From contig CACZBC010000026.1 of the NCBI GenBank assembly GCA_902779315.1, forward strand, positions 1 through 53,327: 53,327 nucleotides of DNA, written 5' to 3'. The notes below the pieces were generated by a model. The model ran no database searches. It had not been told where the DNA came from and worked only from the letters and a program-made list of their open reading frames with translations. Each line of letters starts with the position of its first letter. The stretch's first letter is position 1. This document shows, piece by piece, positions 1 to 53,327 of the stretch. The DNA is from an uncultured Bacteroidales bacterium. GTDB taxonomy: Bacteria > Bacteroidota > Bacteroidia > Bacteroidales > Bacteroidaceae. The translations under genes were made by a program, and so were the position numbers.

Positions 1-303
1 ACAGAATTTTTCAGAGCTACCCTATAAAGATAAGAAAAATGTTCTGCTCCAAAATTAGTGCTTATTTCACTGGGAAAGGGCACAGGCACAATCCACTTGG
101 AATTTGGACATACTTCCTCTTTTGAAAAGTAGGAGAGAATCTGCACACATATAGTACACTGCAAAGAAATACTTTAGGAAACAATAGCATTTTCGATTAG
201 CTATTGAAGGAAGAAAAGGTTCAGTTAAATGGAGTTCAATGAAGGGTGTGAGTGGTGGAACAGCGTTTTTTATTTCGTTCGCAACAATTTCTTTTAGAAT
301 CTT
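1..303. other. Left-edge stretch without a recognisable gene
   Basis: AT-rich sequence downstream of dusB. I see no start-bearing frame with recognisable protein, no clear hairpin terminator and no copy of the 22-bp repeat. A minus frame stays open from about 302 to 66, and a short plus frame enters from the left edge and stops near position 58. Neither resembles a family I know. The latter could be the tail of a gene outside the window, but that is a guess. Confidence 0.4.
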
Positions 304-1341
304 TTAAAGCATCAGAGTTTTCAGCATCTCTCTGCTATTCTCGATGAGGGCAAAAACTTCCTCCTTAGTTTCGGCTCGAAGCATGGCGATACGGGTCTCG
401 CGATAGTTGGGGATGCCTTTGAAGAGAGGCGTCGCAGCAAGATGACGGCGGACATGGCGGATGCCGCAAAGTTCGAGGTTTTTGCCGTGAGTGATGTTCT
501 GCGGGTTTTGCGAAGCGCAATCAATGCTGATGAGGACTTGCTGCTTCAGGATGTCAACCTTTTCATCGAGCGAGAGAGGCTGGTCGGGGTGGGTGATTTC
601 GTGGAATATCCAGGGCCTTCCGAAAGTGGCTCTGCCTATCATCACAGCATCAACTCCGTAACGTTCGAATGCCAGTTGAGCCTCTTCGGCTGAGGTGATG
701 TCGCCGTTTCCTATGATGGGAATGTGCATACGAGGATTTGCTTTTACCAAGCCGATGTTCGTCCAATCCGCTTCTCCCGTATACATCTGCGCTCTGGTTC
801 TGCCATGAATGGTCAATGCCTTGATGCCACAATCCTGGAGTCGCTCGGCAAGGTCAACGATGAAAGGTGTTCCGTCAGGCAAAAGGAGGTGCTTCTCGTC
901 CCACGCAAGGCGGGTCTTAACCGTAACAGGGGTGTTTGGAACTGCTCCCACGACAGCCTTTGTGATGTCGAGGATGCCTGGAACATTCTGCAACATGCCT
1001 GCTCCAGCGCCTTTGCCAGCAACCTTCTTGACTGGACAACCAAAGTTGATGTCGAGTACGTCAGGATGTGCCTGATCCACCACGATGCGGGCCGCCTCGC
1101 GCATTGCCTCGACGTCTTTGCCGTAGATCTGTATGGCGACAGGTCGCTCCTCTGGGCAAATCTGCAGTTTCAGCAGGCTCTTGTTCACCATTCGGATGAG
1201 GGCGTCGCTCGACACGAACTCCGAATAGACCATTGCAGCCCCCATTTGTCGACAAAGCAAGCGAAAGCCGATGTCTGTGACGTCCTCCATCGGAGCCAGC
1301 AAAACAGGGCGATTGCCAAGGTCGATATTGCCTATCTTCAT
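304..1341 (-). CDS. dusB: tRNA-dihydrouridine synthase (DusB family)
   Basis: A flavin enzyme that reduces uridine to dihydrouridine in the D-loop of tRNA, in the cytoplasm, using NADPH. The 345-residue length fits the family. It opens with the LAPMEDVTD segment of the FMN-binding barrel. The catalytic Cys is C102 in the NFGCPVKKV signature, followed by a glycine-rich GKGAGAGML stretch. NGDI and GRATFGRPW near residues 210-245 are the usual phosphate-binding segments. It is the last gene of a minus-strand run, 9 nt after sufE. Assignment to the Dus family is firm; DusB rather than another Dus subtype is likely. Confidence 0.93.
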   Translation of the reverse strand: MKIGNIDLGNRPVLLAPMEDVTDIGFRLLCRQMGAAMVYSEFVSSDALIRMVNKSLLKLQICPEERPVAIQIYGKDVEAMREAARIVVDQAHPDVLDINFGCPVKKVAGKGAGAGMLQNVPGILDITKAVVGAVPNTPVTVKTRLAWDEKHLLLPDGTPFIVDLAERLQDCGIKALTIHGRTRAQMYTGEADWTNIGLVKANPRMHIPIIGNGDITSAEEAQLAFERYGVDAVMIGRATFGRPWIFHEITHPDQPLSLDEKVDILKQQVLISIDCASQNPQNITHGKNLELCGIRHVRRHLAATPLFKGIPNYRETRIAMLRAETKEEVFALIENSREMLKTLML

Positions 1342-1350
1342 AGGGTTGCT

Positions 1351-1737
1351 TCAGGCGTTTTGTCCTTTTACCTTGTAGGCCAAAGCGTACATCTTCATCT
1401 GTTTGAGCATTGCACCAAGTCCGTTGCTACGAGTAGGCGAGAGGTGTTCGCGAAGACCAATGCGCTCAATGAAATACAAGTCTGCATCGAGTATCTCTTG
1501 AGGTGTGTGATCGGAGAGAACTCGAACCAGGAGAGCGACGATTCCTTTGACAATTAGGGCATCACTTTCTGCGCGAAAATGCACCATTCCATCGATTAAA
1601 TCGGCTTGCAACCACACCCGACTTTGGCAACCGTCAATGAGGTTCTGCTCCGTCTTGTATTGCTGGTATCGGTCCATCCAATCGTCGAAGTCGCTGAATT
1701 CGGCGATGATTTCGTCTTGTATCTCGTTAATGCTCAT
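1351..1737 (-). CDS. sufE: SufE family Fe-S cluster assembly protein
   Basis: SufE accepts sulfane sulfur from the cysteine desulfurase SufS and passes it to the Suf scaffold. The 128-residue protein carries the acceptor Cys at C37 inside DGCQSRVW, matching the family motif GCxSxVW. The helical C-terminal half, with LSPTRSNGLGAML, is also typical. The start overlaps the end of the upstream glutaminyl cyclase gene by 11 nt, so translation is probably coupled. SufS and the SufBCD scaffold are not in the window. Confidence 0.92.
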   Translation of the reverse strand: MSINEIQDEIIAEFSDFDDWMDRYQQYKTEQNLIDGCQSRVWLQADLIDGMVHFRAESDALIVKGIVALLVRVLSDHTPQEILDADLYFIERIGLREHLSPTRSNGLGAMLKQMKMYALAYKVKGQNA

Positions 1738-2719
1738 TGTAAATCAACTGTGTTAAGGTTTGTCCGACAGCTTCGAGAACGTTGGGATCGATGTTGTCTG
1801 GCGTGTCTTTCAGCGTGTGCCAAGTGGGGCCGAAACTGCTTGGACCATCATTGTAGTGAGGGATGATGTCGATGCAAGGAATGCCGGCATCGTTCACGTT
1901 AATGTGGTCATCAGTGACGTATCCACCGTCTTTGAGTGGGAAGAACTGTCTGTAACCAAGTTGTCCGGCTAGTTGCCAGACGCGATTGACGATGGGGTCG
2001 GCCAACTGTCGGCTGATGCCTTCGCGCAAGAAGGTTGCCCCCAAGCCTCCCACCATGTCGAGAAGAACGCCGAAGCGGGCTTTGTAACCATCTGCCCTGG
2101 CTCGTTCTGCCCAGAATTTTGACCCGAGACACCAAGTGTCGGACGAGCCGATGCGGTCTTCTTCCCATTGTGGTGTGCCCAAATCTTCCGCGTCAAAACA
2201 GATCATGTCGATGCCGACCTGGACTGGTTTCTCTTGCAGAAGCCGGCAGATTTCCAGCATCACTGCAACACCGCTAGCTCCATCGTTGGCAGCAAGAATA
2301 GGCGTGCGATGGTTCTTCTCGTCAGGGTCGTTGTCTGCCCAAGGTCGGCTGTCCCAATGACTGCAAAGCAGAATTCGGTCGGAATTGCCTGGATTGATGT
2401 GTGCTATGATGTTTCGAGCAGGCTTTTTTGTGCCGTCCCAAATGGTGACGTCGGCAAACTGTTCCTCAACTTCGGCACCCAGTTCTTTGAAACGTCCCAC
2501 TAGATAATCGCCGCAACGACGTGCTGCGTCGCTACCCGTTACGCGTGGTCCAAACGCACATTGCTCTTTTATATGGAAGAAAGCATTATCGGCATTGAAT
2601 CGCGGACAAGGCGACAACGCGATGGTATCTGCAATGGAAGAGCCTTTCCGAGTCTTTCCATCGCAAGAGACAAAGAGGAGTGTGATGATGAAGAGGAGCC
2701 AAAAGGATGTCTTTTTCAT
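1727..2719 (-). CDS. Glutaminyl-peptide cyclotransferase-like M28 lipoprotein
   Basis: Probably a type II (animal-type) glutaminyl cyclase that converts N-terminal Gln of exported proteins to pyroglutamate. The 330 residues begin with a lipoprotein signal ending LLFVSC, lipidated at C19, so it should sit on a membrane facing the periplasm. The M28 zinc site is visible as CSHWDSRP, AANDGASG, DAEDLG, LDMVGG and the late GPTWHTL histidine. The single-zinc QC layout, rather than a two-zinc aminopeptidase, is inferred from resemblance to the QCs of Porphyromonas, Prevotella and Tannerella. At least six exported proteins in this window show Gln right after the predicted signal peptide. A plain M28 aminopeptidase remains the alternative. 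Confidence 0.8.
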   Translation of the reverse strand: MKKTSFWLLFIITLLFVSCDGKTRKGSSIADTIALSPCPRFNADNAFFHIKEQCAFGPRVTGSDAARRCGDYLVGRFKELGAEVEEQFADVTIWDGTKKPARNIIAHINPGNSDRILLCSHWDSRPWADNDPDEKNHRTPILAANDGASGVAVMLEICRLLQEKPVQVGIDMICFDAEDLGTPQWEEDRIGSSDTWCLGSKFWAERARADGYKARFGVLLDMVGGLGATFLREGISRQLADPIVNRVWQLAGQLGYRQFFPLKDGGYVTDDHINVNDAGIPCIDIIPHYNDGPSSFGPTWHTLKDTPDNIDPNVLEAVGQTLTQLIYNEH

Positions 2720-2722
2720 TGT

Positions 2723-4429
2723 CTAATGATTATTGTCGATTAGCCTGAGGAAGTTCCCACCCATGATGAGGCGGATGTCTTGCTCTGAGAATTGTCGACG
2801 AAGGAGGTGGCGAGTGAAGTTGATTATCTCGGAAGCATCGGCCAAACCAGGCACTCCTCCGTCTCCGTCGAAGTCCGTCCCGAGGCCGACATGCTCTACG
2901 CCCATTATCTTGGCGGCATGGCAAAGATGCTCGACGGCGTCGATGATGGTGGCTTGTCCGTCTGTACGAAGGAAACCTTGATATACTGTGGTTTGTGCCA
3001 CACCATCGGCTTTTGCCAAAGCTCGCATCTGATCGTCTGTGAGATTGCGTGGATGATCGCAAAGAGCCCTTGCAGAACTGTGGCTGCATACGATGGGAAC
3101 TTTGCTGAGTTCGAGTGCGTCGTAGAAACTTTTCTCTGAGGCATGACTCAAATCCACAAGGATGCCAAGCCGGTTCATCTGTTGCACAACCTCTCGGCCG
3201 AAGTCGCTCAAGCCGCCATGTTCTTCGTTGCCTCGAGCAGAGTCGCAGATGTCGTTGTCTCCGTTGTGACAAAGCGTCATATAGACTATGCCGCGATGTT
3301 TGAATTGTTCAAGCTGCCCAATGTCTTTTCCTATGGCATAACCGTTCTCGATACCCCTGAGAATAGCCTTCTTGCCTTGTGCTTTGAGGCGAAGGATGTC
3401 GCTCGAAGACTCTGCGAAACCAACGCGATCGCTGTTTGCCTGGACTATCTCGTCGATTTGTGTGAGCAGCCGGTTTGCCTTTGCCGTAGCGGCTTTGTAG
3501 GCTTCTTCGTTGCGTTCTCCTTGAGGAAGATAAGCCACCATGATTGAAGCATCAAGGCGACCTTCAGTCATCTTGGGAAGGTTGACGAGCACTTTGTCAG
3601 AGCGAGTTCCGAACATGGTAATGTTCTCTTTACTGTTTTCGGTAAAGAACATTGGTGTGTCGCAATGGCTGTCTAATATAATAGATGTGTCGTGAATGTG
3701 TTTTGCTTGGGCAAAAGTCCTCGCTTCACTCACCAACCAACGGAAGACGGACATCATGGATTCGTCGTGATTCAGGATGAAACACTCGGGATGCCATTGG
3801 ATGCCAAGCAATGCCTTGTGCTCGCTCGACTCGACAGCCTCGATGATTCCGTCAGGACTCAACGCCGAAACCTTGAGATGGGGTCCTGGATCGCTTACCG
3901 CCTGATGGTGGAAAGAGTTGACAGGCAAGGTCTGTTTGTTGCCGAAAATGCTTTGGAGCATGCTCCCTTCCTCGATGTTGACTGTGTGCGAAACATTGTG
4001 TCGAGGCATATCCTGCGAGTGTTTGATCTTCGCGCCTTCGCCTTGGACGTAAATATCCTGGAAGACTTTGCCGTCGAGGGCTGCCGCCATAACCTGAATG
4101 CCTCGGCAGATGCCCAGCATGGGTATTTGACGATGGAAGGCTTCGCGAGCGAGGAAGAGTTCGGCCTCGTCTCTTTTGGGGCAGACACTATGGAGTTGTG
4201 GCAGGGGTTCTTCGCCCAAGAGGAGCGGGTTGATGTCGCCACCTCCGGAAAAGAGGATGCCGTCCAAGGTTTCGAGGAGGGTGACGAGTGCCTCTTTGTC
4301 GTTGTGAGGCGGGATGGCTACAGGTGTTCCTCCTGCTTTGACGACAGAGAGGTAGTAGCCTTCAGCCAGCTCGCAGCCTTTCTCTCCGAAGTTGCCTGTA
4401 ATGCCGATGAGTGGGTGTTGGCGTATCAT
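2723..4429 (-). CDS. Fusion of C26 gamma-glutamyl hydrolase and M19 membrane-dipeptidase domains
   Basis: A two-domain 568-residue protein. Residues 1-240 form a class I glutamine amidotransferase-like domain of the PuuD/C26 type: nucleophile C108 in GICRGIQ, with the His and Glu of IQWHPE at 213 and 215. Residues 248-566 form an M19 renal-dipeptidase domain with DSHCDTP (H255, D257), GIENGYAIG, LVDLSHAS, CSHSSARAL and GLGTDFDGD. No signal peptide is visible, so a cytoplasmic site is likely. A gamma-glutamyl bond hydrolase joined to a dipeptidase suggests stepwise degradation of gamma-glutamyl peptides such as glutathione-like compounds (inference). It overlaps the Lrp gene by 4 nt (ATGA) and lies 3 nt from the glutaminyl cyclase gene. 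Confidence 0.85.
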   Translation of the reverse strand: MIRQHPLIGITGNFGEKGCELAEGYYLSVVKAGGTPVAIPPHNDKEALVTLLETLDGILFSGGGDINPLLLGEEPLPQLHSVCPKRDEAELFLAREAFHRQIPMLGICRGIQVMAAALDGKVFQDIYVQGEGAKIKHSQDMPRHNVSHTVNIEEGSMLQSIFGNKQTLPVNSFHHQAVSDPGPHLKVSALSPDGIIEAVESSEHKALLGIQWHPECFILNHDESMMSVFRWLVSEARTFAQAKHIHDTSIILDSHCDTPMFFTENSKENITMFGTRSDKVLVNLPKMTEGRLDASIMVAYLPQGERNEEAYKAATAKANRLLTQIDEIVQANSDRVGFAESSSDILRLKAQGKKAILRGIENGYAIGKDIGQLEQFKHRGIVYMTLCHNGDNDICDSARGNEEHGGLSDFGREVVQQMNRLGILVDLSHASEKSFYDALELSKVPIVCSHSSARALCDHPRNLTDDQMRALAKADGVAQTTVYQGFLRTDGQATIIDAVEHLCHAAKIMGVEHVGLGTDFDGDGGVPGLADASEIINFTRHLLRRQFSEQDIRLIMGGNFLRLIDNNH

Positions 4430-4923
4430 GACTCTTCAGGAACAATGGGTTTCGTTTCTGCATGTTGGGCTCCGATGGGCACTTCTTTGCGGAAGCTCTG
4501 CTTGAGGGAGATGAGGGTTTCTGTGGAAACCACTCCGTCAATTTCCTGCAAGCGGTCGTTCAGCAGGGTCATAAGGTGTGCGTTATCGCGAGCAAAGAGT
4601 TTGATGAGCATTGTGTAGGGGCCAGTCGTGAAGTGACATTCCACGATTTCGGGTATCTTCTTGAACTCCTCCACTACGCTCTTGTACATGGATGCCTTTT
4701 GAAGGGTGATGCCGATGTAGGTGCAAGTGTTGTACCCCAAGCAGAATGGGTTGACATGATAGCCGGAACCGATGACGACGCCACCGTCGATGAGGCGTTG
4801 GACGCGCTGGTGTACGGCTGCTCGGCTCACGCCACATATTTCTGCAACCTCCTTGAAAGGAATGCGTGCATTACAGGAGATCAACTCAAGAATCTGTTTG
4901 TCTAATTCGTCTACTTTAAGCAT
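4426..4923 (-). CDS. Lrp/AsnC family transcriptional regulator
   Basis: A 165-residue feast/famine regulator. The N-terminal helix-turn-helix (about residues 7-50) contains DEIDKQIL-like DELDKQILELI and the recognition segment GVSRAAVHQRVQRL. The C-terminal RAM domain (about 65-140) contains TGPYTMLIKLFARD and the GVVSTETLISL strand, which normally binds an amino acid. It is the first gene of the minus operon and overlaps the peptidase fusion by 4 nt, so it may sense an amino acid or peptide product and control the operon. That link is inferred from position only. Confidence 0.9.
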   Translation of the reverse strand: MLKVDELDKQILELISCNARIPFKEVAEICGVSRAAVHQRVQRLIDGGVVIGSGYHVNPFCLGYNTCTYIGITLQKASMYKSVVEEFKKIPEIVECHFTTGPYTMLIKLFARDNAHLMTLLNDRLQEIDGVVSTETLISLKQSFRKEVPIGAQHAETKPIVPEES

Positions 4924-4956
4924 GATGTTTTTGTTTATTGGTTGTTATTTTGATAG

Positions 4957-4964
4957 CAAAAGTA
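4957..4964 (-). promoter_or_regulatory. Bacteroidetes -7 box before the lrp operon
   Basis: Reads TACTTTTG on the minus strand, matching TAnnTTTG, 33 nt upstream of the Lrp start codon. It is the only good match in that interval. Confidence 0.5.
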
Positions 4965-5114
4965 GCAATTATTTTTCAAAATGCAATGAGAAATGCCCGG
5001 AAAAAGCAGAAAACGGCATGTTTTTCTTACATTTTGACATCGAGAGCCGTTGGAAAGGCGGAGACTTGGCACTTCGAGAGCGCCTTTGTCCGACAGGTGG
5101 GAATGAAACGTCGC

Positions 5115-5243
5115 CAGTGACGTTTGCAATCATCTAGTGTGACGTTCGCGATTAACTAGTGTGATGTTTGCAATTTACTAGTGTGACGTTTGCGATTAAC
5201 TAGTGTGACGTTTGCAATTTACTAGTGTGACGTTTACGATTTA
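5115..5243. repeat. 22-bp tandem repeat array A
   Basis: Five full 22-bp units run from 5134 to 5243, after a partial unit beginning CAGTGACGTTTGC at 5114-5115. The unit is CTAGTGTGACGTTTGC followed by six bases that alternate between RATTTA and GATTAA types. Each unit carries the palindrome ACTAGT at its junction. The array lies between the 3' end of xerD and the promoter of the lrp operon. The rest of the 4924-5271 gap shows no gene. Confidence 0.9.
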
Positions 5244-5271
5244 ACTACGCCACATTTTCTGGGCTCCCGTT

Positions 5272-6231
5272 TCAGTCCTTGATGTTCCTGGGGTGATGCT
5301 CCAGAATCTCCTGTCGGAGGTGGCTCTTGTCGATGTGCATATAGATCTCGGTTGTGCCGATATCTTCGTGTCCGAGCATGGCTTGGATGGCTCGCAGATT
5401 GGCCCCTCCCTCCAAGAGCTGCGTGGCAAAACTGTGGCGGAAGGTGTGTGGGCTGATGTTCTTCTTGATTCCCGCTTTCTCGGCATACTCTTTAATATAT
5501 ACGAAGAGCGATATCCTGCTGAGGTGTTTGCCTCGCCGAAGCGAGATGAAGACGTAGTCGTCCTCGCCAGGCTTTACTGCGACGCCTTGTCGGACAACGA
5601 ACCATTGCCGCAACTTCTGGATGGCATTCTCGCCGATGGGAACCAGTCTTTCCTTCCTTCCCTTGCCATGAACTCGGATGTATCCCTCTTCGAGATAGAG
5701 CTCGCTCAACTTCAAGTTCACCAACTCGCTGATTCTGAGGCCACAACTGAACAGGACTTCTATGATGGCGAGGTCGCGGATGCCTTCAGGTTTGCTCAGG
5801 TCTATCGCGGCTTCTATCGCGTCAATTTCAGGCAGACTCAGCACTTCAGGCAGGTGTTTGCCTATTTTCGGACTCTCGAGCAACTCTGTGGGGTCGGTCT
5901 CAATCTCTTTCTCGATAGTCAGGAAACGGTAGAACGAACGGACTCCGCTCAGGATTCGAGCTACGGATCGAGGTCCCACGCCAAGTTCCTGCAGCGTCTT
6001 CGCGAACTTGTCCAACTGCTCGAGTGTGACCTTGCGGAAGTCGATGCCCTCGTCCGTATAGTAGTTGAGGAGCTTCTGGAGGTCCTTGAGATAGGCGTCG
6101 AGGGTGTTCGCAGTGTACGAACGCTCAAGCCGCAGATATTGGAAGTAACGGCGAATAATGGCGTTGCCAATCGTGCCAGTATTTGTTAATTCGTAATGCA
6201 AAATCTCTTTCTTAACGTATTTTTTATGCAA
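5272..6231 (-). CDS. xerD: Tyrosine recombinase XerD-like
   Basis: A site-specific recombinase of 319 residues, near the usual 300 for XerC/XerD, which resolves chromosome dimers. The N-terminal SAM-like domain covers about residues 25-115 (IRRYFQYLRLERSYTANTL). The catalytic domain holds the RKR..H-R-H/W-Y set: CGLRISELVNL, HGKGRKERLVP, HTFRHSFAT, LGHEDIGTTEIYMHID with the nucleophile Tyr. It stands alone, divergent from aroQ, without mobile-element neighbours, which favours a housekeeping Xer enzyme. The first 20 or so residues may be an over-long start. Confidence 0.87.
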   Translation of the reverse strand: MHKKYVKKEILHYELTNTGTIGNAIIRRYFQYLRLERSYTANTLDAYLKDLQKLLNYYTDEGIDFRKVTLEQLDKFAKTLQELGVGPRSVARILSGVRSFYRFLTIEKEIETDPTELLESPKIGKHLPEVLSLPEIDAIEAAIDLSKPEGIRDLAIIEVLFSCGLRISELVNLKLSELYLEEGYIRVHGKGRKERLVPIGENAIQKLRQWFVVRQGVAVKPGEDDYVFISLRRGKHLSRISLFVYIKEYAEKAGIKKNISPHTFRHSFATQLLEGGANLRAIQAMLGHEDIGTTEIYMHIDKSHLRQEILEHHPRNIKD

Positions 6232-6260
6232 TGTTCTTGCAAGATAACGGGATTTATTAT

Positions 6261-6268
6261 TATCTTTG
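6261..6268 (+). promoter_or_regulatory. Promoter -7 box for aroQ
   Basis: TATCTTTG, with a TTG about 21 nt upstream (6237-6239), in the Bacteroidetes -33/-7 arrangement. It lies 44 nt before the aroQ ATG and rules out longer in-frame starts upstream at 6196. Confidence 0.7.
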
Positions 6269-6312
6269 TAGCAACAACTAAAGCTTTTCGACTACAAAAA
6301 TACAACTTTATT

Positions 6313-6753
6313 ATGAGAATTCAAATTATAAACGGCCCAAATCTTAATCTTTTGGGCATTCGCGAGCCTGAAATCTATGGCAAACGCGCTTGGGAAGACT
6401 ACCTGAAGGAACTGCGTGCACGATTCCCCAAGGTACGCATCGATTACTTCCAGAGCAACCTGGAAGGCGAAATCATCAACATGATCCACGAGGTCGGCTT
6501 CGACCGTGACGGCATCGTACTTAATGCAGGAGCATACACTCACACCAGCATCGCCATCCTCGATGCCCTGAGAAGTGTGAGCACGCCCACAGTCGAAGTG
6601 CACATCAGCAACGTCTATCAGCGCGAGGAATTCCGCCGTCGCAGCATCATCAGCCCAGGTTGCGTAGGCTTCGTAGGCGGCTTCGGACTCGACAGCTACC
6701 GCCTTGCCATCGAGGCATTGATAGACAACGCAGATCGCGACAAAGCAGAGTAA
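6313..6753 (+). CDS. aroQ: Type II 3-dehydroquinate dehydratase
   Basis: Third step of the shikimate pathway: 3-dehydroquinate to 3-dehydroshikimate, by the dodecameric type II enzyme. The start at 6313 gives 146 residues opening MRIQIINGPNLNLLGIREPE, the classic N-terminus. An in-frame start at 6196 would add 39 hydrophobic residues and precede the promoter, so I reject it. The catalytic Tyr (EIYG), NAGAYTHTS, VEVHISNVYQREEFR and the terminal GFGLDSYRLAI are all present. The stop codon is followed at once by the ATG of the methyltransferase. Confidence 0.96.
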   Translation: MRIQIINGPNLNLLGIREPEIYGKRAWEDYLKELRARFPKVRIDYFQSNLEGEIINMIHEVGFDRDGIVLNAGAYTHTSIAILDALRSVSTPTVEVHISNVYQREEFRRRSIISPGCVGFVGGFGLDSYRLAIEALIDNADRDKAE

Positions 6754-7380
6754 ATGACCCTCGACGAGTATATCCTTCAGCACATCGATGCCGAAGGAGA
6801 TTATCTGCATGCCCTTTGGCGTGACACACAGCTGCGTCTTTCTTACGGACAGATGGCGAGTGGTCATCTGCAAGGACGCCTTTTGAAGATGCTCGTCGAG
6901 ATGGTGAAGCCGTTGAAAGTGCTCGAGTTGGGTACTTTCAGCGGCTATGCCACTTTATGTATGGCAGAGGGTTTGGGCGAGAAGGCAGAGATACATACCT
7001 TCGAAGTGTTCGACGAGAACGAGGATTTCCTCAGAAAATGGTTCGAGGGAAGTGCCTGTCGGGACAAGATCCACCTTCACATCGGCGATGCTCTGCAGCT
7101 TGTCCCACAGATGCAGGAGCGTTGGGACTTCGCCTTTATTGATGCCGACAAGCGCGAATATGTGGCTTACTACGAGATGCTACTGCCCTTGATGAATCCT
7201 GGAGGCTTTATCATTGCCGACAATACCCTGTGGTATGGGCATGTTTTGGAACATCCAAAAGATAGCGACATGCAGACGAAAGGCGTTCAGGCCTTCAATG
7301 ATTTGGTCGCCAAGGACAGTCGCGTCGAGAAAGTCATACTGCCTCTTCGCGACGGACTCACTATCATTCGAGTGAAGTAG
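6754..7380 (+). CDS. SAM-dependent O-methyltransferase, CCoAOMT-like
   Basis: A 208-residue class I methyltransferase of the catechol/caffeoyl-CoA O-methyltransferase family. Motif I is LELGTFSGYATLCMAEGL, followed by EVFDENEDFLRK. The acidic metal-binding segment is WDFAFIDADKREYVAYY, and GGFIIADNTLW completes the divalent-cation site. Its ATG abuts the aroQ stop codon, so the two are cotranscribed. The substrate cannot be deduced. Its last 17 nt overlap, tail to tail, the end of the small lipoprotein gene on the other strand. Confidence 0.9.
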   Translation: MTLDEYILQHIDAEGDYLHALWRDTQLRLSYGQMASGHLQGRLLKMLVEMVKPLKVLELGTFSGYATLCMAEGLGEKAEIHTFEVFDENEDFLRKWFEGSACRDKIHLHIGDALQLVPQMQERWDFAFIDADKREYVAYYEMLLPLMNPGGFIIADNTLWYGHVLEHPKDSDMQTKGVQAFNDLVAKDSRVEKVILPLRDGLTIIRVK

Positions 7381-7609
7381 GAGGGTCTACTTTCTGCACT
7401 TTCTCAACCTTGACTGGAGGTCCTCCATAGAGAACTCTCACTCTGTCAATGGGTTGTTTCTTGTCGACGATTCCTGGAGGAGGTCCGTAAAGCTCCACCG
7501 TTCCGTCTCCTTTCTGAATTTTCTTGGCTGTCTTGCATGCTGCGAAGCCCAACAAGGTGATGAGCGAGCCCAGCATTAACCGCCAGAATGAACGAATTTT
7601 CCTAGCCAT
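7364..7609 (-). CDS. Small lipoprotein of a radical SAM/lipoprotein pair
   Basis: An 81-residue lipoprotein. A hydrophobic signal (residues 11-24) ends GFAAC with lipidated C25, followed by a basic spacer. The mature part contains two copies of an aromatic-glycine-proline element, YGPPP at Y41 and YGGPP at Y61, each after a V-x-L stretch. It starts 27 nt after the radical SAM gene stop. I recall this combination as the rSAM/lipoprotein system described only by protein-family models in Bacteroidetes (TIGR04134 beside TIGR04133). The lipoprotein is a plausible substrate, with the YG[PG]PP elements as candidate modification sites; that is inference. No function is known to me. Confidence 0.72.
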   Translation of the reverse strand: MARKIRSFWRLMLGSLITLLGFAACKTAKKIQKGDGTVELYGPPPGIVDKKQPIDRVRVLYGGPPVKVEKVQKVDPPTSLE

Positions 7610-7636
7610 CTTTTTATTTTCTACATTTCTTGTTTT

Positions 7637-8713
7637 CTAATTCTCCATTTTCTTCATGTGGCAGAGCAACAGTTTGCCTTCATCGTCCCTGAGGTGCATG
7701 CCGCCTCCTTCGCAGTAGCGCCAGTATTTGCAGTCTTCGCAATCGTCCGTTTTCATCCATTTGTGATTGCGATGGGGCTGGAAACGATGCTCCCAAACAT
7801 CCATGAAGTCGTCTTCGTAGATGTTTCCCTGCCTGTAATTCGACCTGATGCTTGTGCAAGCGCTGATGCCTCCATCGACGAGGACGGAAGCCACTGTGAT
7901 GCCTGCCACACAGCGAAACATCCAGTCGCGAACTTCTCCTTCGTAGGGCCCGAGGAAGCCTTCGCAGCCGTAGGAAGCGTGAATCCGGCCTTCCTCTCGT
8001 GTCTCGCGAATGAAGTCGAGCAGCCCCCGGAGTTGTTCTCCCGTGAGTTGCAGGTCTTTGTCCTGAGCCCCTCTGCCAACAGGAAAGATGGTGGCGAGTC
8101 GCCAATCCGTGACGCCTTTGCCGATGAGGAATTCTTTGAGCTGAGGCAGGGTGTCGTAGTTGTGTTGGTGTACGCAGGTCATCACGTCGTAGACGAGTGA
8201 CGGATCGCGCACTATCATGTCGATTGCCTGGCTGGCCATGCGGAAACAACCGGGGTTTCGACGCAGCCAGGTATGTTGTTCCTCCAGTCCGTCCAGGCTG
8301 ATTGTAATGGAGCAGAGGCCTGCATCCTTCAGTTTGAAGAGCATTTCTGGCGTGAGATAGAGTCCGTTTGTCACCATTCCCCAGGGGAAACCTCGAGTGG
8401 AAATGCCTTTCGCACACTCCACAACGTCCTCTCTTACAAGGGGTTCGCCTCCGCCAAGGATGACGAAGACCTTGCCTGGGTCTCGTTTCGCAGCGACATT
8501 GTCCAGCACCCTGAAGAAGTCTTCTTTGGGCATATCGGGCACAGAGGAAGCTTGTCGGCAATCGCTTCCACAGTGGCGGCAATGGATGTTGCAGCGAACG
8601 GTACTCTCCCAGAAGAGTTGTCTGAGGGGATGTTCCTGCTTGAGGCTATTGTTCAGGAGTCTGGAGGCCTCGAGCGCCAAAGTCCGTCTTATGCCCAACT
8701 TCTTGCTTTTCAT
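7637..8713 (-). CDS. Radical SAM enzyme with SPASM-like C-terminus (rSAM/lipoprotein system)
   Basis: 358 residues. The radical SAM cluster motif C41-x3-C45-x2-C48 sits in VRCNIHCRHC, followed by GGGEPLVRED (SAM contact), TNGLYL and ITISLDGLEE. The C-terminal 90 residues carry several cysteines: CEGFLG, FRCVAG, SACTSIRSN and CEDCKYWRYCEGGG. They resemble a SPASM auxiliary-cluster domain as in peptide-modifying enzymes. It is upstream of, and probably cotranscribed with, the small lipoprotein. Peptide modification is inferred from domain type and neighbour. Assignment to TIGR04133 is from memory and needs an HMM check. Confidence 0.82.
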   Translation of the reverse strand: MKSKKLGIRRTLALEASRLLNNSLKQEHPLRQLFWESTVRCNIHCRHCGSDCRQASSVPDMPKEDFFRVLDNVAAKRDPGKVFVILGGGEPLVREDVVECAKGISTRGFPWGMVTNGLYLTPEMLFKLKDAGLCSITISLDGLEEQHTWLRRNPGCFRMASQAIDMIVRDPSLVYDVMTCVHQHNYDTLPQLKEFLIGKGVTDWRLATIFPVGRGAQDKDLQLTGEQLRGLLDFIRETREEGRIHASYGCEGFLGPYEGEVRDWMFRCVAGITVASVLVDGGISACTSIRSNYRQGNIYEDDFMDVWEHRFQPHRNHKWMKTDDCEDCKYWRYCEGGGMHLRDDEGKLLLCHMKKMEN

Positions 8714-8792
8714 GTCGCAAATATACGAATAAAATGATTATGTGGTTGCATGCGTTAAGTTTTTTTTATGTATTTTTCGTTTCACGACTACA

Positions 8793-8913
8793 GAGACGAT
8801 GGCAATCGTATAGTGTGACGTTTGCGATTTACTAGTGTGACGTTTGTGATTTACTAGTGTGACGTTTGCGATTTACTAGTGTGATGTTTGCGTTTTACTA
8901 GTGCCACGTTTTG
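8793..8913. repeat. 22-bp tandem repeat array B
   Basis: Begins with the end motif GACGATGGCAATCGTATAG (8796-8814) and continues with 22-bp units at 8810, 8832, 8854 and 8876, ending with a truncated unit CTAGTGCCACGTTTTG at 8898. The units match CTAGTGTGACGTTTGC plus GATTTA or GTTTTA. It sits downstream of the Hsp20 terminator and upstream of the radical SAM gene. Confidence 0.9.
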
Positions 8914-8923
8914 AAACGAAAAA

Positions 8924-8951
8924 GGAGCAGCGCCCCGAGGGATGCTGCTCC
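8924..8951 (-). terminator. Terminator of the Hsp20 gene
   Basis: GGAGCAGC (8924-8931) pairs with GCTGCTCC (8944-8951). On the minus strand the hairpin is followed by a T-rich run (complement of GAAACGAAAAA). It lies 24 nt beyond the Hsp20 stop codon. Confidence 0.75.
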
Positions 8952-8974
8952 GTTGTCTTGGATGCTATGCTGCG

Positions 8975-9400
8975 TTAAGAAACTTCGATAGCCTTGCTGA
9001 TTTTTTTCTCTTCCTTCACCATCTTAGGCATTGTGACGGTCAGGATGCCGTCCTCAACCTTAGCGGAGATCTTGTCGCGCTCAACATCATCTGGCAGCGT
9101 GTAGTTCTGTTCGTAGTTCGAGTACGAGAACTCGCGCCTCAAGTAGTGATGCTTCTTGTCCTCGTGCTTGTGTTCGCACTTGTTCTCAATGGCGATGGCC
9201 AGGTTGCCGTCCTCGTTGATGTTCACACGGCAGTACTCCTTCTTGATGCCAGGAGCTGCGAGCTCCATCGTGTAAGCCTCTTCACTCTCTTTCACGTTGA
9301 CTGCCGGAGCTGTACTGCCAGTTCGAGGCATAAGATCTGTGTTCAGGAAATCTTCAAACAACGTTGGCATCCAATTGTTTCTAAACATTACTGGTAACAT
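8975..9400 (-). CDS. Hsp20/alpha-crystallin small heat-shock protein
   Basis: A small ATP-independent chaperone that holds unfolding proteins. With the start at 9400 it has 141 residues: a short N-terminal arm with NWMPTLFEDF, an alpha-crystallin domain (about 35-130) with ESEEAYTMELAAPGIKKEY, LPDDVERDKISAKVEDGILTV, and a C-terminal KKISKAIEV tail with an IxI/V-like anchor. An in-frame ATG at 9406 has the Shine-Dalgarno only one base away, whereas AGGAGGT is 7 nt from the 9400 ATG, so 9400 is preferred. A canonical Shine-Dalgarno is rare in this phylum. Confidence 0.9.
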   Translation of the reverse strand: MLPVMFRNNWMPTLFEDFLNTDLMPRTGSTAPAVNVKESEEAYTMELAAPGIKKEYCRVNINEDGNLAIAIENKCEHKHEDKKHHYLRREFSYSNYEQNYTLPDDVERDKISAKVEDGILTVTMPKMVKEEKKISKAIEVS

Positions 9401-9407
9401 AATCATA

Positions 9408-9414
9408 CCTCCTA
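9408..9414 (-). promoter_or_regulatory. Strong Shine-Dalgarno of the Hsp20 gene
   Basis: AGGAGGT on the minus strand, complementary to the 16S anti-SD, 7 nt before the ATG at 9400. None of the other start regions I inspected in the window shows a comparable site. Confidence 0.7.
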
Positions 9415-9512
9415 ATTATATTTTTGGTTAAACATTTCACCTAAACATAAACAAGAGGTGTGCCAACCAGAAATGTGACCAGAATGCGGACAAACGGCGA
9501 CAAAAAGTCATG

Positions 9513-10442
9513 TCAAATTGACAAAGCCCGCCTGCCAAAGAAGAAACGCGAGATGCCTACAAGGTCCATCAGACGGGCTATCAAGAGGCTTCCCATCACG
9601 CAAAAGGCGAGGGAGACTGCCAGGAAAAGCAAGCCAGTAGGATCGAACTTGAGGTAGGGGACGAACTGCTTGCACAGAACCGTGAAGATGGGCGAGAAGA
9701 CGTAGAGCATCAGGCTGTTACGGCCCAGGAAGAGGAAGGCCTGGTGCAGCCTTTCGGGCAAATGTCTGTAGATGGAAAGCAGGGAGGAAATGGCGAAAAA
9801 GGTAATCAGGGCTCCGTTCAGACTTGCCTGGTTGGGATTCTCTGAGAAGCAGGCCAGTAAGGCGAAGACGATGACGGAAAGCCTTGTAGGCAGGAAGAAA
9901 GTCAGGAAATTCGTGCCGCTCTGGCGAAGAACGGCTCCTGCCAGGAAATACAGGGAAGACGAAAACGACAGGATGCCAAAGCCGTGAGCAAACACACAAT
10001 AGGCGATACCAATCAGGATGAAACGAGTCGCCATCCCTCGCTCCACATTATTATATATAAAATAGTACAGGGCTCCGCAAATGATGATTGCGTGCAAGTA
10101 CCAATACGGGCCAAGAGGATGCAGGAAAAGGTGCTTGAGATAAACCCAAGTAGTGAGGTGTTCGATGTGCTCATTAATGGGAAGAATCGAAGCCATATAG
10201 ATGTATCCGCTCTCCATGACGACATACGGAACCGCCAACCAAAGGAGAGTCTTCAGGAAATCCTTGGGTTCCTTCGAGATGTTCATCAGGTAACCCGATA
10301 TGAGCAGGAAGCCAGGCATGTGGAAGGAGTACACCACCTGCTTGATGTCGGGGTGAAGCTGCTCGAACCACACCAAGTGGAAACTGATGACGAGCAGTAT
10401 CAGAATGCCCTTCAGAAAGTCTATTTCCTTGATTCGTGGCAT
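9513..10442 (-). CDS. Membrane acyltransferase (acyltransferase family 3)
   Basis: 309 residues, very hydrophobic, with about ten membrane segments. The opening RIKEIDFLKGILILLVISFHL is the family's typical first helix, with the conserved His at its end. SFHMPGFLLISGYLM follows at the second helix, and PYWYLHAIIICGALYYF lies near residue 115. Members O-acylate cell-surface glycans, lipids or periplasmic sugars in the inner membrane. The substrate here is unknown. It stands alone, divergent from the alpha-galactosidase gene, and no glycan-synthesis genes are adjacent. Confidence 0.85.
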   Translation of the reverse strand: MPRIKEIDFLKGILILLVISFHLVWFEQLHPDIKQVVYSFHMPGFLLISGYLMNISKEPKDFLKTLLWLAVPYVVMESGYIYMASILPINEHIEHLTTWVYLKHLFLHPLGPYWYLHAIIICGALYYFIYNNVERGMATRFILIGIAYCVFAHGFGILSFSSSLYFLAGAVLRQSGTNFLTFFLPTRLSVIVFALLACFSENPNQASLNGALITFFAISSLLSIYRHLPERLHQAFLFLGRNSLMLYVFSPIFTVLCKQFVPYLKFDPTGLLFLAVSLAFCVMGSLLIARLMDLVGISRFFFGRRALSI

Positions 10443-10509
10443 AGGGGCTTTACTTTTGTTTCTTCAGTCCTTCGATGGCACTTCTTCATAAAACAATCTT
10501 TATTTGCCA

Positions 10510-10517
10510 CAAAGGTA
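10510..10517 (-). promoter_or_regulatory. Promoter -7 box of the acyltransferase gene
   Basis: TACCTTTG on the minus strand, 68 nt before the start codon, matching TAnnTTTG. Confidence 0.6.
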
Positions 10518-10521
10518 CGAA

Positions 10522-10558
10522 AAATAGTTCATAGTTCATAGTTCATAGTTCATAATTA
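10522..10558. repeat. 9-bp simple tandem repeat
   Basis: Four copies of a TTCATAGTT/TTCATAATT nonamer lie between the divergent promoters of the acyltransferase and GH36 genes. A related run lies at 46469-46498. It looks like slippage-prone filler; copy number could affect promoter spacing. Confidence 0.7.
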
Positions 10559-10563
10559 TTTAC

Positions 10564-10571
10564 TATCTTTG
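10564..10571 (+). promoter_or_regulatory. Promoter -7 box of the GH36/GH43 unit
   Basis: TATCTTTG, 28 nt before the GH36 start codon. No clear TTTG -33 element is seen, because the 9-bp repeat occupies that position. Confidence 0.65.
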
Positions 10572-10599
10572 CAGAAGAATCCACACAAAACACGATATT

Positions 10600-12765
10600 A
10601 TGACCAAGCGAACTCTCTTATTTTTCATTTTTCACTTTTCATTTTTAATTCTTTTTGCCCAGACAATCAGCATCACGACTGACCACACTCAGCTTGTCCT
10701 GCAGGTCAATTCGCAGAAACGGCTTTGCCAGACTTATCTTGGGGAACGCCTTTCAGGCCAGACAGACCTTTCTGGGCTCTCGATGCCCCAAGCAGGACTG
10801 AGCAGTTCGTGCATTCGTGGCCTCGAGGCTTACCCAGTAATGGGCACAGAGGACTATTACGAGCCTACCTTCGAGATTCGTCATGCAGACGGCAATCCCA
10901 CAAGTGTCTTGAAGTATCAGCAGCATTCCCAGCAAGGCGACCTCACCTCCATCGTGCTTCGCGACGAGGTTTACCCAGTCGAGGTGACATTATATTATAA
11001 GGTGTTTCCCAAGGAGGACATCATCCAGCAATGGGCTGAGATTCGCCACGAAGAGAAGGGGAAAGTCTATCTTGGCCGCTATGCTTCGTCGATGCTCTAC
11101 TTCGAAGCCCCCAACTACTACTTGAACGAGTTCGCAAGCGACTGGGCAAAGGAGATGCAGATGCTGGACCAGGAACTCAAGTTCGGCAAGAAAGTTGTCG
11201 ACAGTAGGCTTGGAACCAGGGCGAATCTGATGGCCCAACCGTTCTTCGAGGTTGGCCTCGGAGGTCCTGTTCGCGAGAATGAAGGCACAGTCCTGATGGG
11301 AACATTAGGCTGGACGGGCAATTTCCGCTTCACGTTCGAAGTGGATAATCAGCATGTCCTTCGTGTCGTGAGTGGCATCAACCACGATGCCTCCTCCTAT
11401 CTTCTCAGGAAAAATGACGTCTTTCGAACAGCCGACTTCTTCTTCACGCTCAGCCAGAACGGCTTGGGCGAAGGCAGTCGAAGGTTCCAACGATGGATGA
11501 TGAACCATCAACTCCACAAGGCCAAGGACGACCGTATGACGCTCCTCAACAACTGGGAGAACACCTATTTCGACTTCAACGAAGAGAAACTTGTGGCGCT
11601 CTTTGGTGAGGCAAAGGACTTGGGGGTTGACCTCTTCCTGCTCGACGACGGTTGGTTTGGCAATAAGTATCCGCGAAAGGACGACCACGCAGGTTTGGGA
11701 GACTGGCAGGTGACGAAGGACAAGTTGCCGCAAGGCGTTCCATATTTGGTGAAGAAGGCTAAGGAAAACGGCGTCGCTTTCGGCATTTGGATAGAGCCTG
11801 AAATGGTCAATCCGAAGAGCGAACTTGCTGAGAAGCACCCAGATTGGCTGATACAATTGCCCTCGAGGGATACCTACTACTTCCGCAACCAAATGGTGCT
11901 CGACCTCTGCAACCCCAAGGTGCAGGACTTCGTCTTTGGCGTCGTGGACGACTTGATGCAGGAGAATCCTGAAATCAAATTCATGAAGTGGGACTGCAAC
12001 TCGCCCATCACGAACATCTATTCGCCGTATCTCAAGGAGAATCAGGGCAACCTGTATGTCGATTATGTGCGTGGTCTCTACAAAGTGCTCGACCGTGTGC
12101 AAGAGAAATATCCTGACCTCTACATGATGATGTGCTCTGGTGGTGGAGGAAGGTCTGACGTTGTGGGACTCCGTTACTTCACCGAGTTCTGGTGCAGCGA
12201 CAATACAGACCCCATCGAGCGACTCTTCATACAGTGGGGCTACTCGCACTTCATGCCCGCAAAAGCCATGTGTGCCCACGTGACGGAATGGAACAGAAGG
12301 GCGAGCATCAAGTTCCGTGTTGACGTTGCTTTCCAGGGGAAACTGGGCTTCGATATTGGCTTGAAAGGCCTTTCGAACGATGACAGACAATATTGTCGCG
12401 AGGCAATCAAGGAGTACAAGCGTCTGAAGGAAGTGGTCTGGTCGCCCAATCTCTATCGGCTTGTCTCGCCTTACGAAGGACAACATTGTGTCGTTCAGCG
12501 AGTTGACGACTCGAAGAGCAAGAGCGTTGTCTTTGCTTACGACATTCATCCCCGTTATGGAGAGACCATCTTGCCCACGCGTCTGATGGGGCTTGATGCA
12601 GAGGCGAAGTACCGTGTGAAGGAGATTTGCCTGATGCCAGGCAAGCAGAGTTGGCTCCCCTGCAACGATAAGGTCTATACGGGCGACTACCTGATGAAGG
12701 TTGGCATCAAGGTGACCTCGACCAACGACCTTGCGAGCCACATCATCGAGGTGGTGAAAGAATGA
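10600..12765 (+). CDS. Secreted alpha-galactosidase, GH36
   Basis: Hydrolyses terminal alpha-galactose from oligosaccharides such as raffinose-type sugars or galactomannan side chains. 721 residues, the usual GH36 length. A signal peptide (residues 1-20) ends LILFAQ, giving Gln as the mature N-terminus, so it is probably periplasmic. The N-terminal beta-sandwich reaches about residue 310, then the barrel begins with NNWENTYFDF and LLDDGWFG. The nucleophile Asp is in KWDCNSP (about residue 465). The acid/base Asp is in FWCSDNTDPIERL, after the CSGGGGRSD motif. It is followed 66 nt later by the GH43 gene, probably the same transcript. Confidence 0.93.
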   Translation: MTKRTLLFFIFHFSFLILFAQTISITTDHTQLVLQVNSQKRLCQTYLGERLSGQTDLSGLSMPQAGLSSSCIRGLEAYPVMGTEDYYEPTFEIRHADGNPTSVLKYQQHSQQGDLTSIVLRDEVYPVEVTLYYKVFPKEDIIQQWAEIRHEEKGKVYLGRYASSMLYFEAPNYYLNEFASDWAKEMQMLDQELKFGKKVVDSRLGTRANLMAQPFFEVGLGGPVRENEGTVLMGTLGWTGNFRFTFEVDNQHVLRVVSGINHDASSYLLRKNDVFRTADFFFTLSQNGLGEGSRRFQRWMMNHQLHKAKDDRMTLLNNWENTYFDFNEEKLVALFGEAKDLGVDLFLLDDGWFGNKYPRKDDHAGLGDWQVTKDKLPQGVPYLVKKAKENGVAFGIWIEPEMVNPKSELAEKHPDWLIQLPSRDTYYFRNQMVLDLCNPKVQDFVFGVVDDLMQENPEIKFMKWDCNSPITNIYSPYLKENQGNLYVDYVRGLYKVLDRVQEKYPDLYMMMCSGGGGRSDVVGLRYFTEFWCSDNTDPIERLFIQWGYSHFMPAKAMCAHVTEWNRRASIKFRVDVAFQGKLGFDIGLKGLSNDDRQYCREAIKEYKRLKEVVWSPNLYRLVSPYEGQHCVVQRVDDSKSKSVVFAYDIHPRYGETILPTRLMGLDAEAKYRVKEICLMPGKQSWLPCNDKVYTGDYLMKVGIKVTSTNDLASHIIEVVKE

Positions 12766-12831
12766 GGTAATGAAAGAATGAAGAAATGAAAAAATGAAAG
12801 AATGAAGAAATTAAAACGAAAGGATAAATAT

Positions 12832-14865
12832 ATGAAAAGGTTTTTCTTCCTGTCATTTTTCCTGCTCGGAGCGTTAGCAGGACAGTCACAGAACCCCTAT
12901 CTCCCCCTGTGGGAGCACCTCCCAGACGGTGAGCCTCGTGTCTTCGAGGATCCTGACAACCCAGGGAAGTTGCGTGCCTACATCATTGGCTCGCACGACA
13001 CACACTATTCCGAATACTGCGGCAACGACATCCGTATGTGGTCTGCTCCTGTGGAGGACCTCACGCAGTGGCGCGACGAGGGCCCCATCTTCTCGCACTT
13101 CGTCGATGGCCGTTGGGACACTATGTACGCTCCTGACCTTGTCGAGGTGAAGGACAAGACGACGGGTAAGAAGACGTATTGGCTCTATCCTCACAGTCGT
13201 GGCTGGGGACGTGTGGCAATGGTCTGCAAGGGTGACCGTCCTGATGGTCCCTTCACGCCTGTCAACCTCACCAGCGATGGTACCCGTTGCGTGGATGGCT
13301 CCCTCATCGATTTCGACCCCTCTGTCTTCATCGAGAACATTACGGACAAGAAGGACAAGGACTTCGACAAAGGCTTCCGTGCCTACGTCTTCTACGGCTT
13401 CCAGCACTCCACGGCTTGCGAGCTCGACCAGAACACGATGTTCAGCAAGCGTCCAGGCACAGAGTTGATAGACCCTTTCATCCCTGCCAGCAGTCACGAC
13501 GGCAGGCTCCTCGACCGTGAGGGAAGCGAGTACAAAGCGCTCTACAAGGGCCAGAATCCGCTCGATTTCAATTTCTTCGAGGCAAGCAGCATCCGTCAGG
13601 TGGGCAACAAATACGTGATGGTCTTCTCGGGCTATAGTGGCAAGGAGTACGGCCTGGGTAACACGAACAGTGCCTTGCGCTATGCCTATGGCGACTCGCC
13701 CCTTGGACCTTGGCGTTCTGGAGGTGTGCTGGTGGACAGCAGAGGTGTTGTTCCCAATGAGGACGAATCGCGCCTTATCACCACAAACTTCGCCCACAAC
13801 ACACACGGCTCGCTGCAGGAGATTAACGGGCAGTGGTATGTCTTCTATCATCGTCCGCCTCGTGGCTTCGCCAATGCCCGTCAGGCAATGGTGGCACCGG
13901 TGAAGATAGAGTGGGACAAGAAGCCCGTCAGCAAGGGCGGCCAGGTGCGCATCACGGGTTACGATCCCTTCGCCCCCAAGAACGAGTGGACTGCCAAGGC
14001 CAGCGATGGCAACGAATACACCGGTGCTGAGGTGACCAGCGAAGGCTTCCAGATATTCGGACTTCCCCCTTATCGGTATTACAGTGCCGGCATCGCCTGC
14101 TTCCTGGCAGGTCCTGGCAGCGGAGAGTGCATGCAGGACAACCACGATGTCTGGAACAACTCGATGGACCTTGCAGGGCTCAGGAACGGCGCCATCATCG
14201 GCTATAAGTACTTCGGCTTCGGAGGACTCACCAAGAGCGAAAGGGGACTGCCCGCCTTCGATGGCACCAGGCAGGGTGACGATACGCACCTCAATCTGTT
14301 CCTTACGCCAGGCGGTCGTGCCTTCAGCATTCATGTCCGTCTCGACAATCCCTGGAAGGGCCGGGAGATAGGCATCGTCAATGTACCTGCTTCGGCTCGC
14401 AAGGAGCCCATGATGTGTGGTTTGCGAGTGCCTGACGTCGAAGGCCTCACTGGCAAGCACGCCATCTATCTCGTAGTGGAAGGGCCTGAGGTGGAAGAAC
14501 CTCAGCAGCAGGGAAGGCAGTTCGGTCGTCGTCAGCAGCCCAACCGTCCCCAAGGTCTCTTCGACCTCCACGGAATCGGTTTCTCCAAGGGTGGCGGCAT
14601 GAAGGCTCCAGAGGTTCCTCAGGTCAACATCACCGTCGACGGCAAGCGGATCAATGTTCCTTCAGCCCCCATTTTCAGCAGTAACGCGAACGGCTATACC
14701 GATGTTACCCACTATCAGGTATATGCTCCGCTGCAGGCCAACTCCACCTTGAAGGCCAGTTCCGAGAACCCCCTGGTGACGTTCCGGATCAGTCCCGTCG
14801 CAGACGGTCGTGCCACTGTGAGGGCCACCTATCAGGGCAAAGAGAAGGTTTATCTCATCAACTGA
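12832..14865 (+). CDS. Secreted glycoside hydrolase family 43 protein
   Basis: A 677-residue exported enzyme of the GH43 beta-xylosidase/arabinofuranosidase group. I start at 12832 (MKRFFFLSFFLLGALAGQSQ), a clean signal peptide; an ATG at 12802 only adds a charged decapeptide. The five-bladed propeller covers about residues 20-390. RVFEDPDNPG probably carries the general-base Asp, APDLVEV the pKa-modulating region, FFEASSIRQVG the acid Glu, and NTHGSLQEINGQWYVFYHRP the final blade. Residues 410-677 look like a CBM6-type beta-sandwich, interrupted by a Q/R-rich linker near 560. Together with GH36 and the xylose operon it suggests use of xylan or arabinoxylan and galactosides. Confidence 0.85.
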   Translation: MKRFFFLSFFLLGALAGQSQNPYLPLWEHLPDGEPRVFEDPDNPGKLRAYIIGSHDTHYSEYCGNDIRMWSAPVEDLTQWRDEGPIFSHFVDGRWDTMYAPDLVEVKDKTTGKKTYWLYPHSRGWGRVAMVCKGDRPDGPFTPVNLTSDGTRCVDGSLIDFDPSVFIENITDKKDKDFDKGFRAYVFYGFQHSTACELDQNTMFSKRPGTELIDPFIPASSHDGRLLDREGSEYKALYKGQNPLDFNFFEASSIRQVGNKYVMVFSGYSGKEYGLGNTNSALRYAYGDSPLGPWRSGGVLVDSRGVVPNEDESRLITTNFAHNTHGSLQEINGQWYVFYHRPPRGFANARQAMVAPVKIEWDKKPVSKGGQVRITGYDPFAPKNEWTAKASDGNEYTGAEVTSEGFQIFGLPPYRYYSAGIACFLAGPGSGECMQDNHDVWNNSMDLAGLRNGAIIGYKYFGFGGLTKSERGLPAFDGTRQGDDTHLNLFLTPGGRAFSIHVRLDNPWKGREIGIVNVPASARKEPMMCGLRVPDVEGLTGKHAIYLVVEGPEVEEPQQQGRQFGRRQQPNRPQGLFDLHGIGFSKGGGMKAPEVPQVNITVDGKRINVPSAPIFSSNANGYTDVTHYQVYAPLQANSTLKASSENPLVTFRISPVADGRATVRATYQGKEKVYLIN

Positions 14866-14929
14866 GGCTGAGAGCCGCAAACGCCCCAGTGAAGATTGCA
14901 TGCGTACACACGTCGAAGTTGGCCGACAT

Positions 14930-15084
14930 CGCGTGTGTCGTTTGCGATTTACTAGTGTGTCGTTTGCGATTTACTAGTGTGACGTTTGCAATTTACTAGT
15001 GTGACGTTTGGCATTTTAGCGTGCCAAGTTGTTACAATTAACGTGCTGAAAAAGACAATTTAACGTGTCACGATTGCCATTTTT
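14930..15084. repeat. 22-bp tandem repeat array C with decayed tail
   Basis: Four good units from 14930 (CTAGTGTGTCGTTTGC and CTAGTGTGACGTTTGC types) are followed by three diverged 22-bp units to about 15084, in which TTAACGTG replaces CTAGTGTG. Upstream is CCCCAGTGAAGATTGC (14884-14899), which also borders array D. The array follows the GH43 gene. Confidence 0.85.
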
Positions 15085-15377
15085 GCATGTAAAAGTGGCT
15101 GCTTAATGCAAAAATCCTTCCAAATGAGGCCTTCAGGCTGATTTTTTCCGACAGGCAAATGTGCCTCCAGAATAGGAAAAAGCATCGGAAAGAGGGGTTT
15201 ATTCCCTACTTTTGTGGCATTTTTAGCAGGATTTTGACGTGTTTTCTGTCTTTTTTGAGGCTCGACATCTTAGGGGCAGAAGCCTTACTGATATCGTATC
15301 TCATTGTAAATCTGCTTTTTAGATGAAATTAAACTTAATCGAGCGTTACAGTTACAGTTGTTACAGTTGAAAATTAG

Positions 15378-15452
15378 ATACCCCTTTTCTCCTTTATATA
15401 CTATATAACTGATTATATATTAATTACTTATAAAGTCTTTAGAAAGGGGTAT
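15378..15452. repeat. AT-rich stretch bounded by 10-bp inverted repeats
   Basis: ATACCCCTTT (15378-15387) and AAAGGGGTAT (15443-15452) are perfect inverted copies around 55 nt of almost pure A/T. Upstream are tandem GTTACAGTT copies (15347-15370), and downstream TTGGAAC repeats (15471-15495). The remainder of the 14866-15628 gap holds no gene I can support. Function unknown; a remnant of a mobile or replication region is possible. Confidence 0.6.
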
Positions 15453-15570
15453 AGGTACTTATTTTTTTAATTGGAACTGGAACAATTGGAACGCTTAGCC
15501 TTTAACACTTACTCTTCCTCTCCAAGGCCTCTTAGAGATGACAATCTCATCACGAGAAGTTGTTGCACAA

Positions 15571-15606
15571 CAAAGCCCCGCCAACTTGCCAGTCAGCGAG
15601 GCTTTG
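15571..15606 (-). terminator. Terminator of the xylose operon
   Basis: CAAAGCC (15571-15577) pairs with GGCTTTG (15600-15606), with extra CGC/GCG pairing inside, 22 nt beyond the xylA stop codon. Confidence 0.65.
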
Positions 15607-15628
15607 CCTTATTGAAGCGAGAAGTCGG

Positions 15629-16936
15629 TTAGTACATGTTGATGAGGGCTTCGTAAAGTTCCTGCTTGCCGCTGGTCTGCTTGGGCTCGCCGACCTTCTT
15701 GCCGTATTCGTAGGCCTCTTCGAGGGTCATCTTGCCTTGCTCGAACTTCTTGCCCTTGCCTTTGTCGAAACTTGCGTAGCGCTCCTTGACCATTGCCGGG
15801 ATAGGCGACTTCTGGATGATGTCGGCAGCGCTGAGCAGAGCGTGGGCCATGGCGTCCATGGCAGCGACGTGGGCGATGAAGATGTCCTCCAGGTCGGTGC
15901 TGTTGCGACGCGTCTTGGCATCGAAGTTCGTGCCGCCGTCCTTGAAGCCGCCGCCGCGGATGATCTGCATCATGGCCTGCACGAGTTCATAGTGGTCGAT
16001 GGGGAACTGGTCGGTGTCCCAGCCGTTCTGGTAGTCGCCGCGATTGGCATCGATGCTGCCCAACATGCCTGCATCCACTGCACAAGCCAGCTCGTGCTCG
16101 AAGGTGTGGCCGGCAAGCGTGGCGTGGTTCACCTCGATGTTCACCTTGAAGTCCTGGTCCAGGCCGTGTGCCCTGAGGAAGCCGATGACGGTTTCTGTAT
16201 CGACGTCGTATTGGTGCTTTGTGGGCTCCATCGGCTTCGGCTCGATGAGGAAAGTGCCCTTGAAGCCCTTGCTGCGGGCATAGTCGCGGGCCATCGTCAG
16301 CATCGTTGCCATGTGTTCCTTCTCACGCTTCATGTCGGTGTTCAGCAGGCTCATGTAGCCCTCGCGGCCGCCCCAGAAGACGTAGTTCGTGCCGCCCAGC
16401 TCGATGGTTGCATCGATGGCATTCTTGATTTGGACGATGGCGCGAGCCACTACGTCGAAGTCGGGATTCGTGCTTGCGCCGTTCATGTAGCGCTTATTGC
16501 CAAAGACGTTGGCTGTGCCCCACAGCAGCTTGATGCCAGTCTCTGCTTGCTTCTGCTTCAGGTAGGCAACGACCTCCTTCAGGTTCTTCTCGTACGTCTC
16601 CACGTCGGCTGCCTCTGCAACGAGGTCGACATCATGGAAGCAATAATACTCGATGCCCAGCTTCTGCATGATCTCGAAGCCGGCATCCGCTTTGTCCTTT
16701 GCGGCCTTGACGGGGTCCTTGGCTTTGTTCCACGGGAAGGTCTTCGTGCCAGGCCCAAACTGGTCGCTGCCTTCGGCACAAAGAGTGTGCCACCAGCACA
16801 TGGCGAATTTGAACCATTCGCTCATCTTCTTGCCCAGGACAACTCTGTCGCGGTCGTAATAGCGGTATGCCAATGGGTTCTTGCTCTCTAAGCCTTCAAA
16901 CTTGATGGCTGGAATTTCAGGAAAAAACTGTTTCAT
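15629..16936 (-). CDS. xylA: Xylose isomerase
   Basis: Converts D-xylose to D-xylulose, cytoplasmic, two divalent metals. 435 residues is the class II length. Visible signatures are [22 protein letters not shown] with the catalytic His, [34 protein letters not shown] with metal-binding Glu, [18 protein letters not shown], and the late [13 protein letters not shown] metal site. It is the third gene of a minus-strand operon, 14 nt after xylB. No xylose regulator is next to it. Confidence 0.97.
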
Positions 16937-16950
16937 TGTTGTTATGTTAT

Positions 16951-18435
16951 TTAGGTTAATTTTGTTAGCCAGCGTTCATATGCTTCGCGATAGGCGGCCT
17001 GATTCTTGAGGTCCGGTTCGATGACTTGCAGCTTCTTCAGGGCAGAGAAGGCCTCTTTGTTGTCAGCATAGATGCCGACTCCGATGCCTGCACCTCTGGC
17101 AGCGCCAATGCTGCCGTCTGTGTCGCAAAGTTCGATGGTGGCGCCTGTCACGCCTGCCAATGTGTCGCGGAAAATGGGGCTCAGGAACATGTTGGCCTGG
17201 CCAGCACGAATCGTCTTCAGGCTCATGCCCATCTCCTTCATCACCTCCATTCCATAGGCAAATGAGAAGACGATGCCCTCCTGAGCGGCTCGAAGGATGT
17301 GGGCTTGTGTGTGCGTGTTGAAGTTGATGCCGTGTATGCTGGCTCCCACTTCCTTGTCCTGGAGCACGCGTTCTGCGCCATTGCCGAAGGGAAGGATGGA
17401 GAGGCCTGCAGAGCCGATGGGAGCCTCGGCGGCAAGGTCGTTCATCTCTGCATATCCGATGCCTGAGGGTGCCACATTCCTGCGTGCCCACGAGTTCAGG
17501 ATGCCTGTGCCGTTGATGCAGAGCAGCACGCCCAATCGGGGATTGCCGCTCTGATGGTTCACATGGGCAAAGGTGTTGACGCGACTTAGCGGGTCGTATG
17601 CGACCTGACCCAGCACACCGTATACGACGCCAGAAGTGCCTGCTGTGGTTGCCGCCTCGCCTGGTTCAAAGACATTCAGCGAGAGGGCATTGTTGGGCTG
17701 GTCACCAGCGCGATAGGTGATGGGTGTCCCTTCCTGCAGGCCAAGTTCTGCTGCAGAAGCGGCATTGACTTCGCCCTGAATGCCAAAGGTAGGCACGATG
17801 TCAGAGAGCATCTCGCTGGGAATGCCATAATAGTCCAGGAGGAACTGGGCAGGCTGCTCTTCCTTGAAGTCCCACATCATACCCTCGGAAAGTCCGCTGA
17901 CAGTGGTGGCTGGTGTGCCTGAAAGCCGACAGGCGATATAGTCGCCAGGCAGCATCACCTTATATATTTTATTGAAGGTTTCAGGCTCGTTCTGGCGAAC
18001 CCACGCAAGCTTCGAGGCTGTGAAGTTGCCAGGCGAATTGAGCAAATGGCTGAGGCATTGCTCGCTCCCAAGGTCGGCAAATGCTTTCTGTCCGAAGGGA
18101 ACGGCTCGAGAGTCGCACCAGATGATGGAATCGCGAAGGGGCTTGAGTTCCTTGTCCACACAAACGAGACCATGCATCTGATAGGAGATGCCGATAGCTT
18201 TCACCTCGTCTTTCTTGGCTCCGCTGGCAGCCATGATGTCTGCCGTAGCAGCCTTCAGGTATTGCCACCAGTCTTCTGGAGCCTGCTCTGCCCATCCTGG
18301 ACGGACTGCCTTGATGGGAGCCTCGCTCTTGGGATAGAAGGCAGATGCTACACAAGCGCCGCTCTCCACATCCACCAGGGAAGCCTTCACACTTGAGCTT
18401 CCCACGTCATATCCAAGCAAATAGTTCTTTTCCAT
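16951..18435 (-). CDS. xylB: Xylulokinase
   Basis: Phosphorylates D-xylulose to xylulose 5-phosphate for the pentose phosphate pathway. 494 residues, FGGY kinase fold. [14 protein letters not shown] at the N-terminus is the first phosphate loop. [19 protein letters not shown] and the [15 protein letters not shown] segment are typical of XylB. The C-terminal ATP-binding motif reads [13 protein letters not shown]. It lies 6 nt after the transporter gene and 14 nt before xylA. Confidence 0.95.
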
Positions 18436-18441
18436 AGTCTT

Positions 18442-19923
18442 CTATTTATTCAGTTTTCCTTTCCACAATGCGCTCATATCCTCCAGAGTCTTGCCCTTTG
18501 TCTCAGGAACGAACTTCCAGACGAAGACAGCTGCCACGATACAGAGGATGCCGTATAGTCCGTAGGTGAACCAATGGCCGAAGTCGTCCCCTTCCGTAAG
18601 GTGCATGTTGAACATGGGCACGAACGAGCTGGAAACGATGAAGTTGAATATCCATTGGAACGCCACTGCGATTGCTACGGCTTTGCCGCGAATGGTGTTG
18701 GGGAAGATTTCTGCGATGAGCACCCAACAGATGGGGCCCCAAGAGAACATGAAGCAAGCTGCGTAGAGCATGAGGCTGACACATGTTATCGCCTCCAGCC
18801 CTTCGTGTCCGAAGGTGGCTGCAACACCCATCGCGCCAATCGCCATTCCGACAGAACCCGTGATGAGCAGCGGCTTGCGTCCCAACTTCTCCACCGTGAA
18901 GATGGCAACCAGGGTGAACATGATGTTGATGAATCCCATGATGACGGTTATCATCATAGGATCCTGCATACCCATATCGCCAAAGGTTCGCGGAGCATAG
19001 TAGAGGACGGCATTGATGCCCACCACTTGCTGGAAGACACTCAGCATGATGCCCACGAAGATGCACATCCATCCGTAGGTCATCAGCTTCTCAGTCTTCA
19101 TTACCAGCGAGTCTTTAATCTCAGGAAGAATCTTGGCGGCCTTGTTGCTGCCGTTTATCTTGGAGAGGACATCAAAGGCCTCGTCGTTCTTGCCTATGGA
19201 GACGAGATAGCGAGGCGTCTCGGGAACGAAGCAGATGAGCAGGGCGAAGAGGCCTGCAGGAATGGCTTCGCTGCCAAACATATAGCGCCAGCCTGTCGTC
19301 ACTGTCCATTGTGCATCAGGATGGATGGATGCGATGCCCTTTCCCATCTCTTCCACAAGTGGCTGGATGTGGTCGCCAAGGATGAAGAAATTCACAAAGT
19401 AGACCACCAACTGACCGAAGATGATGGCGAACTGGTTCCAGCTGACAAGCATGCCCCTGATCTTGTAGGGGGCAATCTCGCCGATATACATGGGGCAAAT
19501 CGCAGAAGCCAGACCAACGCCGATGCCGCCTATGATGCGATAGATGTTGAATGCCAGGAGCAGCGAGAAGTGCGGTTCTCCATGCTTGAAGAAGAGGAAC
19601 TCAGGCTCCATGCTTCCCAAAGCAGAGGCGAAGAAGAACAAGCCGGCAATGATGAGCGACTTTTTTCGCCCCAAGTTCGTGGCAAGAAAGCCAGACAAAG
19701 CCGATCCGATGATGCAGCCAATGAGAGCGCTGGCAGAGGTGAATCCGTGCCAGATGTCGTTGTACTCGAAGTCGCCAGCCTCCATGAAGAAGGCCTGCAA
19801 ACCCTTCTCAGCACCAGAAATGACAGCAGTATCGTAGCCGAAAAGCAGTCCGCCCAATACTGCGACGAGAACGATGGAATACAGATAGGCTTTACTGCCT
19901 GCTTGTTGTTGTGTTTGGTTCAT
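18442..19923 (-). CDS. xylE: D-xylose:H+ symporter, MFS sugar porter
   Basis: Takes up xylose across the inner membrane with protons. 493 residues, twelve membrane segments. Sugar-porter signatures are GYDTAVISG in helix 1, NLGRKKSL after helix 2, YIGEIAPYKIRGMLVS, PETPRYLVS before the central loop, QQVVGINAVLYYAP, EKLGRKPLL and PETKGKTLE at the end. The long loop after helix 1 (about residues 35-60) is typical of XylE. First gene of the operon, with a -7 box at 19956. Confidence 0.92.
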   Translation of the reverse strand: MNQTQQQAGSKAYLYSIVLVAVLGGLLFGYDTAVISGAEKGLQAFFMEAGDFEYNDIWHGFTSASALIGCIIGSALSGFLATNLGRKKSLIIAGLFFFASALGSMEPEFLFFKHGEPHFSLLLAFNIYRIIGGIGVGLASAICPMYIGEIAPYKIRGMLVSWNQFAIIFGQLVVYFVNFFILGDHIQPLVEEMGKGIASIHPDAQWTVTTGWRYMFGSEAIPAGLFALLICFVPETPRYLVSIGKNDEAFDVLSKINGSNKAAKILPEIKDSLVMKTEKLMTYGWMCIFVGIMLSVFQQVVGINAVLYYAPRTFGDMGMQDPMMITVIMGFINIMFTLVAIFTVEKLGRKPLLITGSVGMAIGAMGVAATFGHEGLEAITCVSLMLYAACFMFSWGPICWVLIAEIFPNTIRGKAVAIAVAFQWIFNFIVSSSFVPMFNMHLTEGDDFGHWFTYGLYGILCIVAAVFVWKFVPETKGKTLEDMSALWKGKLNK

Positions 19924-19955
19924 GTTGGTTTAGATGTTTTTAATGTTTTTCCCTA

Positions 19956-19963
19956 CAAAGATA
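19956..19963 (-). promoter_or_regulatory. Promoter -7 box of the xylose operon
   Basis: TATCTTTG on the minus strand, 33 nt before the xylE start codon. Confidence 0.65.
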
Positions 19964-20073
19964 GTATTTTTTTCCATACCTTCGTCATATAAACCTGTTT
20001 TTTCGTACAAATAGGCTGTGAATTGTGGTTAAAATTGTGTTGAGCACCTTCGATGCCCCATCTTTTCAAATAA

Positions 20074-20215
20074 CCCCAGTGAAGATTGCCAACGTCACAC
20101 TAGTAAATCGTAAACGTCACACTAGTAAATTGCAATCGTCACACTAGTAAATCGCCAACGTCGCACTAGTAAATTCCAAACGTCACACTATACAAATGCA
20201 ATCGTCGCATAAGTA
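20074..20215. repeat. 22-bp tandem repeat array D, inverted orientation
   Basis: Six units read AACGTCACACTAGTAAAT plus four bases on the plus strand, the reverse of arrays A-C. The left border is CCCCAGTGAAGATTGCC, shared with array C. The right end is CACTATACAAATGCAATCG, the reverse of the end motif of array B. It lies between the xylose operon promoter and the tRNA-Asn terminator. The 19924-20255 gap has no gene. Confidence 0.9.
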
Positions 20216-20230
20216 AAAAGAAAACAAAAA

Positions 20231-20254
20231 AAGCCCGAATCTCTTCGGGCTTTG
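20231..20254 (-). terminator. Terminator of the tRNA-Asn unit
   Basis: Perfect 10-bp stem AAAGCCCGAA / TTCGGGCTTT with a TCTC loop. On the minus strand it is followed by a T-rich run. Confidence 0.9.
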
Positions 20255-20255
20255 C

Positions 20256-20329
20256 GCTTCAGGATGGGCTTGAACCAACGACCCCATGATTAACAGTCAT
20301 GTGCTCTAACCAACTGAGCTACTGAAGCA
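20256..20329 (-). tRNA. tRNA-Asn(GTT), copy 2
   Basis: Minus-strand cloverleaf of about 74 nt. The acceptor stem GCTTCAG/CTGAAGC spans 20323-20329 and 20257-20263, with discriminator G. The D arm is GCTC..GAGC, the anticodon stem CATGA/TCATG with loop CTGTTAA (anticodon GTT), and the T loop TTCAAGC. The 3' CCA is not encoded. Identical to the copy at 20357. Confidence 0.95.
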
Positions 20330-20356
20330 GGTTTGCAACTGCTCGGAAAAACTCTG

Positions 20357-20430
20357 CGCTTCAGGATGGGCTTGAACCAACGACCCCATGATTAACAGTC
20401 ATGTGCTCTAACCAACTGAGCTACTGAAGC
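20357..20430 (-). tRNA. tRNA-Asn(GTT), copy 1
   Basis: Same sequence as the gene 101 bp away, with the same stems and GTT anticodon. It is nearest the promoter at 20463, so both are probably processed from one transcript that ends at 20231. The CCA end is not encoded. Confidence 0.95.
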
Positions 20431-20462
20431 AGTTTTTTTCGCTTTTTCTCGCAATTGCGGGG

Positions 20463-20470
20463 CAAAGGTA
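20463..20470 (-). promoter_or_regulatory. Promoter -7 box of the tRNA-Asn pair
   Basis: TACCTTTG on the minus strand, 33 nt upstream of the first tRNA. It is back to back with the kinase promoter at 20494. Confidence 0.65.
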
Positions 20471-20493
20471 TAGGTTTTTTCGGAAATATGCAA

Positions 20494-20501
20494 TATCTTT
20501 G
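20494..20501 (+). promoter_or_regulatory. Promoter -7 box of the kinase-protease unit
   Basis: TATCTTTG, 18 nt before the ATG at 20520. This also argues against the in-frame ATG at 20499, which lies inside the box. Confidence 0.7.
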
Positions 20502-20519
20502 CAGAAAAATTTGCGCTAT

Positions 20520-21494
20520 ATGGAGAAAATAATCGGAATAGGCAATGCTCTTGTCGATATTCTTGTGCGACTGAAAGACGACTCGTTTCTCGAGCGGACA
20601 GGATTGCCGAAGGGCGGAATGACCCTGATTGACGAGGCCAGACAGCAAGAATTGCGGACCTATATGGAGGGTTTGTCTGTAGAGCAAGCTACGGGTGGAA
20701 GTGCGGGCAACTCGATGTTGGCTCTTGCACGGCTGGGTGGCAATGCAGGCTTCGTAGGCAAAGTCGGCAAGGACGCTCTCGCCAAGTTCTATGCTGAGAA
20801 TTGCAAGAAGGTGGGCATCGAAGCGCGTCTGCTCGAATGCGATTTGCCGACTGGCGTTGCCAACACATTCATTTCTCCGGATGGAGAACGCACTTTTGGC
20901 ACTTGTCTTGGAGCTGCGGCAACGATGCAGCCAAGTGACATCACCCCAAAGCTCTTCGAAGGCGTCTCGATGGCACACATCGAGGGTTATCTCGTTCAGA
21001 ATCACGACTTGATGGAGGCAATCTGCCAGACTGCGACGGAACAAAGCGTTCAGCTCAGCCTCGATCTGGCCAGCTATAATGTTGTCGCTGCAGATCGGCC
21101 TTTCTTCCAGCATCTTGTGCAAGACTACATCGACATTGTCTTTGCGAACGAAGAGGAAGCGGCAGCCTTTACTGGCAAGGAAGATCCTCTCCAGGCCTTG
21201 CGCGAGATTGCAGCCTACAAGTGCTTGGCTGTCGTGAAGCTTGGCGGCAAAGGTGCGAGTGCAAAGCTAGGCAGGGAAGAAGTGCTGGTGCCTGCCAGAA
21301 AGGTCCCTGTGGTGGATACGACTGCTGCAGGCGACTTCTTTGCAGGAGGCTTCCTCTATGCCCTGAACAGAGGCGCTTCGCTGAAAGATTGCCTCAACTG
21401 TGGCGCTTTGCTCAGCGAGCACATCATAGGGGTGGTGGGCACAAGGTTGTCCGAAGAAGAGTGGAAAGCAATAAGAAAAGAAACGAAGATTTGA
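20520..21494 (+). CDS. PfkB family carbohydrate/nucleoside kinase
   Basis: 324 residues from the ATG at 20520 (MEKIIGIGNALVDILVRL). It is a ribokinase-fold kinase, probably of the adenosine-kinase-like branch often seen in Bacteroidetes. PfkB signature 1 is GGSAGNSMLALARLGGNAGFVGKVGKD; signature 2, with the catalytic Asp, is DTTAAGDFFAGGFLYAL. The substrate (adenosine, fructose or another sugar) cannot be settled by eye. It is followed after 1 nt by the S41 protease gene. Confidence 0.85.
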   Translation: MEKIIGIGNALVDILVRLKDDSFLERTGLPKGGMTLIDEARQQELRTYMEGLSVEQATGGSAGNSMLALARLGGNAGFVGKVGKDALAKFYAENCKKVGIEARLLECDLPTGVANTFISPDGERTFGTCLGAAATMQPSDITPKLFEGVSMAHIEGYLVQNHDLMEAICQTATEQSVQLSLDLASYNVVAADRPFFQHLVQDYIDIVFANEEEAAAFTGKEDPLQALREIAAYKCLAVVKLGGKGASAKLGREEVLVPARKVPVVDTTAAGDFFAGGFLYALNRGASLKDCLNCGALLSEHIIGVVGTRLSEEEWKAIRKETKI

Positions 21495-21495
21495 T

Positions 21496-23136
21496 ATGAA
21501 ACGCGCGTATATATATATAATAATGTGTATGCTGCCACTCGTTTTGGCAGCACAGAAAAGAGAGAATGCCAATTCTGCAATCAGTCGGAACCTCGAACTC
21601 TTCAACGACATATACAAGCAGCTCGACCTCTTCTACGTCGATTCGCTCAATGCCGATACTGTGATAGGGTGGGGCATCCGTTCGATGCTTCAGCAGGTTG
21701 ACCCTTTTACTGACTATTTCCCTGATGAAGACGAAGACCTCCGTCAAATGGCGACAGGCAAGTATGCTGGCATAGGCAGTGTGATTCGCTACCATCGGAA
21801 AGAGCAAAGAGCAGTAATCAGCGAGCCTTACGAAGGCACTCCCAGCCAATTGGCAGGCGTTCAGGCTGGCGACGTCATTCTTTCCATCGACGGAAAAGAT
21901 GTGAAGGGAATGCTGACACCCAAGGTGAGCAGTATGCTTCGAGGCGAGGCTGGAACGACTTTCGAGCTGAAAGTGCGTCGAGGAGAAGAGGAGAAGTCGT
22001 TCCTCATCACGCGCCAAACCATTCAGCTTCCGCAAGTCCCTTATGCAGGGATGCTGAGTGACGGGCAGACAGGCTACATCTATCTGACGGGCTTTACAGA
22101 AGGGGCTTGTCGAGAGGTTCGTGAAGCTCTCAACGAAGTGCGTCGTCAAGGAGCCAAACAACTCGTTTTTGACCTTCGAGGCAATCCTGGTGGAGCCATC
22201 AACGAGGCTGTCGATATCGCCAATCTCTTCTTGCCGAAAGGAAAGAAGGTGGTTTATACGAAGGGCAAAATGTCTCGCACAAATCGCGAGTACTATACAG
22301 CCACAGAGCCTGTGGATAGTCTGATGCCAGTTGTCGTGCTTGTGGATGGAGGCTCTGCTTCTGCCTCTGAGATTGTGGCAGGAGCCTTGCAGGACTTCGA
22401 TCGGGCCGTCATTATGGGCGTGAGAACCTATGGCAAGGGCTTGGTGCAGATGATTCGCGAATTGCCCTATCACGGCACCCTCAAACTCACAACCAGTCGC
22501 TACTACATTCCAAGTGGACGTTGCATTCAGGCTTACGACTATCGCCACCTCAATGCCGACGGTTCTGCAGGAACGGTTCCAGATAGCCTGACGAATCTTT
22601 TCCACACTGCTGGAGGCAGGGAGGTTCGTGATGGAGGCGGCATCAAACCAGACATCGAAGTGAAGCCAGACAGCATGCCCACCATAGTTTCTGAGTTGAT
22701 AAATAGTGACGAGTTCTTCGACTATGCCACGCATTTCTGCCGTACACATCCCACGATTCCGCCAGTAGGAGAGTTCAAACTGAGTGACGAGGACTATGCA
22801 ACCTTTGCCGATAGTATTCAAGCCAGCGGTTTCGAGGCAGGAAAGCCTGCCAAAGAAGTGCTGAAGGTACTTCGGGATGTCATCAAACGGGAGGGCTATC
22901 AGGAAGCCACTCAAGCCGAACTCGATGCTCTCGAGGCTAAGTTGACCTATGATGTAAAGGCTGATCTGCTGCGTTTCCGCAAGGATGTGGAGCCTTTCCT
23001 CTGTGATGAAATAGTGCATCGCTACTACTACCAGAAGGGTGGGGCACAGCAGCAACTCATCGGCGACCCTTGTATCGAACGCGCTTTGCAAGTACTTTCG
23101 AACTTAAGCGAATACAATAAAGTTCTGGGCAAATGA
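21496..23136 (+). CDS. S41 family C-terminal processing protease
   Basis: A periplasmic serine protease of the CtpA/Tsp type, 546 residues. The signal peptide ends LPLVLAAQ, leaving an N-terminal Gln. A PDZ domain (about 95-175) contains GVQAGDVILSIDGKDV. The S41 core follows: FDLRGNPGGAINEAVDIANLFLP, the nucleophile Ser in DGGSASASEIVAGALQD (near residue 287) and the general-base Lys in TYGKGLVQ. The helical tail of about 150 residues is of unclear role. Its TGA overlaps the ATG of the DUF4886 gene. The first codons lie in an alternating purine-pyrimidine tract. Confidence 0.93.
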   Translation: MKRAYIYIIMCMLPLVLAAQKRENANSAISRNLELFNDIYKQLDLFYVDSLNADTVIGWGIRSMLQQVDPFTDYFPDEDEDLRQMATGKYAGIGSVIRYHRKEQRAVISEPYEGTPSQLAGVQAGDVILSIDGKDVKGMLTPKVSSMLRGEAGTTFELKVRRGEEEKSFLITRQTIQLPQVPYAGMLSDGQTGYIYLTGFTEGACREVREALNEVRRQGAKQLVFDLRGNPGGAINEAVDIANLFLPKGKKVVYTKGKMSRTNREYYTATEPVDSLMPVVVLVDGGSASASEIVAGALQDFDRAVIMGVRTYGKGLVQMIRELPYHGTLKLTTSRYYIPSGRCIQAYDYRHLNADGSAGTVPDSLTNLFHTAGGREVRDGGGIKPDIEVKPDSMPTIVSELINSDEFFDYATHFCRTHPTIPPVGEFKLSDEDYATFADSIQASGFEAGKPAKEVLKVLRDVIKREGYQEATQAELDALEAKLTYDVKADLLRFRKDVEPFLCDEIVHRYYYQKGGAQQQLIGDPCIERALQVLSNLSEYNKVLGK

Positions 23137-24581
23137 AAAAACTGAGTTTTGTTATACTGATTTGTCTCTGTCTTGGTGTAAGGGCTCAGGTCGATTCCTT
23201 GACGCAGGACGGCATAGTTCGCGTGCTTGCCATTGGCAACAGTTTTTCGCAAGATGCAGTCGAGCAATACCTATGGGAATTGGCCAATGAGGTGGGTGTG
23301 AAGATGATTATCGGCAACGCTTATCGAGGAGGGCAGGGCTTCCAGTCGCACTGGATTGATGTGACTGAGTCGAACAACACTTTCGAATATCGCAAGGTCG
23401 TGAATGGTCGACGCACGAACAAACCTCGTACAGCTCTCTCTGAAATCATCACGGACGAGCCTTGGCAGTATATCACTTTCCAGCAAGTCAGTCAGGAGTC
23501 AGGACTTACCACCACTTTCGAGCCTTACCTGACTTATCTCATTCAATATGCGCAAGGCCTTCAGACCAATCCCAATGCCGCCTATGGCTACCATCAGACT
23601 TGGGCTTATTCGCACGATAGTACGCATGGCGGTTTTGCCAATTACGGAAATCGTCAGGAAGTGATGTACGACAGCATCTGTGCAGCTGTACAATATGCTC
23701 TGCAGACGCATCCTGAGTTCAGTTTTGTAGTGCCTTCTGGAACAGCCATACAGAACGCTCGTACCACTTGGTTGGGCGACAATATGAATCGCGACGGCTA
23801 CCATCTCGACCTGAAGATGGGGCGATACACGGCTGCTTGCGCTTGGTTCGAGACTATTACTGGCATCTCTCCTGTTGGGCTCAGCTATCATCCTGACGGA
23901 ATGGATTTCCTTGCGGCTCACACATGCCAAGTTTCTGCTCATGAGGCAGTTGCGCGTCCCTTTGAACGCACCATACTCGACCACGAGGGCCTTCCTGCCG
24001 TCAACAACATTGTGCCTACAGGTTTGGTTAAACTCAATTTTGGAGCAGACCATACTGGCGATCCCGTATGGAACGACATAACTCCTGCTCTTAGGACGCA
24101 CCTCAGTATCCATGACAGTAACATGAATCCGACAGGCATTCTTGTCACTTTTACTGGCGAATTCGGAGGCTCGAACAAGAATGGCGCAGCCTATACCACC
24201 ACCAAGATGCTTATGCCGTCCGATGTTTCCCAATCGGCACTTTGGGGCTATGCTGCGGGCAAATTCGGGGGCAATGGACCAAGGCAGAACAGCGTGATCA
24301 GGTTCAGCCATCTCAACCCTGAACTCGAATATGAAATGACCGTCTTTTCCTCTCGCGACAAGTGTCAGGACTTTCGTCAGACCAGTTTCATTGTCCAAGG
24401 CAGCGACACTTGGGCTGATGCCCTTCAGTCTGCCAATAACTCGCATGAAACGGCTGTCATAAAGCACATTCGTTCCACAGCAGACGGTCAGTTGACTCTC
24501 ACCGTAATGCCTGGTTCGTACAATAACAGCCCCAATCTTTTCTACTATCTCAACGCGATAACAATAAAAGCAAAACATTAA
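23133..24581 (+). CDS. Secreted DUF4886 SGNH-like protein
   Basis: 482 residues with a signal peptide ending GVRAQ, again giving N-terminal Gln. Residues 25-285 match the DUF4886 family as I remember it, an SGNH-hydrolase-like fold: block I is LAIGNSFSQDAVEQYL, and the likely Asp/His pair is in NRDGYHLDLKMGRY. The C-terminal 180 residues are beta-rich (KLNFG, ILVTFTGEFGG, LTVMPGS) and look like an added sandwich domain. An esterase acting on a surface glycan is plausible but unproven. It overlaps the S41 gene by 4 nt (ATGA). Confidence 0.75.
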   Translation: MKKLSFVILICLCLGVRAQVDSLTQDGIVRVLAIGNSFSQDAVEQYLWELANEVGVKMIIGNAYRGGQGFQSHWIDVTESNNTFEYRKVVNGRRTNKPRTALSEIITDEPWQYITFQQVSQESGLTTTFEPYLTYLIQYAQGLQTNPNAAYGYHQTWAYSHDSTHGGFANYGNRQEVMYDSICAAVQYALQTHPEFSFVVPSGTAIQNARTTWLGDNMNRDGYHLDLKMGRYTAACAWFETITGISPVGLSYHPDGMDFLAAHTCQVSAHEAVARPFERTILDHEGLPAVNNIVPTGLVKLNFGADHTGDPVWNDITPALRTHLSIHDSNMNPTGILVTFTGEFGGSNKNGAAYTTTKMLMPSDVSQSALWGYAAGKFGGNGPRQNSVIRFSHLNPELEYEMTVFSSRDKCQDFRQTSFIVQGSDTWADALQSANNSHETAVIKHIRSTADGQLTLTVMPGSYNNSPNLFYYLNAITIKAKH

Positions 24582-24587
24582 CATATC

Positions 24588-25094
24588 ATGGCTCAACAAC
24601 AGAAACAAATTCAGATTCAGTTTCGCTTGATGGACGTCAAGCAGCTGCAGTTTGTCAACCTCGCCAACGAATGGCCTGAAGGCGAGATGCAAATCAACAA
24701 CCAACTCCAATTTAACTGCGATACCGATAAGCGTATCGTACGTTGCAACGCCAATTTCGAGTACAAGAAGAACGACATCACCCAACTTATTCTTGGCGTT
24801 CAGACTGTTTTCGAGTTCACGCGCGATAGTTGGAGTTCTCTCTATCAACTCAATGAGGACCAATGGGTTCTGCCTGCAGGCCTAGTTCAACATATGGCTG
24901 ACATCACTATAGGCAGTGCTCGCGGCATTATGGCAATTCGTAGCGAAGAGGCAGGTATCCCCAAACAGATTTTGCCACTCGTCAATCCAGGTCAGATGCT
25001 TCGCAACAACATCGCTTTCAAGCGCGTTCCCCAACAGCAGAACAATCCTTCAGGCAGTCCTATCCCTATGGACGGCACCCTAGGGAACGCATAG
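24588..25094 (+). CDS. SecB-like conserved protein
   Basis: 168 residues, no signal peptide. I do not recognise it with certainty, but the layout resembles SecB: an opening strand IQIQFRLMDVKQLQF, a W-P-E-G loop, a long strand pair RCNANFEYKKND and TVFEF, then the helix-to-strand segment SARGIMAIRSEEAGIPKQILPLVNP. The last recalls SecB's [24 protein letters not shown]-type end. The C-terminal Q/N/P-rich tail is probably disordered. It follows the DUF4886 gene by 6 nt and closes the operon. A holdase chaperone for exported proteins is an inference. Confidence 0.5.
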   Translation: MAQQQKQIQIQFRLMDVKQLQFVNLANEWPEGEMQINNQLQFNCDTDKRIVRCNANFEYKKNDITQLILGVQTVFEFTRDSWSSLYQLNEDQWVLPAGLVQHMADITIGSARGIMAIRSEEAGIPKQILPLVNPGQMLRNNIAFKRVPQQQNNPSGSPIPMDGTLGNA

Positions 25095-25100
25095 AAAAGT

Positions 25101-25123
25101 TGCAATTTTGCCCCATTTCATCG
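25101..25123. repeat. Left arm of a 23-bp perfect inverted repeat
   Basis: Its reverse complement occurs at 30045-30067 (core GATGAAATGGGGCAAAATT). The two arms enclose 4.9 kb holding the LRR, hydrolase and W..EW peptide genes. Matching extends outward about five further bases if one indel is allowed. Confidence 0.9.
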
Positions 25124-25131
25124 GAAAAAAC

Positions 25132-25161
25132 AATAAAGCCCCACGAAAGTGAGGCTTTATT
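25132..25161. terminator. Bidirectional terminator between convergent genes
   Basis: AATAAAGCC pairs with GGCTTTATT, with CAC/GTG pairs inside and a GAAA loop. It is A-rich before and T-rich after, so it can serve the SecB-like gene (plus) and the LRR gene (minus). It lies just inside the left 23-bp inverted repeat. Confidence 0.85.
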
Positions 25162-25186
25162 TTGTATCTCAAAATCACTGTGACAC

Positions 25187-27715
25187 TTATTTAACGAGCA
25201 CCTTTTTGCCGCCTACGATGTTAATGCCTTTCTGCATCTTGTCGAGGCGCTGGCCTGCGAGGTTGTAGATAGGCCCGTTAGCATTGGGGGCAGCATTGAG
25301 ATCTTCAATGCTTGTGGCATCGTCGTCTTCGAATATCATCCGAATCTCATTCACACCACTCGCCACATCACTATTCTTGGAGAAGAAAGCACGGAAAGCT
25401 GGAATATAGACACTTTCACTATTAGTGACACGATGCCATTTGCCATCACTTTGCAGGATGTAGGCTTTGTTCATGATGGTGATAAGGTTAGACATCGATT
25501 TATTTGTGCCCCTGAAGGTGTAAGTTCCTAAATTGATGTCTGTATTGCCGATTTTTGGGAAATGGGTTTCCGCTTCAGTGGAGAGAGGGAATGTCTCAGC
25601 CTCCACAACAATATAATAAGGTGTGAAGGGCTCGATGTATTCTGTGTTGAGCAAACGGAAATGTATGGTGGTCACACTGCCTTCTGTTGTCACAGATTGT
25701 GGTTGATAGAGCTTGCAGAAGGGCGACATATTCAGACGATAGGGGAGATATACGCTATAACCTATCGGCTTATAGTCTCTGCCATCGGTGATGGTAATGC
25801 TGTCTGTCGTTTCCACCATATTGCCCTGCTCGTCAACGTCATAAATGGGTTCCTTATAGGTGTGGGGGCCGAGGTCTGTTGCTTGAAGGACACGGCCATA
25901 CTCCACACCACCGGTTGAGGTGATTGTGGCGGTTCCAAGAGGCAATTGGTTTGGACGATCAATGATGTCTGGATTAAGTTTCTCGTCGAACCACAGCCGC
26001 GAAGCAGTGAAGTCGTAGTTGTGGAACGCCAGACTGTAGTCGTCGGTATGCCAAGCCTTCATGGGGATTTCCTCTGTTGGTGTCAGACCATTCAGAATGC
26101 CCTTTCCTGCAGGACAGACGATAAACTTGTTCACCTCTGGTTCCCATTCGGTGGCGAAGCATTCAGGGACAGGTCGTTCTCCGTACTTGTAAGCCCACTT
26201 TTCCGTGCCAAGATAAGGAATCAAGTTGAAGCCAGTCATCGTCTCTCCCTGTTCATTGAACCTCTGAGGGAATTGGGTATCACCTCTCCAGAAGGTCCAT
26301 TCGTCGCCGGTATAAACGATATGCTCGCCTATATTGTACACGGCAGCATTGATGAACCCAGTCTTTCGCGTCTCATACGTATAGCAACTGTCTACATCGC
26401 ATTTGCTGCCCGAATTATTTTGGAGTGTGCCTACGAAAGGACCATAAGAGGAATCGTTTGAAACAAAGATGGGAACCGCACAATTGCGGATTTTCGTCTT
26501 AAATCCTTTACCCACTACCGTACCGCGAGATGTTGGCGTAACTCCTATATCATAAGGGCCAAAATTACAAAGTTCAATGTAGCTGTTCTTGATGTCGAGG
26601 CTGGTATTAGAACTTCCCACCAATCCACCTAGGTTACCATTGCTTTCTACTTTGCAGTTAGACACATATACGCTATCGATGTCGGTATGGTAATTATAAA
26701 TATCAGAGGAAGTAGTGGCGTAAGCAATCAAGGCACCAGCAAAATTAGGGTGTGAGAAACGGCAGTTCTTAAGTCGCAGGTTGCTGATGCGCTCCCCTCC
26801 GTAGAGGCCGAAAAGACCTGCACCCGCGCCATGATTGAGGGGATTGTCCCCTTTAACGGTAAGGTTGCTGATGGTGTGTCCCTGTCCGAAAAATGAACCT
26901 TGGAATTCGCGGTCAAGTTCTCCGATGCCGGAAGTCCAGGTAAATTCAGACATATCGATGTCGTCCTCGAGGAACACGCGCATGATTTTCTCTCCTTCTC
27001 GCTGTTGATCGATGCAATACTCGCGAAGTGCGTTCAGGTCATCAGGCGTGTAGATGTGGTAGCTGTCGTAGAAGGCGTCGCCAATACCAGAGAGGGAACC
27101 CCAACCGTCTGGAGTGGTCCAGCCGAGTTCTGGATTAGTATAGAGAGCTTGTCTGTAGCTTTCCTCTGCATTTTGGGGTACAGTCAGATGAATGGCGCCA
27201 AGGTTGTAGGTATGAGTGTCGCTGATGCCACCTTCGTGGAACTTGAAGACGTCGTTGTACTCCCAAACTGGAGGTATCACAGCCTCACTTTTGACCCTCA
27301 AGAGATGCAGGTCAATAAAGGCGCCAGTGCCTATGCTGGTGAGTGTAGAAGGCAAGTCCACCTCTTTCAGGCCAGTACAGCCCTGGAAAGCGAAGTTGCC
27401 GATTTGGGTCACACCATTCTCTATATCAACAAAGGCGAGTTCTGTGCATAAGCGGAAAGCCATGTTGTTGATTTTCGTTACAGTATAAGTAGTGCTGCCT
27501 ATCTTAACCTGTCCGGGAATGTAGAGACGGCCTTGACTGTATTGTGGGATGCAGGCATCATAGCCTGTTCCAAGGGCAACTGTTGTATCGGAAAGCTTCA
27601 CAAACTCTGCTTTGATTTCCTCGCCATTGAGCAGAATCTCACCCTTCAGCACATCTGTGGAGTAAGCCTGTAGCGCTGTTGTAAGCGCGAAGAGCATTAA
27701 GAATATCTTTTTCAT
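25187..27715 (-). CDS. Secreted BspA-type leucine-rich repeat protein with sorting-like tail
   Basis: 842 residues from the ATG at 27715, whose signal peptide MKKIFLMLFALTTALQAYS is clear; an ATG at 27745 would add ten polar residues. Residues 45-140 hold a few LRR_5 (BspA/TpLRR) repeats such as VTQIGNFAFQGCTGLKEVDLP. A beta-helix-like central part (about 240-420) has GLUG-like elements, GQGHTISNLTVKG and GNLGGLVGSS. The C-terminus YNLAGQRLDKMQKGINIV followed by GGKKVLVK resembles the type A sorting domain of the Por (type IX) secretion system. It is probably exported to the surface. Third gene of a minus operon, 19 nt after the hydrolase. Confidence 0.82.
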   Translation of the reverse strand: MKKIFLMLFALTTALQAYSTDVLKGEILLNGEEIKAEFVKLSDTTVALGTGYDACIPQYSQGRLYIPGQVKIGSTTYTVTKINNMAFRLCTELAFVDIENGVTQIGNFAFQGCTGLKEVDLPSTLTSIGTGAFIDLHLLRVKSEAVIPPVWEYNDVFKFHEGGISDTHTYNLGAIHLTVPQNAEESYRQALYTNPELGWTTPDGWGSLSGIGDAFYDSYHIYTPDDLNALREYCIDQQREGEKIMRVFLEDDIDMSEFTWTSGIGELDREFQGSFFGQGHTISNLTVKGDNPLNHGAGAGLFGLYGGERISNLRLKNCRFSHPNFAGALIAYATTSSDIYNYHTDIDSVYVSNCKVESNGNLGGLVGSSNTSLDIKNSYIELCNFGPYDIGVTPTSRGTVVGKGFKTKIRNCAVPIFVSNDSSYGPFVGTLQNNSGSKCDVDSCYTYETRKTGFINAAVYNIGEHIVYTGDEWTFWRGDTQFPQRFNEQGETMTGFNLIPYLGTEKWAYKYGERPVPECFATEWEPEVNKFIVCPAGKGILNGLTPTEEIPMKAWHTDDYSLAFHNYDFTASRLWFDEKLNPDIIDRPNQLPLGTATITSTGGVEYGRVLQATDLGPHTYKEPIYDVDEQGNMVETTDSITITDGRDYKPIGYSVYLPYRLNMSPFCKLYQPQSVTTEGSVTTIHFRLLNTEYIEPFTPYYIVVEAETFPLSTEAETHFPKIGNTDINLGTYTFRGTNKSMSNLITIMNKAYILQSDGKWHRVTNSESVYIPAFRAFFSKNSDVASGVNEIRMIFEDDDATSIEDLNAAPNANGPIYNLAGQRLDKMQKGINIVGGKKVLVK

Positions 27716-27734
27716 TGTGTTTCCCCCCATCTTT

Positions 27735-29498
27735 TTATTTGTCATAATCCCATCCTGCCACCAAGTTCACGTTCTCACAAAGCCCCAGACCGTTGAACAA
27801 GAGGACTAAGACTTCACTCGTTTGTGAGAAGAAGGTTGTACCTGCTTCCACATGATCCTGAAAGCAATTGAGATCGCTGAACTGAAGCATGTCACTGAAG
27901 TTCGAATATGCACTCCAATAGTTGTCGATGGGAACGACGGTATCCCTTTGAGAGTGGAACATTTTCAATTGGTGCTTTGGCTGCCAGCCTCGTGTCAAGT
28001 CATTACCGGCCAAAGCGAAATGCAAGTCCTCATACACACCTCGATGGCTGGGCAAGGGAATGCCGGCAGCATTTGTGTATTTGGGCACGGCACGAAAGAC
28101 TGAATTTACGTAGGTTTCTTTGTAGGTGTTGTAGAGGTTGAGGAAATACTGGTAACATTCAGGAGTCATGATTTTCTTCATGCTCTTATAACCGGCATTA
28201 GACAAAACGTCATTCAGGTCGTCTGTCGTGTATTTCTTGCTGGCAATCTTGTTGAGCACACCTGTACTGAGGAAGCCTTCTGAAAAATAGTCGCTTGGCT
28301 GGTGGTTTTTCATGTAGGGATTCGTGTCGAGCATACCCTTCATGATGAGAGGCAGCACGCAGGGCATCGACATGTTCGTGCCTTCCTCGGCCTGCTTCAC
28401 ATAGTACATTAAGGTAGCCATTGGGTCGTACGGTCCGTCGCCACAGATTGAACCGGAGAGGTGGAGCTGCTTCGACAGACCATTCTTCTCGATGAAGCGA
28501 TGACAAGCCATTGCCACACTTCCACCTTGCGAGTAGCCGCAGACCACGGTACGATAGTTGTTTCGGATGGGCAATCTGTAAGGCTCCAGTTCGGGAGCAG
28601 TTTCATAGAGCCGCTTGCCTGCAATCAGGCCATCCACACATTGACGCGCCGTAAGTTCCTGATAGAGGTATGGATGCGGACGGTCTTTCGTCAGTCCGTA
28701 GCCCTCATAGTCAGGCATGACCACCAGATTGTTGTTGCAATCGGCTTTGCTGTAGTCGTTCAGCAGGTCTTGAACGATGGAATAAACCGTTCCTATGGCA
28801 CTCTCGGTGATAAGCGTTGCCACATATCGTACCAGATACACCCAGCTCTTGTATTTCAACTTGTTGCCTGCAGCCAGTGAGAAGAGCATTCCCCAGTCAT
28901 CTTGACCGAAGCCGCTTTGCTGAGCCGATGGGCGTTGGCTGTCGGCGGTAATGGTGATGTGTGTACCCAAAATCACATTGTTCACTCGCGAAGTGCTGTT
29001 CTCCTGCGGGGCCGCAGCAATGGCAGAGAGCATGATGGGGTTGCCATCACAATCAATCGAGGGGTATTCGAAGGTGAAGATACTGTAGTAGAAGTTTTGG
29101 AAGACGTCGTCCTTCAGGCAACCTTTCTGATAGGCCCAACCGCCAATCTTCCTCATACGTCCTTTCATACGGTTGAGGATGGAGTCCGCCTGTACGTTGC
29201 CTGTATTGATTTCTTCCGTTATGACTTGTTCACCATTGCGATAGAAATCGTTGTTCTCGATGCTTTTCAGGTCCACACCATCTGCCTCCCATACAATGCG
29301 AGAGTTGTCGATGATTGTTGTGTCCAGTTCCCCAGTCACATAGTTCGAGTCGACTCGGATTTCGATGTCAGTCATGAAGCGCCCCACAGCAGTCACGCGA
29401 GCGGGTCCCATCTTGCTGCCATCGTTTTGGGCTGCAGCCGAAGTTGCCACAAGCAAAAGCATAGGCAACCATATCTTTGCAAAATGTATCATATCCAT
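27735..29498 (-). CDS. Secreted alpha/beta-hydrolase (lipase/esterase-like)
   Basis: 587 residues from the ATG at 29498. The signal peptide is IWLPMLLLVATSAAAQ, with Gln as the likely mature N-terminus; the frame is open further upstream, but that part has no signal character and overlaps the small peptide gene. Catalytic elements are the nucleophile Ser in CGYSQGGSVAMA, an Asp in SQRDTVVPIDNYW and a late His in CFQDHVEAG. VVMPDYEGYGLTKDRPHPYL is the oxyanion-side strand. The shape recalls secretory lipases or X-prolyl-type peptidases. The substrate is unknown. It starts 22 nt after the small peptide gene. Confidence 0.75.
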   Translation of the reverse strand: MDMIHFAKIWLPMLLLVATSAAAQNDGSKMGPARVTAVGRFMTDIEIRVDSNYVTGELDTTIIDNSRIVWEADGVDLKSIENNDFYRNGEQVITEEINTGNVQADSILNRMKGRMRKIGGWAYQKGCLKDDVFQNFYYSIFTFEYPSIDCDGNPIMLSAIAAAPQENSTSRVNNVILGTHITITADSQRPSAQQSGFGQDDWGMLFSLAAGNKLKYKSWVYLVRYVATLITESAIGTVYSIVQDLLNDYSKADCNNNLVVMPDYEGYGLTKDRPHPYLYQELTARQCVDGLIAGKRLYETAPELEPYRLPIRNNYRTVVCGYSQGGSVAMACHRFIEKNGLSKQLHLSGSICGDGPYDPMATLMYYVKQAEEGTNMSMPCVLPLIMKGMLDTNPYMKNHQPSDYFSEGFLSTGVLNKIASKKYTTDDLNDVLSNAGYKSMKKIMTPECYQYFLNLYNTYKETYVNSVFRAVPKYTNAAGIPLPSHRGVYEDLHFALAGNDLTRGWQPKHQLKMFHSQRDTVVPIDNYWSAYSNFSDMLQFSDLNCFQDHVEAGTTFFSQTSEVLVLLFNGLGLCENVNLVAGWDYDK

Positions 29499-29520
29499 CT
29501 TGTAGATTGTTGTTGTTGTT

Positions 29521-29730
29521 TTACCATTCATTGTTCCAAAGGTCTGCGCTGGTGAAACCTTTCCCAGTTGTCGTTTCGCCATCGTCCTCGAAGTCGCACC
29601 ATTCCTGCACCATAGCAGGCTCCGTAGCAGGGTCGTCCGTAATATTGCCTTCCGATTGGCGTAGTATGCCATTCATTTCAGCCAGCAAAACGATGGACGA
29701 ACAGGGCTTTTCGTATTTAGCCTTTCCCAT
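29521..29730 (-). CDS. Small acidic peptide with WNNEW tail
   Basis: 69 residues from the ATG at 29730 (the ATG at 29745 is an alternative; the frame opens at 29838 but the upstream part looks non-coding). No signal peptide. The N-terminal block KAKYEKPCSSIVLLAEMNG aligns with KKTYIIPEALIVELGTCKM of the peptide at 46509. Both have an acidic, glycine-containing middle and end in W-[DN]-[DN]-E-W. It heads the operon with the hydrolase and LRR genes. I know of no function. Such short peptides with a common leader and variable core could be precursors or accessory factors for neighbouring secreted proteins; that is speculation. Confidence 0.65.
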   Translation of the reverse strand: MGKAKYEKPCSSIVLLAEMNGILRQSEGNITDDPATEPAMVQEWCDFEDDGETTTGKGFTSADLWNNEW

Positions 29731-29949
29731 TGTAAGATTGCACATACGTGTTAAAAAGTCAATATTAATCTTGTGTTTTCGGATGTAAAAGTAACGTAAA
29801 GCATGCAAATGACCAAATTCCAGTGAACTTTTTTTCATATTTTCCGACTCTTTGAAAACTCGCGTCTCGTTTTTTGCTTGTCCAATTTACCTGATTTGTT
29901 CAATCGTTGCTGATTCCCGTGCTACAAACGCCTCCTGCCAAAATCAAAA

Positions 29950-30030
29950 ACGTCACGTTTGATGTTTGCCATCATCACACTAGATGTTTGCCAACGTCAC
30001 ACTAGATGTTTGCCAACGTCACTAGCGTCA
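29950..30030. repeat. 22-bp tandem repeat array E
   Basis: Three units of GATGTTTGCCAACGTCAC plus ACTA (22 bp), preceded by CGTCACGTTTGATG, a segment shared with array G. It ends CACTAGCGTC. It sits between the promoter regions of the small peptide (minus) and der (plus), just inside the right 23-bp inverted repeat. Apart from this and the der promoter the 29731-30179 gap shows nothing. Confidence 0.8.
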
Positions 30031-30044
30031 ATGACTGAATTTCT

Positions 30045-30067
30045 CGATGAAATGGGGCAAAATTGCA
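30045..30067. repeat. Right arm of a 23-bp perfect inverted repeat
   Basis: Exact reverse complement of 25101-25123. See the left arm for the enclosed block. Confidence 0.9.
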
Positions 30068-30152
30068 CTTTTGGGGCCTCAATTCCTGCCTAAAGGAACA
30101 GAACAAGGATATGAAAATAAAGTATTTATTTGCATATCTCTCGCTTTTTTTG

Positions 30153-30160
30153 TACCTTTG
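30153..30160 (+). promoter_or_regulatory. Promoter -7 box of der
   Basis: TACCTTTG, 20 nt before the ATG at 30180, with a TTTG about 20 nt upstream (30129-30132). It places the transcript start well after in-frame ATGs at 30063 and 30111. Confidence 0.7.
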
Positions 30161-30179
30161 CGGCGCAAATTATACAGTT

Positions 30180-31490
30180 ATGTCAAACATTGTAGCTATA
30201 GTGGGGCGCCCGAATGTGGGCAAAAGCACCCTTTTCAACCGCTTGACACAAACGCGTCATGCCATTGTCAGCGAAGAGGCCGGCACTACTCGCGACCGTC
30301 AATACGGCAAGTGCGAATGGGGCAACCGTGAGTTTTCCGTCATCGATACGGGTGGCTGGGTTGTTGGCAGCGACGACATTTTCGAGGAAGAAATCCGCAA
30401 ACAGGTCACCCTCGCAACTGATGAGGCCGATGTGATTCTGTTCCTGGTCGATATTCAGAACGGCATCACAGACCTCGATGAGGCTGTGGCCGGCATTCTT
30501 CGTCGCTCGAAGAAGCCCGTCCTGCTCGTCTGCAACAAGATGGACAACAACGAGACTTATCTGGCAGCCGAGTTCTATGCTTTGGGACTGGGTGAGCCGC
30601 AATGTATCTCCGCAACAACAGGAAGCGGCACAGGTGACTTGCTCGACCTCGTCATCAGCAAGTTCCCCAAGGAAGGCGACGCTTTGCCCGACGAAGAAAT
30701 CCCACGTTTTGCTGTCGTCGGTAGGCCCAATGCAGGCAAGTCAAGCCTCATCAATGCCTTCATCGGCGAGGAAAGGAACATCGTGACTGACATTGCAGGC
30801 ACCACTCGCGATAGTATCTATACCCGTTACGACAAGTTCGGGTTCGACTTCTATCTTGTTGATACTGCGGGCATTCGCCGCAAAAACAAGGTGAGCGAAG
30901 ACTTGGAGTTCTACAGTGTGATGCGCTCGATTCGCAGCATCGAGAATAGCGATGTCTGCATCCTGATGATTGACGCGACAAGAGGCATCGAAGCGCAAGA
31001 CCTCAATATCTTCCAAATCATTCAAAAGAACCAGAAGAGCCTTGTAGTGGTAGTCAACAAATGGGATCTTGTGCCTGACAAGGACACGAAAGTGATGAAG
31101 ACGATGGAGGACGCGATTCGCAACCGAATGGCGCCGTTCACCGATTTTCCCATCATCTTCGGCTCTGCCCTCACGAAGCAGCGCATCTTTAAGGTGCTCG
31201 AGACGGCAAAGGACGTCTTCCTCAATCGCCGCAGAAAAGTCTCGACGCACAAACTCAACGAGGAGATGCTGCCGCTCATCGAGGCCTATCCGCCACCATC
31301 CATGAAGGGCAAGTACATCAAGATAAAGTACTGCATGCAGATTCCTGACACTCGCGTGCCCTCGTTCGTCTTCTATGCCAACTTGCCGCAGTATGTCAAG
31401 GAACCCTACAAGCGCTTCCTCGAGAACAAGATACGCGAACGCTGGGACTTCTCAGGATGCCCCATCAATATATTCGTAAGGCAGAAATAA
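30180..31490 (+). CDS. der: Ribosome biogenesis GTPase Der (EngA)
   Basis: A double-GTPase protein needed for 50S subunit maturation. 436 residues from the ATG at 30180 ([17 protein letters not shown]), which fits the family; the longer frame contains the promoter. G domain 1 has [14 protein letters not shown] and NKMD. G domain 2 (from about residue 176) has [17 protein letters not shown] and NKWD. The C-terminal KH-like domain ends [11 protein letters not shown]. It is followed by the DUF4878 lipoprotein gene 18 nt later. Confidence 0.97.
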
Positions 31491-31508
31491 TACAGGTTTT
31501 ACAGGATT

Positions 31509-31889
31509 ATGAAAAAGGCTGTTGTCTATTGTCTGTTGTCTGTTGTCTTCTTGGCTTGCTCCAACGGTCAATACACACATAAAGCTGCGAGGAAGGCTGC
31601 TGAGAAGTACTATACGATGCTCATCAAAGGCAATTATAAAGGCTTCGTCAAAGGCTATGCCAACTCGGAGGACTTGCCCGAGGACTTCCGCAGTCAGTTG
31701 GCCGATGCGACGGCTCAGTTCATGGCAAGGGACGATATGCGGAGCCTCAAATCGGTCAAAGCCATCAACGACAGCCTGTTGAAAGACAGCACGGCCTATG
31801 TTATGTTGCAACTCAACTTCAACGACAGTACAAGCGAACAGATAGAGCTTTCCCTTGTCCTGACGAAAGAAGGATGGAAAATGAAATAA
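31509..31889 (+). CDS. DUF4878-like lipoprotein
   Basis: 126 residues. A lipoprotein signal ends VVFLAC with C17 lipidated. The mature domain is a small NTF2-like/DUF4878-type fold: AARKAAEKYYTMLIKGNYKGFVKGYA, then a helical middle and closing strands TAYVMLQLNFND and EQIELSLVLTKEGWKMK. Function unknown. Four 7-bp tandem units (TTGTCTR type) lie in codons 5-14 (31522-31549), in the signal sequence, where slippage would shift the reading frame. It is 19 nt before the M16 protease gene. Confidence 0.75.
   Translation: MKKAVVYCLLSVVFLACSNGQYTHKAARKAAEKYYTMLIKGNYKGFVKGYANSEDLPEDFRSQLADATAQFMARDDMRSLKSVKAINDSLLKDSTAYVMLQLNFNDSTSEQIELSLVLTKEGWKMK
31522..31549. repeat. Heptanucleotide tandem repeat inside a signal sequence
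   Basis: Four consecutive units TTGTCTA, TTGTCTG, TTGTCTG, TTGTCTT. Because 7 is not a multiple of 3, gain or loss of one unit would put the lipoprotein out of frame. Confidence 0.85.
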
Positions 31890-31908
31890 GAAATAAAGAA
31901 AATAAGAA

Positions 31909-34527
31909 ATGAAGAAACTAATCTCTTTGTTGCTGATGCTCGTCGCAGTATCAGCAGTTAGTGCTCAACAAGTGCAAATGCCGCCTGTTCCCCTTGACCC
32001 TGCTGTCAAGACAGGCAAGTTGGACAACGGCCTCACCTATTTCATCCGCCATAATGAATGGCCTGAGAAGCGTTGTGACTTCTACATAGCTCAGCGCGTC
32101 GGCTCAATGCAGGAGGAAGACGAGCAGCGCGGTCTGGCTCACTTCCTTGAGCACATGTGCTTCAACGGCACAACGCACTTCCCTGGCGATGCCCTAAAGC
32201 AGTATCTGGAGCGCATCGGCGTGAAGTTTGGCGAGAATCTCAACGCCTATACCTCTTTCGAAGAGACCGTATATAACATCAACAACGTCAACGTCGAGAT
32301 TGCGGGAGCTGTCGATTCCTGTCTGCTCATCCTGCACGACTGGAGTCACGACCTCTTGCTCGAGGACAAGGAGATAGACAAGGAAAGAGGCGTCATCGAG
32401 GAAGAGTGGCGCATGCGCCGCAGTGCACAGCTGCGTCTTGTCGAGGCAGCCCTGCCCACCATTTGCAAGGACAGCAAGTACGCCGAGCGTATGCCTATCG
32501 GCACGATGGAGATTGTGAAGAACTTCCCCTATGAGACCCTCCGCAGCTACTACCGCAAGTGGTACCGTCCCGACCTGCAGGCACTCGTCATCGTGGGCGA
32601 CGTTGACCCCGATGCCGTCGAGAAGAAGTTGCAGGAGATGTTTGCCGACATCGCTCCCGCCCCTGCCGATGCTGCCGTCCGCGAAGACTATCCCGTGCCC
32701 GACAACAAGGAGCCGCTCGTCTTCATCGGTAATGACAAGGAGTTCACAGGTATGGAGGCTATGATTATGTTCAAGACCGATCCATTGCCTCGCGAGATGC
32801 GAAACACAATGGCTTACATTGCGCTCGACTTCGTGCAGGACGCCATCTCAGGCATGCTCAACGAACGTTTCAACGAGATAACGCGTCAGGCTGATGCTCC
32901 CTTCTCGGGTGCAGGCGTCGGTTTTGGAGAGTTCCTTGTTGCAAAGACGAAGGAAGCACTCTCGCTCGACATCTCTATGAAGGAGAACCGTTATGCCGAG
33001 GGCATCAAGGCAGCTTATCGCGAGTTGCTTCGTGCTTCAAGAGGTGGCTTCACGGAAAGCGAGTACGACCGCTTCAAGCAAGAGTATCTGTCGCAAATAG
33101 ATGCGGCTTACGAGGCTCGCGACAAGCGCACCAACACTTCGTTCGTGAATGCTTACGTCGGTCACTTCATTGATAACATTCCGGCTGCTGGTATTGAGTG
33201 GCGCCATCAAATGATGAACCAACTCGTGCCCAACATTCCTTTGAGTATGATAAATCAGGCCATCTCTCAACTCTCCGAAGACAATCGCGCCATTATTGTC
33301 TTTATGCCAGAGAAGGAAGGTTTGGTTTGCCCGACTGAGCAGGAAGTGCTGTCGGCATTGAAGGAGGTCGATGGAGAAGATATTGCAGCCTTCACCGAAG
33401 AGGTCAGCACAGACCCGTTGGTGCCTGAACTCAAGAGCAAAGTCAAGGTCAAGAAGATATCCGACGACATCTATGGCGCAAAGCTCATTACCTTGAGCAA
33501 CGGCATGAAGATTCACGTAAAGCAGACCGACTACAGCCCCAACAGGATTATCTTCCGTGCAACATCTTGGGGTGGCAACAGTCTTTACAGCGATGACGAA
33601 TATGTCAACTCCAGCAATATCGGTCTCGTGCGTCAAGGCGGCTTGGGCAATTTCTCTGCAGTCGACCTCAACAAAAAGCTTGCCGGCATTCAAGCAGGCG
33701 CTTCGGCCAGCGTCGGTGCCCGCTCGGAAGCCATTGAAGGCAATTGTGTGAAGAAAGATATCGAGTCGATGCTTCAGCTTGTTTACCTTAACTTCACCTC
33801 ACCTCGTCGTGATGATGATGCCTTCACTTCGTCGATTGAGCGCACTCGCAACGCCCTGAAGAACCAGGACCTCAATCCGCAGACAGCTTTGCAGGACAGC
33901 GTTATCAGCGTGGTTTACAATAATGATGTGCGTGCTAAGCGTTTCAAGGAAGAAGACCTCGACCGCATCAACTACGACCGCTTGCTTGAGATGTATCGCG
34001 AGCGCTTTGCCAATGCAGGCGACTTCGAGTTCTATCTGGTGGGCGACGTCAATGCCGACTCTGTCGCTCCCTTGCTTGCAAAGTATCTTGGAGCACTGCC
34101 TGCTAAGGGAAAGAAAGAGGCTTACAAGATTATCGACCAACGCATGACGAAGGGCGAACGCGAGTGCTACTTCACGAAAGAGCAGGACACACCTAACTCC
34201 CTGAACGTCTTCATCTACCATACGCCCATGAAGGAGACGCTCAGAAGCCACATCCTTGTCGATATGCTCCAGCAGGCCATGCAAATGCTTTACACAGAGA
34301 CAGTTCGCGAGGATGAGGGCGGAGCTTACGGCGTGCCTGTAAGTGCCAACCTTGTCGACTACCCAGAAGAACTTGCTATGGTGCAGATTGTCCTGCCCAC
34401 GGCTCCCGAAAAGCGTGTGGCCATGACGTCTGTCATCAGCAATGGCATCAAGGAGATGATGGAGAAGGGACCCTCTGTTTCAACCAGGAGTTCGTCGAGG
34501 GCTATGAGGAGTGCGTTCAAGGGGTGA
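31909..34527 (+). CDS. M16 family zinc protease, 3' end disrupted
   Basis: A secreted pitrilysin/insulinase-type protease, 872 residues as read. The signal peptide ends VSAVSAQ, giving N-terminal Gln. The inverted zinc motif is HFLEH (H78, E81, H82), with a downstream Glu in EEEWRMRR. Two M16 repeats follow (about 30-480 and 520-870). After EMMEKGP at about residue 855 the frame runs into a basic, serine-rich tail and stops. The plausible remainder (YEECVQGVTVEDIKQLAEQ) continues in another frame to a TAG at 34613. Family members usually have some 30-40 more residues (a helix pair) between these two parts, so I infer a deletion that also changed frame rather than a single base slip. Confidence 0.85.
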   Translation: MKKLISLLLMLVAVSAVSAQQVQMPPVPLDPAVKTGKLDNGLTYFIRHNEWPEKRCDFYIAQRVGSMQEEDEQRGLAHFLEHMCFNGTTHFPGDALKQYLERIGVKFGENLNAYTSFEETVYNINNVNVEIAGAVDSCLLILHDWSHDLLLEDKEIDKERGVIEEEWRMRRSAQLRLVEAALPTICKDSKYAERMPIGTMEIVKNFPYETLRSYYRKWYRPDLQALVIVGDVDPDAVEKKLQEMFADIAPAPADAAVREDYPVPDNKEPLVFIGNDKEFTGMEAMIMFKTDPLPREMRNTMAYIALDFVQDAISGMLNERFNEITRQADAPFSGAGVGFGEFLVAKTKEALSLDISMKENRYAEGIKAAYRELLRASRGGFTESEYDRFKQEYLSQIDAAYEARDKRTNTSFVNAYVGHFIDNIPAAGIEWRHQMMNQLVPNIPLSMINQAISQLSEDNRAIIVFMPEKEGLVCPTEQEVLSALKEVDGEDIAAFTEEVSTDPLVPELKSKVKVKKISDDIYGAKLITLSNGMKIHVKQTDYSPNRIIFRATSWGGNSLYSDDEYVNSSNIGLVRQGGLGNFSAVDLNKKLAGIQAGASASVGARSEAIEGNCVKKDIESMLQLVYLNFTSPRRDDDAFTSSIERTRNALKNQDLNPQTALQDSVISVVYNNDVRAKRFKEEDLDRINYDRLLEMYRERFANAGDFEFYLVGDVNADSVAPLLAKYLGALPAKGKKEAYKIIDQRMTKGERECYFTKEQDTPNSLNVFIYHTPMKETLRSHILVDMLQQAMQMLYTETVREDEGGAYGVPVSANLVDYPEELAMVQIVLPTAPEKRVAMTSVISNGIKEMMEKGPSVSTRSSSRAMRSAFKG

Positions 34528-34613
34528 CAGTCGAGGACATCAAGCAGTTGGCCGAGCAAATCTTCGGCAGTGGCAACCGTCTTGTTGTCGGCATGGAAAC
34601 GCCTACGGAATAG
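34473..34613 (+). pseudogene. Out-of-frame 3' remnant of the M16 protease
   Basis: Reads LCFNQEFVEGYEECVQGVT and on to GNRLVVGMETPTE, ending at the TAG 34611-34613. This is the normal end of an M16 repeat (VT.EDI..LA..IF..GNR). It is displaced by frame from the upstream gene at a CCC run (34471-34473). Confidence 0.75.
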
Positions 34614-34646
34614 TATAGAGTAGAAGGTTTAGAGTTAAGAGAAGTT

Positions 34647-35390
34647 ATGTTTATCACGAAGTGGCTGGCTGCTTTTGGCAGGTATTTGCAACTGATGGGC
34701 AGGGTGCTGAGCATTCCCGAAAGGTGGCGAATGTTCTTCCGGCAGTATGTTCGTGAGATGGGTTCGCTTGGTGTCGATTCCATCGGCATTGTGCTGCTCA
34801 TCAGCTTCTTTATCGGAGCAGTCATTTGCATACAGATAAAGCTCAACATTCAAAGTCCTTGGATGCCGACATTCACAACGGGATACACGACTAGAGAGAT
34901 TATGTTGCTCGAATTCTCCTCGAGTATCATGTGTCTCATCCTTGCTGGAAAGGTCGGCTCGAACATAGCTTCCGAGATAGGCACAATGCGAGTCACGCAA
35001 CAGATTGACGCTCTGGAGATTATGGGCGTCAATTCTGCTTCGTTCCTCATCTTGCCAAAAGTGGTCGGCATGATGACGATGATTCCTTTCCTCGTTGTCT
35101 TCAGCATCGTTTCAGGCTTTGTAGGGGCTTATGCGACGGCTATTGCGGGCATTATCACGCCTGACGATCTGACGGTCGGACTTCTGCATAGTTTCAATCA
35201 GTGGTATGTTTGGATGAGCATCATCAAGAGCATCTTCTTCGCTTTCATCATCAGTAGTGTGTCATCTTATCACGGTTACTTTGTGGAAGGCGGCAGTTTC
35301 GATGTGGGCAAGGCCAGCACGAATGCTGTCGTGTCGAGCAGTATGCTGATTCTGTTCTCTGACATATTCCTAACTTCATTATTGTCGTAG
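34647..35390 (+). CDS. MlaE-type ABC transporter permease
   Basis: 247 residues, inner-membrane permease of the MlaE/YrbE family that moves phospholipids between the two membranes. Characteristic segments are ISFFIGAVICIQIK, ELGPIL-like ILAGKVGSNIASEIGTMRVTQQIDALEIMGVNS (the coupling helix) and the late FFAFIISSVSSYHGYFVEGG. The ATPase gene follows after 2 nt. No MCE-domain (MlaD) gene is adjacent; in many genomes it follows the ATPase, but here lptB does. Confidence 0.9.
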   Translation: MFITKWLAAFGRYLQLMGRVLSIPERWRMFFRQYVREMGSLGVDSIGIVLLISFFIGAVICIQIKLNIQSPWMPTFTTGYTTREIMLLEFSSSIMCLILAGKVGSNIASEIGTMRVTQQIDALEIMGVNSASFLILPKVVGMMTMIPFLVVFSIVSGFVGAYATAIAGIITPDDLTVGLLHSFNQWYVWMSIIKSIFFAFIISSVSSYHGYFVEGGSFDVGKASTNAVVSSSMLILFSDIFLTSLLS

Positions 35391-35392
35391 TC

Positions 35393-36169
35393 ATGATTGA
35401 GGTTCAGCATCTATACAAGAGTTTCGATGGAAGGGACATCCTCTCGGACATCAACATGACCTTTCGAGACGGCCAAACTAACCTCATCATCGGTCAGTCG
35501 GGCTCTGGAAAGACTGTGTTGATGAAGAATATCGTAGGGCTTTTCACACCAACCAAGGGCAAGATTCTCTACGACGGACGCGATTTCGTGACGATGGATA
35601 AAAGGGAGCGAGTGATGATGAGGCGAGAGATGGGTATGATTTTCCAGAGTGCCGCGCTCTTCGACTCCATGACGGTTTTGGAGAATGTGATGTTTCCGCT
35701 CGACATGTTCTCTGATATGAATCAGTCGGACAGAGTGAAGCGAGCCCGTTTCTGTCTGGAGAGGGTCAACTTGAAGGGAGCCGAAGACAAGATGCCTGGC
35801 GAGATAAGTGGAGGCATGCAGAAGCGTGTAGCCATCGCCAGAGCTATTGCCTTGAACCCCAAATACTTGTTCTGCGACGAGCCGAATTCAGGTCTTGACC
35901 CCAAGACGAGCCTCGTCATCGACGACCTCGTCAGCAGTATCACGCACGAATACGGCATGACGACCATCATCAACACACACGATATGAACTCGGTTCTCGG
36001 TATTGGCGAGAGCATCCTCTTCATTTGCGACGGTCACAAGGAATGGGAAGGTTCGAAGGATCAGATAATGGGCTCGACCAACGAAAAGCTCAACTCGTTC
36101 ATCTTCGCCAGCGATTTGCTGAGGAAAGTAAAGGAGGAACAGACTAACGGATTAGGGATTAGAGATTAG
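35393..36169 (+). CDS. MlaF-type ABC transporter ATP-binding protein
   Basis: 258 residues, partner of the MlaE-type permease. Walker A is GQSGSGKT, Q-loop [12 protein letters not shown], signature [15 protein letters not shown], Walker [13 protein letters not shown], and the H-loop lies in INTHDMNSV. The GGMQKR signature and PNSGLD are the MlaF-like variants. The stop is 5 nt before the lptB start. Confidence 0.92.
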
Positions 36170-36174
36170 GAAAA

Positions 36175-36966
36175 ATGGAAGAACAGGAAAGACTGCAGCT
36201 CAGAAGTGAAGGTTTGGTTAAGATATATGGCAAACGAATGGTGGTGAACAACGTCACTTTCGACGTTCGTCAGGGTGAGATTGTGGGCCTTCTCGGACCT
36301 AATGGAGCGGGCAAAACGACCTCTTTCTATATGACGACGGGCTTGGTCCTTCCCAACGACGGCCACATTTTCTTGGGTGACGAGGAGATTACGGATTTGC
36401 CTGTCTACAAGAGAGCTCGTCTCGGCATCGGTTATCTGGCGCAAGAGGCAAGTGTTTTCCGTAAGATGAGCGTCGAAGACAACATTTCCTGTGTGCTGGA
36501 AATGACGGATAAACCGAAGGAGGAGCAGCGCGAGAAGCTGGAAAGCCTGATTCAGGAGTTCCACCTCGAAAAGGTGCGAAAGAGTTTGGGCGACCAGTTG
36601 AGTGGTGGTGAAAGACGTCGAACAGAGATTGCTCGCTGCCTTGCTATCGACCCGAAGTTCATCATGCTGGACGAACCCTTTGCCGGCGTCGACCCGATTG
36701 CCGTTGAGGACATACAATATATCGTGTGGAAGCTGAAACAGAGGAACATAGGTGTCCTCATCACGGACCACAATGTGGAGGAAACGCTCTGCATTACCGA
36801 TCGCGCTTATCTGCTGTTCGAGGGGCAGATCCTCTTCCATGGAACACCTCAGGAACTGAGTGTCAACCCCATCGTTCTCGACAAGTATCTGACTCGCAAC
36901 TTCGTGCTGAGATTCAAGGACTTCCAGCAAATGGAGGAGCAACGAACGGCAGGTTCGAAATCGTGA
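36175..36966 (+). CDS. lptB: LPS export ABC transporter ATP-binding protein LptB
   Basis: 263 residues. It powers extraction of LPS from the inner membrane with LptF/LptG. The N-terminal [21 protein letters not shown] and [16 protein letters not shown] (Walker A) are typical. [20 protein letters not shown] is a hallmark of LptB, followed by [16 protein letters not shown] (signature), [15 protein letters not shown] (Walker B) and [10 protein letters not shown] (H-loop). It is translated right after the MlaF-type ATPase, so lipid and LPS traffic genes share one transcript. Confidence 0.94.
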
Positions 36967-37030
36967 CACTATACGATTGCAAACGTCACACTAGTTAAAT
37001 GCAAACGTCACTAAGGTCGTTTCGAAACGA
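36963..37030. repeat. 22-bp repeat array F, short
   Basis: Starts GTGACACTATACGATTGC (the inverse of the array B end motif), then one full unit AAACGTCACACTAGTTAAAT, then AACGTCACTAAGGTCG and an inverted GTCGTTTCGAAACGAC. It begins at the lptB stop and ends 50 nt before the next start. Confidence 0.8.
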
Positions 37031-37079
37031 CTTACAGAATATTAACTGAAACTACAAATATTAAACCAAAACACAAATC

Positions 37080-38156
37080 ATGAAACGACTCGTTTTAATT
37101 ATCTTATCTGTCCTTCCCTTGCTGGTCCTGGCAAAGGGGAACAAGGACAACCGACTGATTATCATTACCATAGACGGCCTTCGTTGGCAGGAAGTCTTCA
37201 TGGGAGCGGAAGAGAATCTCCTTTCCGACACCAAGCAGGTTCGCGACACCAAGCTTTCGCGGCAAACCTATTGGCGTTCCACTCCAGAAGAAAGACGAGA
37301 GACGCTGATGCCTTTCACCTGGAACACCATCGCGAAGAAAGGCCTTCTCATTGGCAACAGAAACGTCAACAGCATCATGCACCTTGCCAACAAGACCAAC
37401 ATATCCTACCCAGGTTACTCCGAGATGATGACTGGAATGGTGGATGAGACCATTAAGGGGAACGATCCTGTCAATAATCCTCATCGAAACATCCTGGAGA
37501 CAGTCAACGAAGACCCTCGTTACAAAGGCAAAGTCATGATGTATGGCTCTTGGAAATCAACGCGTTTCGCCATCCACAACGAGTTGGCCGGCATTCCTGC
37601 AAGCGTTTCGTACGAACCCGTTATCGCAAAGAAAAAGACATCCGAACTGAAGCTCGTCGAACGAATGATGGAGGGAATGCCGCGATATTGGAGTAGCGAA
37701 CATTTCGATGCCTTCACCTTCGCCTATGCCCTCGAAACGCTGAAGAACGACCATCCGAAAGTGATGTGGATTTCTTTTGGCGATTGCGATGAATGGGCTC
37801 ACGCTCGAAAGTACGACTTCTACCTCGATGCAGCAAGAGGGACAGATGCCTTCATCCGCGATATTTACGAGGCTTGCGAGGCCGACAAGTTCTACAGGGG
37901 CAAGACAACCTACATCATAACTTGCGATCATGGCCGTGGATTCGGCAACGAATGGTCAAGTCACGGAAGCAGCACAAAAGGTTCTGAAGCGACTTGGGTC
38001 ATGCTTCTAGGCAAGGGAGTCGAGGCTTTGGGCGAGACAAAGGAATGCGGCCCCTTCCAGACTCAGCAGATAGCAGCCACCATTGCCTCTTTCCTTGGCG
38101 TCGACTTCACACCCGATAGCGGCGTCAAACTGCAGCCTATCGAGGTGGGGAAATAA
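37080..38156 (+). CDS. Secreted alkaline-phosphatase-superfamily hydrolase
   Basis: 358 residues with an N-terminal signal (LVLIILSVLPLLVLA). The metal-dependent AP-superfamily fold shows ITIDGLRW (first metal Asp), NISYPGYSEMMTG (Ser/Thr nucleophile region), SFGDCDEWAHARKY (Asp and His ligands), TCDHGRG (second Asp-His pair) and a late His in WSSHGSS. This layout is closest to nucleotide pyrophosphatase/phosphodiesterase-like members. The substrate is unknown. It stands as a single gene between lptB and tig. Confidence 0.82.
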   Translation: MKRLVLIILSVLPLLVLAKGNKDNRLIIITIDGLRWQEVFMGAEENLLSDTKQVRDTKLSRQTYWRSTPEERRETLMPFTWNTIAKKGLLIGNRNVNSIMHLANKTNISYPGYSEMMTGMVDETIKGNDPVNNPHRNILETVNEDPRYKGKVMMYGSWKSTRFAIHNELAGIPASVSYEPVIAKKKTSELKLVERMMEGMPRYWSSEHFDAFTFAYALETLKNDHPKVMWISFGDCDEWAHARKYDFYLDAARGTDAFIRDIYEACEADKFYRGKTTYIITCDHGRGFGNEWSSHGSSTKGSEATWVMLLGKGVEALGETKECGPFQTQQIAATIASFLGVDFTPDSGVKLQPIEVGK

Positions 38157-38240
38157 GGAATGAAGAGAACAGGAAGTGAAGAAAAACAGCGTTTCCTTCA
38201 ATTTCTTAATTTCAGATTTTCTTATTTAAAGAAAAAGTTG

Positions 38241-38248
38241 TACCTTTG
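38241..38248 (+). promoter_or_regulatory. Promoter -7 box of tig
   Basis: TACCTTTG, 48 nt before the tig start codon. Confidence 0.7.
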
Positions 38249-38295
38249 CACCCGCTTTAGAAGAAAAGGATAATAATCAAACACAAACATAGACA

Positions 38296-39657
38296 ATGAA
38301 GATATCATTTGAGAACGTCGACAAGGTGAGCGCCCTGCTTACCCTCAACATCGAGAAGGCTGACTACGAAGAAAAGGTAAAGAAGGCACTGAAGGACTTC
38401 AGCCACAAAGCAAGCCTGCCAGGTTTCCGTCCTGGAAAAGTGCCTGCATCACTCATCCAGAAGCGCTTTGGTGCAGAAGTGAAGGCAGAGGAAATCAACA
38501 AGCTCCTCAGCGAAGAAATCAACAAATACATCCGCGAGAACAAGATCAACATGCTGGCAGAGCCCCTTCCAAACGAGGAAAAGACTCCCCACATGGACTT
38601 CGAGACGCAGGATGACTTTACCTTCGCATTCGATATCGCACTTGCTCCCGACTTCGACGCCAAGCTCTCCAAGAAGGACAAGCTCACATACTACAGCATC
38701 AAGGTTGACGACGCCCTCGTCGACCAGCAGGTTCAGAGCTACCAGCAGCGTGGAGGCCAGCATGTAAAGGCTGATAGCTACGAGGCTCGCGACATGGTGA
38801 AAGGTACACTCACACAGCTCAACACCAAGAACAACACACTCAAGGACGGCATCACCGTCGAGGATGCAGTCATGCTCCCCGAGTACATGAAGGACAACAA
38901 GGAGAAGGCAAAGTTCGAAGGTGCCAAGCTTGGTGACGTCATCACCTTCAACCCTGCAAAGGCTTACGACGGCAGCGCAACCGAACTCGCCAGCCTGCTT
39001 CACATCACGAAGGAAGAGGCAGAGGAGATGAAGTCGAACTTCAACTTCCAGATCAGCGAGATTCTGCGCTTCGAACCTGCTAAGCTCGACCAGGATCTCT
39101 TTGACAAAGTGCTTGGTGAAGGCGTTGTAAAGAGTGAAAAGGAATTCCGCGAGTTCATCGCCAACGACATTAAGAAGAACTTCGACAGCGAGGCAGAATA
39201 CCAGTTCACACAAGACCTTCGCGAGTACATCCTTGGTCGTGTCGGCGAAGTCGAGTTCCCAGAAGCACTCCTGAAGCGTTTCATGAAACTCCGCAACCAA
39301 GACAAGGACGAGTCGTATGTCGAGGATAACTTCAAGAACAGCTTGCCCGAATTGCTCTGGCACCTTGCTAAGGAGCAGATCTGCGACCAGCTCGAAGTGA
39401 AGGTTCAGCACGAGGATGTGCTCGAGACAGCCAAGCGCTACACTCGCATCCAGTTTGCTCAGTACGGCATGATGAACCTTCCTGAAGAGACCGTAACGAA
39501 CTATGCAGCCGAAATGCTTAAGAACGAGCAGCAGGCACAAGGTCTCGTGGAACGTACTGTCGAGAATCTCATGGCAGCAAAGGCTAAGGAAGCCGTAACG
39601 CTGAAGACCAAGGAAGTCACGATGGAGGAGTTCCGCAAACTCTCGGAAAAGAAATAA
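38296..39657 (+). CDS. tig: Trigger factor
   Basis: Ribosome-bound chaperone for nascent chains, 453 residues. The N-terminal ribosome-binding domain has the signature GFRPGKVP in SHKASLPGFRPGKVP, at about residue 43. The middle PPIase-like region (about 155-250) lacks a strongly conserved FKBP pattern, as is common in Bacteroidetes. The helical C-terminal cradle occupies the rest. It is followed by clpP and clpX, the classic tig-clpP-clpX order linking folding and degradation. Confidence 0.93.
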   Translation: MKISFENVDKVSALLTLNIEKADYEEKVKKALKDFSHKASLPGFRPGKVPASLIQKRFGAEVKAEEINKLLSEEINKYIRENKINMLAEPLPNEEKTPHMDFETQDDFTFAFDIALAPDFDAKLSKKDKLTYYSIKVDDALVDQQVQSYQQRGGQHVKADSYEARDMVKGTLTQLNTKNNTLKDGITVEDAVMLPEYMKDNKEKAKFEGAKLGDVITFNPAKAYDGSATELASLLHITKEEAEEMKSNFNFQISEILRFEPAKLDQDLFDKVLGEGVVKSEKEFREFIANDIKKNFDSEAEYQFTQDLREYILGRVGEVEFPEALLKRFMKLRNQDKDESYVEDNFKNSLPELLWHLAKEQICDQLEVKVQHEDVLETAKRYTRIQFAQYGMMNLPEETVTNYAAEMLKNEQQAQGLVERTVENLMAAKAKEAVTLKTKEVTMEEFRKLSEKK

Positions 39658-39674
39658 TAAAATAGGAATAGGTA

Positions 39675-39706
39675 GTGCGTGCGAGCGCGTATGCGTGCGT
39701 ACGCAT
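39675..39706. other. Alternating purine-pyrimidine (Z-DNA-prone) tract
   Basis: Positions 39685-39706 alternate purine and pyrimidine without a break and are rich in GC/GT steps. A 9-nt alternating stretch precedes at 39675. It lies in the tig-clpP spacer and is followed by an AT-only segment. Similar tracts occur at 21501-21519 and 44241-44262. Confidence 0.6.
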
Positions 39707-39742
39707 TATTATATATAATGTAAAAAAGGAAAACACAAAGCT

Positions 39743-40411
39743 ATGAAGAACGAATTTCGTAAGTATGCTACCCGTCATTTGGGTATGAACAGCATGGTGC
39801 TCGACGATGTCATCAGCATGCAAAACCAGTACCTCAACCCCTACATCCTTGAGGAACGTCAGTTGAACGTCACGCAGATGGATGTCTTCAGCCGTTTGAT
39901 GATGGACCGCATCATCTTCCTCGGCACCCAGATCGACGACTATACAGCCAACACTTTGCAGGCACAATTGCTCTTCCTCGACAGCACCGATCCAGGCAAA
40001 GACATCAGCATTTACATCAACAGTCCTGGTGGAAGTGTTCACGCAGGCTTGGGCATCTACGATACGATGCAGTTCGTCTCGAGCGACATCGCTACCATCT
40101 GTACAGGTATGGCAGCCAGCATGGCCGCAGTTCTGCTTGTTGCAGGCAAGGAAGGCAAGCGTAGCGCCCTTCAGCACAGTCGCGTCATGATTCATCAGCC
40201 GATGGGTGGCGCTCAAGGACAGGCAAGCGATATCGAGATTACGGCTCGCGAGATTCAGAAACTCAAAAAGGAGCTCTACACCATCATCGCAGAGCATTCT
40301 CATACCGACTTTGACAAAGTTTGGGCCGACAGCGACCGTGATTACTGGATGACGGCTCAAGAGGCCAAGGAATACGGCATGATAGACCGTGTGATGACAC
40401 GCAAAGAATAA
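39743..40411 (+). CDS. clpP: ATP-dependent Clp protease proteolytic subunit
   Basis: 222 residues. Serine protease that forms the double-heptamer chamber fed by ClpX. The triad Ser is S126 in GMAASMAAV; the His is H151 in SRVMIHQPMGG; the Asp lies further on. INSPGGSVHAGLGIYD forms the oxyanion loop. It is 3 nt before clpX. Confidence 0.96.
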   Translation: MKNEFRKYATRHLGMNSMVLDDVISMQNQYLNPYILEERQLNVTQMDVFSRLMMDRIIFLGTQIDDYTANTLQAQLLFLDSTDPGKDISIYINSPGGSVHAGLGIYDTMQFVSSDIATICTGMAASMAAVLLVAGKEGKRSALQHSRVMIHQPMGGAQGQASDIEITAREIQKLKKELYTIIAEHSHTDFDKVWADSDRDYWMTAQEAKEYGMIDRVMTRKE

Positions 40412-40414
40412 TCT

Positions 40415-41656
40415 ATGGCAGGCAAGCGTAAGAATCATTGCTCCTTTTGTGGGCGTAGTGAAGACGAGGTGGCATTGCTTCTGACGGGCTTGAACGGATA
40501 CATTTGTGATGAGTGTGCCCGTCAGGCCGAACGCATCGTGCGTGAGAGTATGGGCAGCAAGGCTAATTCTAAGAATGGCAATGATTTAGGTCTCGACATA
40601 AACGAAATCCCCAAGCCTCGCGACATCAAGAACTTCCTCGACCAGTATGTTATCGGTCAGGACAGTGCCAAGCGTTACCTCTCGGTTGCCGTCTACAATC
40701 ATTACAAGCGTCTGATGCAGCAGCACGACGATGAAGTGGAGATTGAGAAGAGCAACATCATCATGGTCGGTCCTACTGGAACTGGCAAGACTTTGCTGGC
40801 TCGCTCCATCGCCAAACTGCTTAAAGTTCCCTTCACCATTGTGGATGCCACCGTTTTCACGGAGGCCGGTTATGTCGGAGAGGACATCGAGAGCATCCTG
40901 ACACGCTTGCTTCAGGTGGCGGATTACGACGTTACGGCTACTGAGCGAGGCATCGTCTTCATTGATGAAATCGATAAGATCGCGCGAAAGCAGGACAATC
41001 CAAGCATCACAAGAGACGTGAGTGGCGAGGGTGTTCAGCAGGGATTGCTCAAGTTGCTCGAAGGTTCTGTCGTCAATGTCCCACCAAAAGGCGGACGTAA
41101 ACACCCCGATCAGGACTACATCCACGTTGATACGCGCAACATCCTCTTCATTTGTGGTGGCGCTTTCGACGGCATAGAACGCAAGATAGCACAGCGCTTG
41201 AACACTCATGTCGTGGGTTACGACAGCGTTCAGAACCAGCAAAAAATCGATACGAAGGACTTGATGAAGTACATCGTGCCTCAGGATCTGAAGAGTTTCG
41301 GCCTTATTCCTGAGATAATCGGACGTTTGCCTGTTCTGACTTACCTCGATCAATTGGACAGGGATGCTTTGCGCAAGATTCTGACAGAGCCTAAGAACTC
41401 GCTCGTCAAGCAACAGATTAAGCTTTTCCAGATGGATGGAATCGAGCTTACTTTCGAGGATGATGCGTTGGACTTCATTGTCGATAAAGCCATCGAGTAC
41501 AAACTTGGAGCTCGAGGTTTGCGTTCCATAATGGAAACTATCATGATCGAAGCGCAGTACAGCGCCCCGTCAAATGGGAAGAAAAAGCTCTCCATCACCC
41601 GCAAATATGCCGAGGAACAGATAGGAAAGCAAAAAGAGAAGCTTGTAAAGTCATAA
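40415..41656 (+). CDS. clpX: ATP-dependent Clp protease ATPase subunit
   Basis: AAA+ unfoldase partner of ClpP, 413 residues. The zinc-binding domain is [11 protein letters not shown] with CDECARQ. Walker A is GPTGTGKT, the pore loop GYVGED, Walker [10 protein letters not shown], sensor 2 in [12 protein letters not shown]. The IGF-type ClpP loop is expected near residue 270 (HVVGYDS region). No obvious stem terminator follows before recQ. Confidence 0.96.
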
Positions 41657-41695
41657 TTTCTTCTCAAAACATTTGGTGGTTTAAGAAAAAAGATG

Positions 41696-41703
41696 TAACT
41701 TTG
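41696..41703 (+). promoter_or_regulatory. Promoter of recQ
   Basis: TAACTTTG, with TTTG at 41672-41675 separated by 20 nt, an almost ideal Bacteroidetes -33/-7 pair, 28 nt before the recQ ATG. Confidence 0.75.
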
Positions 41704-41731
41704 TCTTTAGCTTCTTCTTATTACCACCTAA

Positions 41732-43909
41732 ATGAAAGATATTAACCTGACTGAACAACTGAAGCATTATTTTGGTTTCGACACCTTCAAGGGTGACCAG
41801 GAAGCCATCATCCGTAACCTTCTCGAAGGGAAGGATACCTTTGTCCTTATGCCGACAGGCGGAGGCAAATCTCTCTGCTATCAGTTGCCAGCTTTGATAA
41901 GCGAAGGCACAGCCATCGTTGTGTCTCCCCTCATTGCTCTCATGAAGAATCAGGTGGATGCCATACGTCAGTTGACTGACGACGACGGCATCGCCCACTA
42001 TCTCAACTCGTCGCTCACGAAGGCACAGATTGATGCTGCGAAGGAAGATATCAGCAAGGGTCGCACGAAACTCCTTTATGTGGCACCCGAGTCGCTGACG
42101 AAAGAAGAGAACATCCGCTTCCTCCAGAGCACAAAGATTTCTTTCTATGCTGTCGACGAGGCACATTGTATATCCGAATGGGGACATGATTTCCGTCCTG
42201 AATACCGCAATATCCGTCCGTTAGTCGACCAGATTGGCATCGCTCCCATTATTGCCTTGACAGCGACAGCGACAGATAAAGTGCGGACGGACATCAAGAA
42301 AAACCTCGGCATTCCTGATGCTGCAGAGTTCAAGAGCTCTTTCAACCGCCCCAACCTCTACTATGAAATCCGTCCGAAGACAAAGGATGTCGACAAGGAT
42401 ATCACGCGATTTGTCCTTCAGAACAAGGGCAAGAGCGGCATCATCTATTGTTTGAGTCGTCGTCGAGTCGAGGAATTGGCCGAGATGTTGCGTACCAACA
42501 ATATTCCCGCCCGGGCCTATCATGCTGGTATGGAATCGGCGGAAAGGGCTGAGACTCAGGACGATTTCCTCATGGAACGCATCGATGTCATCGTTGCCAC
42601 CATTGCTTTCGGCATGGGTATCGACAAGCCAGACGTGCGTTACGTCATCCATTACGACATTCCCAAAAGCCTGGAAGGCTATTATCAGGAAACAGGCCGG
42701 GCTGGCAGGGATGGCGGCGAAGGTGTTTGCCTGACGTTCTTCTCGCCTCACGACTTGCGCAAGTTGGAGAAGTTCATGCAGGGGAAACCCGTTGCAGAGC
42801 AGGATATCGGACGACAGCTCCTGCAGGAAACTGCTGCTTATGCCGAGACTTCCATCTGCCGACGCAAGTTCCTCCTGCACTATTTCGGAGAGGAATACGA
42901 ACCTGAGAACTGCGGCAAGTGCGACAACTGCCTGCATCCTCGCGAACGGGTCAAGGCCGTCAGCGAACTCCTGCAAGTGCTCAAAGTCATCAATGCCGTC
43001 AAGGAAGGCTTCAAGACACAGCATGTCATCAACATCCTGGTTGGCAACGAGACGGACGACGTCATCGCACATCGCCACGAACTGCTCAGTTGTTTCGGCT
43101 GCGGCGACGACCACGAAGCGTCATTCTGGAACGCAGTCATCCGCCAAGCCATGATTTCAGGATACATCGAGAAAGGCATCGAGAACTATGGTCTCCTCAG
43201 CATCACTCCCGAGGGACGTGCCTACATGAAAGACCCCGAAGAGTTCTATGTCATGGAAGACCGCGAGTTCGACGACTTCAACGATGTGGCAGGAGAAGGC
43301 ACGTCTGTGCTCGACGAGACGCTCTTCGCGATGCTCAAGGACTTGCGCCGGGATGTTGCACGTCGGAAGAACTTGCCCCCTTATGTCATCTTCCAGGATC
43401 CTTCGCTCGAGGATATGGCGACGTCCTATCCCACGACAGTCGAGGAACTCAAGAACATCAAGGGTGTGGGCGAAGGCAAGGCAAACCGCTATGGAGCCGA
43501 GTTCTGCCAACTCATTGCCCGTTACTGCGAAGAGAACGAGATAGACCGTTTCGAGGACTTCCGCATCCGCACCGTTCCCAACAAGAGTGCCGACAAGATC
43601 AGCATCGTCCAATCCATCGACCGACAGGTTGACCTTGAGGAAATAGCTAGAACCAAGGGGCTTACACTCTCCGAGTTGCTCGACGAAATCTATTCCATCG
43701 TTGACAGCGGAACCAAACTCAACCTCGATTATTACATCCGCGAGGTCATGGACGACGACCACATGCAAGACATCTACGACTACTTCCGCGAGGCTGAGGA
43801 CAACAACATCGACGATGCCCTCGACGAGTTCTCAGAGGATGAGGACGAATACACAGAGGAAGAAATCAAGCTCGTCCGCATCAAGTTCCTTGCCGAAAAC
43901 GGGAACTAG
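41732..43909 (+). CDS. recQ: ATP-dependent DNA helicase RecQ
   Basis: 725 residues, 3'-5' helicase for recombination repair. Motif I is LMPTGGGKS, motif II VDEAHCISEWGHDFRP, motif VI QETGRAGRDG. The zinc site C-x-n-CGKCDNC lies at about residues 372-400 and is followed by the winged helix. An HRDC domain (about 525-605) and an extra acidic C-terminal segment (DNNIDDALDEFSEDEDEY) follow. The length exceeds E. coli RecQ and fits Bacteroidales orthologues. A strong hairpin in array G lies 36 nt after the stop. Confidence 0.95.
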   Translation: MKDINLTEQLKHYFGFDTFKGDQEAIIRNLLEGKDTFVLMPTGGGKSLCYQLPALISEGTAIVVSPLIALMKNQVDAIRQLTDDDGIAHYLNSSLTKAQIDAAKEDISKGRTKLLYVAPESLTKEENIRFLQSTKISFYAVDEAHCISEWGHDFRPEYRNIRPLVDQIGIAPIIALTATATDKVRTDIKKNLGIPDAAEFKSSFNRPNLYYEIRPKTKDVDKDITRFVLQNKGKSGIIYCLSRRRVEELAEMLRTNNIPARAYHAGMESAERAETQDDFLMERIDVIVATIAFGMGIDKPDVRYVIHYDIPKSLEGYYQETGRAGRDGGEGVCLTFFSPHDLRKLEKFMQGKPVAEQDIGRQLLQETAAYAETSICRRKFLLHYFGEEYEPENCGKCDNCLHPRERVKAVSELLQVLKVINAVKEGFKTQHVINILVGNETDDVIAHRHELLSCFGCGDDHEASFWNAVIRQAMISGYIEKGIENYGLLSITPEGRAYMKDPEEFYVMEDREFDDFNDVAGEGTSVLDETLFAMLKDLRRDVARRKNLPPYVIFQDPSLEDMATSYPTTVEELKNIKGVGEGKANRYGAEFCQLIARYCEENEIDRFEDFRIRTVPNKSADKISIVQSIDRQVDLEEIARTKGLTLSELLDEIYSIVDSGTKLNLDYYIREVMDDDHMQDIYDYFREAEDNNIDDALDEFSEDEDEYTEEEIKLVRIKFLAENGN

Positions 43910-43940
43910 GAAATCCGCCCTACAAGACATCTTCCGACAA

Positions 43941-44032
43941 CTGCAGTGACGATGGCAAACTTCACGTTTGATGTTTGCCATCGTCACGTGTGACGTTTGG
44001 CATCGTCACTGGGGTCGTCTTCTAACGACCTT
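43941..44032. repeat. Array G: 22-bp family copy forming a hairpin
   Basis: GTGACGATGGCAAAC (43946-43960) and GTTTGCCATCGTCAC (43973-43987) are perfect inverted copies with a 12-nt loop. A unit GTGTGACGTTTGGCATCGTC follows, then CACTGGGGTCG with the inverted end GTCG..CGAC. It starts 32 nt after the recQ stop. The rest of the 43910-44308 gap holds only the downstream promoter and a GC/AT alternating leader. Confidence 0.8.
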
Positions 44033-44213
44033 AGCGACGTCTATTTCACCCCCTTCTCGCGTTGATACTTTTTCTTCAAGTCTTTGATAATGTCAGCACA
44101 AAATAGTACAAGGAAGGGCTTTTCTTTCTACAGATTTGCTCAATCTTTGTCCCAAAACTCCTATAGCTTGTAAATTTAACATCTAGAGTTGACTCCAAAA
44201 CCGCAGAATGTTG

Positions 44214-44221
44214 TACTTTTG
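44214..44221 (+). promoter_or_regulatory. Promoter -7 box of the adhesin-like gene
   Basis: TACTTTTG with a TTG at 44189-44191. It gives an 80-nt leader that includes the direct repeat GCGCGTAT..GCGCGTAT. Confidence 0.55.
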
Positions 44222-44308
44222 CAGCCGGTTTATCAATTCGCGCGTATTATGCGCGTATGTAAAAGTGTCAATAAAGTAATAAAATAAAAACATTAAACTT
44301 AAAACAAT

Positions 44309-46468
44309 ATGAAAAGAAGTAAAACTTTTCTGACGAAGGCAGCAATGCTGCTAATCGTAGCGCTCTTCAGCCTAACTGGCGCAAGGGCACAACAAACCCT
44401 ACCTTACGAGTATGGCTTTGAGAACAACAACCTGACTGCTGACGGTTGGGAATTACAAAACAGTACTCAAACACCAAGTAACGCAGGTAACGATAAGGCC
44501 ACAGGTCTTTATACTACGGTCAATTCTGTTTCTATCGCTCATAATGGCAGTTATGGTTTTCGCATCAGATATAACGATGAAGCATACCTTGTATCACCCA
44601 TATTTCCCAGCGGCTTGGGTGTTAGTGTTTCTTTTTGGTACAAAGAAAGTAATGCTATCACTTCTAGTGATGGTGATGGGAAATTCCAAGTGGGTTACAC
44701 AACAGATGCGTCAGTTACTGATGCCAGTCAATTTATTTATGGTAATGTAGAGACCGTTTCATCAACCGAATGGCTACAGTTCTCACAAATATTTCCTGCA
44801 GAAACCAAGCGCATAGCCATTAAACATATTTCCAACAATGCTTACTTCCTTTGCCTTGATGACTTTAGATTCGAGAGTGCATTGGGTCCTGTTGTCATCA
44901 ATGGTGATCCTGAACCGGAGTTCACAGGTTCAACTCATGTTACGATTACTGGCGGCGCAGAAGGTGCAACCATTCTATACAGCATCGATGAAGGCTTGTC
45001 TTGGAAGACCTACCCGTCCAATGGTTTTAATCTGGATAAAACAGCAATGGTCATTGCAAAGCAAACCAAAGACATGGAAGACGGTCCTGAGACAGAAAAG
45101 TTCTTCCTCAAATCAAGTGATAAGGTAAATTTCCTCTGGGACTTAACGAAACAGGATTATACTACAGCGACAACGGATAATGTTCATTGGACCTGTGTTG
45201 GTGCCACTATGGATCTTGCAAGAGGTAGTGGTAACAACACAACGCCAGCCAACCAATATCTTGGAGGAACAAATGGTTATAGTTATACACGTTTCTACAA
45301 TCGTCAGACTTTAACTATTAAGCCAGTTAACGGCTTCGCCATTACCTCTATTGAGATTACTGCAGCCGCTTATGTTGATAATTTAAATACTTACATGACT
45401 TTGACTAATGCGGAAAAGACTGTATCGGGATATGTTGTTACAATAACTCCAATAGATGACTCACAACCCATTGTTGCAACATTTTCAAACACTAATAGCT
45501 GGGGTCGAGAGAGACAAATTCAGGTTACTGGTGTAAATGTAAACTATTATGCAACTTCTTCTCCGTTTATTGCAATTGCAACAATGGACGAGAAAGTGAA
45601 TGTGACTACTAGTGCTACAGTTCCGACGACTACTTTAGAGACGCATTACAATAAAGTTGATGAGAGCAGCGCTGATGCAGTGCTTTGCGATGAGAATGGT
45701 AATGAAGTTAGCTATGATTGGATAACAGTAGATCTCGATGGTGATAAGAATCTGACATATAAGATTACAACTCCTAACACAACCCTCGCAGAGCGCATAG
45801 CCTATGTAAAGATTACTGGTAATAGAACTTATCCAGATAACGAAGGGAATCCAGTTGTAGTTTCTTCGCCCATCATCCAAGTGACTCAGGCAAAGCCTTA
45901 CACTGTTAAGGTTGGCCCGGTTGGCTACACAACTTATGTCGCTCCTGCTGCTGATGCAGTTTCCTTCCCCGAAGGTCTGACAGCATACATTGTATTCGAG
46001 CATAATGGAAATTATGTAAGGCTCTCCGAAAGGGCTTCTGTTCCTGCAGGTACACCTGTTGTCCTGAAGTCAGAAGAGGCAATGCAGAGTGAAAATGGCA
46101 TTGAATATGCTTTGATCATAACGACTAGCCCTGAGAACGTCGACGATAACCTGCTCAAAGCATCTAAAGTAGATTTTGCTCCTACAGAAAGTCATACCAT
46201 CTATTGCTTGGCAAGCAAGAGCAGAGGCATAGGCTTCTATCCTGTAAAAATTGGTGTGACAGTTCCTGCTGGTAAAGCATATCTCGAGACTACTGGAGAA
46301 GCTAAGGAATTCTATGGTTTCGAGGTTGATGACGCAACTGGTATAAATGACCTTGACGTTGATGCTAACGTCGATGGTAACGACGCCATCTACAACCTGG
46401 CAGGTCAGCGCCTGCAGAAGATGCAGAAGGGCATTAACATCGTGAATGGAAAGAAGATTCTCTTCTAA
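44309..46468 (+). CDS. Secreted adhesin-like protein with sorting-like tail
   Basis: 719 residues. The signal peptide ends SLTGARAQ, with Gln as the mature N-terminus. Residues 29-190 resemble a cleaved-adhesin/MAM-like jelly roll (LPYEYGFENN, AYLVSPIFPSG, CLDDFRFES). About 195-270 looks like a chitobiase C-terminal-like strand domain (HVTITGGAEGATILYSIDEG). Further beta domains follow. The end DDATGINDL plus YNLAGQRLQKMQKGINIV and NGKKILF is almost identical to that of the LRR protein at 25187, a likely type IX secretion-type sorting tail. The gene looks more AT-rich than its recQ neighbour. The W..EW peptide gene follows after 40 nt. Confidence 0.75.
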   Translation: MKRSKTFLTKAAMLLIVALFSLTGARAQQTLPYEYGFENNNLTADGWELQNSTQTPSNAGNDKATGLYTTVNSVSIAHNGSYGFRIRYNDEAYLVSPIFPSGLGVSVSFWYKESNAITSSDGDGKFQVGYTTDASVTDASQFIYGNVETVSSTEWLQFSQIFPAETKRIAIKHISNNAYFLCLDDFRFESALGPVVINGDPEPEFTGSTHVTITGGAEGATILYSIDEGLSWKTYPSNGFNLDKTAMVIAKQTKDMEDGPETEKFFLKSSDKVNFLWDLTKQDYTTATTDNVHWTCVGATMDLARGSGNNTTPANQYLGGTNGYSYTRFYNRQTLTIKPVNGFAITSIEITAAAYVDNLNTYMTLTNAEKTVSGYVVTITPIDDSQPIVATFSNTNSWGRERQIQVTGVNVNYYATSSPFIAIATMDEKVNVTTSATVPTTTLETHYNKVDESSADAVLCDENGNEVSYDWITVDLDGDKNLTYKITTPNTTLAERIAYVKITGNRTYPDNEGNPVVVSSPIIQVTQAKPYTVKVGPVGYTTYVAPAADAVSFPEGLTAYIVFEHNGNYVRLSERASVPAGTPVVLKSEEAMQSENGIEYALIITTSPENVDDNLLKASKVDFAPTESHTIYCLASKSRGIGFYPVKIGVTVPAGKAYLETTGEAKEFYGFEVDDATGINDLDVDANVDGNDAIYNLAGQRLQKMQKGINIVNGKKILF

Positions 46469-46498
46469 TTCATAATTCATAGTTCATAATTCATAATT
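46469..46498. repeat. 9-bp simple tandem repeat
   Basis: TTCATAATT/TTCATAGTT nonamers, the same simple repeat as at 10522-10558, fill the spacer between the adhesin-like gene and the small peptide gene. Confidence 0.7.
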
Positions 46499-46508
46499 AC
46501 GAAAGACA

Positions 46509-46697
46509 ATGAAAAAGACATATATAATTCCTGAAGCGCTGATTGTTGAGCTTGGAACCTGCAAAATGATGGCAGAGTCATTGCCTGTTGTTGGTGATGA
46601 GGAGATTGAGAATCCTGACGAAATCTTGACGAAGGAGCTCCAAGGAGGCAAAAGTAGCCAAGGCGGCGGCAAGAGCGTCTGGGACGATGAATGGTAA
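46509..46697 (+). CDS. Small acidic peptide with WDDEW tail
   Basis: 62 residues. The N-terminal leader-like block is KKTYIIPEALIVELGTCKM, then MAESLPVVGDEE, an acidic middle, a GGKSSQGGGKS stretch and terminal VWDDEW. It matches the peptide at 29521 in its first 20 residues and last five. No signal peptide. It follows a gene for a secreted protein with a sorting-like tail and is closed by the terminator at 46750, so the two are probably cotranscribed. Function unknown. Confidence 0.75.
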   Translation: MKKTYIIPEALIVELGTCKMMAESLPVVGDEEIENPDEILTKELQGGKSSQGGGKSVWDDEW

Positions 46698-46749
46698 TTT
46701 AACCCTAACCTTAACGTTAACAAGGAAATAGGGAAATAACAGATAAGAG

Positions 46750-46781
46750 CAGCCCGCTTGGCAGTAATGTCAGGCGGGTTG
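46750..46781 (+). terminator. Terminator after the WDDEW peptide
   Basis: CAGCCCGC pairs with GCGGGTTG, continued by TGGCA/TGTCA around a GTAA loop, then a T-rich run. Confidence 0.8.
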
Positions 46782-46817
46782 CTTGTTCTTAGACGCAGGC
46801 AGTTATGTTGCCCAACT

Positions 46818-46900
46818 TAACGTGGAGTGTTTGCAAATTTAACGTGGAGCGTAGGCCGATGCTCCACGTTAAGTTTGCGTTTACTCCATGGAGCATCAGA
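46818..46900. repeat. Diverged 22-bp repeat locus I
   Basis: TTAACGTGGAGTGTTTGC and TTAACGTGGAGCG start 22 bp apart (TAACGTGGAG at 46818 and 46840). An inverted copy GCTCCACGTTAAGTTTGCG follows, then ACTCCATGGAGC. The spacing and the GTTTGCAAATTTA part match the CTAG-type repeats, and TTAACGTG also occurs in the decayed tail of array C. Confidence 0.6.
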
Positions 46901-46941
46901 CCCTCCTCCTAGAGGAAGATGACTGAATAAATCTTTTTTGT

Positions 46942-47099
46942 AAAACACTCGTCACTCATCATCTTCCTGCCTTAAATGTATGATTGTAAGTCTGTTGCAG
47001 GGTGATGAGTGGGTGATGACTCATCATCAACTCATCACCCATGTATTTTCTTATGAGTCAGCGTCTTAAGAGGGGTTGGTGACGAGTGACGAGTGTTTT
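46942..47099. mobile_element. MITE-like inverted-repeat element
   Basis: AAAACACTCGTCACTC (46942-46957) and its exact inverse (47084-47099) bound about 160 bp with no gene. Inside, GGGTGATGAGT (47000-47010) pairs with ACTCATCACCC (47030-47040), and GATGAGT-type motifs recur on both strands. The form suits a non-autonomous transposon remnant or a large RNA fold. No target-site duplication was confirmed. Confidence 0.5.
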
Positions 47100-47227
47100 T
47101 GATTTTCTCCCGATTATTGACCGTTAACGATAACCTTAACACACATACATTGCGCAGAGGCAGGGAATGCATCCTTTGCCTCTGTGCTTTTTCTTTGTGA
47201 ATGTTTTGTCGTTTCGGAAAGAAATCG

Positions 47228-47235
47228 TAACTTTG
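47228..47235 (+). promoter_or_regulatory. Promoter of the mntA-hepT pair
   Basis: TAACTTTG with TTTTG at 47204-47208 (19-nt spacing), 31 nt before the ATG at 47266. It rules out the in-frame ATG at 47167. Confidence 0.7.
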
Positions 47236-47265
47236 CAGCAGAAAACGTGGCAAATAGATGTCAAA

Positions 47266-47559
47266 ATGAAAACGAAGACAGAAATATTGCGTTTGCTGAA
47301 ACTATACAAACCTATAGCAAAGAGCAAATATGGTCTGACCCGCATAGGAATCTTCGGTTCTGTGGCTCGTGGTGAACAGACAGAGCATAGCGACGTGGAC
47401 GTTTGCTATGATGGACGTGTACCCTCTCTGTTGACGATTGACCGCATTCAGAGCGATTTGGAACAGATGTTTGATTGCCATGTTGATCTGGTGCGAATCC
47501 GTAAGGATGTGAATAGCCTGTTGCAACAACGCATAAAGAAGGAGGGGCTCTATGTATGA
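47266..47559 (+). CDS. mntA: MntA-type minimal nucleotidyltransferase antitoxin
   Basis: 97 residues from the ATG at 47266. The minimal nucleotidyltransferase signature GS-x10-D-x-D is exact: G31-S32 (GSVARGEQTEHS) then D43 and D45. The partner gene overlaps by 8 nt. In characterised type VII pairs MntA adenylylates a Tyr near the HEPN toxin active site and silences it. The family and the partner make this assignment strong. Confidence 0.9.
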   Translation: MKTKTEILRLLKLYKPIAKSKYGLTRIGIFGSVARGEQTEHSDVDVCYDGRVPSLLTIDRIQSDLEQMFDCHVDLVRIRKDVNSLLQQRIKKEGLYV

Positions 47560-47923
47560 CCTAAGGATAGCAGAGGATATCTTGCAAAAAATCAGTTGTG
47601 CAATAGACACAATTACGGAACGCGCATCCGCTGTCAAGAATCCTAATGATTTATTGTGTTCTCCGAATGGAATGATGCGTTTGGATGCTATATGCATGAA
47701 CCTGATAGCTTTAGGTGAGGCTATCAAAGGGCTTGACAAGCAGACGCATGGAGAATTGCTTCCTCAATACCCGGAAATGTATTGGAGTGGCGTTATGCGA
47801 ATGCGTGACAAGATTGCTCACCATTATTTTGAGATTGATGCCGACGTCGTTTTTCGTACTGTACAAGAAGACATTCCCCAGTTGAAGAAGGTTATTGACA
47901 AGATGATTGCTGACATGAAATAA
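47552..47923 (+). CDS. hepT: HepT-like HEPN ribonuclease toxin
   Basis: 123 residues, DUF86/HEPN fold. The active-site motif R-x4-H-x-Y reads R85-DKIA-H90-H-Y92 in MRMRDKIAHHYFEID. Y92 is the expected target of AMPylation by MntA, so the pair looks intact. The helical N-terminal half has ITERASAV and GEAIKGLDK. It would cleave RNA when released from MntA. Transcription ends at the strong hairpin 42 nt downstream. Confidence 0.9.
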   Translation: MYDLRIAEDILQKISCAIDTITERASAVKNPNDLLCSPNGMMRLDAICMNLIALGEAIKGLDKQTHGELLPQYPEMYWSGVMRMRDKIAHHYFEIDADVVFRTVQEDIPQLKKVIDKMIADMK

Positions 47924-47964
47924 TTCTCTCGAACAGCAGTAAATAGAAACTAAATAAAATAATA

Positions 47965-47994
47965 AAGCCCCCTGCAATTTCTTGCAGGGGGCTT
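47965..47994. terminator. Strong bidirectional terminator
   Basis: AAGCCCCCTGCAA / TTGCAGGGGGCTT, perfect 13-bp stem with a TTTC loop, between convergent hepT and kbl. Confidence 0.92.
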
Positions 47995-48015
47995 CTTTGT
48001 TATTTGCCTTGATTA

Positions 48016-48063
48016 GCTATCACTTCAGTACGCCGTAGGGAAGACCTTGGCATGCTGATGCTA

Positions 48064-48079
<16 letters not shown>
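48016..48079. repeat. 20-bp direct duplication at the kbl 3' end
   Basis: GCTATCACTTCAGTACGCCG occurs at 48016-48035 and again at 48060-48079. The second copy is the end of kbl (last codons and stop), and the first is a spare copy 44 bp downstream. It looks like a remnant of a small tandem duplication. Confidence 0.85.
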
Positions 48080-49251
<1,172 letters not shown>

Positions 49252-49313
49252 TGTATATAAGGTTATAAGGTTAATAGTTGAGTCGGTTATGAGGTTTTGT
49301 TTTATTTGTTATG

Positions 49314-49321
49314 CAAAATTA
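49314..49321 (-). promoter_or_regulatory. Promoter -7 box of kbl
   Basis: TAATTTTG on the minus strand, 63 nt before the kbl start, back to back with the tdh promoter. Confidence 0.5.
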
Positions 49322-49365
49322 CAAAATTATTATGAATATTGAACGACTTATTATGAAATATTTTG

Positions 49366-49373
49366 TATCTTTG
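49366..49373 (+). promoter_or_regulatory. Promoter -7 box of tdh
   Basis: TATCTTTG, 33 nt before the ATG at 49407. In-frame ATGs at 49311-49355 lie upstream of it. Confidence 0.7.
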
Positions 49374-49406
49374 CATGAGCAAAAACTAAAACCACTAAAT
49401 ACACGA

Positions 49407-50360
49407 ATGAAAAACATACTGATTATTGGCTCAACAGGACAGATTGGTTCTGAGCTAACGATGCACCTCAGAGGTATTTACGGCAACGACCACGTTGTGG
49501 CTGGCTACATTCCCGGAGCAGAGCCGAAGGGCGAACTGCTGGAGAGCGGTCCCTGTGCCCTTGCCGACGTCATCAAGGCGGAGAGTATTGCTGAGGCTGT
49601 GAAGAAGTACAACATCGACGCCATCTACAACCTTGCGGCTCTGCTGTCTGTTGTGGCAGAGTCGAAGCCCCGTTTGGCGTGGAACATCGGCATCGACGGA
49701 CTTTGGAACATCCTGGAGATTGCTCGCGAGAACAAGTGCGCTGTGTTCACTCCCAGCTCTATCGGGTCGTTCGGACTCGAGACGCCTCACGATATGACGC
49801 CTCAGGATACTGTTCAACGTCCTCGCACCATCTATGGTGTTTCGAAGGTGACGACTGAGTTGCTCTCCGACTGGTACTTCCACAAGTACGGCGTCGATAC
49901 GCGCAGTGTCCGTTTCCCGGGCATCATCTCCTACGTCACACCTCCAGGTGGCGGCACTACCGACTATGCTGTCGACATCTACTACTATGCCGTTCGTGGC
50001 GAACGCTTTACCTGTCCCATCAAGGCAGGCACACACATGGACATGATGTATATGCCCGACGCTCTCCACGCAGCACAGATGCTGATGGAGGCTGACCCGT
50101 CGCGTCTCGTCCATCGCAACGGCTTCAACATCGCAGCGATGAGTTTCGATCCCGAAATGATCTACCAGAACATCAAGAAGTACAAGCCCGAGTTCGAGAT
50201 GGTCTATGACGTCGATCCGCTCAAACAGTCGATTGCAGAGTCGTGGCCCAACTTGATGGATGACTCTTGCGCCCGTAAGGAATGGGACTGGGAGCATAAG
50301 TACGGCCTCGAGGAAATGACCAAAGACATGCTCGAGAAACTCGCGAAGAAACTTCTGTAA
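49407..50360 (+). CDS. tdh: L-threonine 3-dehydrogenase, epimerase-type SDR
   Basis: Oxidises L-threonine to 2-amino-3-oxobutyrate with NAD. 317 residues from the ATG at 49407 (MKNILIIGSTGQIGSEL), short-chain dehydrogenase of the GalE-like TDH type rather than the zinc-dependent MDR type. The NAD motif is GSTGQIG, the catalytic Ser lies in TPSSIGSFG, and the Tyr-Lys pair in IYGVSKVTTE. RFPGIIS and GGTTDYAVDIYYYAV are typical of this TDH group. Pairing with kbl supports the substrate assignment. Confidence 0.92.
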   Translation: MKNILIIGSTGQIGSELTMHLRGIYGNDHVVAGYIPGAEPKGELLESGPCALADVIKAESIAEAVKKYNIDAIYNLAALLSVVAESKPRLAWNIGIDGLWNILEIARENKCAVFTPSSIGSFGLETPHDMTPQDTVQRPRTIYGVSKVTTELLSDWYFHKYGVDTRSVRFPGIISYVTPPGGGTTDYAVDIYYYAVRGERFTCPIKAGTHMDMMYMPDALHAAQMLMEADPSRLVHRNGFNIAAMSFDPEMIYQNIKKYKPEFEMVYDVDPLKQSIAESWPNLMDDSCARKEWDWEHKYGLEEMTKDMLEKLAKKLL

Positions 50361-50397
50361 GCGAGACATCAAACCCTTCCAAAAGGCTGATAAATAA

Positions 50398-50433
50398 AGA
50401 GAGCGTGCCACGTTTTTTGACGTGGCACGCTCT
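50398..50433. terminator. Bidirectional terminator between tdh and lpdA
   Basis: AGAGCGTGCCACG / CGTGGCACGCTCT, perfect 13-bp stem around a T-rich loop. Confidence 0.9.
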
Positions 50434-50440
50434 TGTTCTA

Positions 50441-50550
50441 AACATCACACGTGACGTTGCCAAACGTCACACTTGATCTTTGCAATCGTCAAACGTGAAG
50501 TTTGCTTTTTACCCACGTGACGTTTGCCAACGACACTGCAGTCGTTTCAA
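50441..50550. repeat. 22-bp repeat array H, diverged
   Basis: Contains AACATCACACGTGACG, AAACGTCACACTTGATC, GCAATCGTCAAACGTG and CCACGTGACGTTTGCC at roughly 22-bp spacing, ending CACTGCAGTCGTTTC like the array G and F ends. It lies between the terminator and the lpdA stop codon, touching the gene end. Confidence 0.7.
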
Positions 50551-51797
50551 TTCACCTCAATGAGAACCTCCGAAAGCGTCGGGTGAATGTGGACGGTTTC
50601 GCGAAGTTGACGGAGTGTTGCACCCAGCGTGATGAAGGCCGTCACTTCCTGTACGATGTCGGCAGCATGTGCTCCGAAGACATGGGCACTAAGCAGCTTG
50701 CCTTCATCCGGCTCGCAGCAGAGCTTCACCAAGCCCTCCGTCTCGTTCATCGCCAAAGCCTTACCGTTGGCACGATAGAAACTTTTGTGGCATTCGAACG
50801 GCGTGCCTGCTTCCTTCAACTGGTCCTCTGTCGGCCCAACGCAAGCGGCTTCGGGTTCGGTGAATATCGCGGCAGGCATTACCTCGAAACGAATCTTGTC
50901 CTCGATGCCAAGGATGCGATTCACAACATGTATGCCTTGCATCTCCGCAGCATGAGCCAGCATCTGTCGTCCGTTAACGTCGCCGATAGCGTAGATGCCT
51001 TTCACGTTCGTCTCGAAATGCTCGTTGACGGCGATTCCTTTGCGTTCGTCATAGTCGAAACCCGCATTGGAGAAGTCTGGCGAAACGTTCGGCTTGCGAC
51101 CAGTCGCCATCAGGATGACGTCGGCCTCTACTGCGACCTCCTTTGCTTTCTGCTCGAAGAGGACAGCCAAGCCGTCGATGCTCTTTACGCCAGCCCCCAT
51201 GTAGAAGGTGATGCCACGCTTCTCCAGAAGTTTGCGCAGGCGCTTGGCAATGTCGCTATCCATCATGGGAAGACATTCCTTAAGGTACTCGATGACCGTC
51301 ACTTCGCTTCCATACTTCTGGAATACACTTGCGAACTCCATGCCGATGACGCCTGCACCGATGATGCAAAGGCGTTTGGGCAGTTCCTTCAGCTGAAGCA
51401 ACTCGGTCGACGTCACGACTTTCGGACTGTCAGCACCAGGGATGGGCAAAAGCTTTGCACTACTGCCTGTAGCGACTATGATGTTCTTTGCGGTCACACC
51501 ACTCACGGTATGTGCATCGATGAAGACGCCTTTCTCGCGAATCAACGTGATGTTGGGGTGGGAGAGAAGCGTTTCGACTCCGCCGCGCAAAGCCTCTACC
51601 ACTTGTGGTTGACGCTCTGTCGCTTCAGCAAAAGTAGAGGAGTGCACGTAGGTTTTCGTCGGTATGCAGCCCACGTTGAGGCATGTGCCGCCCACATGAA
51701 CATCTTCGAAGATGGTAACCTTGAGGCCCTTCTTCGCAGCATAGACAGCAGCCTTGTAGCCTCCAGGCCCGGCACCAATAATAATAAGGTCTGTCAT
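50547..51797 (-). CDS. lpdA: Dihydrolipoyl dehydrogenase
   Basis: Reoxidises dihydrolipoamide with NAD; L-protein of glycine cleavage or E3 of 2-oxoacid dehydrogenases. 416 residues from the ATG at 51797, which overlaps the gcvPB stop as ATGA. FAD motif GAGPGGYKAA, redox pair C-LNVG-C in GTCLNVGCIPTKT, NAD motif GAGVIGMEFASV, GDVNGR, and the catalytic HPTLSE at the end. It is 30-50 residues shorter than most Lpd proteins, mainly in the helix after PTKT, yet keeps every active-site element. Confidence 0.93.
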   Translation of the reverse strand: MTDLIIIGAGPGGYKAAVYAAKKGLKVTIFEDVHVGGTCLNVGCIPTKTYVHSSTFAEATERQPQVVEALRGGVETLLSHPNITLIREKGVFIDAHTVSGVTAKNIIVATGSSAKLLPIPGADSPKVVTSTELLQLKELPKRLCIIGAGVIGMEFASVFQKYGSEVTVIEYLKECLPMMDSDIAKRLRKLLEKRGITFYMGAGVKSIDGLAVLFEQKAKEVAVEADVILMATGRKPNVSPDFSNAGFDYDERKGIAVNEHFETNVKGIYAIGDVNGRQMLAHAAEMQGIHVVNRILGIEDKIRFEVMPAAIFTEPEAACVGPTEDQLKEAGTPFECHKSFYRANGKALAMNETEGLVKLCCEPDEGKLLSAHVFGAHAADIVQEVTAFITLGATLRQLRETVHIHPTLSEVLIEVN

Positions 51798-53317
51798 TCT
51801 TTGCTCTTCCAATAAGTTGTTACAGGTTGCTTGGCGGCTAGGACGTCGTCCACACGACCGATGGGCGTGTTGTGGGGCGCTGTCTTCACCAGCTCGGGTT
51901 CTGTCTTGGCTTCCTCCGCAATCTTGTGCATCACGTCGATGAAAGCGTCAATGGTCTCCTTGCTCTCGTTCTCGGTGGGCTCTATCATGAGGCTCTCATG
52001 GAAGAGCAACGGGAAGTAGATGGTCGGAGCATGGTAGCCGTAGTCGAGCAAGCGCTTGGCAACGTCCATTGTCGTGACGCCAGTGCTCTTGTCCACAAGT
52101 CCGTCGAAGACCACTTCGTGCTTGCACAAGCCTTTGATAGGCAAGAGATAATCGTCCTTCAGGCGTTCCTTGATGTAGTTCGCGTTGAGTGTTGCCAAAG
52201 GACCAACCTGCTTGATGTTCTCGCTTCCGAGCGACAAAATGTAGGAATAAGCCTTCAGCATCACGCCGAAGTTGCCGAAGAAGTTACCGATGGAACCAAG
52301 TGGTTTTTCTCCGACACTCTGGTTCCCCCAATCGACGATGAAGCCTTCCCATTCGGTCGGACCGTCTTCTGGGAGGTCATAGTTCACGACAACCTTCTTG
52401 ACGCGAGGTGTGGGGAGGAACTGTTCCAAGCCCTTGCGGACACCAACCGGGCCGCTACCAGGACCGCCACCGCCATGAGGCGTGGAGAACGTCTTGTGCA
52501 GGTTGATGTGCATCACGTCAAAGCCCATGTCGCCGGGACGGCATTCGCCGAGCAACGCATTGAGGTTCGCGCCGTCGTAGTACATCAAACCGCCAGCCTT
52601 GTGAACCATCTCGGTAATCTCCAAGACACGCGGCTCGAAGATGCCCAGCGTGTTGGGATTGGTCATCATCATGGCTGCAACCTCACTTCCCATTTCATTA
52701 AGAAGTTCGCTTAGATGCTCAACATCGACTGTGCCGTCAGCAAGGCTCTTCACCTCGACGACTTCCAAACCGCAGACTGCTGCAGAGGCTGGGTTCGTGC
52801 CATGTGCCGAGTCGGGAATGAGAACCTTTGTCCGGACGTCATTCCTGCTTTCGTGATAGGCACGGATGACCATCAAGCCAGTCAACTCGCCATGTGCTCC
52901 GGCACAGGGATTCAGCGTGAATTCGCTCAATCCGGCAAGCTCGGCAAGCGACTCCTGTAGGTTGTAGTACACCTCCAGTGCGCCTTGGCAGGTCACGGCG
53001 GGTTGCAGGGGATGTAATCCGGCGAAGGCCTTCAGTCCGGCAATCTCTTCGTTGATGACGGGATTGTACTTCATCGTGCATGAGCCGAGCGGATAGAAGC
53101 CGTCGTTCACGCCGAAGTTGTTGTGACTTAGGTTCGTGTAGTGACGCACTACGGTCAGTTCGTCGCATTCGGGCAGGCGGGCTGCTTCCTTGCGGCGAAG
53201 TGCCTCAGGCAGTTCCGCCGTTGTGTGTGTGCGGTCATAGTCCTGCGGAAGGGAGTAACCCTTGCGTCCTTTCTTCGACAACTCGAAGATAAGGTTTCCA
53301 TATAATGTCCTGTTCAT
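51794..53317 (-). CDS. gcvPB: Glycine dehydrogenase (decarboxylating) subunit 2
   Basis: P-protein beta subunit of the glycine cleavage system, PLP-dependent. 507 residues against about 485 for the family; the extra is a short N-terminal extension before ELSKKGRKGYSLP. The PLP Lys is in HINLHKTFSTPHGGGGPG. NLSHNNFGVNDGFYPLGSCTMKYNP and SAHGTNPASAA are conserved. The reading frame is still open at the right edge, so a start beyond it cannot be excluded. Coupled to lpdA. The partner gcvPA would be expected outside the window. Confidence 0.94.
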   Translation of the reverse strand: MNRTLYGNLIFELSKKGRKGYSLPQDYDRTHTTAELPEALRRKEAARLPECDELTVVRHYTNLSHNNFGVNDGFYPLGSCTMKYNPVINEEIAGLKAFAGLHPLQPAVTCQGALEVYYNLQESLAELAGLSEFTLNPCAGAHGELTGLMVIRAYHESRNDVRTKVLIPDSAHGTNPASAAVCGLEVVEVKSLADGTVDVEHLSELLNEMGSEVAAMMMTNPNTLGIFEPRVLEITEMVHKAGGLMYYDGANLNALLGECRPGDMGFDVMHINLHKTFSTPHGGGGPGSGPVGVRKGLEQFLPTPRVKKVVVNYDLPEDGPTEWEGFIVDWGNQSVGEKPLGSIGNFFGNFGVMLKAYSYILSLGSENIKQVGPLATLNANYIKERLKDDYLLPIKGLCKHEVVFDGLVDKSTGVTTMDVAKRLLDYGYHAPTIYFPLLFHESLMIEPTENESKETIDAFIDVMHKIAEEAKTEPELVKTAPHNTPIGRVDDVLAAKQPVTTYWKSKE

Positions 53318-53327
53318 GCCTTTGCCT

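What the first reader, a model, noticed from the sequence alone, without database searches (positions are those of the whole stretch)
5115..50550. Dispersed family of 22-bp tandem repeats in intergenic regions
At least eight intergenic sites (5.1, 8.8, 14.9, 20.1, 30.0, 37.0, 43.9 and 50.5 kb) carry arrays built on a 22-bp unit, CTAGTGTGACGTTTGC plus six A/T-rich bases, with one to six units each and in either orientation. Units vary at a few fixed positions. All but one site lie directly downstream of a gene; array E lies between divergent promoters. 22 bp is close to two helical turns, so a protein could bind each unit on the same face of DNA. Such density (one per 6-7 kb) implies many copies genome-wide if the window is typical. 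I know of no described family with this sequence.
Basis: seen in the sequence. Interest (0 to 1): 0.8.

Follow-up and report, generated by a model that had tools for sequence, protein, structure and literature searches.

The report
22-bp palindromic repeat arrays after genes
In a group of rumen bacteria, short 22-letter DNA repeats sit just after many genes, and related species often keep the places and the 22-letter spacing while using entirely different, mostly palindromic sequences; what makes or uses them is not known.

Summary
The 16-mer has 24 near-matches in the window against 0.35 expected, and 542 in the genome against 1 for a reversed control. In 453 kb of own sequence 45 of 49 arrays lie between called genes, usually just after stop codons. 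The CTAGTG unit is frequent in only three sampled species. Related species carry 22-bp arrays of unrelated, often palindromic units (GGTTAACC, TACATGTA, GCTCC-GT-GGAGC, CCGC-GT-GCGG). Period 22 gives 83 segments in 0.99 Mb of congeners and 0 in 326 kb of other families, but only 13 in 374 kb fetched blind, where periods 21 and 24 give 6 and 7: dense in the window's clade, sparse elsewhere in the genus. At orthologous sites the array is kept (19 of 22 relatives' sequences; 0 of 53 at array-free sites) while its sequence is often replaced. No RNA strand asymmetry, no Rfam match, no Y1 transposase found in the three heavy carriers. Best reading: REP/BIME-like DNA-level repeats evolving like satellite DNA, register set by an unidentified machinery. 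Mechanism is inferred.

The parts
5117..5247 (+). Array of about 6 units, CTAG type, 3' of the xerD-like gene (5272-6231, minus strand)
   Evidence: integrase domain; 348/326/304 bp intergenic region in G000/G100/G098
8811..8911 (+). Array of about 4.6 units, CTAG type, 3' of the HSP20 gene (8975-9406, minus strand)
   Evidence: relatives G098, G100, G008 have TTAACGTG-type units at this site
14877..15011 (+). Array, CTAG type with divergent outer units, between convergent genes
20085..20217 (-). Array of about 6 units beyond the terminator of two tRNA-Asn genes
   Evidence: terminator read by eye
29949..30022 (-). Array of about 3.4 units between divergent genes (upstream of der/engA)
36949..37018 (-). 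Short array overlapping the end of the gene 36175-36966
   Evidence: 113/157/223 bp intergenic region in G000/G098/G100
43943..44030 (+). Array with mixed orientation, CACGTG and CTTCAC types, 3' of recQ
   Evidence: orthologues
46814..46901 (.). Ninth array, of another type (TTAACGTGGAGCGTAGGCC)
   Evidence: read by eye; automatic score 24 of 36, below the threshold of 25
50433..50528 (-). Array of mixed units between convergent genes, next to a bidirectional terminator

Best explanation
These are non-coding, DNA-level repeat elements of a REP/BIME-like kind: short tandem arrays of a 22-bp unit, in many species an imperfect palindrome, usually just beyond gene 3' ends. Shown: dispersal; the same 22-bp period with unrelated unit sequences; palindromy in more than half of the congener arrays tested; sites largely kept while the sequence is replaced; unit-number change mostly in 22-bp steps; no RNA strand asymmetry. 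Inferred: units are gained and lost by slippage or unequal recombination; a successful unit type, here CTAGTGTGACGTTTGC, spreads to other existing arrays by recombination or by insertion into them, so old arrays act as safe landing places; a protein or recombinase acting on two helical turns (two dyads 11 bp apart) fixes the 22-bp register. The mode of evolution resembles eukaryotic satellite-DNA libraries (recalled comparison).
For: 542 units genome-wide against 1 reversed control. Period 22: 42 segments in 453 kb own, 83 in 0.99 Mb of congeners, 0 in 326 kb of other Bacteroidales families. 49 of 82 congener arrays more self-complementary than column permutations at p<=0.05, about 4 expected. 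Array kept at 19 of 22 relatives' sequences, 0 of 53 at array-free sites. Different families at the same site: recQ, lpd and xerD, 8.5 and 36.97 kb. Register: 133 spacings are multiples of 22, 3 true departures by my reading. 22-bp steps in 6 of 8 length comparisons with G098/G100, and between G005 and G123 at xerD (238 and 260 bp). Strand symmetry p 0.42 and 0.65.
Against: No enzyme, protein or insertion event was found. In 27 stretches fetched blind period 22 gives only 13 segments in 374 kb, against 6 for 21 and 7 for 24, and some of the 13 look coding. The own dominant unit is mostly not palindromic (13 of 42 own arrays at p<=0.05), so palindromy is not required. Two of 8 length steps (+23, +25) are not multiples of 22. 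The end motif was chosen after seeing the flanks, and 8 of 98 ends also show it pointing inward. Period 22 could simply be inherited from one ancestral array. Some tests depend on a home-made gene caller.
Confidence: 0.45

Rival explanations
1. Host-functional DNA elements: the arrays are binding platforms (nucleoid protein, topoisomerase site or RNA-polymerase roadblock) that mark the ends of transcription units, and the bound sequence drifts by co-evolution.
For: Site conservation (19 of 22 against 0 of 53); closeness to stop codons, nearer the 3' than the 5' end in 23 of 29 own and 43 of 60 congener codirectional cases; rare register departures.
Against: Several unrelated families in one genome and even at one site (G127); absent at the same site in many relatives (lpd 10 of 21, xerD 7 of 22, recQ 13 of 28 without a period-22 segment); convergent regions are preferred in the own genome only.
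Confidence: 0.25
2. Purely mutational satellite: an ancestral 22-bp array was scattered long ago; slippage and hairpin-templated correction renew sequence and palindromy, and 22 is only inherited.
For: Unit-number steps, covarying arms read by eye, sites rarely gained in the small set compared (0 of 53).
Against: About 30 register departures would be expected from the indel/substitution ratio of array-free regions (6 to 138) against 3 seen, though unit differences are not independent and indels inside the core escape the scan; the same unit type at many separate sites needs exchange between loci.
Confidence: 0.2
3. RNA elements: intrinsic terminators or 3' stabilising hairpins.
For: Placement just after stop codons; palindromes would fold as RNA.
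Against: Sense and antisense folding energies do not differ (p 0.42, n 29; p 0.65, n 60); a run of four T within 25 nt after the array in 5 of 29 and 12 of 60 only; a terminator-like hairpin before the array in 2 of 29 and 13 of 60; no Rfam match.
Confidence: 0.07
4. REPs mobilised by a REP-associated tyrosine transposase (RAYT).
For: Palindromic, intergenic, dispersed; CGTC-tagged REPs are reported in Bacteroidetes (PMC3733652, passages seen), and own units contain CGTC; 62 of 139 genomes of the genus have a Y1_Tnp match, among them array bearers such as G027, G076, G119 and G126 (RAYT not told apart from IS200-type enzymes).
Against: No Y1_Tnp match in G000, G098 or G100, the three heavy carriers (they are 79-86% complete); several other families carry no GTAG or CGTC tag (by eye).
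Confidence: 0.03

Closest known systems
REP / BIME / REPIN elements (GTAG- and CGTC-tagged REPs)
   Same: Short palindromic intergenic repeats in hundreds of copies, clustered, near gene ends.
   Different: Here units are head-to-tail at a fixed 22-bp pitch, sequence is replaced between species at the same sites, tags are not general (by eye), and no Y1 transposase was found in the heavy carriers.
Minisatellites / VNTRs
   Same: Tandem units, number differs between close relatives in unit steps.
   Different: One unit type is dispersed over many sites in one genome, and unrelated unit types share the same period.
Eukaryotic satellite DNA (comparison recalled)
   Same: Conserved unit length with fast sequence turnover and within-genome homogeneity.
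   Different: Short arrays at many intergenic sites of a bacterial chromosome, not long blocks.
Plasmid iterons (recalled, e.g. 22-bp iterons of R6K)
   Same: Direct repeats about two helical turns apart.
   Different: Many chromosomal intergenic sites, often palindromic units, no plasmid match to the one array tested.
CRISPR arrays
   Same: Regular repeats, often palindromic.
   Different: No spacers: units directly abut.

Membership tests
REP / RAYT system | Palindromic repeats dispersed between genes | tested here: met
   49 of 82 congener arrays palindromic at p<=0.05, own 13 of 42; 1 of 49 own and 1 of 100 congener arrays inside a called gene
REP / RAYT system | GTAG or CGTC tag | tested here: not met
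   By eye on the families: own units contain CGTC, but units such as the GGTTAACC and TACATGTA types have neither tag
REP / RAYT system | A RAYT (Y1_Tnp) gene in the genome | tested here: not met
   PF01797: no match in G000, G098, G100; incomplete genomes, and 62 of 139 genomes do have a match
Minisatellite / VNTR | Tandem units with number varying between close relatives | tested here: met
   xerD site 348/326/304 bp, 36.97 kb site 113/157/223 bp; strains of one species not compared
CRISPR | Repeats separated by unique spacers | tested here: not met
   Units abut at 22-bp spacing
Intrinsic terminator / RNA element | Strand-specific RNA folding and a T-tract after the hairpin | tested here: not met
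   No strand asymmetry; T4 after 5 of 29 and 12 of 60 arrays; no Rfam match
Mobile element (MITE-like) | Conserved ends and filled/empty site pairs with target duplication | tested here: inconclusive
   Outward motif CACTNNNGTCGTTT at 18 of 98 ends against 0.94 in shuffles, 8 inward, both ends in 2 of 49 arrays, motif chosen post hoc; no clean filled/empty pair seen
Protein-binding array | A protein bound to each unit | not testable with these tools
   Only indirect: constant two-turn pitch

The most novel reading that the evidence does not exclude
A bacterial machinery recognises repeat pitch and dyad symmetry (two turns of DNA, any sequence) rather than a sequence. It keeps arrays at dozens to hundreds of intergenic sites in a 22-bp register while unit sequences sweep and are replaced from species to species: a bacterial counterpart of satellite DNA, with place and form conserved but sequence not.
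Probability: 0.22. Interest if true: 0.9.

Novelty: new variant of a known kind. Interest (0 to 1): 0.68.

Why it matters
Dispersed bacterial repeats are usually defined by a shared sequence. Here the shared property is period, often with symmetry, across unrelated sequences at conserved places. If confirmed, sequence-similarity searches would miss such elements elsewhere, and two questions become testable: does a protein read two-turn repeats whatever their sequence, and do bacteria have satellite-like concerted evolution. Unit-number differences might also serve to type strains of uncultured rumen bacteria.

Tried and rejected
RAYT origin: PF01797 over 139 genomes of the genus, none in the three heavy carriers. 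Known RNA family: none in Rfam at gathering scores. Plasmids and phages: no match to one array, window 5090-5260, at E 0.001. Viral contigs: no exact match to one tandem pattern. RNA hairpin function: strand test negative. Papers: all ten searches used; searches returned nothing; no listed title or abstract start described these arrays. The library lacks most subscription papers. Seen of PMC3733652: passages; of PMC1525189 and all others: listing only.

Errors on the way: one search printed the wrong side of recQ for minus-strand loci (mended). One search used a neighbouring ORF for many lpd loci (mended). One search counted masked N runs; counts used are those. One search printed its results, then failed on saving a file; it called the 20.1 kb array divergent because tRNAs were not in the gene list.

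Full report
Observation. The genome (2.83 Mb, 107 contigs) holds 542 matches at up to 2 mismatches and 1 match to the reversed pattern. In 453 kb of own sequence (window plus 20 stretches, taken without regard to arrays although on contigs that had hits) there are 49 period-22 arrays at a permissive threshold (27 of 40), 47 of them with the core motif at up to 3 mismatches. Segment lengths run from 2.8 to 9.4 units, median 5.1. About 300 arrays per genome is my extrapolation.

Anatomy. Among 155 units within 2 mismatches of the 13-base core the consensus is AATTTACTAGTGTGACGTTTGC; the nine bases before the core are degenerate but patterned. The strong conservation of the core itself is partly by selection of those units. 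Arrays mix CTAG-type units with TATAGTGTTACG, TTAACGTGTTACG, CACGTG and GCGTGCC types. Several types are palindromic with arms that change together (CATCAC/GTGATG, CTTCAC/GTGAAG, CTTAAC/GTTAAG, GGC/GCC; by eye). In a periodic array a dyad recurs every 11 bp, so the second dyad is implied by the first. Of 161 same-strand spacings up to 70 bp, 133 are multiples of 22; the others are 25 of 7, 15, 29 or 37 bp, which I read as out-of-phase partial matches, and 45, 46 and 49. Units differ from consensus at 4.6 positions on average. Array-free intergenic regions compared with G098/G100 show 6 indel events to 138 substitutions, which would predict about 30 departures; this is rough, since unit differences are not independent and indels inside the core escape the scan.

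Context. Of 49 own arrays 45 are between called genes, 1 in a gene, 3 at stretch ends; of 100 congener arrays 92, 1 and 7. Codirectional arrays lie a median 18 bp (own, n 29) and 74 bp (congeners, n 60) after the upstream stop, nearer the 3' end in 23 of 29 and 43 of 60. The own genome has 1.27 arrays per kb in convergent, 0.66 in codirectional and 0.63 in divergent regions; congeners show no such preference (0.57, 0.67, 0.44). Genes were called by a simple codon-usage script.

Beyond one sequence. A tandem pattern of the window's type occurs in 10 of 139 genomes of the genus, own included, and often in three: G000 94, G098 47, G100 29. G098 and G100 appear to be the yak MAGs RGIG9745 and RGIG10220, because contig positions agree. 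Scanning for period instead, 24 of 42 sampled congener genomes have a segment at the permissive threshold, with units such as GGTTAACC and CTGCAGAG (G024, G012), GCTCC-GT-GGAGC (G126), CCGC-AC-GCGG (G127), AAGTAC-GT-GTACTT (G119), TACATGTA (G119, G123, G005, G035, G076). A few segments are simple or possibly coding repeats. Sampling matters: 28 segments (29 of 40) come from 13 stretches chosen by hits, 42 from 20 stretches on contigs named by earlier calls, and 13 from 27 blind stretches of 374 kb, where period 21 gives 6 and period 24 gives 7. The class is therefore dense in the window's clade (recQ identity about 86% or more) and sparse, at best, in the rest of the genus. Twenty genomes of other Bacteroidales families give 0 in 326 kb; one, G054, has two 23-bp arrays.

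Palindromy. Against in-register column permutations, 49 of 82 congener arrays (36 of 60 with stops in all frames, 13 of 22 open in some frame) are more self-complementary at p<=0.05; own 13 of 42. The CTAG unit has lost most of its symmetry.

Orthologous sites. Against six relatives, regions with an array in G000 have a period-22 segment in 19 of 22 relatives' sequences, array-free regions in 0 of 53 (threshold 25 of 36; the 36.97 kb region is counted as an array site although G000 itself scores 22). The three misses are G005 at xerD, and G036 at 8.5 and 50.4 kb. Three window array sites (14.9, 30.0, 43.95 kb) had no relative in this test. Sequence is often replaced: 3' of HSP20 G000 has CTAG units where G098, G100 and G008 have TTAACGTG units; at 36.97 kb G005 has CTGCAG and G123 CACGTG units; 3' of xerD G127 has two unrelated families side by side. 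In wider sets a period-22 segment lies 3' of xerD in 15 of 22, recQ in 15 of 28 and lpd in 11 of 21; other periods from 14 to 40 average under 0.2 with a maximum of 4. So sites are kept among close relatives and often lost or absent further out. Lengths: xerD 348, 326, 304; 8.5 kb 441, 397, 397; 36.97 kb 113, 223, 157 for G000, G100, G098; two other comparisons (+23 at 19.9 kb, +25 at 50.4 kb) are not multiples of 22. G005 and G123 differ by exactly 22 bp at xerD.

Mechanism. No RNA strand asymmetry, few T-tracts and no Rfam match favour a DNA-level element. No Y1 transposase was found in G000, G098 or G100, though 62 of 139 genomes have one. An outward end motif CACTNNNGTCGTTT is at 18 of 98 ends against 0.94 in shuffled flanks, 8 inward; it was chosen after viewing flanks, so it is only suggestive. 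I favour discrete repeat elements that expand and contract in register and exchange unit types between loci, old arrays serving as landing places; REPs are reported as targets of insertion sequences (title and abstract start of PMC1525189). What fixes the register, and whether the host uses the arrays, is open.

Novelty. REP/BIME-like in place and palindromy, but two defining features (tag, transposase) were tested and not met, so I do not file it as REP. Ten searches of the held open-licence papers listed no description.

Noticed in passing
window 20253-20436: Two tRNA-Asn genes in a 102-bp tandem duplication, 98% match, followed by a terminator and then an array.
   Followed up: no
window 46814-46901: A ninth 22-bp array of another type, resembling the GGAGCGTAGGCCGAT family of G126 (by eye).
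   Followed up: partly
L118 8225-8309 and 9625-9763: Two 23-bp arrays of one unit (CTCACAAGTTTGTCAGTTTTTA type) in G054, a genome of another Bacteroidales family; two further stretches of that genome showed none.
   Followed up: partly
window about 46303-46487 and 46930-47110: Many short matches in all six relatives searched, the first at the 3' end of the ORF 44309-46468; perhaps a shared C-terminal secretion domain (recalled idea, not tested).
   Followed up: no
window 15055-15558: Intergenic stretch with similar copies at other places in G098, G100, G123, G036-clade genomes listed, 69-97% identity.
   Followed up: no
window 10510-10573: Stretch around a 7-bp ATAGTTC repeat with many short matches in the six relatives.
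   Followed up: no
L197, L199, L200 (lpd of G119, G154, G080): lpd proteins with extra in-frame segments such as SPLRGDLEG, apparently from another dispersed repeat.
   Followed up: no
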